A stretch of DNA of 64,000 bases, taken from NCBI GenBank assembly GCA_031291305.1, contig JARLJH010000058.1, positions 210,116 through 274,115 of the forward strand, read 5' to 3'. Positions 1 through 64,000 of the stretch are shown piece by piece. The position numbers and the translations under genes are program-made. This DNA comes from Rhodoferax sp. Lineage in GTDB: Bacteria > Pseudomonadota > Gammaproteobacteria > Burkholderiales > Burkholderiaceae_C. The notes under the pieces are model-generated. The model had not been told where the DNA came from. It worked only from the letters and a program-made list of their open reading frames with translations, and did no database searches. Each line of letters opens with the position of its first letter. The first letter of the stretch is position 1.

Positions 1-739
1 ATGCAATGCGCAGCGCAAAACATTTCTTGCCCAGCAGAGCATTGCCACCGTAGCCCGAACCATAGCTCCAGATTTCACGCGTTTCCGGATAGTGAACAAT
101 GTATTTGTCCGGGTTGCACGGCCAGGTAACGTCTTTCTGACCCGCTTCCAGGGGCGCGCCCACGGAGTGCACGCAGGGCACAAACTCGCCTTCTGCACCC
201 AACACGTCATAGACCGCTTTACCCATGCGTGTCATGATTTTCATGTTGGTCGCCACGTAGGCGCTATCCGAGAGCTCAATGCCGATATGCGCGATCGGAC
301 TGCCCAGTGGACCCATACTGAACGGGATCACGTACATGGTACGGCCCTTCATGCAACCATCAAACAGTGCCTTTTTGCCGTCTTTGCCAGTCTGCAACAG
401 CGCGCGCATGTCGGCGGGTGCCATCCAGTTGTTGGTGGGACCGGCATTTTCCTTCTTTTCACTGCAAATGAAAGTGCGGTCTTCAACCCGCGCCACATCG
501 CTGGGATCGCTACAGGCCAGAAAACTGTTGGGCCGCTTGACCGGGTTGAGCTTCTTGAACGTGCCACAGTCCACCAGTTGCTGGCACAGACGGGCGTATT
601 CCTCTTCTGACCCGTCGCACCAGTAGATGCTGTCGGGCTTTGCCAGAGCGGCAATGTCAGCCACCCAAGAAATAAGACGTTGATTGGTCACATAAGCGGG
701 GGCCTTGTGGGCTGAATCATGCTGCATGGCTTTGTTCAT
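1..739 (-). CDS. pckG: Phosphoenolpyruvate carboxykinase (GTP), N-terminal part
   Basis: Converts oxaloacetate plus GTP to phosphoenolpyruvate plus CO2, the entry step of gluconeogenesis, in the cytoplasm. Only the first 246 codons are inside the window; the gene runs off the left edge, so the GTP-binding motifs are not visible. The visible part reads as the GTP-type family: [11 protein letters not shown] near residue 40, [24 protein letters not shown] and [12 protein letters not shown] at the edge. The ATG at 739 follows a strong ribosome binding site (AGGAGG, four bases before the start). It lies downstream of pyk on the same strand, with 131 bases between them that contain two palindromic repeats. 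Being next to pyk, which works in the opposite direction at the PEP node, suggests coordinated control; that is an inference. Confidence 0.95.
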
Positions 740-761
740 TGAACCTCCTGGTTAAACCGTT

Positions 762-778
762 CGTACGCAAAAAGTACG
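762..778. repeat. Short inverted repeat in the pckG leader
   Basis: CGTAC and GTACG arms flank a seven-base A-rich loop, 23 bases upstream of the pckG start codon. It could be an operator half or a leader hairpin. Only the symmetry supports it. Confidence 0.3.
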
Positions 779-824
779 TGGTATTGTGACAAAGCCTTGC
801 TGCATAAAACCTGTCCTAGCTCAA

Positions 825-870
825 GAAACAGCGTTTCAATCCTCCCAACCCATTGAAACAACGTTTCAAT
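825..870. promoter_or_regulatory. Two palindromic boxes 30 bp apart between pyk and pckG
   Basis: GAAACAGCGTTTCAAT (825-840) and GAAACAACGTTTCAAT (855-870) are near-identical and start exactly 30 bases apart, about three helical turns. Each is an inverted repeat: the second reads TTGAAAC-AAC-GTTTCAA, a perfect 7-base-arm palindrome. They sit directly after the pyk stop and 86-131 bases before the pckG start. Spacing and symmetry fit a dimeric repressor or activator binding both sites on one face of the helix. The regulator is not identifiable from the sequence. Confidence 0.6.
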
Positions 871-2301
871 CTACTCAACTTGACAGATTTTGAGCATATT
901 GGCACCGCCCGGCGCGCCCATGGGTTCACCACAAGTGATGACGTATACATCACCTGTTGACACAATATTGAGCACTTTCAAGTCGCGTTCGGCCTGAGCC
1001 AAAGCGGTATCGCGATCCATGCTGGCATCAATCAACAGCGGACGAACATTACGGTAGAGGGTCATCTTGCGCTGTGTGGCAATGTTGGAGGTCATTGCAT
1101 AGATGGGTACACGAATCAGGTGGCGGCTCATCCAGCGCGCCGACGAACCGCTTTCCGTCAAGGCCACAATCGCTTTGGCACCGAGGTGGTGGGCGGTGAA
1201 TAACGCCCCCATTGAGACCGCGTAAGCGATTTTGGTGAACACCTTGCCAGTGAAATCGGCTTCCAGCTTAAAGGATTCCCCCCCCTCGGCGGCATGGCAT
1301 ATCTTGGCCATCTCGATCACCGTCTCCAGCGGGTACTTCCCTGCCGCCGTCTCGGCTGAAAGCATTACCGCATCGGTGCCATCGAGTACGGCGTTGGCCA
1401 CATCGCTAACCTCGGCACGCGTGGGCACCGGGTTGGTGATCATCGACTCCATCATTTGCGTGGCGGTAATCACCACTCGTTCATGCTCGCGTGCCAGTTT
1501 GATCATGTGCTTTTGCAGTGCAGGAACCACCGCATTGCCCACTTCAACGGCCAAGTCGCCACGTGCCACCATGATGCCGTCACTGGCCAGCAAGATTTCT
1601 TCCAGGTGCGGAATGGCCTCGGCGCGCTCAATCTTGGCTATCAGCCCCGGTTTGTGTCCGCCATCGGCTGCCACATTGCACAACTGGCGTGCCATTTCCA
1701 TGTCCGTAGCATTTTTAGGGAAACTCACGGCCACAAAATCTGCCTTGAAACTCATGGCGGTACGGATATCCTCCATGTCCTTGGCAGTCAGGGCTGGCGC
1801 ACTCAGGCCACCGCCCTGCTTGTTGATGCCCTTGTTGTTGGACAACTCGCCACCGAGCTTGACGGTGGTGTGAATCGCCGATCCCTTGACCGCATCCACG
1901 GTGATGACAATCAAGCCGTCATTGAGCAACAACACATCGCCCACCTTGACTTCCTGCGGCAACGTTTTGTAGTCCAGACCAACACCGTTGACATCACCCA
2001 AATCGACGCGGGCCGCATCCAGCACAAACGATTGACCGGGCTCCAGAAACACTTTGCCATCAGCAAACTTGCCCACACGAATCTTGGGGCCTTGTAAGTC
2101 GGCCATGATGCCCACCTCGCGCCCAGCACGCTTGGCAGCTTCTCGCACCAGCTGCGCGCGGTTGATGTGATCCTGGGCAGTTCCGTGGCTGAAATTGAGC
2201 CGCACCACGTTCACTCCAGCGCGAATCATCTGCTCCAGAAGCTGGGGATCACTGGAGGCTGGGCCAAGGGTTGCAACAATTTTGGTAGCGCGACGCGACA
2301 T
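871..2301 (-). CDS. pyk: Pyruvate kinase
   Basis: Transfers phosphate from phosphoenolpyruvate to ADP, giving pyruvate and ATP, the last step of glycolysis. The protein is 476 residues, the normal size for bacterial type II enzymes. The start MSRRATKIVATLGPASSDP, the active-site stretch KIERAEAIPHLEEIL with the catalytic lysine, GIMVARGDLAVEVG, and TATQMMESM ... PTRAEVSDVANAVLDGTD are all intact. The C-terminal domain is complete, ending in GGANMLKICQVE. The next gene on the same strand is pckG, and the boxes at 825-870 start right after its stop. Confidence 0.98.
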   Translation of the reverse strand: MSRRATKIVATLGPASSDPQLLEQMIRAGVNVVRLNFSHGTAQDHINRAQLVREAAKRAGREVGIMADLQGPKIRVGKFADGKVFLEPGQSFVLDAARVDLGDVNGVGLDYKTLPQEVKVGDVLLLNDGLIVITVDAVKGSAIHTTVKLGGELSNNKGINKQGGGLSAPALTAKDMEDIRTAMSFKADFVAVSFPKNATDMEMARQLCNVAADGGHKPGLIAKIERAEAIPHLEEILLASDGIMVARGDLAVEVGNAVVPALQKHMIKLAREHERVVITATQMMESMITNPVPTRAEVSDVANAVLDGTDAVMLSAETAAGKYPLETVIEMAKICHAAEGGESFKLEADFTGKVFTKIAYAVSMGALFTAHHLGAKAIVALTESGSSARWMSRHLIRVPIYAMTSNIATQRKMTLYRNVRPLLIDASMDRDTALAQAERDLKVLNIVSTGDVYVITCGEPMGAPGGANMLKICQVE

Positions 2302-2415
2302 GTAGGTAACTCCGTGTAATTTTGTTCCATGATTTTCCCACGGATACGGTTACAAGGGTGCAACAAGCCGTTACCGGCAGGCACCAGCCTCAATCAACAA
2401 CGCCCAGGTCGGTAT

Positions 2416-3942
2416 TTAAACGTTGAGCCATTGTGGGTTGAGATAGCAGCCACAACCCAGCAGATGCTGCTCGTCCAGCGGCACCACATAAGAGGTTTTG
2501 GCCTGGGTTTCACGCGTGACCGGATTGGTGATCACATAGTTGACCCATCCACCCTGCTCCCGGTCACACACATCCCAAGCATCGGCCACCAATTTGTCCG
2601 CGTCCAGCCCAGGAATCACGCGAAGGTCGGTATTGTCTTTCTCTGGCAGAGCTCCGTGCACTTGGTAGATACCAGCTCGGTCAAAGATGAAGATATACAT
2701 GTCCCGGTCAATGAATGACTGGCTGCGATCATGAAAGTCTCGCACCGCCTGCTCATAGCCAACACGGCGCAGGTGCCCCATGGCATCAAACACGAGTTGA
2801 CGAGCCTGGTCTGCCGTGCCTTGACGCAAACTGATGTCGCCTACTGAAGTCTCCAGCGTGGAGGCCTGGTTGATCAGGCGATCAGAGTTTTCTCCCGCGC
2901 GGCTGACCAATGCAGAGTTTTCCTGGGTCAGGATGTCGAGGTCACCCACGGCATGTACCACTTCCTCCAGCGCTGCGCTTTGCGAGGCGCTGCCTTCGGC
3001 CATGACGTTGACATTGGTAGCAATCTCTCCAATGCCGGAAATCAGGCTCTCCATGGTCGCGTTGATTTGCTTGATGCCATGCACAGTTTCGCCCACGCGG
3101 CTCGATGACTCAGCAATCAGGTCACGGATTTCGGCTGCTGCACCTTGGCTGCGCTTGGCCAAGTTACGCACTTCAGCAGCAACCACCGCAAAACCCCTGC
3201 CTTGCTCGCCAGCACGCGCCGCCTCTACCGCAGCATTTAGGGCCAGGAGATTGGTCTGAAACGCAATGCCGTCAATCACACCGATGATTTCCGACATGCG
3301 CTTGGAAGTGATTTCCAACGGGCCCATGCTTTGCATGGCTTCGTTCATCATCTTGCCAGCATTGTCGGCCTCCTTGTGCAGGTTGCTGGTCATCATGCTG
3401 ACTTCACGAGCCGCCTGCGCATTTCGCGCCACAGTTTCGCTGACATGCTTGACATGCACCGAGGTCTGCTGCAGATGCTGACCCTGCGCCTCAGCGCGCT
3501 CCGCCAGACCACGGGTGTCATCCACCAGCTTTTTGCCGGTGTCACCCAACAGCACCGCCGCCGTACGAATGTTTGCCACCATGCTTGACATATTGGTAAC
3601 CATCAGTTCCAGATGACTGCCAAAACTCCCTTGGGCCCGCTCACCGCTTGACACTTGCTGCGCCAGATTGCCGTGGGACACCTCAGTCATTGCGTGATCC
3701 ATGCGTTCACGTTCATCACGCGTGATGCTGAAGTAGGCCAACTGGAAATACAGCCAGACTGACAGACCACCTCCAGCAATCAGCACAAAAACTGCACCTT
3801 CCTGCTCAAGGGGCACCGCCTGCGTCAACGCCAAGAACGCCATGACCAGCAGCACCGAGATAATCGGAAATGGCAACAGCCAGAAACGCATTCGACCTGA
3901 TAGTGGCCGAAGCAGAGCGATGGCGGGCGACAGAAGGTTCAT
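2416..3942 (-). CDS. Methyl-accepting chemotaxis protein with C-terminal Cache-like domain
   Basis: A 508-residue chemoreceptor-type signalling protein. Two hydrophobic segments lie near residues 20-40 and 49-70 with almost no periplasmic loop. A short HAMP-like helix follows, then the methyl-accepting coiled coil with the hairpin tip ([20 protein letters not shown] near 235-255). The unusual part is residues about 375-503: [17 protein letters not shown] ... [19 protein letters not shown] ... LLGCGCY matches the pattern of a single Cache_2 sensor domain. Cache domains are normally periplasmic at the N-terminus; here the domain follows the signalling hairpin and should be cytoplasmic. It is 36 bases downstream of a CheY-like gene and an Hpt gene, so the three probably form a signalling unit. 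The ligand is unknown. Confidence 0.9.
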
Positions 3943-3978
3943 GGTGGAGTCTTCCTGATCGGCAAGGAAAGGACAGTT

Positions 3979-4362
3979 TTACTTCAGGGCTTGTTCCAGT
4001 TTAGTCTGGAGGATTTCAGGTCGTGGTGGCTTGACGAGGTAACCATACGTGCCTAGCGGCAAAGCCTGCTCCAGCGTCTCGGTGCTGGCGTCGGCACTCA
4101 TAAAAATCACCTTCATGTTTTTCACCAGCGGGTTGGCATGCTTGCGAAGTTGCTGCACAAATTCAATGCCATTCATGGGCTGCATGTGAATATCGGTGAG
4201 TACCAAATCTGGCCTGAAGCTAATCATAGTGCGCAAGGCACTCGCACCATCTGCAGCAATTTCGATGGCCTGAATACCGATACGACGCAAGCTGTTCACG
4301 ACAAAGGTGCGCATCACCTCGTCATCGTCAACGACCAGAATGCGAGCAAGGGACACTTTCAT
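3979..4362 (-). CDS. CheY-like single-domain response regulator
   Basis: A 127-residue receiver domain with no output domain. The acidic pocket (D12-D13-D14), phospho-acceptor D57 in LVLTDIHM, switch serine S89 in VIFMSADAS and lysine K111 in YLVKPPRP are all present, so it should be phosphorylatable. It lies between an Hpt gene upstream and an MCP downstream on the same strand. A likely role is to carry phosphate between a histidine kinase elsewhere in the genome, the Hpt protein and an output; no kinase gene is nearby. Confidence 0.92.
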   Translation of the reverse strand: MKVSLARILVVDDDEVMRTFVVNSLRRIGIQAIEIAADGASALRTMISFRPDLVLTDIHMQPMNGIEFVQQLRKHANPLVKNMKVIFMSADASTETLEQALPLGTYGYLVKPPRPEILQTKLEQALK

Positions 4363-4484
4363 TGTTTTGACTTCTTAATTAGACAGACAAGTCGATCAGA
4401 TCAGTCCAGGTAGACGCTGTTAGCGCATATGTTTCGAATTGATACTAGCAGCATGCACCCAGACAAAGGGGCCAAGGAAGCAGT

Positions 4485-4856
4485 TTATTGACCTGAACTC
4501 AAGAAAAGCTGTATTTCCGCGAGCAACCCGTGCAGTTCAGGCTCGAGTTGCCGATAGAGAGCCTGCACCACCGCAGCCGACTCGGTCTTGCTGAGTTTTT
4601 CTACGGCAACGACCCGCTCAATCAAGGCATCACGTCCAAAGATGGGCATGTAGCCCTTGATGGCGTGCAGCAGCCTGTTGGCACTAACGACATCACCGGC
4701 TTGCAGCGCAGCATCAATGCTCGGCACATCTGCTGACATGCTGGCCACCACGGCAGCGAGAATTTTTCGCAAGGCTGCCTCGGAGCCCATCATGCCCACA
4801 CCACGTTCGACATCTAGATACATAAAAACTTGCGTCCCAACGACTTGGCTATTCAT
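4485..4856 (-). CDS. Histidine phosphotransfer (Hpt) domain protein
   Basis: A 123-residue all-helical protein with the Hpt signature HAIKGYMPIFG; H64 would be the phosphorylated histidine, with K67 and G68 in the usual places. The first 20 residues precede the helical bundle. It is the first gene of the apparent Hpt-receiver-MCP set and is separated from the receiver gene by about 120 bases, so it may have a separate promoter. The partner kinase is not in the window. Confidence 0.82.
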   Translation of the reverse strand: MNSQVVGTQVFMYLDVERGVGMMGSEAALRKILAAVVASMSADVPSIDAALQAGDVVSANRLLHAIKGYMPIFGRDALIERVVAVEKLSKTESAAVVQALYRQLEPELHGLLAEIQLFLSSGQ

Positions 4857-4987
4857 GGCTCAAACCCTTTACCTACAAAAAAACACCACCACCAAGGGTG
4901 GCCGATACTGCATTAATAGGAAGATGAACGGGCAACGGCAATTCTAGAACCCCACCCTGTTGCAACTAAGTCAGGCTTCCAACGCGT

Positions 4988-5406
4988 CTACCAACCCAAG
5001 CCAAGATGCAGTGGCAGGTAGATCGCCATTCCCTCCACAATCGTCCCCAACACCGCCTGACGCTGTGCCCACCGCGACAACTGCCAGGGTTTGCCGGAAA
5101 TAAAAAACAGCGTACGCGTCAACACTGTGATCACGGTCAAGCCGAGGTCACCTGCACCGTTCCGACATCAGTTTCAGCACTGATGAAGAAGCATCCGACG
5201 GACTGTCGCATACCCAGCGCAGCTGGGAACTTCCGGCAAAAACGATGACGCCCATCAGCAGTGCCTCGAAAGTGCTCAAACCTGAGTTCATCATGACCAC
5301 GCCAGTCATCAAACCCCAAAGCGGCCAGGCCGGGTGCGGCGCCCAACGCGTCCATCGTCCTGGCCCGAAACTCCGGGTGGCGATAGGCGCAAGGATTGAA
5401 ACGCAC
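4988..5406 (-). pseudogene. Relic of azlC-azlD branched-chain amino acid exporter genes
   Basis: Reading leftwards from just after fmt, the frame starting at 5406 gives MRFNPCAYRHPEFRAR ... LGAAPGLAA, an AzlC-type N-terminus. A single extra T in the run at about 5318-5325 shifts the frame; the sense then continues as WGLMTGVVMMNSGL and LLMGVIVFAGSSQL, the conserved AzlC start. The rest of azlC is missing. From about 5150 another frame gives GLTVITVLTRTLFFISGKPW, an AzlD-type N-terminus, joined after RWAQRQ to a short AzlD-like tail ending HLGLGW and a stop at 4988. So both genes survive as fragments with internal deletions. Intact AzlC is about 240 residues and AzlD about 105. Family assignment is from recognised motifs, not a search. 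Confidence 0.75.
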
Positions 5407-5409
5407 CGA

Positions 5410-6369
5410 CTAACCCAGCTTGGTGCCAGGCTGTACCTCAGAACCGCGCAGAAAGTCCGCCACCGCCAGTCGTTTACCACCGGGGCGCTGCAACTCGGTC
5501 AGGTTAACTACAGAATCCATAGCTACTACTACAATACCTGTCTGGGCTACAGCCACTATTTGTCCACAAGTTAGACCCGCAGGCGGTGTTCCGTGCCCCA
5601 CACTGGCTGCCCACACCTTGAGCGACTCACCACCCAGCACCGTATTGGCACCCGGAAATGGATTGAAAGCCCGCACCCGACGGGTGATGGTGGTGGCTGT
5701 TTGCGCCCAATCAATGGCCGCTTCGACCTTGTCAACTTTGGCGGCGTAGGTCACGCCTTCGGCGGGCTGAGGTATCGGCTTGAGCTTGCCCTGCTGCATC
5801 TGCTGCAGTACCTGCACCATGAGTGAACCGCCAAGATCAGCCAGCTTGTCATGCAGGCTTCCTGTAGTGTCACTATCCAGAATGGGCAGCGCTTGAGCCA
5901 GCAGCATGTCACCGGTATCGAGTCCGGCATCCATCTGCATGATGGTGATGCCGGTTTGCGGGTCACCCGCTTCAACGGCCCGGTGGATGGGAGCAGCACC
6001 CCGCCAGCGCGGCAACAGCGACCCGTGAATATTGAAACAGCCTTGCAGTGGCAGGTCCAGCACCCATTGCGGCAAGATCAGCCCATAGGCAGCCACCACC
6101 ATGGCATCGGCCTGTGCCGCCTGCAGCGCAGTCCGTGCCGCCAGCGCGTCTTCGGGATACTTGCCGTCCAGCCGCAGGCTGCGCGGCTGCACCACGGTGA
6201 TGCCATGTTGCTGTGCGAGCTGTTTGACCGGAGAAGCGTGCAATTTGAGGCCGCGCCCGGCAGGCCGGTCTGGCTGCGTCAATACCAAGACAACCTCATG
6301 CCCGGCAGCCAGCAACTGTGACAGGGCAACCGCTGCGAATTCGGGCGTACCCGCAAATACCAGCTTCAA
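5410..6369 (-). CDS. fmt: Methionyl-tRNA formyltransferase
   Basis: Formylates the amino group of Met-tRNAfMet using 10-formyltetrahydrofolate so that translation can start. The 319-residue protein has the N-terminal [13 protein letters not shown], the folate-site region [15 protein letters not shown] with the SLLP motif, and the C-terminal tRNA-binding domain with [12 protein letters not shown]. Its ATG overlaps the stop of def (ATGA), giving translational coupling with the enzyme that removes the formyl group. A repeat-like segment lies in the C-terminal domain at 5514-5562 without changing the expected length. Confidence 0.97.
5514..5562 (-). repeat. Possible copy of the dispersed repeat inside fmt
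   Basis: On the minus strand the segment reads TGGCTGTAGCCCAGACAGG ... GTAGCTATGG, resembling the repeat unit TTGGCTTCCAGCCCAGATA ... ACAGCTATTC seen at 48455-48509. It encodes [13 protein letters not shown] in the same frame as other same-direction copies. The protein keeps the usual family length here, so it may be an old or partial copy, or chance similarity. Confidence 0.4.
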
Positions 6370-6887
6370 ACCTTGTTGGCAACGCGACCTTCGCGCTGCG
6401 CTTTCTGCAGTTTGCTCTTGATACGATTGCGCTTAAGCGGCGACAGGTATTCCACGAACACTTTACCCATCAGGTGATCCATTTCATGTTGAATACATAC
6501 TGACAACAAGCCCTCGGCCTCGATCAGGCGTGCCTTGCCGTCGCGGTCAAGCGCTTCAACTTTGATGGTGTCGTGGCGCTGCACGCCGTCATAAATGCCC
6601 GGCACAGACAGACAGCCCTCTTCATTAAGATGCTTTTCTGGACTAGTCCAAAGCATCTTGGGGTTAATCAGCACCAGCGGATCGTCACGGCCCTCGGAGA
6701 TATCCATGACAATCAGGCGTTCGTGCACATCAATCTGGGTCGCCGCCAGGCCCACCCCGTTGGCTTCGTACATGGTTTCCAGCATGTCAGCGATCAGGGT
6801 CTGGATGCGTTCGTCAACCACCGTCACGGGTTTGGCCACCGTGTGCAGTCGGGTGTCGGGATAGCGAATAATTGAGAGTAATGCCAT
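6366..6887 (-). CDS. def: Peptide deformylase
   Basis: Removes the N-formyl group from new proteins. The 173-residue protein has all three metal-site motifs: [18 protein letters not shown] (cysteine ligand) and [12 protein letters not shown] (HExxH). The stop overlaps the start of fmt by four bases, so the two genes are co-translated. The next gene on the other side is divergent, and the 130-base gap at 6888-7017 must hold promoters in both directions. Confidence 0.97.
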
Positions 6888-7017
6888 AGTCAGTGTTCAG
6901 AGATGTCGCTATTTTCGCTATTTTTTTGGCTGGCCACACATTCACCGAGCGAGAATCGTTGTCCAATCAAGGGCTTGGGCGCAAAATCTCACGCGACACA
7001 ATAGGGTAAGAAACACG

Positions 7018-8226
7018 ATGTCTAAATTTTTTCTTCAGGCAACTCTCCCCCCACTGGCTTGCGCCGCGCTGGCGTGTGGCTTGTTGGCCAGCGGGATTGC
7101 CCATGCGCAGAAATACCCCATCACTGCCCAACAACGAGCCACCGCCGAGCAGGTGGCTCAGAGCGGAGTGGCACTGAGCGAACTCAGAGCTGATGCACCG
7201 TCGCGCTACACCATCAAACGCGGCGACACGCTGTGGGCGATTTCCGGGATGTATTTGAAATCACCGTGGCGCTGGCCTGAGTTGTGGGGCATGAACCTGG
7301 CTGAAATCAAAAACCCGCATTTGATTTACCCAGGGCAAACACTGTATCTGGACACCTCCAGCGGGCGGGCACGGCTGACCCTGCAGCCAGGTGGCGAGGA
7401 GATTCCCACTGTCAGAATGTCACCACGCACACGAAGTGAGGCCCTACCGGATGACGCGCTGCCAACTCTAAAAAATCAGTGGATCGAACCATTCCTGTCA
7501 GAAGCCATCGTGTTGGACGAGCAGGGACTCAAGGATGCGCCACGCATCGTGGCCACGCTGGACGACAGGGTTCTGCTCACCCGTGGAGATCGTGCTTACG
7601 CACGCAGCAATTCATCTGAAGAGTTGATCGATGACCCGCACCAGAAACAGAAGACTTACCGTGTTTTTCGCGATGCGACGCCCTTAAAAGATCCTTTGAC
7701 GGGTGATGTACTCGGATACGAGGCGCAATTCGTGGGCAAGGCCACGCTCGCTCGTAGCGAAACCACCCAACCAACGACCAACAAGGATGGCAGCACCGAG
7801 CAAAGCATCGTGCCAGCCACGATAGACATCATATTGGCCAAAGAGGAAATGCGGGTGGGCGACCGGCTGGTCCTCGAGCCGACACAGCAGCTACGAAGCT
7901 ATGTACCGCACGCGCCTAGCAACTCTGTCGATGCGCGCATCGTCTCTATTTACGGCAGCGCTGTTATCAATGCAGCCCAAAATCAGGTCGTTGTTATCAA
8001 CCGTGGTAAACGAGATGGCATGGAGGTTGGCGACGTATTAGCCATCATGAAAGCTGGAAAACAAATGGTCGATAAAACCGACACTCAATTGCCATCCATA
8101 AAGCTTCCCGATGAGCGCAACGGCTTGCTAATGGTGTTCAGCACTTTCGAAAAATTGTCTTATGGTTTGGTCCTGGACATCACCAGCGGTGTCCAGGTGG
8201 GTGATCATTTGATCAACCCGCAATAA
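7018..8226 (+). CDS. Exported LysM-domain protein
   Basis: A 402-residue protein with a signal peptide (hydrophobic core PLACAALACGLLASG, cleavage probably after AHA near residue 30) and one LysM peptidoglycan-binding domain at about 64-112 (YTIKRGDTLWAISGMYL ... NPHLIYPGQTLYL). The remaining 290 residues have no motif I can name. A gene of this kind commonly sits between def/fmt and dprA in Burkholderiales. It probably acts at the cell wall in the periplasm; its exact role is unknown. It ends 27 bases before dprA and is probably co-transcribed with it. Confidence 0.88.
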   Translation: MSKFFLQATLPPLACAALACGLLASGIAHAQKYPITAQQRATAEQVAQSGVALSELRADAPSRYTIKRGDTLWAISGMYLKSPWRWPELWGMNLAEIKNPHLIYPGQTLYLDTSSGRARLTLQPGGEEIPTVRMSPRTRSEALPDDALPTLKNQWIEPFLSEAIVLDEQGLKDAPRIVATLDDRVLLTRGDRAYARSNSSEELIDDPHQKQKTYRVFRDATPLKDPLTGDVLGYEAQFVGKATLARSETTQPTTNKDGSTEQSIVPATIDIILAKEEMRVGDRLVLEPTQQLRSYVPHAPSNSVDARIVSIYGSAVINAAQNQVVVINRGKRDGMEVGDVLAIMKAGKQMVDKTDTQLPSIKLPDERNGLLMVFSTFEKLSYGLVLDITSGVQVGDHLINPQ

Positions 8227-8253
8227 GACACCCTCATTCCGCCCTCACATTTA

Positions 8254-9498
8254 TTGTCATCCATCGCGAACCTCGTGGAACGTGACGAACTGGCGGCTTG
8301 GTTGCGACTGACGCTGACACCAGGCGTTGGCAACAGCAGTGCGCGCAAGCTGCTAGCGGCCTTTGGGCTTCCGCAAACCATTTTTGAACAATCTACCGCT
8401 GCCTTGCAGCAGGTCGTCAGCACGACTCAGGCACTGGCACTGAGAACCGAACCCGCAGAACTTACCGATCTCATACAAGTGACCTGGGCCTGGCTGAACC
8501 ATGACTCGGATCAGGGCATATGCCGTCAGGTGGCCACACTGGGCGACCCGTTGTACCCGCAAGCTTTGCTGAACCTGGACGACCCACCGCTGATGCTGTA
8601 CCTGCTGGGCAGGGGAAGTTTTATGCAATATGACCCTCTAGCCCTTAAAAATAAAGGGTATTCAACTCCTATTTCAATAGCAAATGATTTCTTCATAAAC
8701 CCCGTATCCAGCCTAGCCATTGTCGGCAGCCGAAATCCGACGCCGCAAGGTGCTGCCAATGCGCGACTGTTTGCCAAATCGTTTGCACAGGCTGGGTTAA
8801 CAGTGGTCAGTGGTCTTGCGCTCGGCATTGATGGTGCCGCCCATGAAGGCGCGCTCGACGGTGCCAGCGACAGTCACCAGGTCGTCACTGTCGCTGTGGT
8901 TGGCACCGGCCTGGATCGCGTCTATCCCAAAGCGCACCACGACCTGGCGCACCGGATAGCGCTGCACGGATTGCTGGTGAGCGAATACCCGCTGGGTACG
9001 CCACCGCTCACGGCCAATTTTCCCAAGCGCAACCGACTCATTGCCGGTTTGGCACAGGGTACGTTGGTGGTGGAGGCAGCGCCCAAATCTGGATCGCTGA
9101 TCACCGCGAGGTTGACGGCCGAACAAGGCCGTGACGTGTTTGCCATTCCGGGTTCGATTCATGCCGCCCAGTCTCGCGGCTGCCATGCGCTGATCAAGCA
9201 AGGCGCCAAACTGGTGGAGTCTGCGCAGGATGTGCTGGAAGAGTTGTCCTGGCCTGGCAGGCTTTCATCCGTTTCAAATTCAATAGCTGATAGCCCAGTT
9301 GTCAAAAGAACTGAAGACATCTTCCTCCAGGGTGGACAACTGTTGGATGGTCTAGGATTCGATCCAGTCGGGCTTGAGGCCCTGCAAGCCCGCACAGGTC
9401 TGGAGACAGCCGACTTGCAGGCGCAGTTGATGGGACTTGAGCTTGATGGCTTGGTGGCGCGTTTGCCCGGTGGACTGTTTCAACGCCAGAAGGTCTGA
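8254..9498 (+). CDS. dprA: DNA-processing protein DprA (Smf) with a repeat-derived insertion
   Basis: Loads RecA on incoming single-stranded DNA during natural transformation. The 414-residue reading begins at a TTG (8254); a GTG at 8275 is an alternative and neither has a clear ribosome binding site. The Rossmann-like core is intact: SLAIVGSRNPTPQGAANAR near residue 152, VVSGLALGIDGAAHEGAL, and RDVFAIPGSIHAAQSRGC. A C-terminal winged-helix-like segment ends in LVARLPGGLF. Between YLLGRG and SLAIVGSR, where family members have only a few residues, there are about 24 extra residues (about 126-149). They are encoded by a copy of the dispersed repeat. A second partial copy lies near residues 340-350, in the linker before the C-terminal domain. 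Confidence 0.95.
   Translation: MSSIANLVERDELAAWLRLTLTPGVGNSSARKLLAAFGLPQTIFEQSTAALQQVVSTTQALALRTEPAELTDLIQVTWAWLNHDSDQGICRQVATLGDPLYPQALLNLDDPPLMLYLLGRGSFMQYDPLALKNKGYSTPISIANDFFINPVSSLAIVGSRNPTPQGAANARLFAKSFAQAGLTVVSGLALGIDGAAHEGALDGASDSHQVVTVAVVGTGLDRVYPKAHHDLAHRIALHGLLVSEYPLGTPPLTANFPKRNRLIAGLAQGTLVVEAAPKSGSLITARLTAEQGRDVFAIPGSIHAAQSRGCHALIKQGAKLVESAQDVLEELSWPGRLSSVSNSIADSPVVKRTEDIFLQGGQLLDGLGFDPVGLEALQARTGLETADLQAQLMGLELDGLVARLPGGLFQRQKV
8631..8681 (+). repeat. Dispersed repeat, in-frame insertion in dprA
   Basis: Contains CCTCTAGCCCTT, the internal hairpin CCCTT-AAAAAT-AAAGGG and the end TTTCAATAGC that define the repeat. It adds the stretch DPLALKNKGYSTPISIA to DprA just before the GSRNP motif, in the same direction and frame as the copies in the M48 protease and PglL-like genes. 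Confidence 0.8.
9271..9302 (-). repeat. Partial copy of the dispersed repeat in dprA
   Basis: TTTCAAATTCAATAGCTGATAGCCCAG carries the AATAGCT end of the repeat and part of the GCCC arm. The AATTCAATAGC piece also appears, inverted, at the edge of the copy in moaC. It lies in the linker before the DprA C-terminal domain and keeps the frame. Confidence 0.45.
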
Positions 9499-9551
9499 TT
9501 TCCAGTCCTGTTTTGCTGTTTGCGAAAAATGCGGCGCAGTATATTGAGGTC

Positions 9552-10028
9552 ATGTTTGAAGTCCTCGCATTTGTTTACGACAACTACCTTGACCTTGATG
9601 CATGCCCTGAGCTTCCGGTCTTGCATCGTACCTTGCACACCCTGGGTTTTGCCCCCCGCGAAGTGGAAACGGCCCTGCTGTGGCTTGAAGACCTCAAAAG
9701 TGCGGCGAACCGCCTGCCCATGCACCCAGTCGCTGAAAAACCAGCGCTCTCATCGACAGCCGCCATGCGTGCACTCACAAAGGCAGAGCTAGCCAGAATT
9801 GACGTAGCAGGCTGGGGGTTTCTGGCATTTCTGACATCGATTGGCAGTCTTGCCGACAATGAACTGGAACTGGTGATGGAGCGCGCCATGGCAACTCCTG
9901 GGGAACCGCTCAGCCTGAATGATCTGAAACTAATTGTGCTGATGGTTTTCTGGGGCCTTGCGCGTGAGCCCGATGCACTGGTCCTCGACGAACTGTGTGA
10001 CGACCACACCCATCGTCTGCTCAACTGA
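9552..10028 (+). CDS. smg: Smg/DUF494 family protein
   Basis: A 158-residue protein of the Smg (DUF494) family, found next to dprA in many proteobacteria; its function is not established. The family N-terminus MFEVLAFVYDNYLD sets the start at 9552, preceded by GAGGT; an upstream in-frame ATG at 9513 would add 13 unlikely residues. The C-terminus RLLN and the stop lie in one arm of a perfect 15-base inverted repeat shared with the opposing gene. It is probably co-transcribed with dprA, 53 bases upstream. Confidence 0.92.
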   Translation: MFEVLAFVYDNYLDLDACPELPVLHRTLHTLGFAPREVETALLWLEDLKSAANRLPMHPVAEKPALSSTAAMRALTKAELARIDVAGWGFLAFLTSIGSLADNELELVMERAMATPGEPLSLNDLKLIVLMVFWGLAREPDALVLDELCDDHTHRLLN

Positions 10029-10050
10029 GTACGGGTCAGTTGAGCAGACG
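10014..10050. terminator. Perfect inverted repeat spanning both convergent stop codons
   Basis: CGTCTGCTCAACTGA (10014-10028) and TCAGTTGAGCAGACG (10036-10050) are exact reverse complements round a 7-base loop. Each arm encodes the last residues R-L-L-N and the stop of its own gene (smg on plus, DUF1631 on minus). The hairpin is well placed to end transcription from both sides, but there is no long T tract on either side, so intrinsic termination is not certain. Confidence 0.7.
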
Positions 10051-12564
10051 CGCGGGGTTTGCCTGGATTTCGTCAAGCGCCGAGCGCGTCGCCCGGGCGG
10101 TCAAGGGTTCATCTTCCTGCGGCTCTAGCAAGCCCACCTGCAGGTAGGCCGCTAGGCGCGCCGTCTGCAACAAGTAGCTGTGCCCGACATTGTTGGCAAA
10201 CAGATGCAAATGCCCCAACGGGCTGCGCCAGACATACTGCACCTGTACAACGTTTGATTTGTAGTCCAAGGCAAACCACGAACCCAAAGCTAGGTCGCGC
10301 GCCCACTCCATCATCACCGCACTGGCCGTACCACCGCCTTCACTGACCACATCAAGGTCTGTGGCTTCAAAACCCAGCAATTCTTCAATGTTCTCGGTAT
10401 CCAGCGGCAACTCTTCGCCACCGTCGTCACTGATGTAGTCGTCGAGCTCAGCCAGTCGCTGCGCCATCGCCTGAATTTGCTCGTCGGCAATCGCCTCGGT
10501 CTTGGCCATGAAAGCGTCTGCCAGGGTGTCGCTAATGATCTTGATATGCGTCTCCTGCACGGAACGACCGACGCCCAAAAGGTTCATGCCAGCACGCAAA
10601 TTCTGCAACAAGCCTGACAGACCACTGATCACCTTAGCGCGATCAGCACGATTGGGTTTGGCGCTTGCAGCCCAAATAAGATCAGTCGCCGTCTTCTTGA
10701 GTCGCAGCGTTTCCTCATGCTGCTTGCCCTGACGCACCGTAGACACGGCCAGTACCTCCGCCCAGACCTTGAACAGGAAGGAGCGGATTTCGTCACGCAC
10801 CGGCATGTCCTTGAGTTGGTCGCGCAGCTCGATGGTGTACTGGATGGCCAATGTTTCTTTCTGCTCCAGTTGCTCGGCCACGCCCAACACTTTCTGCGCT
10901 GAGGGCTTCTTGGCAAGGTGTTTTTTCAGGAACTGTTGGAACTCTTCATACACCCGCTTATAAACGCGGTCACCCGTTTCCGGGTACTGTTCAACAACCT
11001 GCACAACGCGCTTGATCTCGGTAACAAGATCATCGGCGTTGATGCCGCTGGAATCGAACCCCAGCACGCAGGAACCCATGTGGTCAATCAACTGACGCGC
11101 CGGATGGTCAAGTCTGTTGAAAAAGTCTGGGTCTGCCAAGGCAACACGCAGCACCGGCATCTGCAACCGCGCGAACCAGACCCGAGCGCCGGGCGGAATG
11201 CGGTCTTCCTGCAAGATGGACTGAAACATCAGGGCCACCAGCTCAATAATGGCCTTTTCGTTGTCTGTTTCAGCCTTCCCCTTGAGTTCGGACGATTGTT
11301 GGCGCAATTCGGTAGCCATCTGTGCCACTGCAACCGGATACACAATCTGTCCGCCCCCCTCTGAGGTAGCAAACTGGACATCAGGCAGACGTGGCTGCTG
11401 GGCAATAGCCATCATCAGCGGCACCGACGGACCGTGATAAGCCACCTGTGGTCCACCAGCTCCTCCGTAAAAAGCCGCAGCGGGCTCCATCATTCCAGAT
11501 TGGCCCAGCACCTGCCCAGGGTATCCTTGCCCAGAGTAGCCACCGCTGCCAGCTGGCACGAAGCTGCCGCCAGACGACACAAAACCTTCCCCCGAAGAAA
11601 TAAACCCTGCGGGCCCGCTGGCTGTACCGCGCGGGGCACGCCCGCCGCCAGCCGGTGGACTTTCAAGAAACGCGCCGCTTAGCAGCCTGCCCACTTGCTC
11701 CATGAGGCCTTGCGCACGGCCATAAAATCCGCCTGCACGACCTGTCGGAAAACCAATACGCCCCCCCCCCATACCGCCACGATGACTTTGCCCCACGGGC
11801 GGCGAGCCTGCGGACTGGTCCGACGAACGGCGCTGCTGCGGTGGTTCTGCAACAGGTGCCTGTGTCTGCGGCATTTGCGCATAGGGTTCATTGGCATCTT
11901 CAAAAGATGCGGCACTGGTCTTAGCACCAAATTCAATCACAGGCATAACACCGAGCTTGATCAACTCATCATTACAGACGGTGTAGGCCTTTTCCAGTTG
12001 TTCATTGAGGTAGCGCTGTACCACCCCGATAACCAGTTGCCAGGCTTCACGCGGCAAACCGGCACTCTCCCATTGCTCCACCAAATGGAGAAACAACACC
12101 TCTGGATGCACGATATCGCGCGAGCTCAAAGCCTGGTTGTTGTTGAGATACTTGAGCCGTTTGCGCAGGTCATTGACCGGCTCAGCACCTTTTTCCATCA
12201 GATTCAAAGCCATGCGCGAGGCAATGATCTTGTTCTCCACCACGTCGGTGCCAACCAGCTCAAAATCTTTGGAAAGCCCGCCAACGATGGAAGGCAAGAC
12301 AGACTTTTTTTCGGGAGCCAGCGACTCCTGCCAAGCTCTTAGGGTGCCATCCTGCCAGCGTGTTTTATTTCGCTGGTAGGACATCCAGGCATCACGACGC
12401 GACTGCATCTCTCGCGAAGGAGCTGCCTCGTCCATCGCTTGGGTCAAACGCTCCTGCACCTTGTCCAGCAAAGACTTCAAGGATGCCCCTGCCTCGAACA
12501 CCAGGCGCTGACGCACCCGCGCAGACATCTGCATCTGTGGGGATGTCTGCTGGGAAGCTGTCAT
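10036..12564 (-). CDS. DUF1631 family protein
   Basis: An 842-residue protein of the DUF1631 family, common in beta- and gammaproteobacteria and of unknown function. The N-terminal 230 residues are mostly helical with RQRLVFEAGASLKSLLDKVQ and WMSYQRNKTRWQDGTLR. Residues about 245-375 are a Gly/Pro/Ser-rich, probably disordered linker. The remaining 450 residues form a second conserved helical region, ending with a small basic-aromatic segment (VQYVWRSPLGHLHLFAN). No signal peptide or membrane segment is seen, so it is probably cytoplasmic. It ends in the inverted repeat shared with smg and lies 15 bases downstream of the next gene region. Confidence 0.85.
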   Translation of the reverse strand: MTASQQTSPQMQMSARVRQRLVFEAGASLKSLLDKVQERLTQAMDEAAPSREMQSRRDAWMSYQRNKTRWQDGTLRAWQESLAPEKKSVLPSIVGGLSKDFELVGTDVVENKIIASRMALNLMEKGAEPVNDLRKRLKYLNNNQALSSRDIVHPEVLFLHLVEQWESAGLPREAWQLVIGVVQRYLNEQLEKAYTVCNDELIKLGVMPVIEFGAKTSAASFEDANEPYAQMPQTQAPVAEPPQQRRSSDQSAGSPPVGQSHRGGMGGGRIGFPTGRAGGFYGRAQGLMEQVGRLLSGAFLESPPAGGGRAPRGTASGPAGFISSGEGFVSSGGSFVPAGSGGYSGQGYPGQVLGQSGMMEPAAAFYGGAGGPQVAYHGPSVPLMMAIAQQPRLPDVQFATSEGGGQIVYPVAVAQMATELRQQSSELKGKAETDNEKAIIELVALMFQSILQEDRIPPGARVWFARLQMPVLRVALADPDFFNRLDHPARQLIDHMGSCVLGFDSSGINADDLVTEIKRVVQVVEQYPETGDRVYKRVYEEFQQFLKKHLAKKPSAQKVLGVAEQLEQKETLAIQYTIELRDQLKDMPVRDEIRSFLFKVWAEVLAVSTVRQGKQHEETLRLKKTATDLIWAASAKPNRADRAKVISGLSGLLQNLRAGMNLLGVGRSVQETHIKIISDTLADAFMAKTEAIADEQIQAMAQRLAELDDYISDDGGEELPLDTENIEELLGFEATDLDVVSEGGGTASAVMMEWARDLALGSWFALDYKSNVVQVQYVWRSPLGHLHLFANNVGHSYLLQTARLAAYLQVGLLEPQEDEPLTARATRSALDEIQANPARLLN

Positions 12565-12579
12565 GATTGAGACGACGGG

Positions 12580-13536
12580 CTAGACCGTCGCCCCAGCGTT
12601 GGGGTCATTGGGGTCCATATCCTTCTTGGCAATCGGCCCCTTGACCAGATCTTCACGCTGAATGCCGAGCCACATGGCGATCGCTGCAGCTACAAAGACA
12701 GACGAATAGATACCAAAAAGGATACCAATGGTCAGCGCCAGCGCGAAGTAATGCAGCGTGGCCCCCCCAAACAGCAGCATGGACAGCACCATCATTTGCG
12801 TGGATCCGTGTGTGATGATGGTACGGCTGATGGTGGACGTGATGGCGTTATTGATGATTTCCACCGTAGTCATTTTGCGATAGCGACGAAAATTTTCGCG
12901 TATCCGGTCAAAAATCACCACCGATTCATTGACCGAGTAGCCCAGAACCGCCAGCACTGCCGCCAGGACCGGTAACGAAAACTCCCACTGGAAAAACGCA
13001 AAAAAACCCAGAATAATGATCACATCATGCAAATTTGCAATGATGGCTGCCACCGCGAACTTCCACTCAAAGCGGACCGCCAAGTAGATCATGATGCCTG
13101 CTACCACGCTGGCCAGCGCTTTCAGCCCATCAGCCGCAAGTTCATCACCCACCTGCGGGCCAACAAATTCGGTGCGCCGCATTGTGGCGCTAGCGTCCAC
13201 AGCCTGAAGCGCCGACATCACCTGATTACTTTGTTGAGCCGAGCTCACACCTTTCTGAGCAGGCAGACGAATCAGCACGTCACGTGCAGTGCCAAAGTTT
13301 TGCACCTGAACATCGCCAAAACCAAGTTTATCCACCGTATCGCGTACTACACCTACATCAGCAGGCTGAGCGTAAGTCACCTCCAGCAAGGTACCGCCAG
13401 TGAACTCCACCGACAGATGCAGCCCGCGCGAGAACAGGAAAAACACGGCTGCCAGAAAGGTGACCAGCGAAATCGCATTGAACACCAGGGCATGACGCAT
13501 AAACGGGATGTCCCGCTTGATTCTAAAAAACTCCAT
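12580..13536 (-). CDS. secF: Protein translocase subunit SecF
   Basis: Part of the SecDF complex that uses the proton gradient to help pull proteins across the inner membrane. The 318-residue protein has the first membrane helix near 15-35, the periplasmic domain beginning at SVEFTGGTLLEV, and five more helices including LGYSVNESVVIFDRIREN, the SecF signature with the conserved aspartate. It follows secD by 79 bases; a perfect hairpin lies in the gap. Confidence 0.98.
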   Translation of the reverse strand: MEFFRIKRDIPFMRHALVFNAISLVTFLAAVFFLFSRGLHLSVEFTGGTLLEVTYAQPADVGVVRDTVDKLGFGDVQVQNFGTARDVLIRLPAQKGVSSAQQSNQVMSALQAVDASATMRRTEFVGPQVGDELAADGLKALASVVAGIMIYLAVRFEWKFAVAAIIANLHDVIIILGFFAFFQWEFSLPVLAAVLAVLGYSVNESVVIFDRIRENFRRYRKMTTVEIINNAITSTISRTIITHGSTQMMVLSMLLFGGATLHYFALALTIGILFGIYSSVFVAAAIAMWLGIQREDLVKGPIAKKDMDPNDPNAGATV

Positions 13537-13568
13537 TGAAATGTTCCCTTTATCTAGTTTTCAATGAA

Positions 13569-13586
13569 GTATTCACTTGTGAATAC
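13569..13586. other. Perfect hairpin between secD and secF
   Basis: GTATTCAC-TT-GTGAATAC is an 8-base-arm inverted repeat with a 2-base spacer in the 79-base gap. It has no following T run on the minus strand. It might be an operator or an mRNA-stabilising hairpin that sets the SecD:SecF ratio. Confidence 0.5.
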
Positions 13587-13615
13587 GCAATTAAAAATTC
13601 CATCCTTGTTTCCCC

Positions 13616-15496
13616 TTATTCAGCCTTGACGGCAGTACCACTGTCAGGCCGCCAGATGGTCCCGATGGACACAGTCTTGAGCCGACTTTGACGTCCATAC
13701 CAGAAATTCACCACCCCACGCGAGAAAAACACCCCGGAAAACATGCTGGTCATGATACCCAAACAATGCACAACTGCAAATCCTCGCACCGGCCCTGAAC
13801 CAAAGGCCAGCAAAGCCAGACCAGCAATCAGAGTGGTGATGTTGGAGTCAAAAATTGTCGCCCAGGCGCGGTCGTAACCGGTGTGAATGGCAGCCTGCGC
13901 GGAAGCCCCGTTGCGCAATTCTTCACGAATGCGCTCGTTAATCAGCACATTAGAGTCAATGGCCATGCCTAGCACCAAGGCCATGGCAGCCATGCCCGGC
14001 AAAGTCAGTGTTGCCTGCAGCATCGATAGCACAGCCACCAGCAGCAGCAGGTTGAAAGCCAACGAAATACTTGAAAACACGCCAAACAACATGTAGTAAA
14101 TACACATGAAGATAGTGACCGCCACAAAGCCCCAGGTCACACTATTGAAACCTTTGGCAATGTTCTCGGCCCCCAGACTTGGGCCGATGGTGGTTTCTTC
14201 GATGATCTCCATGGGTGCAGCCAGTGACCCGGATCGCAACAGCAAGGCTGTGTCATTGGCTTCAACCGTGGTCATACGGCCGGATATCTGCACCCGCCCA
14301 CCGCCAATTTCAGTGCGGATCACCGGCGCGGTCACCACTTCGCCCTTGCCTTTTTCAAACAGCAGGATGGCCATGCGCTTGCCCACGTTGTCTCGCGTCA
14401 CATCGCGGAAGATTCGCGTACCTTTGGCGTCAAGATTCAAGTTGACGGTGGGCTCCTGAGTCTGACTGTCAAAGCCGGGCTGCGCGTCGGTCAGGTTTTC
14501 GCCGGTCAGAATAACCTGCTTCTTCACAATCACCGGCTGGCCGTTGCGCTCCAGATAGCGCTCGGAACCAAAAGGCACTACGCCCGTGCCCGATTCAGCC
14601 GCGCGCGCCTCGGCGCTTTCGTCGACCATGCGCACTTCAAGTGTGGCAGTACGACCCAGAATATCCTTGGCCTTGGCGGTGTCCTGCACCCCTGGCAATT
14701 CCACAACGATGCGATCCAGCCCTTGCTGCTGAATGACAGGCTCAGCCACACCAAGTTCATTGATCCGATTGTGCAAGGTGGTAATGTTTTGCTTGAGCGC
14801 TTGATTCTGAATGCGTAGCGCCGCCACTGGCTTGATGGATGCCGTCAGTTTGAGATCCGTGCCACTGGTAGACTCCACGGTCTGCAAATCAGGGAACTGA
14901 TCCTGAAGAACAGCTTGCGCTGCAGCGAGCGTGGCAGCGTCGCGAAACTTCACCTCAACAGTCTGCCCCTCGCGATTGATACCGCTGTGCCGAATATTTT
15001 TCTCGCGCAAGGCGGTGCGCAAATCACCAGCCATCGACTCAGCACGCTTGGTCAACGCCGCCTGCATGTCCACCTGCAGCATGAAGTGCACACCACCGCG
15101 CAAGTCCAGGCCGAGATACATGGGCGACGCGCGCAGCGCCGACAGCCACCCGGGTGACCGCGACACTAGGTTGAGCGCCACCACATAGCCGGGGTCTGAG
15201 GCATCAGGCACCAGTGCCTTCTGGATCACGTCCTTGGCCTTGAGTTGCGCATCCGTGCTGTTCAGGCGCACCCTGATGGAGGCTCCCTCCAGAACAGCCT
15301 GATCAACCTCGATCGACGCAGACTTCAGCGCCGCCTCCACTTGCGCCAAGGTGGCAGCATCTACTTTGACCAGCGACTTCGCCGATGACACCTGCACTGC
15401 AGGTGCTTCACCAAAAAAATTGGGCAGCGCGTAGAGGCCGCCCACCACCATCGCAATCACAATGATCACGTATTTCCAGACCGGGTAACGATTCAT
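13616..15496 (-). CDS. secD: Protein translocase subunit SecD
   Basis: Membrane partner of SecF. The 626-residue protein has an N-terminal membrane helix (about 10-26), a large periplasmic domain that includes YLGLDLRGGVHFMLQVDM, and a C-terminal six-helix region with ALVLGMAIDSNVLINERIRE, the conserved proton-path motif. Length is normal. The next gene upstream is yajC, 50 bases away, and secF follows, giving the usual yajC-secD-secF order. The tgt and queA genes often found before yajC are not here. Confidence 0.98.
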   Translation of the reverse strand: MNRYPVWKYVIIVIAMVVGGLYALPNFFGEAPAVQVSSAKSLVKVDAATLAQVEAALKSASIEVDQAVLEGASIRVRLNSTDAQLKAKDVIQKALVPDASDPGYVVALNLVSRSPGWLSALRASPMYLGLDLRGGVHFMLQVDMQAALTKRAESMAGDLRTALREKNIRHSGINREGQTVEVKFRDAATLAAAQAVLQDQFPDLQTVESTSGTDLKLTASIKPVAALRIQNQALKQNITTLHNRINELGVAEPVIQQQGLDRIVVELPGVQDTAKAKDILGRTATLEVRMVDESAEARAAESGTGVVPFGSERYLERNGQPVIVKKQVILTGENLTDAQPGFDSQTQEPTVNLNLDAKGTRIFRDVTRDNVGKRMAILLFEKGKGEVVTAPVIRTEIGGGRVQISGRMTTVEANDTALLLRSGSLAAPMEIIEETTIGPSLGAENIAKGFNSVTWGFVAVTIFMCIYYMLFGVFSSISLAFNLLLLVAVLSMLQATLTLPGMAAMALVLGMAIDSNVLINERIREELRNGASAQAAIHTGYDRAWATIFDSNITTLIAGLALLAFGSGPVRGFAVVHCLGIMTSMFSGVFFSRGVVNFWYGRQSRLKTVSIGTIWRPDSGTAVKAE

Positions 15497-15546
15497 GACC
15501 GCCCTTCAGAGAACAAAATACCGGCCTATGCCGGCTTCATGACGGT

Positions 15547-15879
15547 TTATTTGATGGTGCCCTTGGGCAACACCTGCACTACGGAACTGCGCTGCAGTTG
15601 CAGTTCGACACCATTGGCCACCTCGATACTGACAAAGCTCTCGGTCAGTTTGGTGACTTTGCCGAGCACACCACCTGCTGTGACGACCTCATCACCTTTC
15701 CCCAAAGCCTCAATCATGTTCTTGTGATCCTTGGCTTTTTTCATTTGTGGGCGAATCATGACGAAATACAGCACCACAAACATCAGAACCAAGGGCAACA
15801 TGCCCATCAGGGACGATTGCATGTCGCCTGACGCGGCAGCAGCAGGGGCGGCTTGCGCAAATGCAGAAGAAATAAACAC
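15547..15879 (-). CDS. yajC: Sec translocon accessory protein YajC
   Basis: A 110-residue single-span inner-membrane protein that joins SecDF. The membrane helix is LVLMFVVLYFVMIRPQ at about 30-45, followed by the YajC signature KKAKDHKNMIEALGKGDEV and a small beta domain (GVLGKVTKLTESFVSIEV). First gene of the sec set; the 124-base gap upstream probably carries the promoter. Confidence 0.96.
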   Translation of the reverse strand: MFISSAFAQAAPAAAASGDMQSSLMGMLPLVLMFVVLYFVMIRPQMKKAKDHKNMIEALGKGDEVVTAGGVLGKVTKLTESFVSIEVANGVELQLQRSSVVQVLPKGTIK

Positions 15880-16003
15880 AGATGACTCCAGATTTCAAAC
15901 AATAAAAACAGACCAGCCATCAAGCGAACAAGCACGACTAGGCTGGCAAAAAGTGCAGCGGGGATTGTATGGGGGTTACCGGGAAACGATTCTTACAGCC
16001 GCA

Positions 16004-16318
16004 TCAGAGCCACAGGCGATACAGGGAAACCCAGTTCTGCAGCCTGCGCCAGCGACGCCAGACAAACAATACGCGCTGACTCCACACCCACGCCCTGCGT
16101 GGTTTCAAGATGACGAGCGCAGTCACTACAGTGGCCACCACCAGTGGGTGACTGCGTAGGTAGCTCACCGAGCGCTGCAGCAATTGCATCACAGCATCCG
16201 CCCCATATACGGCGCGTTGAACTGGCGCCCATTGCACGGCAAGCGATTGCCTTTGCGTGGTGATCCGCTCCAGCAAACGCCCTTGCTGTTGGTACAAGTC
16301 AACGAGACGTGGATTCAT
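16004..16318 (-). CDS. YqjK-like protein
   Basis: A 104-residue basic protein with an N-terminal helix (MNPRLVDLYQQQGRLLERI) and a short hydrophobic stretch (LVVATVVTALVIL) at about 58-70, followed by a run of Arg and Trp. It is third in a set with a YqjE-like and a DUF883 (ElaB/YqjD) gene, the same combination as E. coli yqjD-yqjE-yqjK, which supports the name more than the sequence does. Its start overlaps the end of the upstream gene by 20 bases. Function unknown; probably a membrane stress protein. Confidence 0.6.
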   Translation of the reverse strand: MNPRLVDLYQQQGRLLERITTQRQSLAVQWAPVQRAVYGADAVMQLLQRSVSYLRSHPLVVATVVTALVILKPRRAWVWSQRVLFVWRRWRRLQNWVSLYRLWL

Positions 16319-16709
16319 GACCTGCAGCTTTCTTGAGCTGACGCAGATCCTCCTGCAACTCAGCCAGACTCACCATCAAGACCGGCGCATGCGCCACACT
16401 ATTGCGGCGCAAGAGCACAAAAAAATACAGACTCAGAGCCAAAAACACGAGCACAAAAAACCCCAGCACAAAGAGCCGCTGTTCCCACCAGACCACCAGC
16501 GCAAGCGCAACCAGCGTCAGAATCAGGAACAGCAAGCTCACCAACAATGCCAGCGTCAGCCTGATCTGTGCCGCAAGATGGTATTTTTGAATCTGGATTT
16601 CGTTGACCAGCAAATCCAGCCGGGTCTGCAACAGGTCCAGCACACTGCCTGACATGCGTTTGAGAGCAGCCATCACCCCCGGCGAACCGGTGCTGGATTC
16701 GTCAGCCAT
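16299..16709 (-). CDS. YqjE/phage-holin-like membrane protein
   Basis: A 136-residue inner-membrane protein with two adjacent hydrophobic helices (LTLALLVSLLFLILTLVALALVV and LFVLGFFVLVFLALSLYFFVLL, each a single span) between amphipathic ends. This is the pattern of the YqjE (holin-X-like) family. I chose the ATG at 16709 (MADESSTGSPG); a longer in-frame start adds an atypical Cys/Trp-rich leader. Middle gene of the yqjD-E-K-like cluster. Proteins of this kind are linked to stationary phase and membrane stress; nothing more specific can be seen. Confidence 0.75.
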   Translation of the reverse strand: MADESSTGSPGVMAALKRMSGSVLDLLQTRLDLLVNEIQIQKYHLAAQIRLTLALLVSLLFLILTLVALALVVWWEQRLFVLGFFVLVFLALSLYFFVLLRRNSVAHAPVLMVSLAELQEDLRQLKKAAGHESTSR

Positions 16710-16750
16710 GGCGCATCCGGTCAGGCAAACCCCACGCAGGCTGACCTGCG

Positions 16751-17071
16751 TTAACGCCGACCAATGACCACACCCACCAGAAAACCAACCCCTGCAGCAA
16801 TACCAACAGCCGCCCACGGCGACTCGTGCACATAGGCATCTGTGGCTTTAGCCGCTGCTTTGGTCTTGGCAACCAGCAATTCCTCGGCATGCGCCAGGCG
16901 CACTTTGGCATCCTGCAAGCGGGCTTGAACGCGGGCCCGCAGGCTGGCAACTTTCTCCCCGGCCTGATCAGCCGTCGCTGTCAACACCTCTTCGGCGTCT
17001 GCAATGATGGTCTTGATGTCGGCGATGCGCTGCTCCTGCGCACTGATCTCTGCTTGTGTTGCGGTTGACAT
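16751..17071 (-). CDS. DUF883 (ElaB/YqjD) family membrane-anchored protein
   Basis: A 106-residue protein with a long alpha-helical, Ala/Glu/Arg-rich body and a C-terminal glycine-rich hydrophobic anchor (WAAVGIAAGVGFLVGVVIGRR), the usual layout of ElaB/YqjD proteins. E. coli members tether inactive ribosomes to the membrane in stationary phase; whether this one does is inferred from the family. The start MSTATQ at 17071 has a ribosome binding site (AAGGAT). First gene of the three-gene cluster. Confidence 0.85.
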   Translation of the reverse strand: MSTATQAEISAQEQRIADIKTIIADAEEVLTATADQAGEKVASLRARVQARLQDAKVRLAHAEELLVAKTKAAAKATDAYVHESPWAAVGIAAGVGFLVGVVIGRR

Positions 17072-17243
17072 GATGATCCTTTCAAGAAACAACTCAAACC
17101 GTCAAACTGACGTGACGAGTCGTCAACGGCTATCGTCGCACTTTCAAGCATCGGCATCAAGTTAATTCCTTACAGACAAGGTCAAGCCAATCTGCGTAGC
17201 TTATCGTCCGCCTAGCACCGCAGGCATCACTTTTTGGCGCGCT

Positions 17244-20200
17244 TCAATGCTCCAACAGCGCCGCAAGCCTGATCCGCAGGGATTGCCACTTATCCTGGGC
17301 CTTGACCAGATGCCGCGCCTTCACATGACCAAAGCCCCGGATCTCCTCAGGCACACGCGCCATCTCAAGCGCGACTGCGTATAGCTCGCCCGCATGGGCT
17401 TGTCCTGAACTGCTGGACAGCACACCCAGCAATTCAGCCAGCATGGCGCGGTACTGAACAATCAGCGCGCGCTCGTCGCGGCGCTCCGCCGTGCGACCAA
17501 AAATATCCAGCACCGTGCCGCGCAGGCCTTTTAGCTTGGAAAGCCATTGAAAGGCGGTCATGGTGGCCGGGCCAAACGGTCGCTTGACCAATTCTCCCTT
17601 CTCGTTGGTACGGGCCCACAACGGCGGCGCCAGATGGAATTGCAGGCTGTAGTCACCCTCAAACTGGCTGGCCAGTTGGCTGGCAAAACGGCCGTCGCTA
17701 TAGAGCCGAGCCACCTCGTATTCATCCTTGATGGCCATGAGCTTGAACAAATAGCGCGCCACGGCTTCACTGAGACCGGTTTTTCCCCAGGCCGCATCCA
17801 CCCGCTGCGTTTGCTCGACCAACGTTTTGTACTGATCCGCATAGGCGGCATTCTGGTAGGCCGTGAGATAGGCCACACGTTTGGCCACAAGCTCAGCCAC
17901 CGACGGTTTTTTAACGAATTCAATGACTTGCGCCGCTTGGAACAAGGCCTGTACCGCCACCAGATCGTGCGCGCAATGCCGCCCCCATTCAAAAGCCGCC
18001 TGATTATTGGCGACCTGTACGCCGTTGAGTTCCATGGCACGCATCAGCGAGGCGTGGCTCAAAGGTACCTGCCCGCGCTGCCACGCATAGCCCAACAGCA
18101 AGGGGTTGGTATATATCGAGTCCCCCAGCGCCTGGCGTGCGACCTGTTCCGCATCCAACAGGCCCAGAGCGCCAGCGCCAACCGCGGCGCGCAAACGGTC
18201 CTCGCAAGCCTGTTCAGGAAACGCCCACTGCGTGTCATGCACAAACGCCGCCGTCGGCGTCGCGTGGGTATTGAGCGCGACAAACGTGCGATCCTGTTGC
18301 ATCACAGCGAGCGTGGCCTTGCTGGCCGCCACGATGGCATCACAGGCGATCACCAGATCAGCCTGACCCACATCTACCTTGCTGGTGTGGATCGTCTGGC
18401 AAGAATCAGCGATCTGGATGTGGCTCCAGGTGGCCCCGCCTTTTTGCGCCAGACCGCCCGCGTCCTGCGTGACCACGGCCTTGCCCTCCAGATGAGCCGC
18501 CATGCCCAATAGCTGACCGATGGTGATTACCCCCGTGCCGCCAATACCGCCCACTACCGCACCCCAGGCTCGCGCCGTCTCGGGCAAGACCGGCACGGGC
18601 AACGTTGGCAAGCTGCCCAGACGATTGGCGTTGTCTTTCCTGGGTTTCTTGAGTTGCCCGCCTTTGACGGTGACGAAGCTCGGGCAAAAACCTTTGACGC
18701 ACGAAAAATCCTTGTTGCAGGTGCTTTGGTTGATGACCCGTTTGCGACCAAATTCGGTCTCCAGCGGTTCCACGCTCAGGCAATTGGACTGCTCGCCGCA
18801 GTCACCACAGCCTTCACAGACCAGCTCGTTGATCACCACGCGCTCGTTGGGCTCGGCTAGCAGGCCACGCTTGCGCTTGCGCCGTTTCTCGGTGGCGCAC
18901 ATCTGGTCGTAAATGATCGCGGTGGTGCCTTTGATCTCCCGCAAGGTTCGCTGCACCGCATCCAGCTCGTCGCGGTGATGCACTTGCACGCCGTCCGCCA
19001 GCACGACACCCTGGTATTTGTCCGGCGCATCGGTGACGATCACCAGCTTCGTCACGCCCTCAGAGAGCAAACTGCGCATGATTTGCAACACGCTGTGGCC
19101 TTCGGCACGCTCGCCCACGCGCTGCCCACCGGTCATGGCCACGGCATCGTTGTACAGAATTTTGTAGGTGATATTCACACCCGCCGCGATGGCTTGCCGA
19201 ATGGCCAGCAAGCCACTGTGAAAGTAGGTGCCGTCACCCAGATTGGTGAACACATGCTGATCGGTCGAAAACGGCTGCTGCCCGACCCAGGCTACACCTT
19301 CGCCGCCCATCTGGCTGAAGGTGCTGGTGGAGCGATCCATCCACACTGTCATGTAATGACAGCCAATACCGGCCAGCGCGCGCGAACCCTCGGGCACGCG
19401 GGTGCTGGTATTGTGCGGACAACCGCTGCAAAACCAGGGGGTACGCTCGCCCGAGCCCGTGTTGAGCGCCAGCTCGGCTTGCTCCCGGGCGGCGAGCTGT
19501 TCAAGATGCCGATCCATGCGCGCCTGGATGTCCGCGGGCACACCCAGGCGACTCAAGCGCTGGGCAATGGCTTTGGCGACCAGGCCGGGCGACAGGTCAG
19601 CATTGGCGCGAAGCAGTGCCCGACTGGCCGGATTGGGATGGCTCCATTCACCCCCGCCGCCATCCGAGTCGCAGTCGAACTTGCCCACCACATTGGGGCG
19701 CTCACGCCAGTGGTACAGCTCTTCTTTGAGCTGGTATTCAATGATCTGGCGTTTTTCCTCAACGACCAGAATCTCCTGCAGCCCCTTGGCAAATTCGTGG
19801 GCGATGCTGGCTTCCAGCGGCCAGACCACATTGACCTTGTGCAGCCGGATGCCCAACTGGCGGCAGGTGGCGTCATCCAGGCCCAGATCCACCAGCGCCT
19901 GGCGCGTGTCGTTGAAAGCTTTGCCGCTGGCGATGATGCCGAAGCGGTCCTGCGCCGTGGCGATCACGTTGTGGTTAAGCCGGTTGGCGCGCACATAGGC
20001 CAGCGCGGCGTACCACTTGACGTTCATCAGCCGGGCTTCCTGATCCAGTGGCGCATCAGGCCAGCGAATGTGCACGCCGCCAGCGGGCATCTCGAAGTCT
20101 TCGGGCAGGATGATCTTGACACGCTCCACATCCACCTGCACCGAGGCCGATGACTCCACCACCTCCTGAATCGTCTTCATGCCCGCCCAGACGCCCGAGA

Positions 20201-20807
20201 AACGGCTCAAGGCGATGGCATGCTGACCCAGATCCAGAATGCCTTGCACGTCCGATGGAAAAAACACCGGCAGCCCACAAGCCTTGAAGATGTGGTCGCT
20301 CTGATGGGCAGCGGTGGAACTTTTGCTCACATGGTCGTCACCGGCCACCGCCAGCACCCCGCCGTGGCGCGACGTGCCGGCATTGTTGGCGTGCTTGAAC
20401 ACATCCGAACTGCGATCCACGCCTGGGCCCTTGCCGTACCAGATGCCAAACACCCCATCAAACTTCTTGCTGGCAGGGTACAGGTCAACCTGCTGTGTGC
20501 CCCACACGGCGGTGGCCGCCAGCTCTTCGTTCACGCCGGGTTGAAAGACGATGTGATGGGCCTGCAGATGCGCCTGCGCCGCGACCAGCGCCTGGTCATA
20601 GCCGCCCAGCGGTGAGCCCCGGTAACCACTGATGAAACCGGCCGTATTCAGTCCGTTCAGGACATCGCGCTGGCGCTGCAGCATTGGCAAGCGCACCAGC
20701 GCCTGCACACCGCTCATGAAAGCTCGTCCCTGCGTCAAGGTGTATTTGTCATCCAGCGTGGCTGAAGAAGTGGCCTGCCGGGCAGACTCGGGTAACAAAA
20801 CGTCCAT
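17244..20807 (-). CDS. Indolepyruvate ferredoxin oxidoreductase, fused alpha-beta type
   Basis: Oxidatively decarboxylates aryl- or branched-chain 2-oxo acids to the acyl-CoA, passing electrons to ferredoxin. The 1187-residue protein is the long fused proteobacterial form. An N-terminal pyruvate-ferredoxin-oxidoreductase-like half (GFISGYRGSPLGGYD) is followed by the thiamine diphosphate part (ITYKILYNDAVAMTGGQR, GHSVLQIMRS). A cysteine-rich iron-sulphur segment follows (CEGCGDCGEQSNC ... CNKDFSCVKGFCPSF), then the gamma domain (GGIGGTGVITIGQLLG) and a C-terminal region typical of this form. The start MDVLLPES at 20807 was chosen because the longer in-frame extension is Cys/Trp/His-rich and unlike the family. 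It stands alone on its strand. Confidence 0.93.
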   Translation of the reverse strand: MDVLLPESARQATSSATLDDKYTLTQGRAFMSGVQALVRLPMLQRQRDVLNGLNTAGFISGYRGSPLGGYDQALVAAQAHLQAHHIVFQPGVNEELAATAVWGTQQVDLYPASKKFDGVFGIWYGKGPGVDRSSDVFKHANNAGTSRHGGVLAVAGDDHVSKSSTAAHQSDHIFKACGLPVFFPSDVQGILDLGQHAIALSRFSGVWAGMKTIQEVVESSASVQVDVERVKIILPEDFEMPAGGVHIRWPDAPLDQEARLMNVKWYAALAYVRANRLNHNVIATAQDRFGIIASGKAFNDTRQALVDLGLDDATCRQLGIRLHKVNVVWPLEASIAHEFAKGLQEILVVEEKRQIIEYQLKEELYHWRERPNVVGKFDCDSDGGGGEWSHPNPASRALLRANADLSPGLVAKAIAQRLSRLGVPADIQARMDRHLEQLAAREQAELALNTGSGERTPWFCSGCPHNTSTRVPEGSRALAGIGCHYMTVWMDRSTSTFSQMGGEGVAWVGQQPFSTDQHVFTNLGDGTYFHSGLLAIRQAIAAGVNITYKILYNDAVAMTGGQRVGERAEGHSVLQIMRSLLSEGVTKLVIVTDAPDKYQGVVLADGVQVHHRDELDAVQRTLREIKGTTAIIYDQMCATEKRRKRKRGLLAEPNERVVINELVCEGCGDCGEQSNCLSVEPLETEFGRKRVINQSTCNKDFSCVKGFCPSFVTVKGGQLKKPRKDNANRLGSLPTLPVPVLPETARAWGAVVGGIGGTGVITIGQLLGMAAHLEGKAVVTQDAGGLAQKGGATWSHIQIADSCQTIHTSKVDVGQADLVIACDAIVAASKATLAVMQQDRTFVALNTHATPTAAFVHDTQWAFPEQACEDRLRAAVGAGALGLLDAEQVARQALGDSIYTNPLLLGYAWQRGQVPLSHASLMRAMELNGVQVANNQAAFEWGRHCAHDLVAVQALFQAAQVIEFVKKPSVAELVAKRVAYLTAYQNAAYADQYKTLVEQTQRVDAAWGKTGLSEAVARYLFKLMAIKDEYEVARLYSDGRFASQLASQFEGDYSLQFHLAPPLWARTNEKGELVKRPFGPATMTAFQWLSKLKGLRGTVLDIFGRTAERRDERALIVQYRAMLAELLGVLSSSSGQAHAGELYAVALEMARVPEEIRGFGHVKARHLVKAQDKWQSLRIRLAALLEH

Positions 20808-20964
20808 CGTGTGAGTTCTCTTGGAATGGGGTGGCAACAGTCGTGTGATTGGCTCTGTTGAACGCCAGCAAGTGTGCCAGCGGTCCGAGACACAGTGTAG
20901 GCAAGCTGGCGCGGACATGCACGCCTCGTCCAGGTGACGTCAGTACTGGCGCAGGTTTTCAAAC

Positions 20965-21019
20965 AAAATTGGCCTCTAGCCTTTATACATAAAGGGCTTA
21001 CAGCTATGTATTTTGAATA
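20965..21019 (+). repeat. Dispersed repeat, intergenic reference copy
   Basis: A near-complete copy: AAAATTGGCCTCTAGCC, the hairpin arms CCTTTAT-ACATAAAGG, TTACAGCTAT and TTTTGAATA. It lies in the 420-base non-coding stretch 20808-21227 between the divergent oxidoreductase and pentitol operon. It is the copy closest in sequence to the one that forms the M48 protease signal peptide. Confidence 0.85.
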
Positions 21020-21104
21020 AATCAGAGCGCAGCATGTGTGGTTGACCTCGAAGCAATACAAATTTGACAAAACTAGGTGTAAATACCGACCTTCATTTGC
21101 AATC

Positions 21105-21135
21105 AAGTACCAAAGTGTCCGATTTAAGTATCAAA
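21105..21135 (+). promoter_or_regulatory. Direct-repeat operator upstream of the pentitol operon
   Basis: AAGTACCAAA (21105-21114) and AAGTATCAAA (21126-21135) match at nine of ten positions and start 21 bases apart, two helical turns. AraC-family activators typically bind direct repeats with about this period, just upstream of or overlapping the -35 region. The site ends 92 bases before the first transporter gene, and the operon encodes its own AraC-type regulator. The rest of this 420-base non-coding stretch holds the repeat at 20965-21019 and no other feature I can name. Confidence 0.6.
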
Positions 21136-21227
21136 CCCGCATCACGGCATCAGTATCGTTACCCCCTGTCAGTGCCCACCCTGCATTGAACAGCGTTAGT
21201 CACATCACTCTCAACGGAGACACCACC

Positions 21228-22541
21228 ATGAAACTTAAAGTTCGCCTAACCCTCGCCGCCACACTGGTTCTGTCGCTGTGCGGCATGACCCACGCGGCCA
21301 CCGAACTGGTCATTGCCACCGTGAACAACGGCCACATGATCGAAATGCAAAAGCACACCAAAGAATTCGAGGCGGCCAACCCCGGCATCACCCTCAAATG
21401 GGTCACCCTCGAAGAAGGCGTGCTGCGCCAGCGCGTCACCACCGACATCGCCACCAAGGGTGGCCAGTTTGACGTGATGACCATCGGCATGTACGAAACG
21501 CCAATCTGGGGCAAGAAAGGCTGGTTGACCGAGATCAAACCCGATGCGGCCTATGACGTCAATGACTTGTTGCCCGCGATCCGTGATGGCTTGTCCGTTG
21601 ACGGCAAACTCTATGCGGCACCGTTCTACGGCGAAAGCTCGATGCTGATGTACCGCAAGGACCTAGCCGACAAGGTCGGCGTCAAGGTCAGCGACCACCC
21701 GACCTGGACCGAAGTCAAGGATCTGGCCGCCAAGATCAACGACCCGAAAGATGGTGTTTATGGCATTTGTCTGCGCGGCAAGCCGGGCTGGGGCGACAAC
21801 ATGGCCTTCCTGAGCACCCTGGTCAACACCTACGGCGGCCAGTGGTTTGACATGAAATGGAAACCCCAGCTGGAATCCAAACCCTGGAAGACCGCCATCA
21901 ACTTCTATGTGGACCTGCTGAACAAATACGGTCCCCCGGGCTCGTCGGCCAATAGTTTCAATGAAATTCTGGCGCTGTACAACGAAGGGAAATGTGGCAT
22001 GTGGGTCGACGCCACCATCGCCGCCTCGTTCATTACCGATCCGAAACAATCCAAAGTTGCAGACAAGGTTGCCTTTGCCCAAGCGCCCATCGCCGTGACC
22101 CCCAAGGGCGCCAACTGGCTGTGGGCCTGGGCACTGGCAATTCCCGCCGGCTCCCAAAAGGTCGAAGCCGCCACCAAATTCGTGACCTGGGCCACCAGCA
22201 AGGACTACATCAACCTGATCGGCAAGGAAGTGGGCTGGGGCCACGTCCCCACCGGCACGCGCAAGAGCACCTACACCAATGCCGAGTTCCTGAAAGTGGC
22301 CAGGTTTGCCGCCGCTGAAAAAGCCGCCATCGACAGCGCCAATCCGAACGATGCGACGCTGCCCAAAAGTCCATACGTCGGTGTTCAATATGCTGCGATC
22401 CCTGAGTTTCAGGCGATTGGAACCACCGTGGGACAACAGATGAGCGCCGCTTTGGCCGGCAAGATCAGCGTTGATGCCGCCTTGAAAGCGTCGCAACTGG
22501 CGGCCGAACGTCAGATGACGAGAGCCGGCTACTACAAATAG
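21228..22541 (+). CDS. smoE: Polyol ABC transporter, periplasmic binding protein
   Basis: Captures sugar alcohols in the periplasm for uptake. The 437-residue protein has a signal peptide (MKLKVRLTLAATLVLSLCG, cleavage after THA) and the fold signatures of family 1 sugar-binding proteins: FDVMTIGMYETPIWGKKGWL, LYAAPFYGESSMLMYRKDL, GMWVDATIAASF. It resembles the SmoE/MtlE proteins for sorbitol and mannitol; the dehydrogenases downstream suggest ribitol and D-arabinitol as the natural substrates. The ATG at 21228 has GGAGA nine bases before it. A hairpin two bases after its stop probably protects this transcript segment, giving more binding protein than permease. Confidence 0.92.
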   Translation: MKLKVRLTLAATLVLSLCGMTHAATELVIATVNNGHMIEMQKHTKEFEAANPGITLKWVTLEEGVLRQRVTTDIATKGGQFDVMTIGMYETPIWGKKGWLTEIKPDAAYDVNDLLPAIRDGLSVDGKLYAAPFYGESSMLMYRKDLADKVGVKVSDHPTWTEVKDLAAKINDPKDGVYGICLRGKPGWGDNMAFLSTLVNTYGGQWFDMKWKPQLESKPWKTAINFYVDLLNKYGPPGSSANSFNEILALYNEGKCGMWVDATIAASFITDPKQSKVADKVAFAQAPIAVTPKGANWLWAWALAIPAGSQKVEAATKFVTWATSKDYINLIGKEVGWGHVPTGTRKSTYTNAEFLKVARFAAAEKAAIDSANPNDATLPKSPYVGVQYAAIPEFQAIGTTVGQQMSAALAGKISVDAALKASQLAAERQMTRAGYYK

Positions 22542-22543
22542 AC

Positions 22544-22562
22544 AAACAGGGAACACCTGTTT
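22544..22562 (+). other. Hairpin after the binding-protein gene
   Basis: AAACAGG-GAACA-CCTGTTT directly follows the smoE-like stop codon. It lacks a downstream T run, so it looks like an mRNA-stabilising or partial-attenuation hairpin, as is common after binding-protein genes. It lies at the start of the 171-base gap before the first permease gene. Confidence 0.6.
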
Positions 22563-22712
22563 GGCGACTGCGCCAACTGGTCCGGGGCCGATGTTCCTTG
22601 GCCATATGAAAGTATGGCTACGGCGTAGATAGCCCGCTTCCAGTCAGGCGCTGCGACATCGATCCGAACGTGTCGTGACGTACTTTGACTGACATCTTTC
22701 GAGGGCATTTCC

Positions 22713-23573
22713 ATGAACCGATTTCTTCCCCGCGTGCTGTTGGCACCGGCGATGCTCACCCTCTTTCTGTGGATGATCGTGCCACTGGTGATGACGATCT
22801 ACTTCTCCGTCATCCGCTACAACCTGTTGCAACCTGACCAAACGGGCTTTGTCGGGCTGGACAACTACGTCTACTTCATGACCGATCCGTCGTTCGGTAC
22901 GGCGATCATGAACACCTTGTTGCTGTTGGGCAGCGTGATTTTGATCACCGTCATTGGCGGCATCATGCTGGCACTGCTGGTGGATGCGCCGTTCCCGGGT
23001 CGCAATATTGTTCGCATCCTGCTGATTTCCCCGTTCTTCGTCATCCCCACCGTCAATGCACTGCTGTGGAAGCACATGATGATGAACCCGATCTACGGTG
23101 TCCTGGCGCAGGTCTGGCGGTACTTTGGTGCCACGCCGGTCGACTGGCTGACCAACTGGCCACTGTGGAGCGTGATCCTGATCGTGACCTGGCAATGGCT
23201 GCCCTTTGCCACGCTGATTTTCATCACCGCGCTGCAAAGCATGGACCGCGAGCAGTTGGAAGCCTCGCGCATGGACGGCGCCAACTACCTGCAACAACTG
23301 CGCTACCTCTACATCCCGCACCTGGGCCGATCCATGGCGGTGGTGGTGATGATCGAGATGATCTTTCTGCTCAGCGTGTTTGCCGAGATTTACACCACCA
23401 CCAGCGGCGGACCGGGGGACGCCAGCACCAACCTGGCGTTCTTGATCTTCAAACAGGCCTTGTTGAACTTTGATGCTGGCGCGGCGTCAGCTGGCGCCCT
23501 GCTTGCCGTGGTGCTGGCCAATATTGCCGGCATTTTCCTGATCCGCATGGTTGGCAAAAACCTTGACAAGTGA
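22713..23573 (+). CDS. smoF: Polyol ABC transporter permease 1
   Basis: A 286-residue inner-membrane permease with six predicted helices (first at about 8-28, LAPAMLTLFLWMIVPLVM) and the cytoplasmic EAA loop LEASRMDGANYLQQLRYLYIP that contacts the ATPase. It has GAGGG ahead of its ATG. Partner of the next gene, which starts seven bases after its stop. Confidence 0.93.
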   Translation: MNRFLPRVLLAPAMLTLFLWMIVPLVMTIYFSVIRYNLLQPDQTGFVGLDNYVYFMTDPSFGTAIMNTLLLLGSVILITVIGGIMLALLVDAPFPGRNIVRILLISPFFVIPTVNALLWKHMMMNPIYGVLAQVWRYFGATPVDWLTNWPLWSVILIVTWQWLPFATLIFITALQSMDREQLEASRMDGANYLQQLRYLYIPHLGRSMAVVVMIEMIFLLSVFAEIYTTTSGGPGDASTNLAFLIFKQALLNFDAGAASAGALLAVVLANIAGIFLIRMVGKNLDK

Positions 23574-23580
23574 GCACAGC

Positions 23581-24405
<825 letters not shown>

Positions 24406-24424
24406 CAAGATTCGGAGACCCCAC

Positions 24425-25486
24425 ATGGCTTACCTCTCACTCAACGGCATCGAAAAAATCTTTGGCGACATCCGCGTCATAAAAGGGCTCAACCTGGACA
24501 TCCGACAGGGCGAATTTGTGGTGTTTGTCGGGCCCTCGGGCTGTGGCAAATCGACCCTGCTGCGCCTGATTGCCGGACTGGAGCACATTGACGCGGGCAC
24601 CTTGCAGCTGGATGGCCGCGACATCACGCACCTGCCATCCAGCAAGCGCGACCTGGCCATGGTGTTCCAGAGCTACGCGCTGTATCCCCACATGAGCGTG
24701 TTCGAAAACATGAGTTTCGCGCTGAAACTGGCCAAGGAAAACACCGAAGTGATCAAGGAAAAGGTCGCCCGCGCCGCCAATATCCTGAACCTGACCCAGT
24801 ATCTGGAGCGCACGCCCAAGGAATTGTCGGGTGGTCAGCGCCAGCGGGTGGCGATTGGCCGCGCCATTGTGCGTGCACCCAAGGTGTTTCTGTTTGACGA
24901 ACCGCTGTCCAACCTGGATGCGGCGCTACGCGGCCAGACGCGCATCGAGATTGCCAAGCTGCACCGCGACCTGGGCGCCACCACCATTTATGTCACCCAC
25001 GATCAGGTGGAGGCCATGACACTGGCCGACCGCGTGGTGGTGCTGCGTGATGGTGTGATCGAGCAGGTTGGCACGCCGCTGGAGCTGTACGACCGCCCTG
25101 CCAACCAGTTTGTGGCGCAGTTCATCGGCACACCGCAAATGAACATCGTCTCTGCTGCCCAAATGCCGGCGCTGGAGACCACCGCTGGCTTGTCGCTGCC
25201 GGCGGGTGGCTTCGTTGGACTGCGACCTGAGCACGTGATCCTGCACCCCGCTGGTCAGGGCATGCTGCAGGGCAAGGTTGATCTGGTCGAAGCGCTGGGG
25301 GCCGAAACACTGATTTACGTGACCACCACCCAAGGTGCTCAACTGGTATCGCGCCAAACCGAACGCACACCGCTGCACACCGGGGATGCTGTGAGCATCC
25401 AGATCGACACCGACACCGCTCATGTGTTTGACGCCAACGGACGCATCACGCGCACCGGCCAGACCCATGAGATGCCGACCCACTGA
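24425..25486 (+). CDS. smoK: Polyol ABC transporter ATP-binding protein
   Basis: A 353-residue MalK/UgpC-type ATPase that powers uptake. Walker A is GPSGCGKST near residue 37, the signature LSGGQRQRVAIGRAI near 134, and Walker B VFLFDEPLSNLDA near 154, with a switch histidine in IYVTHDQVEAM. The C-terminal TOBE-type domain (about 240-353) is present and may respond to regulators. Translation starts at MAYLSLNG (24425), preceded by CGGAGA. Confidence 0.96.
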   Translation: MAYLSLNGIEKIFGDIRVIKGLNLDIRQGEFVVFVGPSGCGKSTLLRLIAGLEHIDAGTLQLDGRDITHLPSSKRDLAMVFQSYALYPHMSVFENMSFALKLAKENTEVIKEKVARAANILNLTQYLERTPKELSGGQRQRVAIGRAIVRAPKVFLFDEPLSNLDAALRGQTRIEIAKLHRDLGATTIYVTHDQVEAMTLADRVVVLRDGVIEQVGTPLELYDRPANQFVAQFIGTPQMNIVSAAQMPALETTAGLSLPAGGFVGLRPEHVILHPAGQGMLQGKVDLVEALGAETLIYVTTTQGAQLVSRQTERTPLHTGDAVSIQIDTDTAHVFDANGRITRTGQTHEMPTH

Positions 25487-25508
25487 TGACTCAACGACCT
25501 GACATCTC

Positions 25509-26246
25509 ATGAACCAAACACTTCCCCTGGACGGCCAGATAGCCGCCATCACCGGCTCGGCATCGGGCATCGGTTTTGCCAGTGCCCAGGCCATGATCTC
25601 GGCTGGCGCGCAAGTTGTGTTGATTGACCGCGACGCATCAGCCCTGATCAAGGCCCGAGATGCACTGGGCACCGCAGCCCTGCCGCTGGAGCTTGACCTG
25701 CTGGACCCCGCGCCGTGCGCGGCCATGCCCCAGCGCATCCTGGAGCTGACCGGCGGTCGGCTCGACATCTTCCACGCCAACGCCGGGCTGTATGTCGGTG
25801 GCGATCTGATCGACGCCAACGACGACGCGATCGACCGCATGCTCAACCTGAACATCAACGTGGTCATGAAGAACGTGCGCGGCGTGCTGCCCCACATGAT
25901 CGAACGCGGCACCGGCGACATCATCGTGACCAGCTCGCTCGCCGCGCATTTCCCGACCCCCTGGGAGCCGGTCTATGCATCCAGCAAGTGGGCCATCGAC
26001 TGTTTCGTGCAAACCGTGCGTCGCCAGGTCTTCAAGCACGGCATCCGCGTGGGCGCCATCTCGCCGGGGCCGGTGATCACCGCGCTGCTGGCCGACTGGC
26101 CAGCCGAAAAACTGGAAGAGGCCAAGGCCAAGGGTAGCTTGCTGGAGGCGGCTGAAGTCGCCAACGTTGTGTTGTTCATGCTCACGCGCCCGCGCGGCAT
26201 GACGATCCGCGACGTCGTGATGATGCCCACGCAGTTCGACCTCTGA
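25509..26246 (+). CDS. rbtD: Ribitol 2-dehydrogenase (short-chain dehydrogenase)
   Basis: Oxidises ribitol to D-ribulose with NAD+. The 245-residue protein has the cofactor motif TGSASGIG near residue 16, the NAG motif in LDIFHANAGLYVGG, the catalytic serine in VTSSLAAHF and the Y-x-x-x-K pair in EPVYASSKWA. It matches what I recall of Klebsiella RbtD in several long stretches (LDIFHANAG, HLNIN-like LNLNINV, RVGAISPGPVITALLADWP, LFMLTRPRGMTIRDVV), which is why I prefer ribitol over sorbitol dehydrogenase. It sits between the transporter and dalD. No ribulokinase gene is present at the locus. Confidence 0.82.
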   Translation: MNQTLPLDGQIAAITGSASGIGFASAQAMISAGAQVVLIDRDASALIKARDALGTAALPLELDLLDPAPCAAMPQRILELTGGRLDIFHANAGLYVGGDLIDANDDAIDRMLNLNINVVMKNVRGVLPHMIERGTGDIIVTSSLAAHFPTPWEPVYASSKWAIDCFVQTVRRQVFKHGIRVGAISPGPVITALLADWPAEKLEEAKAKGSLLEAAEVANVVLFMLTRPRGMTIRDVVMMPTQFDL

Positions 26247-26307
26247 ACCAGTCATCCACGGCGCTTTTCTATTCATTGACATTCGCAATCTACGAAGAAG
26301 CCAAACC

Positions 26308-27693
26308 ATGAACACCATCCTTCACCTGGGCCTGGGCTCATTCCATCGCGCCCACCAAGCTGTCTACATGCACCAATTGCAGCAATCCGGCGACCGACGT
26401 TGGGCACTGGCAGGCGGCAACATCCGCGCCGACATGATGGACACCATCGACGCGCTGATCGCACAGGATGGTGCCTACACGCTGGAAACCGTCACCCCGC
26501 ACAACGATCGCAACTACACCCGCATCACCTCCATCCAGACCGTGGTGCCGTTTGACGCCGAGCTCAGCGGCCTGGTGGCCATCGGCTCAGACCCCAACAC
26601 CCGCATCATCTCGTTCACCGTCACCGAAGCGGGCTATTACCTGGATGCCCAAAACCACCTCGACCTCAATTTTGCGGATTTGAGCGCTGACGTGGCAGCC
26701 GTCAAGGCGGGCGAGCCGGTCTGCACTCTTTACGGCGCCCTCACCACCCTCCTGCGCGCCCGCATGCAGGCCAACGCAGGCCCGGTGACGCTGTTGAACT
26801 GCGACAACCTGCGCCACAACGGAGAACGTTCGCGCGGCGGGTTGCTGCAATTCCTTAGCCTGGTTGGCGACAGTGCCTTGCTGGTCTGGGTACAAGCCAA
26901 CACCACCAGTCCCAACGCCATGGTCGACCGCATCACACCACGCCCGACACCGGAAGTGCGTGCGCGGGTGTTGGCCGCCACTGGCGTCGATGACCCAGCC
27001 GCCCTGATGGGTGAGAGCTTCATCCAGTGGGTGATTGAAGACAACTTCATCGCTGGGCGCCCAGCCTGGGAAACGGTTGGGGTGGAGATGGTGGATTCGG
27101 TGCAGGCTTACGAAGAGGCCAAGATTCGTCTGCTCAATGCCACCCACAGCTGCATTGCCTGGGCGGGCACACTGGTGGGTTACAGGTTTATCCATGAAGG
27201 CACGCTGGACCCGGTGATCCGCCAGTTGGCCTATGACTATGTCACTGACGACACCATCCCGGTGTTGTTGCCTTGCCCGATTGACCTTGAACAATACCGC
27301 GACGTGGTGTTGGACCGCTTTGGCAACCCGGCCATTGCCGACACCAACCAGCGCGTGGCAATGGATGCGTTCTCGAAGATTCCCGCCATGATCGCCCCCA
27401 CCGTTCGTGACCGGCTGACGCGCGGCGAGACGATCAACAGCGTGTCCATGTTGCCAGCGCTCTTTTTGGCCTACCTGCAGCGCTGGCATGCCGGGCAGAT
27501 TCCCTACACCTACGAGGACCAGGCGATGGACCCGAAAGTGGCGCATGCCATTTGCGCCTCAAGCGACCCCGTTGCCGCCTTCTGCGCAGACATCGTGTTG
27601 TGGGGCCCGTTGGCCAACGATGCACGTCTGGTGCAAGCCATGCGCACGGCCTTTAACCGTGTTAGTCTTTTTGTCAAGAACCATCGATCATGA
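26308..27693 (+). CDS. dalD: D-arabinitol 4-dehydrogenase
   Basis: Oxidises D-arabinitol to D-xylulose; enzymes of this family can also act on D-mannitol. The 461-residue long-chain (mannitol-type) dehydrogenase has the N-terminal nucleotide site LHLGLGSFHRAHQAVY, TVTEAGYYLD, LLNCDNLRHNGERSR, MVDRITPRPTPE, and the catalytic region EEAKIRLLNATHSCIAW with the conserved lysine. These stretches closely follow what I recall of Klebsiella DalD. Its product would need xylulokinase, but the xylB gene after the regulator is broken. Confidence 0.9.
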   Translation: MNTILHLGLGSFHRAHQAVYMHQLQQSGDRRWALAGGNIRADMMDTIDALIAQDGAYTLETVTPHNDRNYTRITSIQTVVPFDAELSGLVAIGSDPNTRIISFTVTEAGYYLDAQNHLDLNFADLSADVAAVKAGEPVCTLYGALTTLLRARMQANAGPVTLLNCDNLRHNGERSRGGLLQFLSLVGDSALLVWVQANTTSPNAMVDRITPRPTPEVRARVLAATGVDDPAALMGESFIQWVIEDNFIAGRPAWETVGVEMVDSVQAYEEAKIRLLNATHSCIAWAGTLVGYRFIHEGTLDPVIRQLAYDYVTDDTIPVLLPCPIDLEQYRDVVLDRFGNPAIADTNQRVAMDAFSKIPAMIAPTVRDRLTRGETINSVSMLPALFLAYLQRWHAGQIPYTYEDQAMDPKVAHAICASSDPVAAFCADIVLWGPLANDARLVQAMRTAFNRVSLFVKNHRS

Positions 27694-27771
27694 CTACCCA
27701 CTCAAGCTCGCACCTGCAAGACAAACACGCGTTGTTGAGCGGTGCCAACCTGATGTGTTGAGAGCGTCACC

Positions 27772-28731
27772 ATGTCCCACCTGCCACGTCAACTCAAACC
27801 CGAACTCGAACAGGATTTCGTCCGCTCGACAGATTTGGGCTACGAGGCACCCGACGAGTCCGGGTTCATCCGTTGCCTGTCGCATGGTTTTCCCACGCCA
27901 CTGGCGCGCTGGCATCACCATGACGAGTACGAGTTCCATCTGATCACCGCCACCTCGGGCAAAGTGTTTGTGGGTGACTGGATCGGGCACTTCCGCCCCG
28001 GCCACGTGGTACTGACCGGCCCACGCCTGCCACACAACTGGGTCAGCACTGACGTGCCCGAAGGCGGCGTGGCCGAGCGTGATCTGGTCATCCAGTTTTT
28101 GCATGGTCCGATTGAAACCGGCTGCCAATCCATACCAGAGCTGCGTGAATTGCTACCTATTTTAGAGCGCGCCAAACATGGGATCGAGTTTTTTGACATC
28201 TACCCGCAAGCGGTAGCGCACTGGCAGCGCATCAAGTCCCACAAGGGGCTGGCGCGCTTTGCGGCGTTTTGTGATCTGATGAGCGACTTGGCGCAATGTA
28301 CCGATTACCGTCTGTTGTCCAACACCCAGATGCAGAGCATGGACAGCGACACCCAGCTTGATCAGATCAACGCCTTGATCAGCCGCATCAGCGAAAACCT
28401 GTCTGAGCCCGTCTCGGCTGCAGACATGGCACGCGAGCTGGCCATGAGCGAAAGCGCCTTTTCGCGCTTCTTCCGCCGGGCCACCGGCAATACGTTCACC
28501 GACTTTGTCAACCATGTTCGCGTCAGTCGCGCCTGCCAGTTGCTGATGGAGTCGGACTTGCTGATCACCCACATTGGCTACCAGGTGGGCTTCAACAACA
28601 TCGCCAATTTCAACCGGCGCTTTCTGGACATCAAAGGCATGACGCCCAGCGACTACCGTCGCCAAGCCGCCAGCCGCTTTGGCCTGAAAGCCGCAGCCCA
28701 AGCACAACATCATCATGTCTCTCGGCATTGA
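27772..28731 (+). CDS. AraC-family transcriptional activator of the pentitol operon
   Basis: A 319-residue regulator resembling MtlR of Pseudomonas. The N-terminal cupin-like sensing domain includes RWHHHDEYEFHLITATSG and GHVVLTGPRLPHNW. The C-terminal 100 residues hold two helix-turn-helix units (MARELAMSESAFSRFFRRAT and ITHIGYQVGFNNIANFNRRF). It lies inside the operon, 78 bases after dalD, so it is probably expressed with it. The likely target is the pair of direct repeats at 21105-21135. The xylB relic starts within its last codons. Confidence 0.92.
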   Translation: MSHLPRQLKPELEQDFVRSTDLGYEAPDESGFIRCLSHGFPTPLARWHHHDEYEFHLITATSGKVFVGDWIGHFRPGHVVLTGPRLPHNWVSTDVPEGGVAERDLVIQFLHGPIETGCQSIPELRELLPILERAKHGIEFFDIYPQAVAHWQRIKSHKGLARFAAFCDLMSDLAQCTDYRLLSNTQMQSMDSDTQLDQINALISRISENLSEPVSAADMARELAMSESAFSRFFRRATGNTFTDFVNHVRVSRACQLLMESDLLITHIGYQVGFNNIANFNRRFLDIKGMTPSDYRRQAASRFGLKAAAQAQHHHVSRH

Positions 28732-29280
28732 CCTGGGCACCTCCCCGGTCTGGCACTTCAGCTGATGGATCTGCAGCACCACGTCCACGCCAGCATGGAC
28801 GCGCCCATCACCCTGCGGCGCCCGCTCCCTCTGGAGCGAGCAACTCCCTGCCGAATGGTGGCAGGCTCTGAAATCTGTGGTGGCGCAACGGCGCGCCACC
28901 GCACCACGGGCCTGGAGCCAGGTGCGAGGAATTGGAACGCCGGGTGCCACCGTCACGCCAGATCACCGGCAACCTGGCGATGCCGGGTTTCATCTCCCAA
29001 TGCAACTCTGAATACGAGAGCATGAATCCAATGTAGTCAAAGGGCTACACGAGGTTTTACCACTCAAAGATTGACTGCACCTGGAACTCACCGGTGTTTG
29101 CGTCAGCGAGAGTCGGCCAGCGTTGTTGGAGCGAACCGATGCTGGCGGCATGCGGTTTGAACCTGTCTCACATGCCGCGTCTGCTGGAAGGAAGCCAGCA
29201 CAAAGTCAACTTCTGGCGCAGCGCTACCCCCGTTTTCGGGCACTCCATCCGGCACTGCAAGCTTTTTTTGAATCGACGGG
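28715..29280 (+). pseudogene. xylB: Decayed xylulokinase gene
   Basis: A run of xylulokinase pieces, in order but in different frames. MSLGIDLGTS (ATG at 28715, the family's N-terminus) is followed after six codons by a stop. Next come HASMDAPITLRRPLP (about 28785-28830), LWSEQLPAEWWQAL and AWSQVRGIG (about 28828-28932), GNLAMPGF (about 28966-28990), LAACGLNLSHMPRLLEGS (about 29138-29195) and a C-terminal-like LAQRYPRFRALHPALQAFF (to about 29275). The whole relic is under 570 bases, against about 1.45-1.5 kb for an intact gene, so there are several internal deletions and frameshifts. The start overlaps the AraC gene by 17 bases, as expected for an operon's last gene. Matches are recognised by eye. 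Confidence 0.85.
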
Positions 29281-29414
29281 TCTTGGTCAGCATCTTGGTT
29301 TGACCGGGGCAGACCCCAATGGCCTGAGGCGACACTGTCCGGCAGAATGCGGGGCACTCTGACCGTGTCAGCAACGCGTAGGTCAGGCCCTGTTTCAAGC
29401 TTTGAGAACCCCAT

Positions 29415-31127
29415 ATGCAGACAGACTTCGACTACATCATCGTCGGTGCCGGCACCGCCGGCTGCTTGTTGGCCAACCGCTTGAGCGCCGACCCGTCCAA
29501 ACGTGTATTGCTGATCGAAGCAGGCCGTCAGGACGACTACCGCTGGATCCACATCCCGGTGGGTTACCTGTACTGCATCGGCAACCCGCGCACCGACTGG
29601 CTCTACAAAACCGAGCCCGACCGAGGTTTGAACGGCCGCACCCTGCGCTACCCGCGTGGCAAAACGCTGGGCGGGTGCAGCAGCATCAACGGCATGATCT
29701 ACATGCGCGGCCAGGCGCGCGACTACGACGGCTGGGCGAAACTCACCGGAGATGATGAATGGCGCTGGCAGCGTTGCCTCGAGGACTTCAAGCAACATGA
29801 AAGTCACTACAAACTAGATAGCTACTCGCACAGAATAGACAAGGGCTTGGAGGCTAAAAAGCTTGAAGAATTGGCACGTACACACGGCACCGGCGGCGAG
29901 TGGCGGGTCGAAAAACAGCGCCTGCGCTGGGACATTTTGGACGCCTTCGCCCAGGCCGCGCAACAAGCGGGCATTCCCGCCACCCTTGATTTCAACCAGG
30001 GCGACAACGAAGGCGTGGGCTACTTCGAGGTCAACCAGAAATCCGGCTGGCGCTGGAACACCGCCAAGGCTTTTTTACGACCCGTGTGCGAAAACCGCCC
30101 CAACTTCACGCTGTGGACGCAGGCCCAGGCGGCCAAGCTGGTGATTGAAAAACAGCCCGATGGCCGCCTGCGTTGCGCGGGAGTGGAGCTGATCAAAGGC
30201 GGCCAAAGCATCACCGCTCTGGCCGCCGGTGAGGTGATCTTGAGCGCGGGCAGCATTGGTTCGCCGCAGCTCCTGCAGCTCTCGGGCATTGGTCCGGCGG
30301 CGCTGCTGCGCCAGCACGGCATCGCCGTGCAGCACGACGCGCCGGGCGTGGGCGCCAATCTGCAGGACCACTTGCAGATTCGCACCGTGTTCAAGGTGCA
30401 GGGGGTCAAAACGCTCAACACACAGGCCAACTCGCTGTGGGGCAAGGCGATGATTGGTCTGGAATACGCCCTCAAGCGTAGCGGACCGATGAGCATGGCG
30501 CCCAGTCAGCTGGGCGCCTTCACGCGCAGCGACCCGGCCCAGCCCTACCCCAATATCGAATACCACGTACAGCCGCTGAGCCTGGACGCCTTTGGCGAGC
30601 CGCTGCACCGCTTTGCCGCCTTCACCGCCAGCGTCTGCAACCTCAACCCGACCAGCCGTGGCAGCGTGCAGATCACCTCACCCGACTTCAGGCAAGCCCC
30701 GGCGATTGCCCCCAACTACCTCAGCACGGCGGAAGATCGCCAGGTGGCAGCCGACTCGCTGCGCCTGACGCGCCGCATCGTCGGCCAGGCAGCCCTGTCC
30801 AAATACCAGCCCCAGGAGTTCAAACCGGGCGTGCAGTTCCAGACCGATGACGAACTGACACGTCTGGCTGGCGACATTGCCACCACCATCTTCCACCCGG
30901 TCGGCACCACCAAAATGGGCCGCGACGAGGACCCGCTGGCGGTGGTTGATACCCGGCTGCGAGTGCGGGGTCCGGGCGGGCTGATCGCCGGGCTGCGCGT
31001 GGTGGATGCGGGCGTCATGCCCCTCATCACCAGCGGCAACACCAACTCACCCACCCTGATGCTGGCAGAGAAAGCGGCGCGCTGGATCATCGCGGACGCG
31101 CACACCCTGTCCATGAACAAGTCGTGA
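29415..31127 (+). CDS. GMC family FAD-dependent oxidoreductase
   Basis: A 570-residue flavoprotein of the glucose-methanol-choline family, oxidising an alcohol that cannot be named from sequence. The FAD site GAGTAG is at residues 11-16, GMC signature 1 is GKTLGGCSSINGMIYMRG near 92, and signature 2 is GSIGSPQLLQLSGIG near 277. The C-terminal active-site histidine is in FHPVGTTKMG, with GNTNSPT near the end. Residues about 133-155 (KLDSYSHRIDKGLEAKK...) are extra compared with the family, which goes more directly from HESHY to GGEWRVE. The extra part is a dispersed-repeat copy. It lies just after the xylB relic; whether it belongs to polyol use is unclear. Confidence 0.9.
   Translation: MQTDFDYIIVGAGTAGCLLANRLSADPSKRVLLIEAGRQDDYRWIHIPVGYLYCIGNPRTDWLYKTEPDRGLNGRTLRYPRGKTLGGCSSINGMIYMRGQARDYDGWAKLTGDDEWRWQRCLEDFKQHESHYKLDSYSHRIDKGLEAKKLEELARTHGTGGEWRVEKQRLRWDILDAFAQAAQQAGIPATLDFNQGDNEGVGYFEVNQKSGWRWNTAKAFLRPVCENRPNFTLWTQAQAAKLVIEKQPDGRLRCAGVELIKGGQSITALAAGEVILSAGSIGSPQLLQLSGIGPAALLRQHGIAVQHDAPGVGANLQDHLQIRTVFKVQGVKTLNTQANSLWGKAMIGLEYALKRSGPMSMAPSQLGAFTRSDPAQPYPNIEYHVQPLSLDAFGEPLHRFAAFTASVCNLNPTSRGSVQITSPDFRQAPAIAPNYLSTAEDRQVAADSLRLTRRIVGQAALSKYQPQEFKPGVQFQTDDELTRLAGDIATTIFHPVGTTKMGRDEDPLAVVDTRLRVRGPGGLIAGLRVVDAGVMPLITSGNTNSPTLMLAEKAARWIIADAHTLSMNKS
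29815..29861 (-). repeat. Dispersed repeat, in-frame insertion in the GMC oxidoreductase gene
   Basis: Reads on the minus strand as TTTTTAGCCTCCAAGCCCTT ... GAGTAGCTATCTAG, matching the unit in the same order as other copies. On the gene's strand it encodes LDSYSHRIDKGLEAKK, which has no counterpart at this place in the family as I know it. Confidence 0.7.
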
Positions 31128-31283
31128 CAAAAACGCTTCACCAAGGGTAAACACGAAAAGGGTATATCCCGATGGCTGCGAGCCCGAACGGGGCGTACAG
31201 TCTAGGCATCAGACGGGCACGACGCTCGTAGATGGCGAGTGACCCCTGGAGACAGACCCGACGCGGTCAAATAAAAAACAAAG
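31128..31283 (+). other. Non-coding stretch ahead of a terminator; possible 3' UTR or small RNA
   Basis: No open frame of note. It contains short stem-forming pieces (GCCC-GAA-CGGGGC near 31180; CTCG ... CGAG near 31226) and ends in a strong intrinsic terminator. It may be simply the 3' UTR of the GMC gene or an independent small RNA. I do not recognise it as a known RNA family. Confidence 0.25.
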
Positions 31284-31312
31284 AAAAGGCACCGGTCAAC
31301 CCGGTGCCTTTT
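31284..31312 (+). terminator. Strong intrinsic terminator after the GMC oxidoreductase gene
   Basis: AAAAGGCACCGG-TCAAC-CCGGTGCCTTTT: a perfect 12-base stem with a 5-base loop, the T tract in the second arm and TTCTATTT after it. The A tract on the other side allows it to work in both directions. Confidence 0.92.
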
Positions 31313-31324
31313 CTATTTACAAGC

Positions 31325-31380
31325 CAAATTGGCCTTAAGCCCTTATTTCACCTGGGCTAGAAGCTATAGAAGATGTAGCT
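31325..31380 (+). repeat. Dispersed repeat, intergenic copy
   Basis: CAAATTGGCCTTAAGCCCTTATTTCACC, then GGGCTAGAAGCTATAGAAGATGTAGC. The second arm shows the inverted pair GCTAT...ATGTAGC. It lies between the terminator and the TSUP gene start, so it is in that gene's promoter or leader region. Confidence 0.75.
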
Positions 31381-31413
31381 TTTTCATGCATTGCCCAATG
31401 CGACAATGCACGC

Positions 31414-32172
31414 ATGGAATTTTTGATTGTTTCTCTGGCCAGCCTGTTTGCCGGTTTCGTTGACGCCATTGTGGGCGGTGGCGGACTGATTCTGATCCCG
31501 GCCCTGTTTACCACCTTTCCCAACGCACACCCGGCCACGCTGTTTGGTACCAACAAGGGGGCCTCCGTTTGGGGCACCGGATTTGCCACCTGGCAGTACA
31601 GCCACCGGGTGCAGATGCGCTGGTCTGCGTTGTGGCCCGCGGCGGTAGCGGGTTTGGTGGCCTCGTTTGCCGGCGCCTGGCTGGTGACCGTGATCTCGCC
31701 TGACTTCTTGCGCAAACTGTTGCCGTTTGTCTTGCTGGCCGTGCTGCTCTACACCTTTGCCAAAAAGGATTTGGGGCGCACCCATGTGCCCCGCTTTGCC
31801 GGTGGGCATGAGCAATGGGTGGCCGCCGGGATCGGTTTGCTCATCGGGTTCTACGATGGCTTCTTTGGCCCGGGTACGGGCAGCTTTCTGGTGTTTTTGT
31901 TTGTGCGCCTGCTGGGTTATGACTTTTTGAACGCCTCGGCCGCAGCAAAACTGATCAACACGGCCACCAATGTGGCGGCGCTGGCGCTGTTCATCGCCAA
32001 AGGGCATATTTGGTGGCACTTTGTGCTGGTGATGGCCATCGCCAATGTGCTGGGCAGTCTGCTGGGCACACGTATGGCCCTCAAGCACGGCACGGGCTTT
32101 GTGCGCGTGGTGTTCCTTTTGGTCGTCAGCGCTCTCATTTTGAAGACAAGCTATGACGCATTTTTTCGCTAA
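31414..32172 (+). CDS. TSUP (TauE/SafE) family membrane permease
   Basis: A 252-residue protein with seven to eight hydrophobic helices. The two half-repeats typical of the family are visible: VDAIVGGGGLILIPAL with TLFGTNKGAS in the first half, and GFYDGFFGPGTGSFLVF with LNASAAAKLINTATNV in the second. Family members export or import sulphite, sulphoacetate or related organic anions; the substrate here cannot be read from the sequence. It stands alone, followed after 38 bases by a diguanylate cyclase. Confidence 0.92.
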   Translation: MEFLIVSLASLFAGFVDAIVGGGGLILIPALFTTFPNAHPATLFGTNKGASVWGTGFATWQYSHRVQMRWSALWPAAVAGLVASFAGAWLVTVISPDFLRKLLPFVLLAVLLYTFAKKDLGRTHVPRFAGGHEQWVAAGIGLLIGFYDGFFGPGTGSFLVFLFVRLLGYDFLNASAAAKLINTATNVAALALFIAKGHIWWHFVLVMAIANVLGSLLGTRMALKHGTGFVRVVFLLVVSALILKTSYDAFFR

Positions 32173-32210
32173 ATGGATATGATCACGCCTTCATATTCAG
32201 AAGGCTGATT

Positions 32211-33233
32211 TTGCGGTATTCACAGTCCAAAGAACAAAGCGCGGAGTTGCTGCGTGTCGTTCTGGCACGCATGGGCCAGCACGACGCCGCCTTCAATCCC
32301 TTGACCTACACCGTCTGGTTTGAGTATGCCGCTGGTATGAACGCGGACCTGAACCGCGCACTGGATCAGTTGCTGTCAACCAAGCCGCGCCTGACGGATG
32401 ACGACATGTGGGAGATGTACCAGTCGCATGTGGCCGACGTGGACCCTCAAGCAATGCACCGCATTGGCGATGATCTGCAGAAGGTTTTGGCAACCCTGGC
32501 CAGTGCCGCAGGCAGTACAGGTGACAACGCCGATCAGTTCAGTGCCCAGTTGGAGTCGCTGGCGGCTGGTTTGCAATCCCTGAATGGCGGTTTGATGACG
32601 TCGGTGGTGAGCCAGGCCATTGAGGACACCGCGCGCATGCGCAGCTCGGCCCACGCGCTGGAGGCTGAAGTTAAGGGCAGCCAGTCTGAAATCCAGCGAC
32701 TGCAAAGCGAACTCACCCGCGTGCGTGACGAGTCATTGATCGATGCCCTGACGCAGGTGCACAACCGCAAAGGATTTGATGAGAAATTGGCCGACATGCT
32801 AGCGCGCCCCCTGCCGCCAGGACGTTTGCATGGTCTGATCATGTTTGATATCGACCATTTCAAAATGGTCAATGACACCCATGGTCACGTCATGGGTGAC
32901 CGCGTTTTGCAGGCAGTCGGTGAGGTGCTCAAAAGTTGTCTTCCCAATGGTTCGCCCACCAGCGTGGCGCGCTACGGCGGCGAAGAATTTGCCATGCTGA
33001 TCCCGGAGAGCACGGTCGAGGAATGCCTCAGACTGGCTGAGCTGGTACGAACACGCACCAAAGCACTGAAAATCCGCGATCGCCGCACCCAGGCGGTTGT
33101 GCTGACCATCACCATCTCTGGCGGCCTCGCCATGTTGCGGCAAGATGAAGATGCACAGGCCCTGACAACGCGGGCAGATCGCGCGCTTTATCAGTCCAAG
33201 CAGGACGGCCGCGACCGCATTACCTGCGCTTGA
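32211..33233 (+). CDS. GGDEF-domain diguanylate cyclase
   Basis: Makes the second messenger cyclic di-GMP. The 340-residue protein has an N-terminal helical region (about 1-165, no membrane segment; a coiled coil near 130-170 probably drives dimerisation) and a complete GGDEF domain. It shows DALTQVHNRKGFDE, DIDHFKMVNDTHGH and the active-site YGGEEF. The product-inhibition motif RxxD five residues before the active site is absent (SPTSVARYGGEEF), so feedback inhibition is probably lost. Translation probably starts at the TTG at 32211, with AAGG upstream. Its 3' end overlaps the stop of the opposing mrdA gene by 14 bases. Confidence 0.9.
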   Translation: MRYSQSKEQSAELLRVVLARMGQHDAAFNPLTYTVWFEYAAGMNADLNRALDQLLSTKPRLTDDDMWEMYQSHVADVDPQAMHRIGDDLQKVLATLASAAGSTGDNADQFSAQLESLAAGLQSLNGGLMTSVVSQAIEDTARMRSSAHALEAEVKGSQSEIQRLQSELTRVRDESLIDALTQVHNRKGFDEKLADMLARPLPPGRLHGLIMFDIDHFKMVNDTHGHVMGDRVLQAVGEVLKSCLPNGSPTSVARYGGEEFAMLIPESTVEECLRLAELVRTRTKALKIRDRRTQAVVLTITISGGLAMLRQDEDAQALTTRADRALYQSKQDGRDRITCA

Positions 33234-35325
33234 GGTCGCTGGCCGTTTTCGGCGCTGATACCGGTTGTGCCACTGGTTTTGCGATGGCCGCAACTGTCGG
33301 GCTTGACGCTGGCGCTGCGGCAGAACTCGCTGCTTGCGACGCCGCTGCGCTGGCGGCAACTGCCGGTGCCACTGGGGTTCCCGATGCATCAAGCAGCGGA
33401 ATCTCGGATGCGATGCGCGGTTTGCCGATAGGCGCAGTGGCCTGCCCCTGGCGCACCGCAGCCATGTCCTCTACGCTGGGGTATTGCCCCAACAACCAAT
33501 AGTCAATGGCGCGACGCGCGATGGGCGCGGCCGCAGCGGTGCCAAACCCCGCGTTTTCGACAATCACGGCCAGCGCAATTTTGGGGTCGTCTGCGGGTGC
33601 AAATGCAATATAAAGGGAATGGTCGCGTTTGCGCTCTTCCATGCGGATGGCACTGTATTTTTCGTTTTTTCCCATCGTGACGGCCTGTGCAGTGCCGGTT
33701 TTACCGCCGCTGAGGTAACCCGCACCGACGAAAACGCCTTTGGACGTGCCCTCCTGCGTCACCCCGACCATGGCTTTGCGGACAATCTCCATGTTCTCCG
33801 GTTTGTAACCGAGGTTTTCGCCTGGTTCGGCGTCTAGCGGCGTGATTGTGCGGGTGCGCGCATCCTGAGTGGACATCACCAGCTTGGGTTTGTGCTTGAT
33901 ACCATTGTTGGCCAGCGTGGCAACGGCTTGCGCCAATTGCAGCATGGTGAAGCTGTTGTACCCCTGGCCAATGCCCAGTGAAATGGTTTCACCGGCGTAC
34001 CATTTCTGCTGCTCAGGGCGCTTGAAGTAACCGCGTTTCCAGGCTGGACTGGGCAATACGCCGCGCACCTCGCCGTGGATGTCGATGCCGGTGATCTGCC
34101 CAAAGCCCAGCGGTGCCATGAAGTCATGCATGGTGTCGACCCCGAGTTCATTGGCCAGAGAAAAAAAGTAGGCATTGCTGGACTCGACGATGGCGCGGCG
34201 CATGTCCATGATGCCGCCACGCTCGTTCTCAGGGCTGCCAAAACGGTGACCGCCAAACATGTAATAGCCTGGATCATTGATCAGCGTGCTTGGAGAGCGT
34301 GTTCCGGTTTCCAGTGCCGCCAGTGCCATGAAGGGTTTATAGGTCGAACCTGGCGGGTAGGTGCCACGCAGCGCGCGGTTGAGCAGGGGTTTGTCGATGG
34401 ACTCGTTGAGTTGTTGCCAGCTCTCCTGGTCAATGCCTTCAACAAACAGATTGGGATCAAAGTCGGGTTTGCTGACAAACGCCAGCACATCACCGGTCTT
34501 GGGGTCAAGCGCCACCAGAGCGCCACGACGCTCGCCATACAGATCCTCAATGAGCTTTTGCAACTTGATGTCGATGGACAGTCTGACGGTGTCACCGGGT
34601 GTCGACGGATGCGTGGTCAGGCGCCGGGTGGCACGCCCGGCGGCCGAGGTTTCCATCAAGTCCACGCCGGTGATGCCATGCAGCTGCGTCTCAAAACTTT
34701 GCTCCACACCGAGCTTGCCGATGTAATCGGTGCCACGGTAATTGGCGGCGTCCTCGGAGTCGTCCAGAGCATCCTTTTCGGTCGCATTGATGCGCCCGAT
34801 GTAACCAATAACGTGGCTGGCCAACTCGCCAAACGGGTAACTGCGAAACAGGCGCGCCTTGATTTCGACCCCTGGGAATCGATAGCGCTGTGCGCCAAAT
34901 CTGGCAACTTCCTGGTCAGTGAGGCGGCTGCGAAGGGGCAACGACTCAAAACTCCGCCCCTCCTCACGCAGTTTCTTGAATCGCTTGCGGTCACGTGGCG
35001 TGATCTCGATCACCTGAGCCAGGTTGTCAATCGTCTGCTCCAGATCATCAACCTTGGACGGTGTGACTTCTAGCGTGTAAGCGGAATAGTTGGTTGCCAG
35101 CACCACACCATTGCGGTCGAGGATCAGACCCCGATTGGGCACGATGGGCACGACGGCAGTGCGATTGTTTTCGGCCTGGGCAAACAGGTCGTCGTAACGC
35201 GTCACTTGCAAATAAACCAGCCGCGCCACCACCAGCCCAAAGCACACCACCACCACGATGCTGGCCACCAGCACTCGCACGCGAAAGCGCGACAGTTCGG
35301 CCTGAACGTTGCGAATAACCGTCAT
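33220..35325 (-). CDS. mrdA: Penicillin-binding protein 2 (rod-shape transpeptidase)
   Basis: Cross-links peptidoglycan during lateral wall growth. The 701-residue protein has a membrane anchor (about 17-40), a dimerisation domain starting at NRGLILDRNGVVLATN, and the transpeptidase domain with S327-T-Y-K330 (acylated serine), S382-S-N384 and K542-T-G-T. The last 65 residues are an Ala/Pro/Ser-rich low-complexity tail. It is the last gene of mreB-mreC-mreD-mrdA. The rodA gene that usually follows in beta- and gammaproteobacteria is not here; instead a convergent gene ends inside this one. Confidence 0.97.
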   Translation of the reverse strand: MTVIRNVQAELSRFRVRVLVASIVVVVCFGLVVARLVYLQVTRYDDLFAQAENNRTAVVPIVPNRGLILDRNGVVLATNYSAYTLEVTPSKVDDLEQTIDNLAQVIEITPRDRKRFKKLREEGRSFESLPLRSRLTDQEVARFGAQRYRFPGVEIKARLFRSYPFGELASHVIGYIGRINATEKDALDDSEDAANYRGTDYIGKLGVEQSFETQLHGITGVDLMETSAAGRATRRLTTHPSTPGDTVRLSIDIKLQKLIEDLYGERRGALVALDPKTGDVLAFVSKPDFDPNLFVEGIDQESWQQLNESIDKPLLNRALRGTYPPGSTYKPFMALAALETGTRSPSTLINDPGYYMFGGHRFGSPENERGGIMDMRRAIVESSNAYFFSLANELGVDTMHDFMAPLGFGQITGIDIHGEVRGVLPSPAWKRGYFKRPEQQKWYAGETISLGIGQGYNSFTMLQLAQAVATLANNGIKHKPKLVMSTQDARTRTITPLDAEPGENLGYKPENMEIVRKAMVGVTQEGTSKGVFVGAGYLSGGKTGTAQAVTMGKNEKYSAIRMEERKRDHSLYIAFAPADDPKIALAVIVENAGFGTAAAAPIARRAIDYWLLGQYPSVEDMAAVRQGQATAPIGKPRIASEIPLLDASGTPVAPAVAASAAASQAASSAAAPASSPTVAAIAKPVAQPVSAPKTASDLKRR

Positions 35326-35328
35326 GGT

Positions 35329-35859
35329 TCAAAGCGGGCGATTGTCGTCGGGGTCAGGTGCCTGCCGCTGCGGCAGCAACAACAACACGCTTACCACCGG
35401 CCACAGCGAAGCCTCAAGCACGGGCGCCAGCAAAACCGACCACCCCGGAAAAAAGTCCCCGGTCAGCAGACGTATCGCCAGTGCCAGAGCATGCGCTGCA
35501 AAAAACAACGGAAGCACTTGCACCGTCTGGGTGGGTACCAAAAACCACAAAATGCGTCGATGGATGCCAATGGCCAGAAAACTCAGGGCGCTGTACATCA
35601 AGGCGTGCTGGCCCAGCAAAGCACTCTGGTGCACATCCATCGCCAGACCCAGCAAAAACGCCGTCCCTACACCCACGCGCTGCGGTTGGTGAATGGCCCA
35701 GAACACCAAAGTGACAGCGACTAGGTCAGGTAGCCAAGCTTCGCGCTCCCACAGCCCGATGTTTAGCAACATGTTCAACGCCAGGGCGGTCAGCAAACTG
35801 CCCCAGATGAACCATGGGTTGGCGGGTAGCAGTAACTGCTGGCCACGCGGCATCATCAT
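35329..35859 (-). CDS. mreD: Rod-shape-determining protein MreD
   Basis: A 176-residue inner-membrane protein with five to six helices (WFIWGSLLTALALNMLL near 16), part of the elongation complex with MreC and RodA. The start has three ATG codons in a row (35859, 35856, 35853); the first overlaps the mreC stop as ATGA, giving coupling. The family motif LLGLAMDVHQSALLGQHALMYS is present. Confidence 0.93.
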   Translation of the reverse strand: MMMPRGQQLLLPANPWFIWGSLLTALALNMLLNIGLWEREAWLPDLVAVTLVFWAIHQPQRVGVGTAFLLGLAMDVHQSALLGQHALMYSALSFLAIGIHRRILWFLVPTQTVQVLPLFFAAHALALAIRLLTGDFFPGWSVLLAPVLEASLWPVVSVLLLLPQRQAPDPDDNRPL

Positions 35860-36779
35860 GGTTTGGCCTTTTTAGTTTTGGTAACCGACGCGTCCTCGGC
35901 AGGTTCGGGTCGGGCTGGCACCTGGCCAGCCTGTGGCTGCAGGATCAGCACATGCAGCCCACCGTTCACATCTGCCACAGGCTCGCACCGCACCCGCGCA
36001 AAAGCCGAGTCCGCACCACGCTCAATCTTGCTGACACGCGCCACCTGCAGGCCAGGCGGATAAACCCCGTCAATACCACTGGTGGTCATCAAATCACCGG
36101 CTTGCAGATCCACATTCGCATCCAGAAAGCGCAACTCCAGCGAGCCCGTTCCAACGGAAGGCTCACCAAATGCCAGCGCCCGCAGGCCGGTACGGGTGTT
36201 CAGAACGGGAATAGCCTGGTTGCGATCCGTGATCAGGGTGACTTCGCTGACCAGCGGATAGACCCGCGTCACCTGTCCGAGCACACCGAGCTCATCCAAC
36301 ACTGGCGAGCCCGGCTGCACCGCAGCCAGCGCACCTTTGTCAACAATGACTTTGCGGGTAAAGGGATCGGCTGCGGCATACAACACCTGTGCCGCCAGGG
36401 CAGGTGCACTGACGCGCGCGCGCAAATCCAGCAAAGCACGCAACCGGGCGTTCTCAAAAGTGAGTTGTTCCACCTGTTGAGCGCGCTGCGACTGCAAGCC
36501 CAGACGATATTGAGCAGCCGCTTCGTTGGCATGTGAAGTACCCAGCGATTCAAAGTACTTGCCCCCATCGCGCACCAAGATGACCGGTTGCAACATGCTC
36601 CATTGCAATGGGTAAAGCACGGTGGCAATGGCGGCACGGACTGGCTTGATGATTCTGAATCGGTTGTCGGCCACCATCAACAACACAGCCAGCACGCCAA
36701 AAAAGACCAGCTTGGACAAGGCGGACGGCCCCTGTCGAAAAAACGGGGGCGGAGATCTGTCCAGCGTACCCAGAGGCAT
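35856..36779 (-). CDS. mreC: Rod-shape-determining protein MreC
   Basis: Periplasmic scaffold that activates PBP2. The 307-residue protein has a membrane helix (LVFFGVLAVLLMVADNRF) near 24-40, a coiled coil near 80-110 (NEAAAQYRLGLQSQRAQQVEQL, cut short here by domain end) and the beta domains with PGSPVLDELGVLGQV and LRALAFGEPSVGTG. The C-terminus is a short Ala/Lys-rich tail. The start MPLGTLDRSPPPFFRQ at 36779 is the family's; the longer in-frame reading would run into mreB. Confidence 0.95.
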   Translation of the reverse strand: MPLGTLDRSPPPFFRQGPSALSKLVFFGVLAVLLMVADNRFRIIKPVRAAIATVLYPLQWSMLQPVILVRDGGKYFESLGTSHANEAAAQYRLGLQSQRAQQVEQLTFENARLRALLDLRARVSAPALAAQVLYAAADPFTRKVIVDKGALAAVQPGSPVLDELGVLGQVTRVYPLVSEVTLITDRNQAIPVLNTRTGLRALAFGEPSVGTGSLELRFLDANVDLQAGDLMTTSGIDGVYPPGLQVARVSKIERGADSAFARVRCEPVADVNGGLHVLILQPQAGQVPARPEPAEDASVTKTKKAKP

Positions 36780-36795
36780 CGCTGACTCCTGACGC

Positions 36796-37881
<1,086 letters not shown>

Positions 37882-38038
37882 TCACCCTGTAATATGTTCA
37901 AAAATAGTGGTTTTTCGGCAATAAACCATGCCGTTTCGGGCTGCAGCCCAAAGGCGGGATAATACCCTATCGCCTATGCACAACGCCCGTCCAGGGGTTC
38001 TGCAATCCCTCATTTACACCTTGTTGCGACCAAAAAAC

Positions 38039-38338
38039 ATGTCTCTGACCCTTGCTGACATTGACCGGTTGGCCCATCTGGCCCGACTCGGCCTTCAACC
38101 CGACGAGCGCACACGCTTGCGCTCGCAACTCAATGATTTTTTTGACATTGTTGAGAAAATGCGCGCGGTGGACACATCCGGCGTGATACCACTGGCACAT
38201 CCCGTAGACGTGGCAGACAACATGGCCCTGCGCTTGCGTGAGGATGTGGTCAGTGAGCCTAATCGGCGCGAAGCCAACCAACGCAGCGCTCCAGCCGTCG
38301 AATCAGGCCTGTTTCTGGTGCCCAAGGTCATCGAGTAA
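38039..38338 (+). CDS. gatC: Asp/Glu-tRNA(Asn/Gln) amidotransferase subunit C
   Basis: Small subunit that stabilises the GatA-GatB pair. 99 residues, with the family start [19 protein letters not shown] and core [14 protein letters not shown]; the C-terminus ends in LVPKVIE as usual. I chose 38039 over an upstream in-frame ATG at 37928, which would add 37 residues absent from the family. Confidence 0.95.
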
Positions 38339-38361
38339 GCCCACAACCCAATTTCTTTATC

Positions 38362-39834
38362 ATGACGCAATCTACTGATCTTCACGATCTGACGGTGGCC
38401 GAACTGGCCCAACATCTGCGCAGCCACAAGGTATCAGCGGTGGAAACGGCACAGCATTTCCTGAACCGCGCCCAGCAGTACCAACATTTGGGGGCTTTTC
38501 TGGACAAATCACCCGAAGTGACGCTGGCGCAAGCACGCGCTTGCGACGCACGCCTGGCCGCAGGAACAGCAGGCCCGCTGGAAGGCGTACCGATGGCGCA
38601 CAAGGACATTTTTGTGACCCGCGATTTCGCCACCACGGCAGGTTCGCGCATGTTGGAAGGCTACCGCTCACCGTTCGACGCCACCGTGGTTTCACGTTTG
38701 GCCGAGGCTGGTGTGGTGACGCTTGGCAAACTCAACTGCGATGAATTCGCCATGGGCTCAGCCAATGAAAACTCGGCCTTCGGACCGGTGAAAAATCCTT
38801 GGGACATCACCCGTACGCCCGGTGGCTCCTCGGGTGGCAGTGCGGCGGCGGTCGCAGCACGCCTGACGCCCGCCGCCACCGGCACCGACACTGGCGGCTC
38901 CATCCGTCAACCGGCGTCGTTTTGCGGCATCACCGGCATCAAGCCGACTTATGGACGGGCTTCGCGTTACGGCATGGTAGCCTTTGCCTCCAGTCTGGAC
39001 CAAGCCGGCGTGCTGGCGCGCACGGCGCAAGACTGTGCCCTGCTGCTTTCCAGCATGTGCGGACCGGACCCGGACCGGGATTCAACCTCGCTGGAAGTGC
39101 CTGCCGAGGATTTCACCCTCAAGCTGACGGACCCTATTGCGGGCTTGCGTATTGGTGTGCCCGCCGAGTTCTTTGGTAAAGGCTTGGCACCGGAGGTGCG
39201 TACTGCAGTGGATGATGCGCTGAAACAATACGAGGCACTGGGTGCACGGTTGGTGCCGATCTCATTGCCACGCACCGAATTGTCGATTCCCGTCTACTAC
39301 ATCATTGCCCCGGCCGAGGCGTCAAGCAATCTGAGCCGCTTTGACGGCGTGAAGTTTGGCCACCGTGCCAAAGACTTCAAAGACCTCAACGACATGTACG
39401 AGCAAACTCGCGCCGAAGGTTTTGGCGATGAGGTGAAGCGCCGCATCATGATTGGCACCTATGTGTTGTCGCACGGTTATTACGACGCGTATTACCTGCA
39501 GGCACAAAAAATCCGACGCATGATTGCCGACGATTTCCAGCAGGCTTTCCAGCAATGCGACGTGATCGCTGGGCCGGTAGCGCCAACGGTGGCCTGGCCG
39601 CTGGGTGGTCACGGCAATGACCCGCTGGCCGACTACCTGGCCGACATCTTCACCCTACCCGCTTCCTTGGCCGGTCTACCAGGCATGAGCCTGCCAGTGG
39701 GTTTTGACACTGAAAATTTGCCGGTTGGCATGCAGTTGATTGGCAACCACTTGACCGAGTCGCGCCTGCTGAATGTCGCACACCGCTTCCAGCAAGCCAC
39801 CGATTGGCATACCCGGCGGCCGCAAGGAATCTGA
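38362..39834 (+). CDS. gatA: Asp/Glu-tRNA(Asn/Gln) amidotransferase subunit A
   Basis: Releases ammonia from glutamine for amidation of mischarged Glu-tRNA(Gln) or Asp-tRNA(Asn). The 490-residue amidase has the Ser-Ser-Lys catalytic set: lysine in [14 protein letters not shown], and the Gly/Ser-rich stretch [16 protein letters not shown] with [15 protein letters not shown]. It follows gatC by 23 bases, and gatB follows two bases after its stop. Confidence 0.98.
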
Positions 39835-39836
39835 CA

Positions 39837-41318
39837 ATGAACACCACCATGGATACAAAATCTGTCGCAAAAAATCCCCTATTGATAAGAGGTTATGAGG
39901 TTGTGATCGGTTTCGAGACACACGCCCAACTGTCCACCCAGTCCAAGATATTCAGCCGGGCCGCCACGGCCTTTGGCGCCGAACCGAACACCCAGGCCTG
40001 CGCGGTGGACCTTGCCTTGCCGGGTACCCTGCCGGTGATGAACAAGGGCGCGGTCGAACGTGCCATTGAACTCGGTTTGGCGCTGGGCTCACACATTGCG
40101 CCGCGCAGCATTTTTGCCCGCAAGAACTACTTCTACCCGGATTTGCCCAAGGGCTACCAAATCAGCCAGTTTGAGATTCCGGTGGTGCAAGGCGGTTCGG
40201 TCGAGTTTTACCTGGACGACGAGAAGAAATCGGTGCGTCTGGTACGGGCGCATTTGGAGGAAGACGCGGGCAAATCGCTGCACGAAGACTTCATCGGCCA
40301 GACCGGCATTGACCTGAACCGCGCTGGCACGCCGCTGCTGGAGATCGTGACTGAGCCCGACATGCGCTCCACCGCCGAGGCGGTGGCCTATGCCAAAGAA
40401 CTGCACAAGATCGTCACCTGGATCGGTATTTGCGACGGCAACATGCAGGAAGGCAGCTTCCGTTGCGATGCCAATGTGTCGGTGCGCAAACCCGGCGAGC
40501 CACTGGGCACCCGGCGCGAAATCAAAAACCTCAACAGCTTCAAGTTCATGCAGCAGGCGATTGATTTTGAGATCCGCTGGCAGATTGAAGAGATTGAAGA
40601 TGGCCGCGCCATCCAGCAGGCCACCGTGCTGTTCAACCCCGACACCGGCGAAACCCGCGCCATGCGCAGCAAGGAGGACGCTGCCGACTACCGCTATTTC
40701 CCCGACCCGGATTTACCGCCGCTGGTGATTGCGCCCGAATGGGTCGAGCGTGTTCGCGCTGGCATGACGGAACTGCCACGCGTCATGGCGGCGCGCTTTG
40801 CCAAAGACTACGGCTTGTCAGATTATGACGCCACAGCCCTTACACAGAGCCGGGAGGTAGCTAGCTATTTTGAAGCAGCCACGCAGGCCTGCGGCCAGCC
40901 CAAATTGGTTGGCAACTGGATCATGGGTGAAGTTTCTCGCCGCCTGAATGCCGCCGAGGCTGACATCAACGCCTGCCCAGTCACGCCCACGCAACTGGGG
41001 CAACTTGTGACCCGTATCCAGGATGGCACCATCTCCAATAATGCCGCCAAACAGGTGATGGATGCGCTGTGGTCCGACCCGCAAACCCAGGTGGATGCGG
41101 TGATTGAAGCCAAAGGCCTCAAGCAGATGAACGACACCGCCGAGCTGGAAAAGATCGTTGATGCCGTGCTGGCCGCCAACCCGAAGAACGTGGAGCAGTT
41201 TCGCGCAGGCAATGACAAAGCGCTCAATGCCCTGGTGGGGCAGATCATGAAAGGCAGTCAGGGCAAGGCCAACCCGCAGCAGGTCAACGAGCTGCTGCGG
41301 AAAAAACTGGCCAGTTAA
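39837..41318 (+). CDS. gatB: Asp/Glu-tRNA(Asn/Gln) amidotransferase subunit B
   Basis: Phosphorylates and amidates the mischarged aminoacyl-tRNA with ammonia from GatA. The 493-residue protein has [21 protein letters not shown], the [14 protein letters not shown] motif and the [11 protein letters not shown]-type region ([15 protein letters not shown]). The C-terminal helical and YqeY-like tail ends in [12 protein letters not shown]. The first 20 residues before [12 protein letters not shown] are slightly longer than usual. The stop overlaps that of the opposing DUF4124 gene by four bases (TTAA). A repeat-like stretch lies at 40833-40877. Confidence 0.97.
40833..40877 (+). repeat. Possible copy of the dispersed repeat inside gatB
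   Basis: ACAGCCCTTACACAGAGCCGG followed by GAGGTAGCTAGCTATTTTGAA resembles the GCCCTT ... AGCTATTTT part of the unit, in the same frame as other same-direction copies ([13 protein letters not shown]). The protein length is normal here, so this may be an old copy or chance. Confidence 0.35.
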
Positions 41319-42019
41319 TTCGCCTTGACTGGTTCAGCCATTTGCCACAGGGGCGCCAGACGTAGCTGTTCAGCGTCAAAACGGGCGTTGACACGCGCAG
41401 CCTCGGCATCCTTGTCGGCCATGAAACGCCCCTGTGCTGCCAACGTCTGGTTGACCTCATCCATCTGGCGTCTGAGTTTTGGCGGAGCTTTGCTGGGGTC
41501 TTTCTCGTAAAAAGCCATCTCGTCCGAGAGTTTGGCCTTTTGCGCCAACAGATCAGTGACCTGCGCAATGGCCGTTTGCTTGACACGACTGATGCGTCCC
41601 AGCGCTTCCGTTCTTTCCTTCTCATGCACGCTTTGCGTGGGATAGCGCACGAGCAGCGCGCGGTCACGGCGCTTTTCTTCCTCCAATATGGCTTGCTGTG
41701 CCTCTTCAGCTTTAGCCTTGGCCTCCAGAGCGTTGCGCTCCTTGGCGGTTAGCGTGGGGCCCACGCGGGCTTTCACGGTACCACTGGGGTTGAGAATGTT
41801 TTGTTCGCGATCACGACACTCAGGGATCGGTCGGTCCGAGGTCAGCTTATGCCCTCTGGCATCGGTACAGGTGTAAATTTCGGGAGTCGGGAGCTGCACT
41901 TGCGGGGCAGTTTGCGACTGACCAACGCCGTGGCCCAGCGCTGACAACAGGCCCAACGAAAGCCCTCTCGCAGCGCGCCAGCTTTGCCGCAAATAGCATC
42001 CTGCCAGGCTGTCGGTCAT
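41315..42019 (-). CDS. DUF4124 domain protein
   Basis: A 234-residue protein with a weak N-terminal signal-like hydrophobic stretch ([13 protein letters not shown]), then a DUF4124 domain at about 46-75 ([22 protein letters not shown], with two cysteines). The rest is a long charged coiled coil (about 90-220, rich in Ala, Glu, Arg and Lys). Probably periplasmic; function unknown. Its start overlaps the pyrE stop as ATGA, so it is translated with pyrE, though no functional link is evident. Confidence 0.75.
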
Positions 42020-42726
42020 ACCCCCTCCACCCCATAGCGCGCCCGGTAGGCCTGCACCCGTGCGTGGGCATCTGCCAGACCCGGCACGCTGTGGTGTTGC
42101 AGGTACTGCATCAAATCATTCAATTTGGCAATGGCGCACACCTGCAAACCCAGTTGCTGTTGCACATACTGCACCGCGCTGTGGTTCACATCCAAACCAT
42201 TTTCTGTGGCTTTTTCCTGCCGGTCCAGCGCGATCACAACCGCATGCGCAGTGGCACCGGCCTGCTGGATCAGAGCGATGGATTCACGCACCGCAGTACC
42301 GGCTGACATCACGTCATCGACGATCAGCACGCGACCTTTCAGGGGGGCTCCGACCAGCGTGCCGCCTTCGCCGTGGTCCTTGGCCTCCTTGCGGTTGTAG
42401 GCAAAAGGCACATTCTTGCCAGCCCGGGCCAGCTCCACAGCCAACGCCGCACCCAGCGGAATGCCCTTGTAAGCCGGGCCAAAAATCATGTCGAATTCGA
42501 TGCCGCTACCCAACAAACGCTGCGCATAGAATTGCGCAAGTTTGCCCAGCTTGGCCCCGTCATCGAACAGGCCGGCGTTGAAAAAGTAGGGGCTCAGCCG
42601 ACCTGCCTTGGTTTTGAACTCGCCAAAGCGCAGTACGCCACCCGCCAGCGCAAAATGCACAAACTCCTGCGCCAGGCTGTCCTGGGCCGGGCTTGTGCAG
42701 GTTTCGATCTCAACACGCTCTGACAT
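42016..42726 (-). CDS. pyrE: Orotate phosphoribosyltransferase
   Basis: Joins orotate to PRPP, giving orotidine 5'-phosphate, in pyrimidine synthesis. The 236-residue protein has the PRPP-binding motif RVLIVDDVMSAGTAVRES, the catalytic loop region YNRKEAKDHGEGG and GPAYKGIPLGAALA. The start codon is 11 bases from that of the divergent xth gene and its ribosome binding site (AAGGAA) lies partly inside the other gene's leader. Confidence 0.97.
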   Translation of the reverse strand: MSERVEIETCTSPAQDSLAQEFVHFALAGGVLRFGEFKTKAGRLSPYFFNAGLFDDGAKLGKLAQFYAQRLLGSGIEFDMIFGPAYKGIPLGAALAVELARAGKNVPFAYNRKEAKDHGEGGTLVGAPLKGRVLIVDDVMSAGTAVRESIALIQQAGATAHAVVIALDRQEKATENGLDVNHSAVQYVQQQLGLQVCAIAKLNDLMQYLQHHSVPGLADAHARVQAYRARYGVEGV

Positions 42727-42740
42727 GAGGAAATTCCTTG
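42725..42740. promoter_or_regulatory. Shared palindromic ribosome-binding region between pyrE and xth
   Basis: The 11 bases between the two divergent start codons, GAGGAAATTCC, carry the xth ribosome binding site (GAGGAA) on plus and, with the next bases, the pyrE site (CAAGGAATTTCC) on minus. AGGAA-A-TTCCT is a perfect palindrome. There is no room for promoters here, so each promoter must lie inside the other gene. Confidence 0.65.
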
Positions 42741-43529
42741 TTTAAATTGACCAGCCTGAACCTCAATGGTATTCGTTCTGCCACCAGCAAAGGCCTGGAG
42801 GCTTGGCTGCACCAAAGTGCACCGGATTGTATTTGCGTGCAAGAAATCAAGGCGCAAGCACCGGACTTGGCCGACCGCTTTGAGCACTTGGCAGGGCTGA
42901 AGGGGTATTTCCATCTGGCTGACAAAAAAGGCTACTCCGGCGTCGGGGTGTACAGCCGCGCGGAGCCCACCGATGTCATCGCAGGCTTCGATGGCGGCGA
43001 ATTTGATGCTGAAGGGCGCTACCTGGAACTCAGGTTTGACACACCTGCTGCCAAGCGCTCGATCATCAGCTGCTACTTCCCCAGTGGCTCCTCGGGCGAG
43101 GAGCGCCAACTGGCCAAATACCGATTCCTGAACCTGATCTACCCGCACCTGCAACAGCTCAAGGCGCAGCGCGAGTTCATCGTCTGTAGCGATGTCAACA
43201 TCGCACACCAGGCCATCGACCTCAAAAACTGGAAAAGCAACCAGAAAAACTCAGGTTTCCTGCCTGAAGAACGCGCCTGGATGACCAAGCTGTTGGACGA
43301 AGGCGGCTTGGTGGACGTGTATCGGCAACTACACCCCAGCACCACCGACGAGGCCTACACCTGGTGGAGCAATCGCGGTCAGGCGTATGCCAAAAATGTC
43401 GGGTGGCGGCTGGACTATCACCTGGCGACTCCGGCACTGGCCCAGTTGGCTCGCACCACCACCATTTTCAAAGCCGAGAAGTTTTCGGACCACGCGCCGA
43501 TTACAGTCGAATACGATTTCGCAAAGTAG
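42738..43529 (+). CDS. xth: Exodeoxyribonuclease III
   Basis: Repair enzyme with AP endonuclease and 3'-5' exonuclease activity. The 263-residue protein has the family motifs: LNLNGIRSA at the start, metal-binding glutamate in CVQEIKAQ, CSDVNIAHQAIDLKN, and the C-terminal SDHAPI histidine. It begins at a TTG (42738) with a good ribosome binding site five bases before; there is no ATG that fits the family's N-terminus. Confidence 0.96.
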   Translation: MFKLTSLNLNGIRSATSKGLEAWLHQSAPDCICVQEIKAQAPDLADRFEHLAGLKGYFHLADKKGYSGVGVYSRAEPTDVIAGFDGGEFDAEGRYLELRFDTPAAKRSIISCYFPSGSSGEERQLAKYRFLNLIYPHLQQLKAQREFIVCSDVNIAHQAIDLKNWKSNQKNSGFLPEERAWMTKLLDEGGLVDVYRQLHPSTTDEAYTWWSNRGQAYAKNVGWRLDYHLATPALAQLARTTTIFKAEKFSDHAPITVEYDFAK

Positions 43530-43565
43530 GTCTTGGTCCGCTGAACCATCGACCCCAAGCGGATT

Positions 43566-44474
43566 TCACTGAACCCCAGCCGATGCTCTGATGAAATCGA
43601 TGAACGCACGAAGTGGTGCTGGTGGAAGCCGCCGACCCGGGTAGTACAAAAAAGGCCCTGAAAAACGTGGCCACCACGCCTCAAGTACCGGCTCCAGGGT
43701 GCCATTGTCCAGTTGTGGGCGCAACCACTCCTCAAATAGGTACACCAGGCCGGTCCCCGCCACAGCAGTATCCACAATCAAGTCAACGGCCGAGCCAATC
43801 TGCACGATGAGTGGGCCGGATGGCGTGATGCGCACCACTTCTCCATCGCGCGCAAACTCCCACGCAGGCATCGCACCGCTGGCGAAACGGCCACGCAGGC
43901 AGACGTGGTTGAGCAAATCACTGGGGTGTTGGGGCCGACCACACCGATCCAGATAGTCGGGAGACGCTGCGATGGCAAAGCGCTGGACGCGCGGCCCGAT
44001 GGGCACCGCAATCATGTCTTTTTCCAGTCGCTCCTCATAACGGATGCCGGCATCACATCCCACAGCCAGCACATCCACGAAGCTGTCGTCGGCAAACACC
44101 TCCAACTGGATGTCAGGATAAGCGGAGAGAAAAGCTGGAACGATGGCTGGCAACACCAACCGCGCCGCACTGACCGCCACGTTGAGCCGCAAAGTGCCAG
44201 CGGGGCGGTCGCGAAAACCATTCACCACATCAAGTGCCGCTTGCACCTCGGTCAAGGCGGGGGCAAGGCGCTCTATCAGACGTTGACCTGCCTCGGTAGG
44301 CACAACGCTGCGCGTGGTGCGATGCAACAGCCTGACACCAAGCTGCGTTTCCAGCCGCCGCACCGCCTCACTCAAGCCCGAAGCACTGCCGCCACTGGCC
44401 CGCGCACCCACACGAAAACCACCGGCACGTGCCACCGCCAGAAATGCATTTAAGTCACCAAGATCAGCGTCCAT
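43566..44474 (-). CDS. LysR-family transcriptional regulator
   Basis: A 302-residue regulator with the N-terminal helix-turn-helix (LNAFLAVARAGGFRVGARASG ... LSEAVRRLETQLGVRLLHRTTR) and a substrate-binding-type effector domain (about 88-300). I chose the ATG at 44474 (MDADLGDLNAF), the normal family start. It is divergent from the aldo-keto reductase gene, with a 100-base gap, the usual layout for a LysR protein and its target. The effector is unknown. Confidence 0.93.
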   Translation of the reverse strand: MDADLGDLNAFLAVARAGGFRVGARASGGSASGLSEAVRRLETQLGVRLLHRTTRSVVPTEAGQRLIERLAPALTEVQAALDVVNGFRDRPAGTLRLNVAVSAARLVLPAIVPAFLSAYPDIQLEVFADDSFVDVLAVGCDAGIRYEERLEKDMIAVPIGPRVQRFAIAASPDYLDRCGRPQHPSDLLNHVCLRGRFASGAMPAWEFARDGEVVRITPSGPLIVQIGSAVDLIVDTAVAGTGLVYLFEEWLRPQLDNGTLEPVLEAWWPRFSGPFLYYPGRRLPPAPLRAFIDFIRASAGVQ

Positions 44475-44574
44475 TGTTCGAAATTTCGTACAGCCCGTGC
44501 AGATTGTGATGGATTGTGGAACGACGGGTCGGCTCCTACCATTTGTCCACATCAACCCATCTGGAGCGCCGACC
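44475..44574. promoter_or_regulatory. Divergent LysR/aldo-keto reductase promoter region
   Basis: Contains the perfect palindrome CGAAATTTCG at 44479-44488, four bases from the LysR start codon, where a regulator could repress its own gene. LysR-type boxes are usually T-N11-A dyads nearer the target promoter; I see no second clear dyad. Confidence 0.45.
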
Positions 44575-45441
44575 ATGTCCCCAACTGCTTTTTCCACCAC
44601 CTACCAACTCGGCCACCGCTTAGTCAATCGACTCGGTTATGGCGCCATGCAACTGGCCGGCCCCGGCGTTTTTGGCCCGCCCAAGGACCGGGGCGCCGCC
44701 CTAGCTGTTTTGCGCGAGGCGCTTGTCAGCGGGGTGAATCACATCGACACCTCAGACTTTTACGGCCCACACATCACCAACCAGATCATTCGTGAGGCTC
44801 TGCACCCTTACCCGGACAATCTGACCATCGTCACCAAAATCAGCGCGCGGCGTGGTGCGGATGGTGCATGGATACCCGCCATGTCACGTGCTGAACTGAT
44901 TCAGGCGGTTCACGACAATCTGCGCAATCTTGGCTTGGAGATGCTTGACGTGGTCAATCTGCGCAGCATGTTCGACGTACATGGCCCGGCCGAAGGTTCC
45001 ATTGAGGAGCCGCTGACGGTGTTGGCAGAGCTCCAGCAGCAAGGCCTGGTGCGCCACATTGGCCTGAGCAATGTCACCCCAACGCAGGTGGCACAAGGCC
45101 GCACGATCTGCAACATCGTGTGTGTGCAAAACCAGTACAACCTGGCCCACCGGGAGGACGACGCCCTGATTGACGATCTGGCGCGCCAAGGCATTGCGTA
45201 TGTGCCGTTTTTCCCGCTTGGCGGGTTCACGCCACTGCAGTCGTCGGAGTTATCGAATGTCGCGCAGCAACTCGGTGCCACGCCCATGCAGGTGGCTTTG
45301 GCTTGGCTGTGGCAGCGATCCCCCAATATTCTTTTGATTCCCGGCACATCGTCCGTGGCCCACCTGCGAGAGAACCTGGCCTCGGTTCGGCTGACACTGA
45401 CGTCCGAACCTTTGGCGCAGTTGGAATCGATTGCAGAATAA
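44575..45441 (+). CDS. Aldo-keto reductase
   Basis: A 288-residue NADPH-dependent reductase of the aldo-keto superfamily (YajO/PdxI-like branch). It has the catalytic Asp-Tyr pair in HIDTSDFYGPH and the lysine in IVTKISARRG. The usual active-site histidine position reads VVNLRSM, as in several members of this branch. The C-terminal NADPH motif is ILLIPGTSSVAHLRENLAS. I chose MSPTAFSTTYQLG (44575); an upstream in-frame start would run through the LysR gene. Substrate unknown; probably controlled by the adjacent LysR protein. Confidence 0.88.
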   Translation: MSPTAFSTTYQLGHRLVNRLGYGAMQLAGPGVFGPPKDRGAALAVLREALVSGVNHIDTSDFYGPHITNQIIREALHPYPDNLTIVTKISARRGADGAWIPAMSRAELIQAVHDNLRNLGLEMLDVVNLRSMFDVHGPAEGSIEEPLTVLAELQQQGLVRHIGLSNVTPTQVAQGRTICNIVCVQNQYNLAHREDDALIDDLARQGIAYVPFFPLGGFTPLQSSELSNVAQQLGATPMQVALAWLWQRSPNILLIPGTSSVAHLRENLASVRLTLTSEPLAQLESIAE

Positions 45442-45487
45442 TCTCGACCGCTTTTCCAAAGTCGAGCAACGGTGATAAATGGTTTTT

Positions 45488-45511
45488 CGTAGGGCTGAAG
45501 TCAGCCCTACG
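45488..45511. repeat. REP-like perfect inverted repeat
   Basis: CGTAGGGCTGA-AG-TCAGCCCTACG has 11-base perfect arms and a 2-base loop, 47 bases after the aldo-keto reductase stop. It looks like an extragenic palindromic element and could also end or stabilise the transcript. No T run follows. The rest of the 274-base gap 45442-45715 shows nothing else I can name. Confidence 0.65.
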
Positions 45512-45715
45512 GGGATAACCCATGTTGCATGCTCCGGGGTGGCTTTTGACCATGCCGGTTAGTGTCAGTAGCTGCCACCCGATAACACCCACCTGGGTCG
45601 GCCAAGCACACGTAGCAAACCGGTGAGCACCAATAGGCTGCGCAATGTCAACTTCATGCAATGTGCCGACCCTAGAATAATCAGGGTTTCTACCAACGAA
45701 CTTATCGGAATCATC

Positions 45716-46462
45716 ATGACAGCACGTCTAACCAACAAGGTTTCCATCATCACCGGCGCTGCTCAGGGCATTGGCCTGGCCACCGCGCTGAAATTCGCCC
45801 AGGAAGGCGCCATCGTGATTGTTTGCGACGTCAAGCAAGAAGGCGTCGAGCAAGCCGTAGCCCAATGTCGCGCGCTGGGCGCAACGGCTGAAGGTTTTGT
45901 CATGGACGTGACCAACCGCGCCGTCGTCAATGACGTGGTCGGTTTGGTCAAATCCAAGTTCGGCCGCATTGACGTGCTGGTTAACAACGCTGGCATCACG
46001 CAAGACGCACGCCTGCAAAAAATGACCATCGAGCAATTCGACAAGGTGATCGACGTGAACCTGCGTGGCGTGTTCCACTGCTCACAGGCCGTGGTTGATG
46101 GCATGGTGGCCCAAGGCAGCGGCGTGATCTTGAACGCCAGCTCGGTGGTCGGTCTGTATGGCAACTTTGGCCAGACCAACTACGCCGCCACCAAATTTGG
46201 CGTGATCGGTTTCACCAAAACCTGGAGCCGTGAACTCGGCCCCAAGGGCGTGCGCACCAATGCCGTGGCACCTGGCTTCATCACCACGCCGATGGTCGCG
46301 GCGATGCCCGAGAAGGTGTTGGCCGACCTGAGCACCAAGGTGGCTTTGCGCCGCCTGGGCAAACCCGAAGAAATCGCCAATGTCTACGCTTTCCTGGCCA
46401 GCGACGAAGCGAGCTACATCAACGGCGAAGTGCTCGAAGTCTCCGGCGGCATTTCGCTCTGA
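45716..46462 (+). CDS. fabG: FabG-like 3-oxoacyl-ACP reductase (short-chain dehydrogenase)
   Basis: A 248-residue NAD(P)H-dependent reductase with the cofactor motif TGAAQGIG at about 13-20, NNAGI ([16 protein letters not shown]), catalytic serine in LNASSVVG and Tyr-x-x-x-Lys in NYAATKFG. It reduces 3-oxoacyl thioesters; a role in fatty acid synthesis is not certain because it stands alone, not with fabD/fabH/acpP, so polyhydroxyalkanoate or other metabolism is possible. The start MTARLTNKV at 45716 fits the family. A terminator follows. Confidence 0.85.
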
Positions 46463-46500
46463 GCCTCGACAGCGTGTCCGCGTGGCACGCTACGAACACG

Positions 46501-46529
46501 GCGGCACCGTAGGGTGGCCGCTTTTTTTT
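46501..46529 (+). terminator. Intrinsic terminator after fabG
   Basis: GCGGCACC-GTAG-GGTGGCCGC with one bulged base, followed directly by eight T residues, 39 bases after the fabG-like stop. Confidence 0.8.
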
Positions 46530-46564
46530 CGCTCGGAAAACGGCCCTGTGATACCCTGCAAGTC

Positions 46565-46915
46565 ATGAAGATTCTTATCAAATGGCTGCTCAGCGCAACC
46601 GCCCTGCTGTGCGTGGCCTACATCTACCCCGGGGTGGTGGTGGGCAGCTTTGGCGCGGCCATGATGGCGGCTTTTGTCATCGGGCTGTTCAACATGGTGC
46701 TGCGGCCCGTGCTGGTGCTGCTGACGCTGCCCGTCACGCTGATCACGCTGGGGCTGTTTCTGTTTGTCATCAACGCGCTGATGTTCTGGGCAGCTTCTGG
46801 CGTGCTACAGGGTTTTTATGTGCGCGGTTTTGGCGCAGCGTTGCTGGGTTCGCTGATCTACTCGGTCTTCGGGCTGGTGATCGACTCAGTGGTTGAGCGC
46901 CTGCTGTTTAAGTAA
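46565..46915 (+). CDS. Phage-holin-family (YvlD-like) membrane protein
   Basis: A 116-residue inner-membrane protein with four hydrophobic helices in pairs (WLLSATALLCVAYIYPG, MMAAFVIGLFNMVLRPVLVL, VTLITLGLFLFVINALMFW, LLGSLIYSVFGLVIDSVV), the pattern of the YvlD (DUF360) family. Function unknown, sometimes linked to envelope stress. Its last 30 bases overlap the end of the opposing protease gene. The start MKILIKWLL at 46565 follows the preceding terminator by 35 bases. Confidence 0.82.
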   Translation: MKILIKWLLSATALLCVAYIYPGVVVGSFGAAMMAAFVIGLFNMVLRPVLVLLTLPVTLITLGLFLFVINALMFWAASGVLQGFYVRGFGAALLGSLIYSVFGLVIDSVVERLLFK

Positions 46916-48511
46916 GGCCTGCAGCTCGCGCTGGCGCGTGTCGATGATGGACGCATCAATGTGGTCGGCCGTGCTGCCCGCTGCTTCATTCGCCCGCATC
47001 AGGTCTTGCGCCGCACGCAGGCGGTCAACGGCACCGGTGTAGTCCAGCCGCGCGGCCTGCGCCTCGGCCTGTGCGCGTAAAGCCCGCAAGGGCTGACTCT
47101 GCGCTGTATACAGACTGCCCAGGGTCTGCCAGGCCAACGCGTCATGCGGCTGGCTGACCAGCCAGGTCTGCAGACTTTGTCCCACCGCATTGAGCATGCT
47201 GGCCTGATTGAGCTGCAGCGCCACCTGCGCCTGCAGCATCAACTGCGGGCGGCGCATGTCAGCGGCGTGCACGACTTGGGCACCCGTGATGCCCAGCCGC
47301 GCCGCCAGCGCGGTGAGCTGCGCCGGTGACAAGTCACGCGCAGCCAGATCAATCTCGGCACCTAGCCAGCGCACCGGCGCTGCGGCGCTGGGGTCCGCTG
47401 CTGCCAGGGTTTGCAGACGCGCCAGATCCTGCCGCGCCTGCGCCACCTCGCGCAGCTGACTGGATGCCATTGCCGCACCATACAGGGTCCCCACCTGCAG
47501 CGCCACCGGCAGCGACTGCAAGGCTGGGTCGTCGGCCTGGGCTTGCCAGGTCCGCAAGGCATCGACACCGGTGTTGGACAGCACCTTGGCGCGTGTGGAC
47601 ATCATGGCGTGCAGCAAGGTCGGCGTACCGGCCACCGGGTGGGGTGCACCCAGCGGCAGACGCGCCTCCATGTCGGCGATGCGCTCGGTGGTCAATGGAT
47701 GGGAACGCAAATAGGGGTAGCCGCCAGCATCATTGAGCCGGGAAGCTTGCTGCAGTTTGTCAAACATGGTGACAAATCCTTGCCCTTTAAACCCAGCCTG
47801 AGTCATCACACCAAAGCCGATGCGGTCGGCCTCACGTTCCATGCCGCGCGAAAAATTGAGCTGGCTTTGCGCTGCCACGGCCTGCCCGCCCACCATCAAC
47901 GCACTGCCCGCGTCGGGGTTCTTGCTGGCTGCCAGCGCGCCCAGAATCATCGCGCCAATCATCCAGGGTGTTTGCGCACTATCTTTGGCGATGAGTCGCG
48001 AGATATGCCGCTGCGTGACGTGGCTGAGCTCATGGCCCAGCACGGAGGCCAGCTCGTCACGGTTGCTGACAACCGCAATCAAACCAAGATTGACCCCCAG
48101 ATAACCACCCGGCAGGGCAAAGGCGTTAACCGTGCGATCCCGCCCGAGCATGATCTGCCAGGCAAATCGCTCATCGATCTCGGGCGTCAACTCGCCACGC
48201 TGCCGGGCGGCGGCCAGCAAGGGCAGCCAGATGCTCTGCACATAGTCGGCCAGCACCGGATCATCCAGATAGTCGGGGTCGCGAAACAGTTCACGTGCAA
48301 TGTTGTCACCCAGACGGCGCTCATCAGCGCTGCCCATGGCGCTGCCGTCGCCCAACTGCGGCAACGGTGATGCCGCGCTGTCCGCTGCAGCTGTGGTGCT
48401 GGTTGCGGACACAGACTGGGCGCTCAGGCTGCCTGACAAGCACGCGCAAGCAGATATAAAAAGAATAGCTGTACGCCCTTTATGTATCTGGGCTGGAAGC
48501 CAATTTTTCAT
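46886..48511 (-). CDS. BepA-like M48 family metalloprotease, exported
   Basis: A periplasmic zinc protease and chaperone-like protein for outer-membrane quality control. The 541-residue protein has the HExxH motif in VLGHELSHVTQRH near residue 160, the third zinc ligand in GMEREADRIGFGVM, and a C-terminal TPR-like helical region (about 300-530), as in E. coli BepA. I chose the ATG at 48511, which has AGGAA five bases before it; an earlier ATG at 48532 lacks a site. The signal peptide MKNWLPAQIHKGRTAILFIS... is encoded, from codon 2 on, by a copy of the dispersed repeat. The gene's 3' end overlaps the opposing YvlD-like gene by 30 bases. Confidence 0.93.
   Translation of the reverse strand: MKNWLPAQIHKGRTAILFISACACLSGSLSAQSVSATSTTAAADSAASPLPQLGDGSAMGSADERRLGDNIARELFRDPDYLDDPVLADYVQSIWLPLLAAARQRGELTPEIDERFAWQIMLGRDRTVNAFALPGGYLGVNLGLIAVVSNRDELASVLGHELSHVTQRHISRLIAKDSAQTPWMIGAMILGALAASKNPDAGSALMVGGQAVAAQSQLNFSRGMEREADRIGFGVMTQAGFKGQGFVTMFDKLQQASRLNDAGGYPYLRSHPLTTERIADMEARLPLGAPHPVAGTPTLLHAMMSTRAKVLSNTGVDALRTWQAQADDPALQSLPVALQVGTLYGAAMASSQLREVAQARQDLARLQTLAAADPSAAAPVRWLGAEIDLAARDLSPAQLTALAARLGITGAQVVHAADMRRPQLMLQAQVALQLNQASMLNAVGQSLQTWLVSQPHDALAWQTLGSLYTAQSQPLRALRAQAEAQAARLDYTGAVDRLRAAQDLMRANEAAGSTADHIDASIIDTRQRELQALLKQQALNH
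48455..48509 (-). repeat. Dispersed repeat forming the M48 protease signal peptide
   Basis: Minus-strand AAAATTGGCTTCCAGCCCAG, then ATACATAAAGGGC-G-TACAGCTATTC. It shares the 13-base run ATACATAAAGGGC and TACAGCTAT with the intergenic copy at 20965-21019. It begins at the second codon and supplies the positively charged and first hydrophobic part of the leader. Confidence 0.85.
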
Positions 48512-48651
48512 AAATTTCCTGGGTGACATCAAGTGGGGTGATGGTAGAGTAATCGCGCGTCTGCCGTTGGCAAACCCGTATGATGCCAGTCACGCGTAAA
48601 GGTTCTGTCAAGCCACTGTGGCCCACCCCCACTCTTTTGAAACGATTTGTC

Positions 48652-49161
48652 ATGAGCACCCTCACCCATTTTGACGACCAGGGCCAGGCCCACATGGTCG
48701 ATGTCGCGGCCAAAGCTGCCACCCACCGCATTGGCGTGGCGGGCGGACGCATCGAAATGCAACCAGCCACATTAGCGCTGATCGAGTCCGGTACGGCTAA
48801 AAAAGGCGACGTGCTGGGCATCGCCCGCATTGCCGGCATCATGGCCGCCAAAAAGACCAGCGATCTCATCCCCTTGTGCCACCCGCTGGCGCTCACCCGT
48901 GTCGCTATTGAATTTGAAGTTATTCACGCAGATGCGACAAGGGCTAGCGCCATTTATTGCACAGCAACCGTGGAAACCGTTGGCCCCACCGGCGTGGAGA
49001 TGGAAGCGCTGACTGCGCTACAGGTGGCGCTGCTCACCATTTACGACATGTGCAAAGCGGTGGACCGTGGCATGGTCATCACCGACTGCAGGCTGCTGGA
49101 AAAACACGGGGGCAAGTCGGGGAGCTTTGTGGCGAGCAGGCATGACCTACGGGCGGGCTGA
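48652..49161 (+). CDS. moaC: Cyclic pyranopterin monophosphate synthase
   Basis: Second enzyme of molybdenum cofactor synthesis; with MoaA it turns GTP into cyclic pyranopterin monophosphate. The 169-residue protein has [42 protein letters not shown] (the active-site helix; split here as [11 protein letters not shown] and [10 protein letters not shown]) and KHGGKSGSF at the end. Residues about 85-102 ([18 protein letters not shown]) are a few residues longer than I expect and overlap a repeat copy. The start at 48652 is the family's; no other moa gene is nearby. The 3' end overlaps the opposing ligase gene by 15 bases. Confidence 0.95.
48904..48958 (-). repeat. Dispersed repeat inside moaC
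   Basis: Minus strand: AAATGGCGCTAGCCCTTGTC ... GTGAATAACTTC, ending AAATTCAATAGC, matching the unit over its whole length including the terminal AATAGC. It encodes a surface loop region in MoaC and keeps the frame. Confidence 0.65.
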
Positions 49162-50658
49162 AGCCCCTGATGCAGCGCCAGCCCACGCCGCATAGTCCTT
49201 CGGAAAAGCCGCCTTGTACCGCGCTGCGTAAAAAGCCACCTCGTCCTTGCGCCCCAGCAGCCGGGCGCTGTCGAGCAAGACCTCGACCACCCGCGCTTCG
49301 GGAGAAAAGTGCAGCATCTCCTTGGCCAGCGCGTTCAGGTAGGCGGCGTTGGCGGGCGTCAGGTCGGCGGTGGTGAGTTCGGCAAAGCGCACCTGGTCCT
49401 GGTACATCCAGACAGACTTGAGTTTGTCCAACGTGTGATCGCGGTACGCCGGGGCGCGCTGCGCTGGCTCCAGATACACCTGACTGACCAGGTGGTAGTT
49501 CCACGCAGCAAAGCCGCAAATAGCTACTATTAATAGAGCTGACAATGCATAAAAATAAAGGGCTAGAGGCCAAAATTTCTTGCAACTGCTGGACAAATCG
49601 CCACGCCGTGGTACCCACCATAGCAACCACACGCTGAGCAAAGCTGCCGTCTGGAACGGCCCGTACCACAGAGGGTATTCCAGCAAACTATGCAGCAGGA
49701 TCACCGCCAGCACACCCCAGGCCAACTGCCGAGTCGGGTTGCGCTCACGCCAGGGTTGGCCACGCCACACCAGCCACAGCGCCACGCCGCATACCACCAG
49801 CGCTACAGGCACGCCCAATTCCACAGCCAAGTGCAGCGGCAGATCATGGGCATTGTCCAGAATGTCGCAAAACCTGTTGCCAGGGTACAGCGTGATGAAA
49901 TGCGCGTAGTCCAATTCGCCCCAACCCCAGCCGCTCCAAGGCTTTTGCACTATCAAATGCAAAACATTGCCCCACAGCGTGAGACGGCTGCTGCACACCG
50001 CATCGCCCGCGCGCAAGCGCGCCCAAGCCCCACTGGTCAACGGGTCCAGCCCGGCCAGCAATGGCAGGGCAAACAGCGCGACCGCATAGGCGGCCAGCGC
50101 CGCCAGCAGCACCGCCTGCACCCGGCGCGCCTGATCCGTTTGCCGCCCGGCGCTGCGGCGCTGCCACCACAGCGTCAGCAAAAGGATCAGCGCCAGCTGC
50201 AACAAGCCAGTGCGAGAGGACGACACGGCATTTCCCGCGCCCAACAGCACGGCAGCTACTACCGCCGCCGCGTACGCGCCAGGCAAATCTACCGCCAACC
50301 ACAAGACCGCCACCAGGCCGCTATTGAGCAGCGTCGCAAACTGATTGCGCTGGCGCAAGTTACCAAACGCCTGCCCCAGTTCGGTGTGGTCTACCCACTG
50401 TCCAAAAACGGCAGTGGCATCAAAGTACTGCAGCAAACCTATGGCTGCGCTCAAACCCGCAGCAACCGCCCAGGCCAGCACAATGGCGCGAACCATTTGC
50501 GTGTTTTCACCGCGCTGACGGTCAAATGCGAAAGCCAGCAACACCCCGGCTGTGCAGACCCAGGCAAACAACAGCGGCATAGCCTGAGAGGTAGGCCCTG
50601 GGGAGAACGGGTTCAGCCAAGGGAGGGTCAGAAGGATGAAGGTGGCGATAGCTGGCAT
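49147..50658 (-). CDS. PglL-like O-oligosaccharide ligase (Wzy/WaaL superfamily)
   Basis: A 503-residue polytopic membrane protein with about eleven helices. It has the PglL-type motif [13 protein letters not shown] (98-110) and the large periplasmic loop with WGNVLHLI and [12 protein letters not shown], then [20 protein letters not shown] and [13 protein letters not shown], which are characteristic of pilin O-glycosylation ligases. The C-terminal 110 residues are soluble and TPR-like. One membrane helix ([20 protein letters not shown]) is encoded by a dispersed repeat. Such ligases move lipid-linked glycans from the periplasmic face onto pilins; a pilin and glycosyltransferases lie at 58.7-63.1 kb. 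Assignment to protein rather than lipopolysaccharide ligation is inferred. Confidence 0.8.
49518..49578 (-). repeat. Dispersed repeat encoding a membrane helix of the PglL-like ligase
   Basis: Minus strand: AAATTTTGGCCTCTAGCCC, TTTATTTTTATGCATT, GTCAGCTCTATTAATAGTAG, CTATTTGC. The same-direction, same-frame reading (WPLAL...) matches the copies in dprA and the M48 gene. It forms about 20 residues of one transmembrane segment. Confidence 0.85.
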
Positions 50659-50815
50659 GGTTTCTGGATTGGGTCAGTGCGGGAGCCCGACGGTGCGATA
50701 TTTTCGCCGGGAGTTGTGGTGCATAAACAGATACCCTTCACATCAAGCTGCTTGCCAGCAATCACACTGGGCATGCTTGTATCCGAGGCCGCTCCTGTTC
50801 ATGAATAATAGGCCC

Positions 50816-52120
50816 ATGCATGAAACTGAAACACCTGCCAAAGCAGTCGTGGCCGTGGTCGGTCTGGGCTATGTGGGTCTGCCACTCGCTGTGGCGTTTG
50901 GCAAGCTCATGCCCACCATTGGCTTTGACTTGTCGGCGTCCAAAATCACCCAGTGCGGCCAGTATGTGGATGCCAGCGGCACCGTCACCACCGCAGACAT
51001 GCGTGCCGCGGCTTACCTGACCTATACCTCTGACCCCGCCAATCTGGCACGCGCAGACTACGTCATCATCGCCGTGCCTACGCCCATTGATGCAGCCCGC
51101 AAACCGGATTTTGGACCACTGGCAGCTGCCAGTGAAAGTGTCGGCGCCTATCTCAAGCCAGGAGCCACCGTCATTTACGAGTCCACCGTGTACCCTGGGG
51201 CCACAGAGGAGGTGTGCATCCCGATTCTGGAGCGAGCGTCGGGCCGGACCTGGCTGCGTGATTTTTCCGTGGGCTACTCCCCTGAACGTATCAACCCAGG
51301 CGACCAGCAGCACACATTGCGCAACACGGTGAAAGTGGTAGCAGGCGACAGCCCCCCAACTCTGACGCGGGTAGCAGCTCTTTATGAAATGGTGGTCGCA
51401 GCAGGCGTGCACCGCGTGTCGTCGCTGAAAGTGGCTGAAGCCGCCAAGGTGATCGAGAACACCCAGCGTGACCTGAACATTGCGCTGATGAACGAGTTGG
51501 CCGTCATCTTCAACATGATGGGTCTGGACACCACCGAAGTGCTTGAAGCGGCTGGCACCAAATGGAACTTTTTACCATTTCGTCCCGGCCTGGTGGGCGG
51601 GCACTGCATTGGCGTGGACCCGTATTACCTGACTCACAAGGCCGAAATGTTGGGCTACCACCCCGACGTGATTCTGGCCGGGCGACGCATCAACGACAGC
51701 ATGGGCAAATATATTGCCGAGCAAACCATCAAGCAAATGATTCAGGCTGGCAGCGCCATCAAAGGAGCCCGGGTGAACGTGCTGGGACTCACGTTCAAAG
51801 AAAACGTGCCCGACCTGCGCAACTCCAAGGTGGTGGATTTGATCGCCGAGTTGAAAACTTACGGTGTTGAGGTTGCTGTGCACGACCCGGTGGCAGACGC
51901 CGACGAGGCGCACCAAGTGTATGGCGTGACATTGCTGGCGTGGGACGACCTTCCTCAGGCAGACGCGCTAGTTGTGGCAGTCGCGCACCAGTCATTCGGT
52001 GCAACATCAATAGCAAAGTATTCAGAAAAGATAAGAGCTGGGGGGTGTTTTATTGATGTCAAATCGCAGTTTGATGTGGACGCGCTCAGCGCCGCAGGCT
52101 TGACCGTATGGCGGTTGTAA
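50816..52120 (+). CDS. UDP-sugar dehydrogenase (TviB/WbpO/WecC-like)
   Basis: Oxidises a UDP-hexose or UDP-N-acetylhexosamine at C6 to the uronic acid for surface glycan. The 434-residue protein has the NAD motif GLGYVGLPLA (16-25), STVYPGATEEVC, the helix VAEAAKVIENTQRDLNIALM and catalytic C264 in GGHCIGVDPYYL. The overall pattern resembles TviB/WbpO enzymes acting on UDP-N-acetylhexosamines more than UDP-glucose dehydrogenase; substrate is not settled. Two in-frame ATGs (50801 and 50816) are possible and neither has a strong ribosome binding site. First gene of the plus-strand glycan set. Confidence 0.88.
   Translation: MHETETPAKAVVAVVGLGYVGLPLAVAFGKLMPTIGFDLSASKITQCGQYVDASGTVTTADMRAAAYLTYTSDPANLARADYVIIAVPTPIDAARKPDFGPLAAASESVGAYLKPGATVIYESTVYPGATEEVCIPILERASGRTWLRDFSVGYSPERINPGDQQHTLRNTVKVVAGDSPPTLTRVAALYEMVVAAGVHRVSSLKVAEAAKVIENTQRDLNIALMNELAVIFNMMGLDTTEVLEAAGTKWNFLPFRPGLVGGHCIGVDPYYLTHKAEMLGYHPDVILAGRRINDSMGKYIAEQTIKQMIQAGSAIKGARVNVLGLTFKENVPDLRNSKVVDLIAELKTYGVEVAVHDPVADADEAHQVYGVTLLAWDDLPQADALVVAVAHQSFGATSIAKYSEKIRAGGCFIDVKSQFDVDALSAAGLTVWRL
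52006..52054 (-). repeat. Possible dispersed repeat copy in the UDP-sugar dehydrogenase gene
   Basis: CAATAGCAAAGTATTC, then AGATAAGAGCTGGGGGGTG and TTTTATTG, resembles the inverted unit (AATAGC ... AAGGGCTAGAGGCC). It lies near the C-terminus in frame. It is poorly conserved and may be chance. Confidence 0.35.
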
Positions 52121-52145
52121 CTGTGTCAGCCGGGACCGCCGCACT

Positions 52146-52955
52146 ATGAGCACCATCACCTTTAACCCCCTACGTGTGGTGGCAGACGTCTGGCAGCACC
52201 GCTACCTGCTCGGCCAGCTGATCAAGCGCGATGTGCTGCTGCGCTACCGGGGTGCCATGTTTGGCGTGGCCTGGATTTTTTTGAGTCCACTCTTCATGCT
52301 GGCGATATTTGCCTACGTGTTTGGCCAGATTTTCCAGTCGCGCTGGCCGCAGCAGGACAGCACCCTACCGTTTTGGCTACTGCTGTACGCGGGCTTGATC
52401 GTCTTCAACATTTTTGCTGAAACGGTGTCGCGCGCGCCAGGGGCCGTGCGTGGCTACCCCAACTTTGTCAAGAAAATCATCTTTCCGGTGCACATCTTGC
52501 CTGTGGTGCCTCTGGGTGCGGCACTGGTGCATGGGTTCTTTAACTACTTGATCCTGCTGGCTGCGTTGACTTGGGTCGGGGGGCTACATGTGCAGGTGCT
52601 GCTTTTCCCGTTGCTGATGCTGCCAGCGTTGCTGCTAGCTCTGGGTTTGTCATGGTTTGTGGCCGCATGGGGGGTTTTTATCAAAGACATGACCCAGATC
52701 GTGCCGATGTTTGTCCAAATGCTGATGTTTATGTCACCCGTGTTTTACCCGGTGAGTGCCGTGCCTGCCAGGCTGCGCCCGTTCTATCACGTCAACCCGC
52801 TGGGCAGCGTGATTGAAACCACGCGAGCGGTGGTCACTGGCCAGCCGATTGCCTGGGGTGTTTGGGGCTTGACGCTGGTGCTGTGCCTGGTAGCCGCCAT
52901 CCTGGGCTACGCCTTCTTTCAGCATAGCCGCGAGGAGTTTGCCGATGCACTCTGA
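52146..52955 (+). CDS. wzm: ABC-2 type O-antigen exporter permease Wzm
   Basis: Exports completed polysaccharide across the inner membrane with Wzt. The 269-residue protein has an amphipathic N-terminal segment (LLGQLIKRDVLLRYRGAMFG) and six membrane helices, with the family motif FYPVSAVPARLRPFYHVNPL. It starts 25 bases after the dehydrogenase stop, and the Wzt start lies inside its last codons, so the two are coupled. This points to ABC-dependent rather than Wzx/Wzy-dependent glycan export. Confidence 0.93.
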   Translation: MSTITFNPLRVVADVWQHRYLLGQLIKRDVLLRYRGAMFGVAWIFLSPLFMLAIFAYVFGQIFQSRWPQQDSTLPFWLLLYAGLIVFNIFAETVSRAPGAVRGYPNFVKKIIFPVHILPVVPLGAALVHGFFNYLILLAALTWVGGLHVQVLLFPLLMLPALLLALGLSWFVAAWGVFIKDMTQIVPMFVQMLMFMSPVFYPVSAVPARLRPFYHVNPLGSVIETTRAVVTGQPIAWGVWGLTLVLCLVAAILGYAFFQHSREEFADAL

Positions 52956-54177
52956 CGTAGCTATTTCGGTCAAAAATCTGACCAAAACTTACCGGATTTT
53001 TGGCCACCCCGGCGACCGGATCAAACAGGCGCTGACTTTTGGGCAAAAGCGGTACCACAAGGAATTTACCGCGCTCAACGACGTGTCGTTCGAGATCAAA
53101 AAGGGTGAAACGGTTGGCATCATCGGCCGCAACGGGTCTGGCAAAAGCACGCTGCTGCAGTTGATTTGCGGGATTTTGAAACCGACGTCGGGGTCTGTGG
53201 ATGTGAATGGGCGGATATCTGCGCTGTTGGAACTGGGTGCTGGGTTTAATCCTGAATTTACCGGGCGGGAGAATGTGTATTTTCAGGGGGCGGTGATGGG
53301 TTTCACTAAAGCGGAAATGGATGCGCGTTTTGATGACATTGCTGCCTTTGCCGATATTGGTGAATTTATAGAACAACCTGTACGAACTTACTCGAGTGGC
53401 ATGTATATGCGGTTGGCTTTTTCGGTGGCCATTAGTTCAGAACCTGAAATCCTAATCGTAGACGAGGCATTTAGCGTGGGTGATGTTGTCTTCCAGCACA
53501 AGTCGAAGAAACGAATTCTTCAACTTAGAGATGCTGGAACCAGTCTACTGCTCGTATCTCATGATAGGAATGCCGTCGCTGCAATGTGCCATCGTTGCAT
53601 TCTTCTTGATAAAGGACACTTGGCGATGGACGCAATGGCGTTGGACGTCATGGACTACTATTACGCAACAATAGCCGCCAACGGTGGAGTGGCAGTTCGG
53701 CAAACGCACTCTGACTTTGGGAAAGCACAGACTCTTTCTGGTTCAGGAGAGGCTGTCGTGGAGAGTATTCGCCTGCTGGATAATGCGAACTATGAAATTG
53801 AGGTCTTAGTTCCGGGTCAGGAAGTCACTCTTGAGTTTCACGTCAAAAGCAAAGAGGAAATACCCCGTTTAATTTTAGGGTTCGCCATCCGTGATCAGTT
53901 TGGTCAAGAGATTTACGGTATTAATACGAAGAGCTACGATCAGGAACTGAAAAATGTTTCAAAGGGCAGCAATTATATTTTCCGATTTTCCTTTTTTGCC
54001 AATATTGGGATTGGAACATATTCAATATCAACAGCATTAACAAGCACCAATGATCATCTTGAAAATAACTATCAAAGTTGTGATCTTGCTTACTTCTTTT
54101 CTGTCCATAACACTGGACAGAGATTTTTTGGCGGTGTGGCATGGCTCAACCCAATTCTTGAAATTCACCGCTTTTGA
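52945..54177 (+). CDS. wzt: ABC exporter ATPase Wzt with C-terminal glycan-binding domain
   Basis: Powers export and, through its C-terminal domain, recognises the modified end of the finished chain. The 410-residue protein has Walker A GRNGSGKST near residue 66, signature YSSGMYMRLAFSVAI near 151 and Walker B ILIVDEAFSVGD near 171. Residues about 250-410 form a beta-rich Wzt_C-type domain. The first 130 codons have the GC-rich composition of the upstream genes; from about 53340 the DNA is clearly more AT-rich. This suggests that the specificity-determining part was exchanged with a foreign sequence. It overlaps wzm by 11 bases. Confidence 0.92.
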   Translation: MHSDVAISVKNLTKTYRIFGHPGDRIKQALTFGQKRYHKEFTALNDVSFEIKKGETVGIIGRNGSGKSTLLQLICGILKPTSGSVDVNGRISALLELGAGFNPEFTGRENVYFQGAVMGFTKAEMDARFDDIAAFADIGEFIEQPVRTYSSGMYMRLAFSVAISSEPEILIVDEAFSVGDVVFQHKSKKRILQLRDAGTSLLLVSHDRNAVAAMCHRCILLDKGHLAMDAMALDVMDYYYATIAANGGVAVRQTHSDFGKAQTLSGSGEAVVESIRLLDNANYEIEVLVPGQEVTLEFHVKSKEEIPRLILGFAIRDQFGQEIYGINTKSYDQELKNVSKGSNYIFRFSFFANIGIGTYSISTALTSTNDHLENNYQSCDLAYFFSVHNTGQRFFGGVAWLNPILEIHRF

Positions 54178-54213
54178 ATCCAATATATTCAATTTGATGA
54201 TTAGGTGGTCTAA

Positions 54214-55101
54214 ATGACGATAAAGAATAAATTATGTCCTATGTGCCGAAATGGAGAATCACTGCCTTTTGGCCAACAAGAATGGCAGGTGTATGGAGAT
54301 GTCTACCACTTGTTGAGATGTCAAACCTGCGGTTCTATTTTCACGGTTCCACCACCGGAAGATGACACGCTAGCGAAACTATACAAAACCTCCTTCGACT
54401 TCCGCTGGTACCAGGACCACTACGATGCCAAGCTTAGAGATGGCCGCCTGCGCATTCAAGAATTAGGGGCGAAGTTAGGAAAGCGAGTGCTTGATTTCGG
54501 CGGCGGTGTAGGCTATTTCTCCGCTGCGGCCAGGGCAGTTGGACTGCACAGCGTAACCTACGACCCATGGGTAAAAACGAATACTGAAACTGCGGAGACA
54601 AACGCCTGGGACAGCGTCGTCGCCTTGCATGTTCTCGAACACAGCAATAACCCCGCGGGCTTATTACGCACGATGTCTGGTTACCTGAAAGAAAACGGTA
54701 ACTTGGTTTTGGCCGTCCCCAATGCCTCAGGCCTCGGTTATCGTACACACGGCATGTCTTGGGTATGGTCACAGCCACCGCTTATTCATATCTTCCACTT
54801 CACTGCCGATGGCCTGAACGCACTTCTTGCGGAGACGGGTTTTGAAGTTATATCCACCAGTTACCATGATCGTTGGGATGCCAATTACCATGCCGATGTG
54901 CTCCATTCCAGTCGTCAGCGACTGCTTGATTCACTTTGGGGTCTGAAGCCTCTCAATCGCTTCGGGCTATATCGGCGTGCCGTTGCTACCGTCGTTAGCG
55001 TTCTGCGCCGCCGATCACTGCAACGATCCAACAACGCTCAAATACCTGAAGCAGATCGAGCAGAGCTGCTGATCATCGCGCGCAAACGCGCTACAAAATG
55101 A
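54214..55101 (+). CDS. SAM-dependent methyltransferase with N-terminal zinc ribbon
   Basis: A 295-residue class I methyltransferase. A likely zinc ribbon (CPMC ... CQTC, residues 8-38) precedes the SAM fold with motif I RVLDFGGGVGYFSAA near 90 and ALHVLEHSNNPAG. In ABC-dependent O-antigen systems, methylation of the non-reducing end stops chain growth and is the signal read by Wzt; lying directly after wzt makes that role likely. AT-rich composition, like the end of wzt. Its stop overlaps the next start (ATGA). Confidence 0.85.
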   Translation: MTIKNKLCPMCRNGESLPFGQQEWQVYGDVYHLLRCQTCGSIFTVPPPEDDTLAKLYKTSFDFRWYQDHYDAKLRDGRLRIQELGAKLGKRVLDFGGGVGYFSAAARAVGLHSVTYDPWVKTNTETAETNAWDSVVALHVLEHSNNPAGLLRTMSGYLKENGNLVLAVPNASGLGYRTHGMSWVWSQPPLIHIFHFTADGLNALLAETGFEVISTSYHDRWDANYHADVLHSSRQRLLDSLWGLKPLNRFGLYRRAVATVVSVLRRRSLQRSNNAQIPEADRAELLIIARKRATK

Positions 55102-56792
55102 CAGCGAAAACTGTTATCGCTTGGCTCACTCGCCATACGGCACCCGATTTGCGAAAAGGGCTCCCACATGACTGGCAGTGCATAGAGTTTTGCATTTCGA
55201 AAACCAGTCTTTCCGACACAGTTCTGCCAGAATCCTGGGCCGCGACTAACGGCCGCTATGTCCACGAACTGTTTGTGCGCGTTCGGGAGCGATTCGCCGC
55301 CACATCAGTTCTCATTTGCAACCCAGCTTTTGAATTCGACAAACTAGCGTTCCTCAAACTGTTGACTTACCTTGATTCGCACGATATCCAGCCTGCAAGC
55401 GCCACCGTCTTCTCAGCAAGTAAAGACGTACCTGTTGCTTATTTATTCCCGGCCGGAATAGACGTCGATTTCCGACTCAGTTTTCTGTCCACGCTAAGTG
55501 CAGATCTGGACCAACGCCTGCTCTCCCGTCTTTACGGGCAACCTTTCGAAAAAACGATGCTGCCGTGGAAAAAGGCACCAGGCAGATTGATGCGACCGCA
55601 CACCTGCCAGGTCGAAGATGTTTACAAGTGGATATCCCAAAGAGCTGAGGAAGCATTGTCCGTAAATGCAAACGCGTCTATCCTGGGATTTAACCCCCAC
55701 CACGCAGGGGATGTACTGTTCGCCTGTTTGGCCGCATCAAGTACAGATCACAAACTCGACGGGCTAATCGTCAATGAGGTCTATGCGGATATCGCCACCG
55801 ACTGTATGCCGAAGCAAAAGCTGTCGATTCTGAAAGGAGGCTGCCCCCACAGAAACGGTTGGATGATTAGCGACGAAGCGTATTTTTTGCAGGTTAAGTC
55901 ACTTTTACCAGATGGTTGCATTCCTTTGTACATGCGAGCGAACGGCGACTACAACACGACCTACTTCCATTTAATCGACCATTTTGCGTTTGCGATAGGT
56001 GCAAGCCCCCGCCACCCCAGTCAATTGTTGTGGCACAACCTGCCTCCAAGATCGCGTAGCAACGGTGTGGAGTTAGCGGGCAAACGGATTCTGCTGCACT
56101 TCGATGCCGGTTGGCCACTCAAGATATACCCTGCAAGGGAACAGAATGAGTTAATTGAGATGCTGTCTCGAACTGGCAACAAGATTACCGTGTTGGGAAA
56201 GCAAAATGCAGATCATGGTCGCTACCAGGAAGTTGCTTTTGACGGGTACCGAACATTCAAGGATTTACTGTCGACTCAAGATGCCATGGTGGGGATGGAT
56301 TCATTTCCTGTTCACCTGGCCGTCCATCGGTTGGGTATCCCCGCAATCACACTGTTTGGTCCCACTCGGCCAGCGAATTCGAACGCGCGGTCTGGCCCAT
56401 CCTATGCATGTCTTGAGCGCGGTCTGCCTTGCAACCCCTGTTATGCACTAACAGTTTGTGGTCGCGATGGCGGCAGAACTTGCGCCAACTTTGCCGCACC
56501 GGTCGATGTTTTTGAAGCACTGTCTGCAGTGGTGTGCGGTCGAGAAACACCGAGCCAACATGACTCCAGTCAAGTACCACAGTTGGCCGGGCAAACCCAG
56601 ACAAATACTGACGGGTTGCGCTATGGATTGCGCATCGCGCTGCTTAAAGAGTATCTGCGACCGCAAAGCTACTTAAATTCAGCGATTGTTTTGGAGCTGG
56701 CTCATGCTTTACAGGCTTCGCTACAACACGATTCCCCTCGGATGACTTGGTTCAAAATCAAACGATTCTTTCGCCGTCGACTAAGAATTTAG
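55098..56792 (+). CDS. GT9-like glycosyltransferase with a long uncharacterised N-terminal region
   Basis: A 564-residue protein. Residues about 190-480 resemble heptosyltransferase-type (GT9) enzymes: ILGFNPHHAGDVLFACLAA, RILLHFDAGWPLKIYP, and the C-terminal nucleotide site AMVGMDSFPVHLAVHRLGIP with ITLFGPTRPANS. The 190 residues before this and about 80 after it have no family I recognise. A Cys-rich part (CNPCYALTVCGRDGGRTC) follows the GT motif. It is translationally coupled to the methyltransferase gene. The donor sugar is unknown. Confidence 0.7.
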   Translation: MTAKTVIAWLTRHTAPDLRKGLPHDWQCIEFCISKTSLSDTVLPESWAATNGRYVHELFVRVRERFAATSVLICNPAFEFDKLAFLKLLTYLDSHDIQPASATVFSASKDVPVAYLFPAGIDVDFRLSFLSTLSADLDQRLLSRLYGQPFEKTMLPWKKAPGRLMRPHTCQVEDVYKWISQRAEEALSVNANASILGFNPHHAGDVLFACLAASSTDHKLDGLIVNEVYADIATDCMPKQKLSILKGGCPHRNGWMISDEAYFLQVKSLLPDGCIPLYMRANGDYNTTYFHLIDHFAFAIGASPRHPSQLLWHNLPPRSRSNGVELAGKRILLHFDAGWPLKIYPAREQNELIEMLSRTGNKITVLGKQNADHGRYQEVAFDGYRTFKDLLSTQDAMVGMDSFPVHLAVHRLGIPAITLFGPTRPANSNARSGPSYACLERGLPCNPCYALTVCGRDGGRTCANFAAPVDVFEALSAVVCGRETPSQHDSSQVPQLAGQTQTNTDGLRYGLRIALLKEYLRPQSYLNSAIVLELAHALQASLQHDSPRMTWFKIKRFFRRRLRI

Positions 56793-56817
56793 CTTTGGCA
56801 CCACTGCGCATCAAAGC

Positions 56818-57837
56818 TCATTGCAATATCGGGAGACCATGTCGCCACAGCATGCGCAGTTTGTGCGGATAGCAATCGAAAGCGGAAAAAAAATCGGCGC
56901 TGGTGATGCGGCGGCTGTTTTGCGCCGAGAAGCGGTTCGCACGCAATTCCCTGCTGTGCCGCCATAGAGCGCTCAATACCGGTAGATAAATACGCTGCAG
57001 GTAACTGCCATTCAGATGTAGAAGCGATAGTGCAGCGCCCTCCAGCAGTAGCAACACCAAATGGAGTGGCACCAGAAGCATGGCCAAGGGTGCAGGAAAA
57101 GTGATCATCATGACAAAAGTTTTATTGCGCTCCGACAAGACTCGCCGGTAGAAGGTGGTGGCAAGTCGCCCAGCGGTAACCTTATTCCCCCCAAAACTCT
57201 TCCCCTGCCAATGCCGGTACCCCGACACCGCCAGCGCCCGCACCGCATACCCCGCCAACCTTGCCCGGCAACACAAATACATGTCCTCGGCAATCGACCC
57301 AAACCATTCCGGGAATCCTTCCAGTTCATCCCACAGGGTTTTGGGAATCCACAGGCAAGCGCCAATCACCATGGCCACATCGGCACGATTCGGATTCAGA
57401 TTGGGAACCGGGTTGTAAAACGGGTCCAGCAAGCAGCCCCGGTCAACCAGTGCACCCGTTGTCGCGTCGTATTGCGGCAGGGTCAGGATTGCGGGTTGAC
57501 CTAATTTGGTCGCCTCCTGCAGCAACGCTTGCAGCGCATCTGGGTGCAACGCAGCATCATTGTTAAGTAGCAAAAGAAATTGACCTCTAGCCCTCGTCAC
57601 CATTCGATTGTTTGCTATACAAAATCCAACGTTAACGTCACTTTCAATCAACACGACATCCGGATAGTGTTCGCGAATATGGGTGACAGAGCCATCGTTT
57701 GACGCATCGTCATGCAGCAAGATTTCGACGGGAATATTGCCTTGTTGCCTCAGTACCGACTTCAGGCAATCGTCAAGCACCGCCATGCCGTTGTAATTGG
57801 CAACACAGACTGAAACCACGGGTGGCTTTTGGTTCAT
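56818..57837 (-). CDS. Family 2 glycosyltransferase
   Basis: A 339-residue inverting glycosyltransferase with the GT-A start VSVCVANYNGMAVLDDCL, LLLLNNDAALHPDAL (the DxD-type motif reads NND), and EDMYLCCRARLAG near residue 195, followed by a membrane-associated C-terminus (ITFPAPLAMLLVPLHLVLLLL). The start at 57837 overlaps the upstream epimerase stop (ATGA). The gene converges with the GT9-like gene, 25 bases apart. It probably builds a rhamnan-like or other surface sugar chain; the donor is unknown. A repeat-like segment lies at 57572-57627. Confidence 0.85.
   Translation of the reverse strand: MNQKPPVVSVCVANYNGMAVLDDCLKSVLRQQGNIPVEILLHDDASNDGSVTHIREHYPDVVLIESDVNVGFCIANNRMVTRARGQFLLLLNNDAALHPDALQALLQEATKLGQPAILTLPQYDATTGALVDRGCLLDPFYNPVPNLNPNRADVAMVIGACLWIPKTLWDELEGFPEWFGSIAEDMYLCCRARLAGYAVRALAVSGYRHWQGKSFGGNKVTAGRLATTFYRRVLSERNKTFVMMITFPAPLAMLLVPLHLVLLLLEGAALSLLHLNGSYLQRIYLPVLSALWRHSRELRANRFSAQNSRRITSADFFSAFDCYPHKLRMLWRHGLPILQ
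57572..57627 (+). repeat. Possible dispersed repeat copy in the family 2 glycosyltransferase gene
   Basis: AAAAGAAATTGACCTCTAGC, then CCTCGTCACCATTCG and TTTGCTATACAAAATC. The first 20 bases match the unit well, the second half less. It codes, in reverse, for FCIANNRMVTRARGQFLLLL; the protein keeps family length. Confidence 0.45.
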
Positions 57838-58694
57838 GGGTTTTGAATCGATTCCCATGTGCGAACAATACCGTCGGCCAAACCCACGGTGGGTTGCCAT
57901 GTCAACGTAGCGCGCAAGCGCGTGTTATCCAGCACCACGCTGCGCACGTCCATGCCACGGGATGGACGGTAAACGGTGTCCAACACCGTACAGCAAGTGG
58001 TCTCCACAACATCTTTCACTTGGTTGATGCTATGGCCCACGCCGCTGCCCAGGTTGTAGGTGCCGCAGTCATCGGGCAGCCCAATCAGGCGCAGGGTGGC
58101 CTCCACCACATCGTCAATGTAGATGTAATCACGCACATTCTCGCCATCACCCCAAATCTCCAGCGTGCTGCTTGCCTGGGCGTGCTGCAACATGGTGCGG
58201 ATCAGGCCAAAGCCGTGGCGCATCGTCTGGCCGGGGCCATAGGCGTTGGACGGGCGCAGCACAGTGACGGTGTGACCCAGCGTGGTCAGGGTTTTACAAA
58301 GAATTTCTTGCGCCGCCTTGCCCGCACCGTGGTAGGACAGCGGCGCGAGCGGACTATCTTCTGCAACAGGAAACGTAGCAGGGTTGCCATATACCGTGCC
58401 GCCTGACGAGAAAAATATCAAATGCATTGGCGACTGGGTCTGTATCAGCTCCAGCAGATGAAGCGTGAGCGCCAGGTTCTGCTCTTCCAGCATGGGATAC
58501 CTAGCCGATGATCCTGGCGTGGTGCCGGAAGCCAGATGCACCACCGTTCCACAGCGCGGCAGCATGTCGCCCATCGCGTCGCCATTGTCCCGGCCAACAA
58601 CGTATATCGGAACACCGTCAAGTCGTAGGCGTTTGGCCAGCGCACTGCCAATAAAGCCCCCGCCGCCCAGCAGCAAAACACCGTCGCGGCTCAT
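57834..58694 (-). CDS. NAD-dependent sugar epimerase/dehydratase
   Basis: A 286-residue short-chain-type sugar nucleotide enzyme with the Rossmann motif LLGGGGFIGSAL near residue 8, catalytic Ser-Ser in FFSSGGTVYG and Tyr-x-x-x-Lys in SYHGAGKAAQ. It has RPSNAYGPGQ and DYIYIDDVVEA, typical of UDP-hexose 4-epimerases. With the UDP-sugar dehydrogenase it could supply UDP-galactose or UDP-GalNAc uronic precursors. It is coupled (ATGA) at both ends to glycosyltransferase genes. Confidence 0.82.
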   Translation of the reverse strand: MSRDGVLLLGGGGFIGSALAKRLRLDGVPIYVVGRDNGDAMGDMLPRCGTVVHLASGTTPGSSARYPMLEEQNLALTLHLLELIQTQSPMHLIFFSSGGTVYGNPATFPVAEDSPLAPLSYHGAGKAAQEILCKTLTTLGHTVTVLRPSNAYGPGQTMRHGFGLIRTMLQHAQASSTLEIWGDGENVRDYIYIDDVVEATLRLIGLPDDCGTYNLGSGVGHSINQVKDVVETTCCTVLDTVYRPSRGMDVRSVVLDNTRLRATLTWQPTVGLADGIVRTWESIQNP

Positions 58695-59800
58695 GGGTGT
58701 GGCTCCAGCAGAGTCCGGTAAGCGGCGGCGTAGCGGCTGGCGCAGTCATCCCAGGTGCCCACGGTCTGCAGAACCCATTGACGCGCGGCCTGACCGGTGA
58801 TCGTGTTGTTGTGCGGGTCTTCCAGCCAGTTCAACCCTTGTGTTAGGTCTTGGCGTGATGTTGCCAACCAGCCGGTTTGCTGGTGTTGCACCATGTCGCG
58901 GTGCGCGGGCAGGTCAGATGCCAGCACCGGCAGACCAGCAGCCATGGCTTCCAACATGACTTGGGGCCGACCTTCATCATGTCGGCTCAGGGTGATCAAA
59001 CCGCAGGCTTTCGGAAACCAGTCTTGCAGCAACTGCGCCGGGTGGGTCGCGCCGTGATAAGTCACCCAGGACGGCAACGTCATCTGCTCTTGCATCGGGC
59101 CAAACAGATGCAGTTGCCGTTGTGGGCCAAAAAGTCCCTCGCCCCAGGTGAACAGATCACCAATCTTGTTGCGTGTCAGCCGGGTCACGGCCAGCCAATG
59201 GCGCTCATAACCATCCAACGGTTCGCGCACCACCTCAAACCAGGGGTTATCCACACCGAACGCAATAGGCCGAACTTCGGCCAAGTCACCAAACGCCTTC
59301 TCCAGCGCAGGCTGCATCCACTGCGCGTTGGGGGCCAGAATGGCGCGACGCTGGCGCAACATGGCGCGCAGCAGCGCTTTCATGCCCGGCAATTTCAGCA
59401 GCGCAAAGTCGGTGCCCAACACGGTGATCAGTGCTGGCGTGCGCGTGCCCCACAGCGGCAGTGCGTTTTGCAGCCAGTTCACATGGGCCACATCGGGCTT
59501 TTGGCGGCGGTAGGCGCGGCCCAGCCGCATCAACAAGCTGGCAACCAGCCCTAATGCCAGCCCCTTGCGACTGCGCAATTGATGCGCCATGCCGCTCTGA
59601 TGCGCCAGGGCTTGCAACCAGCGTGCGTCGGTTAACGTGGTGGCATCGCCTGTCCCTGGAGGCAATTGGCCGGGCGGCGCCCACAAAGCCAGCTGGACAT
59701 CCTCGCGTCGCGTCAGCGCCGCCGCCATATTGGCAATAAACCGGCCTTGCCAGTCTTGCGCATCCTTGGGGAACGACGTGCTGGTCATCAAGACTTTCAA
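58691..59800 (-). CDS. Family 4 glycosyltransferase
   Basis: A 369-residue retaining glycosyltransferase with a GT-B fold: start KVLMTSTSFPKDAQDWQG, donor-site region RHDEGRPQVMLEAMAAGLPVLASDLPAH (E-x7-E motif). I chose the TTG at 59800, which directly follows the stop of the upstream gene and has AGGGTG six bases before it; an ATG at 59788 would lose the first beta strand. It overlaps the epimerase gene (ATGA). Confidence 0.85.
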   Translation of the reverse strand: MKVLMTSTSFPKDAQDWQGRFIANMAAALTRREDVQLALWAPPGQLPPGTGDATTLTDARWLQALAHQSGMAHQLRSRKGLALGLVASLLMRLGRAYRRQKPDVAHVNWLQNALPLWGTRTPALITVLGTDFALLKLPGMKALLRAMLRQRRAILAPNAQWMQPALEKAFGDLAEVRPIAFGVDNPWFEVVREPLDGYERHWLAVTRLTRNKIGDLFTWGEGLFGPQRQLHLFGPMQEQMTLPSWVTYHGATHPAQLLQDWFPKACGLITLSRHDEGRPQVMLEAMAAGLPVLASDLPAHRDMVQHQQTGWLATSRQDLTQGLNWLEDPHNNTITGQAARQWVLQTVGTWDDCASRYAAAYRTLLEPHP

Positions 59801-59801
59801 G

Positions 59802-60689
59802 CTAGTCACCCTGAACGTCTTGGGTATCAATATTCTTGTAATGCAGCGCCGAAATCTGCTCCGACACAATGCCAATCACGAACGTGAATACCGAAGAAAT
59901 GAATAGCAGCGCGCTCATATTGGTAAAGCGCCCAGCCGTCAAATAGGTATACAAATAGTAGGCAAAGCCGGTCATGAAAAACGCCGCACTCACGGGCAAG
60001 AACAGCTTCAATGGCGAGAACAACGTGCCCACTTTGATGATGATCAGAAAGAACCGCACGCCGTCGTGCAGTGGGCGAATGTGGCTGGCACCGCTCACCC
60101 GCCGTGGCGAGTGGATCGGCACATAGGCCACGCTGTACCCTGCCCTGAAAAAACTCATAGTGATGGTCGTCGGGTACGAGAACCCGTTGGGCAGCAGATA
60201 CAAAAACTGCCTGAACTTGGCCGCGCGAACCACCCGAAAGCCCGACGTCAGGTCGGCAATGGGCTGCATCACCATCCAGCTGGCAAAGCGACTGAAGACA
60301 TCATTGGCCACCGCACGGTGCAAGCCAGCTTGCGAGCCCGATTGACGTGCGCCAATCACCATGTCGTACCCTTCGTGGAAGCGCTCTAGCAGCCTGGCAA
60401 TGTCCTCCGGCTTATGCTGCCCATCCGCGTCCATGAAGATCAGCACGCCACCCTTGGCTGCGCGCGCGCCAGTTTTGATTGCTGCGCCATTACCTTTGGG
60501 ATAGGGATGCCGGATTTGCTTAACCTCAGAAGCAGCACAAACGCTGGCGGTGTCGTCGTCCGATCCGTCATCCACCACGATGATTTCCGCGTCCGGCAAA
60601 AGCACTACCAATTCTGGCAAAAGCTTACGCAAACTCTCGGCTTCGTTTCTGGCGGGTATAACAACAGAGTATTTGGGTGCAGAGATCAT
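59802..60689 (-). CDS. DPM1-like family 2 glycosyltransferase with two C-terminal membrane helices
   Basis: A 295-residue enzyme that probably moves a sugar from a nucleotide donor to a polyprenyl phosphate. GT-A motifs: YSVVIPARNEAES, EIIVVDDGSDDDT, IFMDADGQHKPED. The last 90 residues have two hydrophobic helices (FLPVSAAFFMTGFAYYLY and SALLFISSVFTFVIGIVS), as in ArnC/GtrB-type transferases. Being coupled with the next membrane glycosyltransferase upstream suggests that the polyprenyl-linked sugar made here is used by that protein. Confidence 0.85.
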   Translation of the reverse strand: MISAPKYSVVIPARNEAESLRKLLPELVVLLPDAEIIVVDDGSDDDTASVCAASEVKQIRHPYPKGNGAAIKTGARAAKGGVLIFMDADGQHKPEDIARLLERFHEGYDMVIGARQSGSQAGLHRAVANDVFSRFASWMVMQPIADLTSGFRVVRAAKFRQFLYLLPNGFSYPTTITMSFFRAGYSVAYVPIHSPRRVSGASHIRPLHDGVRFFLIIIKVGTLFSPLKLFLPVSAAFFMTGFAYYLYTYLTAGRFTNMSALLFISSVFTFVIGIVSEQISALHYKNIDTQDVQGD

Positions 60690-62599
60690 GGCTTGGCAAT
60701 GGTATACGTTGCCAGTAGCTCTTTCAGGGTGTTTTGCTCTTCACTTGTCAAGTTTTGGTCGCGCAGCACCAGCAGCAGTTGTCGCGCCGCGTCGCGTTCG
60801 CCATCCAGGTAAATCAGCTGCGCCCACTTGAGCCGGTTGCTGGGGTTACCTGGGTTCAGTTTGAGTGACGTTGCCAAAGCTGCGCGGGCGGCGGGCATGT
60901 CTTTTTCATGCAGCCACAAATAGTCAGCATGCCACGAATGCAACATGGCTGCCACGCCTGGCCCAACACCGGGGTTGGCCAGCGCAGCCGCGAAAATACG
61001 ATCTATTTCAGAGCGATTCAGGCAGATAGTGCCTGCGTCAGCCATCTCTTTCAGGCTATAAAGTACGGTACGATCACCTGGCGCGAAGGGAGTGCTTTGC
61101 AGGCGGTGTGCCAGTTCAGTCACCCAGGCTTCTGGCGGCGTTCGCCCGGCTTGGCAGCTTAAATGGATCATGCCCAGCCAGCCCATTTTGAAGGCCGGGT
61201 CCAGCTCGCCAGCTATTTGGTAGTGCCGCAGAGCGAAAGAGTAGGTGGGTGAATTGCCAGATGCGGCATCTGGCAGACCAGCCAACACCCGCCCGGCCTC
61301 GTATTGCGCGCGCGGCGAGTTGCGGTGGTGCTGCGCCTCGATCTGCGTTCGCAAGCCGTCATTGCTGAACTGATTGGATCGCAGTGCAGTCACAAACGGG
61401 AAATAAGCAAGCGCCGCAAGCGCCAGCGCCACACCCATGGTTTTGCGCTCACCCTTGCTTTGCAAAGACTGAAGCAGACCCCAGCCTCCCGCCAGAAGCA
61501 CACCAAACAACGGCAGGTAGTTGCGGTGCTCGTGCACCAGTTCCAGCGGCAAAACGGTCGATTCCAGCGCGTGGCCCACAAAAAACCAGGCGATACCAAA
61601 ACTCACCAGTGGCGCGCGCCTGCGCAACCACCAGGCCAGCCAGACCAGCGCTGCCAGCCCCAGTAGAGCGGGCAGCGTTGTCCACGGGGAGAGCCAGCCG
61701 GTGGAAACCGCGATGTCGTCGTGGTACAGGCCAAACGCCTCCAGCTGCGGCAGCACCATCAGCCCGAGGTAAAACCACAGTACGCGTCCTTCGGTCAGCA
61801 GACGCTCTATCAAGGAAAACGACCGCATCTCAAAGCCTGCCCACAACCACTGCGCACGCGGTGACAGCATATAAGCCATCACCACTACCGCGCAGATGCC
61901 CGCCAGCGTGGCGAAGACTCTGGCAAAGCGGTCAAGCCGTCCCTGACTGCTGCGGTGCAAGATCAGCTCCCACACCAGCACAAACACCGGGAACAGGACG
62001 CCCGTTTCTTTGCTTAAAAATGAGAGTGGCCAAAGCAATAGCCATGCGGGCAAGAGCATCAAAACACATGGAAGTCCCCCACGCTGTCGCCCCTGTATGT
62101 GCAGCCACACTGCCGCCAGCAAAAAGAGAGCTGACAAGGTGGTCATGCGCTGCACCACCAGCAACACGGGCAGCAACTGGATCGGATGCAACAGCCAGAG
62201 TGCAGCCACTGTTGCGGATGTCATCAACAGGTCACGCTGTCTGGCCAGCGGCTGCGCTGCGGTGAGCAGCAGCCGGGCGATGGCAAAGACCAACCCACCG
62301 TTGATCAGGTGGATGGCCAGGTTGGTGGCTTTGAAAACGAAGGGGTTAAAGCCGCTGAAGAAATAGTTCAGCGCAAAGCTCAGTTGGGCGATCGGGCGAC
62401 CTGAGGGGCCAGCGCCGCCGCTGAGCCAGGCTTGGTGGAGGGAATCTAGTGAGAGTGAGGTGATGCGGATGCCTTCAGCAAGAAGGATGCTGGGCTCGTC
62501 GTCAAAAAAGAATCCACCATGTAGACCGGGCCAGTAAATTACCCCGAGAAAACCTGCTAGAGCAATAGCCCACGCGCCGATCAACCTAGTCTTTGGCAT
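60686..62599 (-). CDS. TMTC-like membrane glycosyltransferase with C-terminal TPR region
   Basis: A 637-residue protein with ten or more membrane helices, then a 200-residue soluble helical (TPR-like) C-terminus. Near the start, FFFDDEPSIL carries the acidic motif of GT-C enzymes, and RPIAQLSFALNYFFSGFNPF, LSFLSKETGVLFP and LVHEHRNYLPLFG match the pattern of TMTC-type protein O-mannosyltransferases and their bacterial relatives. GT-C enzymes use polyprenyl-phosphate sugars and act on the periplasmic side. It lies between a polyprenyl-sugar synthase-like gene and the pilin gene, so pilin glycosylation, as for TfpW, is the obvious guess. This is inference from fold and neighbours. Confidence 0.75.
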   Translation of the reverse strand: MPKTRLIGAWAIALAGFLGVIYWPGLHGGFFFDDEPSILLAEGIRITSLSLDSLHQAWLSGGAGPSGRPIAQLSFALNYFFSGFNPFVFKATNLAIHLINGGLVFAIARLLLTAAQPLARQRDLLMTSATVAALWLLHPIQLLPVLLVVQRMTTLSALFLLAAVWLHIQGRQRGGLPCVLMLLPAWLLLWPLSFLSKETGVLFPVFVLVWELILHRSSQGRLDRFARVFATLAGICAVVVMAYMLSPRAQWLWAGFEMRSFSLIERLLTEGRVLWFYLGLMVLPQLEAFGLYHDDIAVSTGWLSPWTTLPALLGLAALVWLAWWLRRRAPLVSFGIAWFFVGHALESTVLPLELVHEHRNYLPLFGVLLAGGWGLLQSLQSKGERKTMGVALALAALAYFPFVTALRSNQFSNDGLRTQIEAQHHRNSPRAQYEAGRVLAGLPDAASGNSPTYSFALRHYQIAGELDPAFKMGWLGMIHLSCQAGRTPPEAWVTELAHRLQSTPFAPGDRTVLYSLKEMADAGTICLNRSEIDRIFAAALANPGVGPGVAAMLHSWHADYLWLHEKDMPAARAALATSLKLNPGNPSNRLKWAQLIYLDGERDAARQLLLVLRDQNLTSEEQNTLKELLATYTIAKP

Positions 62600-62614
62600 A
62601 TCAAAGAAATAAAA

Positions 62615-62637
62615 AAAGCCCTACTAGGTAGGGCTTT
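62615..62637 (-). terminator. Intrinsic terminator of the pilin gene
   Basis: On the minus strand: AAAGCCCTA-CCTAG-TAGGGCTTT with a 9-base perfect stem, followed by a T tract (TTTTTTT at 62617-62611). It lies 17 bases past the pilin stop and separates it from the TMTC-like gene. Confidence 0.92.
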
Positions 62638-62653
62638 GAAAAAGTTACAAGGC

Positions 62654-63106
62654 TTACTTGCAGCTTGCAGGCAGATACTTTGCCAAGATAGTTGTATGGG
62701 TTGTATCTTTTCCGCAAACCCAGTCAACTTGGCCGTTGGTCGTATTGTAAGTACCCGTCAAATCGAGTGATTTGGTATCAACACCAGTATTATTTGTTGC
62801 TCGCGCGGTTGCCAAAATATAACCATGCGTTGCATCTGTGTATGTATAGCTAACTGAAGAGACATACTTCGATGCTGTATCAATGGTTCCAAATGAAGCT
62901 GTAGCGGCAGGCATGTGTGCATTCACTTGAGCGAATTCCGCGATTGTTGACTTAGGGGATGATACTGCCAAGACAACTTCAGAAACCTTCGCCCGCACCG
63001 TGTAATCCTGATAAGCCGGCAACGCCACCGCCGCCAAAATACCGATGATCGCCACAACAATCATCAACTCGATCAGGGTAAAACCCTTTTGCATAGAACG
63101 CTTCAT
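62654..63106 (-). CDS. pilA: Type IV pilin
   Basis: Major-pilin-like protein of 150 residues. The prepilin leader MKRSMQKG is cleaved before Phe; the mature N-terminus [20 protein letters not shown] has Glu5. Two cysteines, C131 and C149, form the D-loop, ending in CK. The start at 63106 follows AAGGAG; a longer in-frame reading from 63175 would pass through the sigma-54 promoter. It has a -24/-12 promoter upstream and a strong terminator, so it is monocistronic. Nearby PglL-like and TMTC-like enzymes suggest that it is glycosylated. Confidence 0.95.
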
Positions 63107-63472
63107 ACATAGCTCCTTGAGGTTAAGAATAAAAAACGGCAACCCTGACCTGTCAGCAGCTTCCGTGCCAGGCATCTTAGCCGCCTATTTGGCCAGCCAT
63201 CACATAAATTACATGCGTTCGAGGTCAAAAGTCCGGAAATTTGCACCCATTTTTTGTCACTAAATCGTATCAACTGACAATTTTTGTCACCTGGCCGTAG
63301 ACATCAGCACTATAGCCATCCGACAAGCTCTGCCCGAAGACCGGGTTGCAGCCAAGAAGTGGTCAACTCGGAGGCTGCCAACAATGGACGCAGTTTGCAG
63401 TCGAACGGCCAGCTAGGTGACTGACACTTCGACCACGATGAGACCAATGAGCGTTGACCTGATGGCTACTAG
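63107..63472. other. Non-coding stretch between pilA and the PIN-domain relic
   Basis: Holds the pilA leader and sigma-54 promoter in the first 65 bases. PilR-type activator sites would be expected further upstream, but I see no clear repeat. The remainder has no reading frame or symmetry I can name. Confidence 0.5.
63155..63170 (-). promoter_or_regulatory. Sigma-54 promoter of pilA
   Basis: On the minus strand TGGCACGGAAGCTGCT matches the -24/-12 consensus TGGCAC-N5-TTGCW, with one mismatch (CTGCT). The start point would be near 63144, about 38 bases before the ATG. pilA genes of this type are known to be controlled by the PilS-PilR system with RpoN. Confidence 0.82.
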
Positions 63473-63776
63473 AAGTTTTTTGATACGAGCGTGCTGATCT
63501 ATGCGGAAACTTGCGATGTGGCGCTCAAAAAAACTCAGACTACCTGCGCAACAGGTTCGCGCACAACTTGATTTTTACGCGCAATTTGAAGTCGTTCAGG
63601 TCACACTGGCTGTGATTCGCGCGGGATTGAATCTACACCAGACACACAGTGTTGCTTTTTATGATGCACTGATCATCGCCGCCGCCCATATTGCGGGTTG
63701 TAACGTGCCTTTCAGCGAAGGTCTGAATACCGGTGAAAGCATGACGGGTGTCAGCATCGTGAACCCGTTTGGCTAA
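63473..63776 (+). pseudogene. Broken PIN-domain (VapC-like) toxin gene
   Basis: A frame beginning directly after a stop at 63470 gives KFFDTSVLIYAETCDVALKK, the N-terminal PIN strand with its metal-binding aspartate, but no start codon. About 25 codons later the sense moves to another frame, which gives VVQVTLAVIRAGLNL and FYDALIIAAAHIAGCNVPFSE, and ends with GVSIVNPFG and a stop at 63776, the C-terminal PIN half. The full length is about 100 codons against about 130-140 for an intact toxin, so part of the middle is missing and a frameshift separates the halves. No intact antitoxin gene is upstream. Confidence 0.75.
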
Positions 63777-64000
63777 ATGCACCCGCAAATCAAGAAGCAG
63801 ACTCAACTCCCATGACCACATCACAGACTGACAGCCTGTCAATTTTCAACTCTCAGCATGCAGTATTTTCCAATCCAGGTATGAGCCTGAAGGCGGAGGA
63901 AGTTGAGAACTTCTGACTGGTGGCTTGACCGGGTTAAAGCTGGAAGTTTACGGTGCCCGGTTTTTGGGCTTGGTTTCTCTTGGCTTCTTTTTCTATCAGG
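63777..64000. other. Unassigned end of window
   Basis: No open frame, hairpin or RNA gene that I recognise in these 224 bases. A TTTTTG-rich tail near 63955-63995 could be the edge of a repeat continuing beyond the window. Confidence 0.3.

Follow-up and report, generated by a model that had tools for sequence, protein, structure and literature searches.

Known DNA uptake sequences, the DUS and USS, are not known to be palindromic, and DUS are up to 12 bp long. As excerpts from the source papers describe them, they occur in very many copies, concentrate at permissive sites in core genomes and are absent from recently acquired genes (PMC2397512); DUS come in species dialects (PMC3630211), and the USS core measures 9 bp (PMC1626085). 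Rickettsia palindromic elements (RPEs) are genus-specific palindromes that lie in frame within numerous unrelated genes (PMC10969869, in excerpt), and excerpts on REP and REPIN sequences present these as palindromic or repetitive, dispersed and of high copy number (PMC3733652, PMC3116915). The BRE is a dispersed repeat in Bordetella and Comamonadaceae with some copies within coding sequences; the excerpted description gives about 90 bp, 69% GC in Bordetella, occasional tandem arrangement and at most 29 copies per genome (PMC3110155). A 2017 survey identified spaced motif pairs in Acidovorax ebreus and Polaromonas naphthalenivorans, treated as separate and mostly intergenic, with 114 and 125 copies. 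In A. ebreus the pairs lie 44 times between convergent and 4 times between divergent genes, Rhodoferax ferrireducens has the most pairs of all genomes scanned, and the excerpted text assigns no function beyond a doubt about transcription initiation (PMC5217627).

Here we describe, in the genome of Rhodoferax sp., a motif that is dyad-symmetric, spans about 63 bp and has fixed spacing (consensus AAATtgGCCTCTAGCCCTTATnnnATAAGGGCTAGnAGCTATT). Like the DUS of Neisseriaceae and the USS of Pasteurellaceae, it has many copies, on both strands, in species dialects; unlike DUS (10-12 bp) and USS (9-bp core), it is about 63 bp long, dyad-symmetric and present once per 5 kb. It shares with RPEs a palindromic form and in-frame positions in coding genes, but RPEs, as excerpted, are insertions of about 150 bp encoding a conserved peptide, whereas several sites of the present motif show no insertion. 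REPs are extragenic palindromes; individual copies here pair poorly, and we saw nothing that connects them with the genome's two Y1 transposase genes. We rejected the BRE as the identity of the motif on length and GC, as given in the excerpted BRE description (PMC3110155). By our comparison, the survey's GCTTAT(N)5AAGCG is the centre of the motif as it stands in the GCGC dialect; its ATAGCT(N)22CAAAAG overlaps the right half (PMC5217627). The excerpted survey holds these pieces only, with no full motif, coding use or dialects. A search of the open-access literature found no description of the whole motif, six 14-mers as text returning only an unrelated paper.

We modelled the motif as a weight matrix, refined by iteration over 851,073 bases that comprise contig C25, which holds the window (the whole 64,000-nucleotide stretch of DNA analysed), contig C1, and 400 of the 406 kb of contig C12. 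This sample contains 166 distinct copies of at least 16 bits and the reversed sequence 0; lowering the threshold to 14 bits gives 4 strand-hits in the reversed sequence, and lowering it to 10 bits gives 15. The density of about one copy per 5 kb extrapolates to about 1,000 copies genome-wide. Across the whole genome, a 16-mer core with up to two mismatches gave 171 matches against 1 for a reversed-pattern control, divided 90 to 81 between the strands and without orientation bias; within the window, an 18-mer core with up to three mismatches gave 4 against 0.05 expected. Conservation covers about 63 bp and fades out near 73, and the information content of the model is about 40 bits, an average of 0.629 at each of 63 positions. 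AT-rich tracts lie at the centre and about 20 bp to either side, with GC-rich cores between, and the motif has polarity. All 30 seeds and all 80 model copies align without gaps. At an 11-bit threshold, counted by strand, 185 half-site pairs have the exact spacing and 5 have another; this count sets aside 67 pairs at one offset, which we attribute to half-site self-similarity. Spacing between copies is close to random (CV 1.04).

Thirteen copies of at least 10 bits lie in the window. Host genes are named from Pfam, and gene calls come from a simple ORF finder whose starts may be wrong, as at the M48 gene.

5507..5569 (centre 5538), minus strand: fmt, C-terminal domain, on the gene strand; 22.9 bits; G010 has a copy at the same position
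8619..8681 (centre 8650), plus strand: dprA linker, on the gene strand; 48.0 bits; expanded linker
9271..9333 (centre 9302), minus strand: second dprA copy, opposite to the gene; 28.3 bits; median length unchanged
20957..21019 (centre 20988), plus strand: intergenic, between divergent genes; 57.6 bits, the window's best
28106..28168 (centre 28137), plus strand: doubtful copy in an AraC-type regulator gene (Pfam HTH_18); only 14.0 bits
29005..29067 (centre 29036), minus strand: intergenic, upstream of the GMC oxidoreductase gene; 20.5 bits
29806..29868 (centre 29837), minus strand: GMC oxidoreductase, opposite to the gene; 40.5 bits; common to G010
31317..31379 (centre 31348), plus strand: intergenic, after the GMC gene; 56.3 bits; common to G010
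48453..48515 (centre 48484), minus strand: start of the M48 protease gene (Pfam M48); 51.2 bits
48904..48966 (centre 48935), minus strand: moaC, opposite to the gene; 27.9 bits
49523..49585 (centre 49554), minus strand: PglL/Wzy-like gene (Pfam), on the gene strand; 49.6 bits
51998..52060 (centre 52029), minus strand: weak copy, close to the 3' end of a UDP-sugar dehydrogenase gene (Pfam), opposite to the gene; 17.9 bits
57568..57630 (centre 57599), plus strand: GT2 glycosyltransferase gene (Pfam), opposite to the gene; 23.4 bits

The original prediction, made on the window, was of a dispersed palindromic repeat of 50-60 bp lying in frame in many proteins. The repeat is real, is specific to a bacterial family and extends far beyond the window, and its conserved stretch is slightly longer than proposed. 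The intergenic and genic copies then listed were recovered, except that a copy in gatB could not be placed; gatB is not among the ten window genes scanned with Pfam. A further match at 54007 scores only 8.0 bits and was left out of the window's copies. On our reading of the DNA, the M48 copy probably encodes the front of a putative signal peptide; the called gene start falls downstream of the copy. The GMC oxidoreductase host is 26 residues longer than its NCBIfam model span, and the moaC host 4-5 residues longer than its two best family models.

In the 851-kb sample, 73 of 169 copies lie wholly inside called genes, in either direction. Among these 73 genic copies (at least 14 bits), 25 of 38 on the gene strand are read in the frame CCT-CTA-GCC-CTT, and 26 of 35 on the opposite strand have one frame in common. 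The two preferred frames together hold 51 of 73 copies, with peptides that look loosely similar by eye, and other frames hold 22 of 73. A fixed coding frame, as first proposed, is thus a strong bias rather than a rule. What the copies share is a DNA motif, read in both directions and several frames. Of 65 usable genic copies among the 73, 64 outscore all 300 of their synonymous recodings; because the copies were picked by score, this locates the fit in the DNA, and the test against chance is the reversed-sequence control. At the dprA site, residues drift and the DNA motif positions persist. We count the recoding result, which points to DNA rather than peptide, in favor of the preferred explanation below.

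We then compared protein lengths at nine sites, using 30 or 80 loci per site and calling a locus "with" at 20 bits or more and "without" below 0 bits. Loci at 0-20 bits were dropped before medians were taken (fmt 7, dprA linker 8, second dprA copy 10, aroE 1, murF 1, murE 6, trmJ 2, rlmI 3, cca 4), and of the 80 at fmt, 7 aligned over too short a length and 2 lacked residues at the site. The median length change was 0 at fmt (24 with, 40 without), the second dprA copy (13 with, 57 without), aroE (6 with, 23 without) and rlmI (8 with, 19 without), the last having an identical length in the compared interval across all 30 aligned sequences. Motif-bearing proteins were longer by a median of 1 residue at murE and 2 at murF. 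Larger expansions of a loop or linker appeared at the dprA linker (median 45 residues with and 28 without the motif in the compared interval, +17), trmJ (49 and 33, +16) and cca (45 and 39, +6). The nine sites thus divide into four without median change, two with 1-2 residues and three with expansion, proportions that are not unbiased because the sites were hand-chosen, some for hints of extra or no extra length in NCBIfam spans.

Equal median lengths at fmt, aroE, rlmI and the second dprA copy indicate that the motif was written into native codons, and on this ground we rejected portable-peptide insertion as the general reading. Orthologues without the motif do not in general lack about its whole length, as an RPE-like rule would have it; the dprA linker, trmJ and cca are partial exceptions, and to that extent the proposed addition of peptides by a mobile element holds. 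The original prediction had itself named as refuting the case that homologues without the element have the same residues at these positions; fmt and rlmI, where host median length is the same with and without the motif, largely come down to this case. NCBIfam spans give rougher evidence, because unrelated indels count and only motif-bearing hosts were run: among 40 such proteins, 26 were matched across the copy and over most of the model, with 15 at -5 to +8 residues relative to the span, 10 at +12 or more and one at -20. For the other 14 a match was lacking, or it left out the copy or a large part of the model. Among these 14 is TlyA, whose NCBIfam match is broken beside the copy, which would suit insertion.

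A mobile palindromic element (an RPE, a REPIN or a MITE-like element), inserted in the past, in frame in genes, and since decayed, would account for the extra residues at the dprA linker, trmJ and cca, for the 10 of 26 long hosts, and for the preferred frames and the polarity. We nonetheless regard such an origin as improbable, given the four sites of unchanged length, the gap-free alignment of 80 copies, and the divergence of the copies. The best of 13,695 pairs among the 166 copies is 77.8% identical over 63 columns, and no near-identical recent copies occur among them in the 851 kb, about one sixth of the genome. Similarity between copies is slightly in excess, as the element would predict: nearest neighbours stand at 0.656 against 0.627 under column shuffle and the best pair at 0.778 against 0.711, neither reached in 200 shuffles, while in G010 the best-pair similarity was reached in 26 of 200. 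The genome also has two Y1 transposase genes, but only one has a copy within its fetched 1.5-kb flank and the other none, about what density alone gives, and we rejected RAYT-driven mobility accordingly. Parallel dialect change at orthologous sites and a 43-kb prophage-holding gap without a copy, both described below, also speak against the element.

The palindromic consensus would suit an RNA hairpin at gene ends, acting as terminator, attenuator or mRNA stabiliser, as would the placement of the copies: among intergenic intervals of at least 60 bp, copies are present in 22 of 42 convergent but 7 of 80 divergent intervals, and the median distance to a gene's 3' end, 47 bp, is shorter than that to a 5' end, 78 bp. 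Individual copies, however, pair at a mean of only 37-47% of 20 arm positions, near the prediction for independence, 73 of 169 copies are contained entirely within genes and run in either direction, and the window has no Rfam match at gathering scores; we consider an RNA hairpin highly improbable. Within the genome the arms pair about as often as independence predicts, z not exceeding 2.8 at any of 41 positions, and covarying hairpin arms, as REP/RAYT would need, were not found. Aligning two species gives a slight excess of pairing, reached by 8 of 500 and 5 of 500 shuffles, which we ascribe mainly to a dialect column pair. Arm pairing, with the lack of an Rfam match in the window, led us to reject both a hairpin RNA and a structured mobile palindrome.

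The motif occurs in many genera of the host's family, Comamonadaceae by its named relatives, and genomes of other families tested have at most one weak match each, in searches whose filters lose weak matches. Model counts have a ceiling, 35 in those searches and 150 in the match counts among relatives, where G003 and G197, and likewise G004 and G189, each look like one genome counted twice. The dialect is GCCC/GGGC in G000 (right arm 60%) and GCGC/GCGC in G010 and five other genera, so that G010 differs on both arms; in G151 the left-arm dialect reaches only 53%. Orthologous copies carry species-specific changes on both arms, and at 12 orthologous sites every differing base moves towards the G010 consensus, with 8 of 8 doing so at position 12 and 9 of 9 doing so at position 26. 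Relatives poor in the motif, having 4-20 model matches, show an eroded dprA site. One locus, L125, had given the impression from 21 kb of a motif-free genome, which 142 matches in that genome ruled out.

Together our results suggest, with a probability that we put at about 0.47, that this is a genome-wide DNA recognition motif kept by a trans-acting factor rather than a family of inserted elements. Its behavior may best be read as that of DNA uptake sequences, although it is about 5 times longer and palindromic. A putative trans-acting, dyad-symmetric DNA-binding factor would read the motif as double-stranded DNA, and its presence would maintain it. Less certainly, sites might spread and be kept through preferential uptake or recombination of motif-bearing DNA, as for DUS and USS; sites spread in this way would settle where DNA changes most freely, in convergent intergenic DNA, loops and linkers. 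We count against this explanation the extra residues at 3 of 9 sites, the 10 of 26 hosts at least 12 residues over their NCBIfam span, the slight excess similarity between copies, the two-species pairing excess, motif-bearing viral contigs, the short and, so far as is known, non-palindromic form of established uptake sequences, and the favoring of convergent intervals, for which a terminator-like role could likewise account. No recogniser, recombination signal or uptake assay for the motif was found. More tentatively, the motif could be a mark of Comamonadaceae self-identity: a 63-bp dyad site rewritten into native DNA, its dialect drifting on both arms at about 1,000 places, and read by a putative two-fold symmetric factor that would govern uptake, recombination or organisation as self.

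Dyad symmetry, AT-rich tracts with GC-rich cores between, the absence of orientation bias (90 vs 81), one site per 5 kb and dialects on both arms would also fit a chromosome-organising site, the target of an abundant nucleoid, segregation or topology protein, with each site under direct selection. We think this rather unlikely: spacing is close to random, and holding about 40 bits at about 1,000 redundant sites by per-site selection seems hard, although the latter is an argument only. Motif-free large acquired regions fit both the recognition-motif and the chromosome-organising models. The largest copy-free gap in the sample, 43 kb, holds a Mu-like prophage, and the second largest holds a dsr cluster accompanied by a Cas6 gene; these are the two gaps examined of six above 14 kb.

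If the recognition-motif explanation is right, an unnamed factor imposes a long structured DNA motif on about 1,000 sites, some inside conserved enzymes, providing a third and very different example of sequence-biased genome evolution beside Neisseria and Haemophilus. Dialects and eroded lineages make drive and selection testable against each other by comparison. In-frame "inserted peptides" in these genomes call for caution and can be native residues rewritten under a DNA-level constraint. The motif might also mark a Comamonadaceae origin of mobile genes; 42 viral-contig stretches hold it, and foreign DNA is therefore not always motif-free.

The original prediction was of a mobile palindromic element that inserts in frame and adds portable peptides to proteins. 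The dispersed repeat itself was borne out, and had been understated. In the 4.98-Mb draft genome that holds the window (G000, whose dprA has its top named matches in Rhodoferax species), a 16-mer core with at most two mismatches occurs 171 times, against once for the reversed pattern. Iterating a weight matrix on 851,073 bases of this genome and merging two-strand matches into copies, we found 166 copies of at least 16 bits, and none in the reversed sample, which gave four strand-hits at 14 bits. This density, one copy every 5.1 kb, extrapolates to about 970 copies genome-wide.

The motif has a rigid geometry. Information reaches background about 18 bases to the left, and 55 to the right, of the T that opens TTGGCC, and the consensus is dyad-symmetric yet polar, with TTGGCC favoured in the left arm and AGCTAT in the right. 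No gap was needed to align any of the 30 seed copies or of the 80 model copies. At a threshold of 11 bits, 185 half-site pairs (strand-counted) lie at the exact spacing and 5 at other spacings; a further 67 share one offset, which we take as half-site self-matches because each half is nearly palindromic. Arms pair at a mean of 37-47% of 20 positions in individual copies, and against shuffles z ranged from -2.6 to 2.8 over 41 positions. A two-species alignment gave a small excess (47.9% paired versus 46.5%, the former reached by 8 of 500 shuffles), greatest at positions that differ between the two species. Dyad symmetry without clear covariation suggests that double-stranded DNA is recognised by a putative symmetric protein. 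Young duplicates were absent among the 166 copies, the most alike of 13,695 pairs being 77.8% identical; nearest-neighbour identity was 0.656 versus 0.627 in a column shuffle, and copies therefore have mild substructure.

We placed 169 copies of at least 14 bits relative to called genes: 73 lie wholly within genes (84% expected at random), 65 are intergenic (8% expected) and 31 are partial (8% expected). Among intergenic intervals of at least 60 bp, copies occupy 22 of the 42 between convergent genes, 51 of the 264 between co-directional genes and 7 of the 80 between divergent genes. The predicted reading frame, CCT-CTA-GCC-CTT, holds for 25 of 38 same-strand genic copies, with the other 13 read otherwise, and a single frame for reverse copies holds for 26 of 35, leaving nine exceptions. 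Some copies, among them one in the M48 protease gene (window 48453-48515) and a second at another locus (L003, near 1501; judged by eye), seemingly code for the beginning of a signal peptide. Copy spacing is near random, although distances below 500 bp are scarce (3.7% versus 9.3% expected). Six copy-free gaps exceed 14 kb in the sample, the two largest being:

G000 contig C12:218335-261216, 42.9 kb in which no copy reaches 16 bits, the site of a Mu-like prophage
G000 contig C12:30947-57767, 26.8 kb, motif-free, where the scan found dsr-type sulfur genes along with a Cas6 gene

Ten genes were scanned in each, out of 47 that could be referenced in the first gap and 26 in the second; all ten in the first match phage families, terminase, portal, transposase and tail sheath included.

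Comparing hosts with motif-free homologues, we found that insertion could apply to part of the sites at most and fails as a general mechanism. The linker at the first dprA copy has, over the interval compared, a median of 45 residues in 22 motif-bearing sequences versus 28 in 50 motif-free ones, and taken alone would favour insertion. In motif-bearing genera a trmJ loop (L283-L312) is longer by about 16 residues (9 with, 19 without); these two would be the best candidates for a real expansion that accompanied the motif. The cca medians differ by 6 residues (10 with, 16 without), those of murF by 2 (2, 27) and of murE by 1 (3, 21). In contrast, medians are equal for fmt (24, 40), aroE (6, 23), rlmI (8, 19) and the second dprA copy (13, 57). 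All 30 rlmI sequences are gap-free over the interval shown, with residues in common within and on either side of the motif footprint, so native codons can be made to carry the motif. Genic DNA outscored all 300 synonymous recodings at 64 of 65 usable copies; with copies picked by score, this places the fit in the DNA and is no test against chance. A cruder estimate, the host span less the span of the family model in 26 hosts, gave differences of -5 to +8 residues in 15, at least +12 in 10 and -20 in one; on these spans extra host length is common, though not general.

The motif also differs between species in a concerted manner. In 400 kb of a complete relative (G010) we found 71 copies with a consensus distinct on both arms: position 12 changes from C (96%) in G000 to G (70%) and position 26 from G (60%) to C (99%). 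Five other genera, with 15, 26, 13, 18 and 8 copies in their 80-kb samples and zero in reversed sequence, are mostly of this GCGC dialect on both arms, and the left arm in one of them (G151) is mixed, with 53% G. Around 60 genes orthologous between G000 and G010 lie 15 and 16 copies, 12 of them co-located, and all differences between these at positions 12 (8 cases) and 26 (9 cases) are towards the G010 consensus. Exact GCGC-dialect matches also occur in 42 viral-contig stretches (L373-L414), some near locus ends that may be host flanks; the GCCC dialect had no match in the viral contigs searched.

When the model was run on 32 genomes, at least 150 matches occurred in 20, 121-147 in 3, 4-20 in 8 and none in one, a Ramlibacter. 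Motif-poor relatives either keep the dprA linker length as GC-rich sequence in which no copy reaches 16 bits (L134, L141, L143) or have a shortened linker (L136-L138, L153). Polaromonas dprA (L184, L185, L197) lacks the long linker, and the centre of its copy lies 42 bases further upstream than in Rhodoferax, probably an independent or shifted site. Of 150 genomes of the family, 46 have at least 22 matches, 24 have 1-13 and 80 have none; among 150 genomes of the order, those outside the family never exceed one match, five having a single weak one.

Together our results favour numerous approximations to a single recognition sequence over recent descent from a mobile ancestral element, because the geometry is gap-free, young copies are absent, several sites originated in place, dialects shift in parallel and the motif erodes. 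Our first choice of mechanism is that the motif would be built at many sites by biased uptake and recombination of the kind discussed for DUS (PMC2397512). We prefer this to the main rival, a putative chromosome-organising protein behind the motif, because no benefit is required at each site. Uptake sequences show the closest behaviour known to us, although the size and symmetry of the motif would lie outside that family.

The literature searched yielded no description of the motif as a whole, of its coding copies or of its dialects. A 2017 survey of spaced motifs treats as potentially novel the pair GCTTAT(N)5AAGCG of Acidovorax ebreus and the pair ATAGCT(N)22CAAAAG of Polaromonas naphthalenivorans, and reports its highest pair count for Rhodoferax ferrireducens (PMC5217627); by our comparison, both pairs are pieces of the present motif. 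BRE, as described in PMC3110155, is longer than the motif and GC-rich.

The motif was also seen on plasmids. R751 (L415) carries a 44.9-bit copy, centred at 2520, within a DUF1010 gene that adjoins dfrB3 in a class 1 integron, which suggests that this gene derived from a motif-bearing Comamonadaceae genome. A plasmid search matched 62 records, and the same 44 bases recur in 24 of the 25 matches listed, from Klebsiella, Salmonella, E. coli and others.
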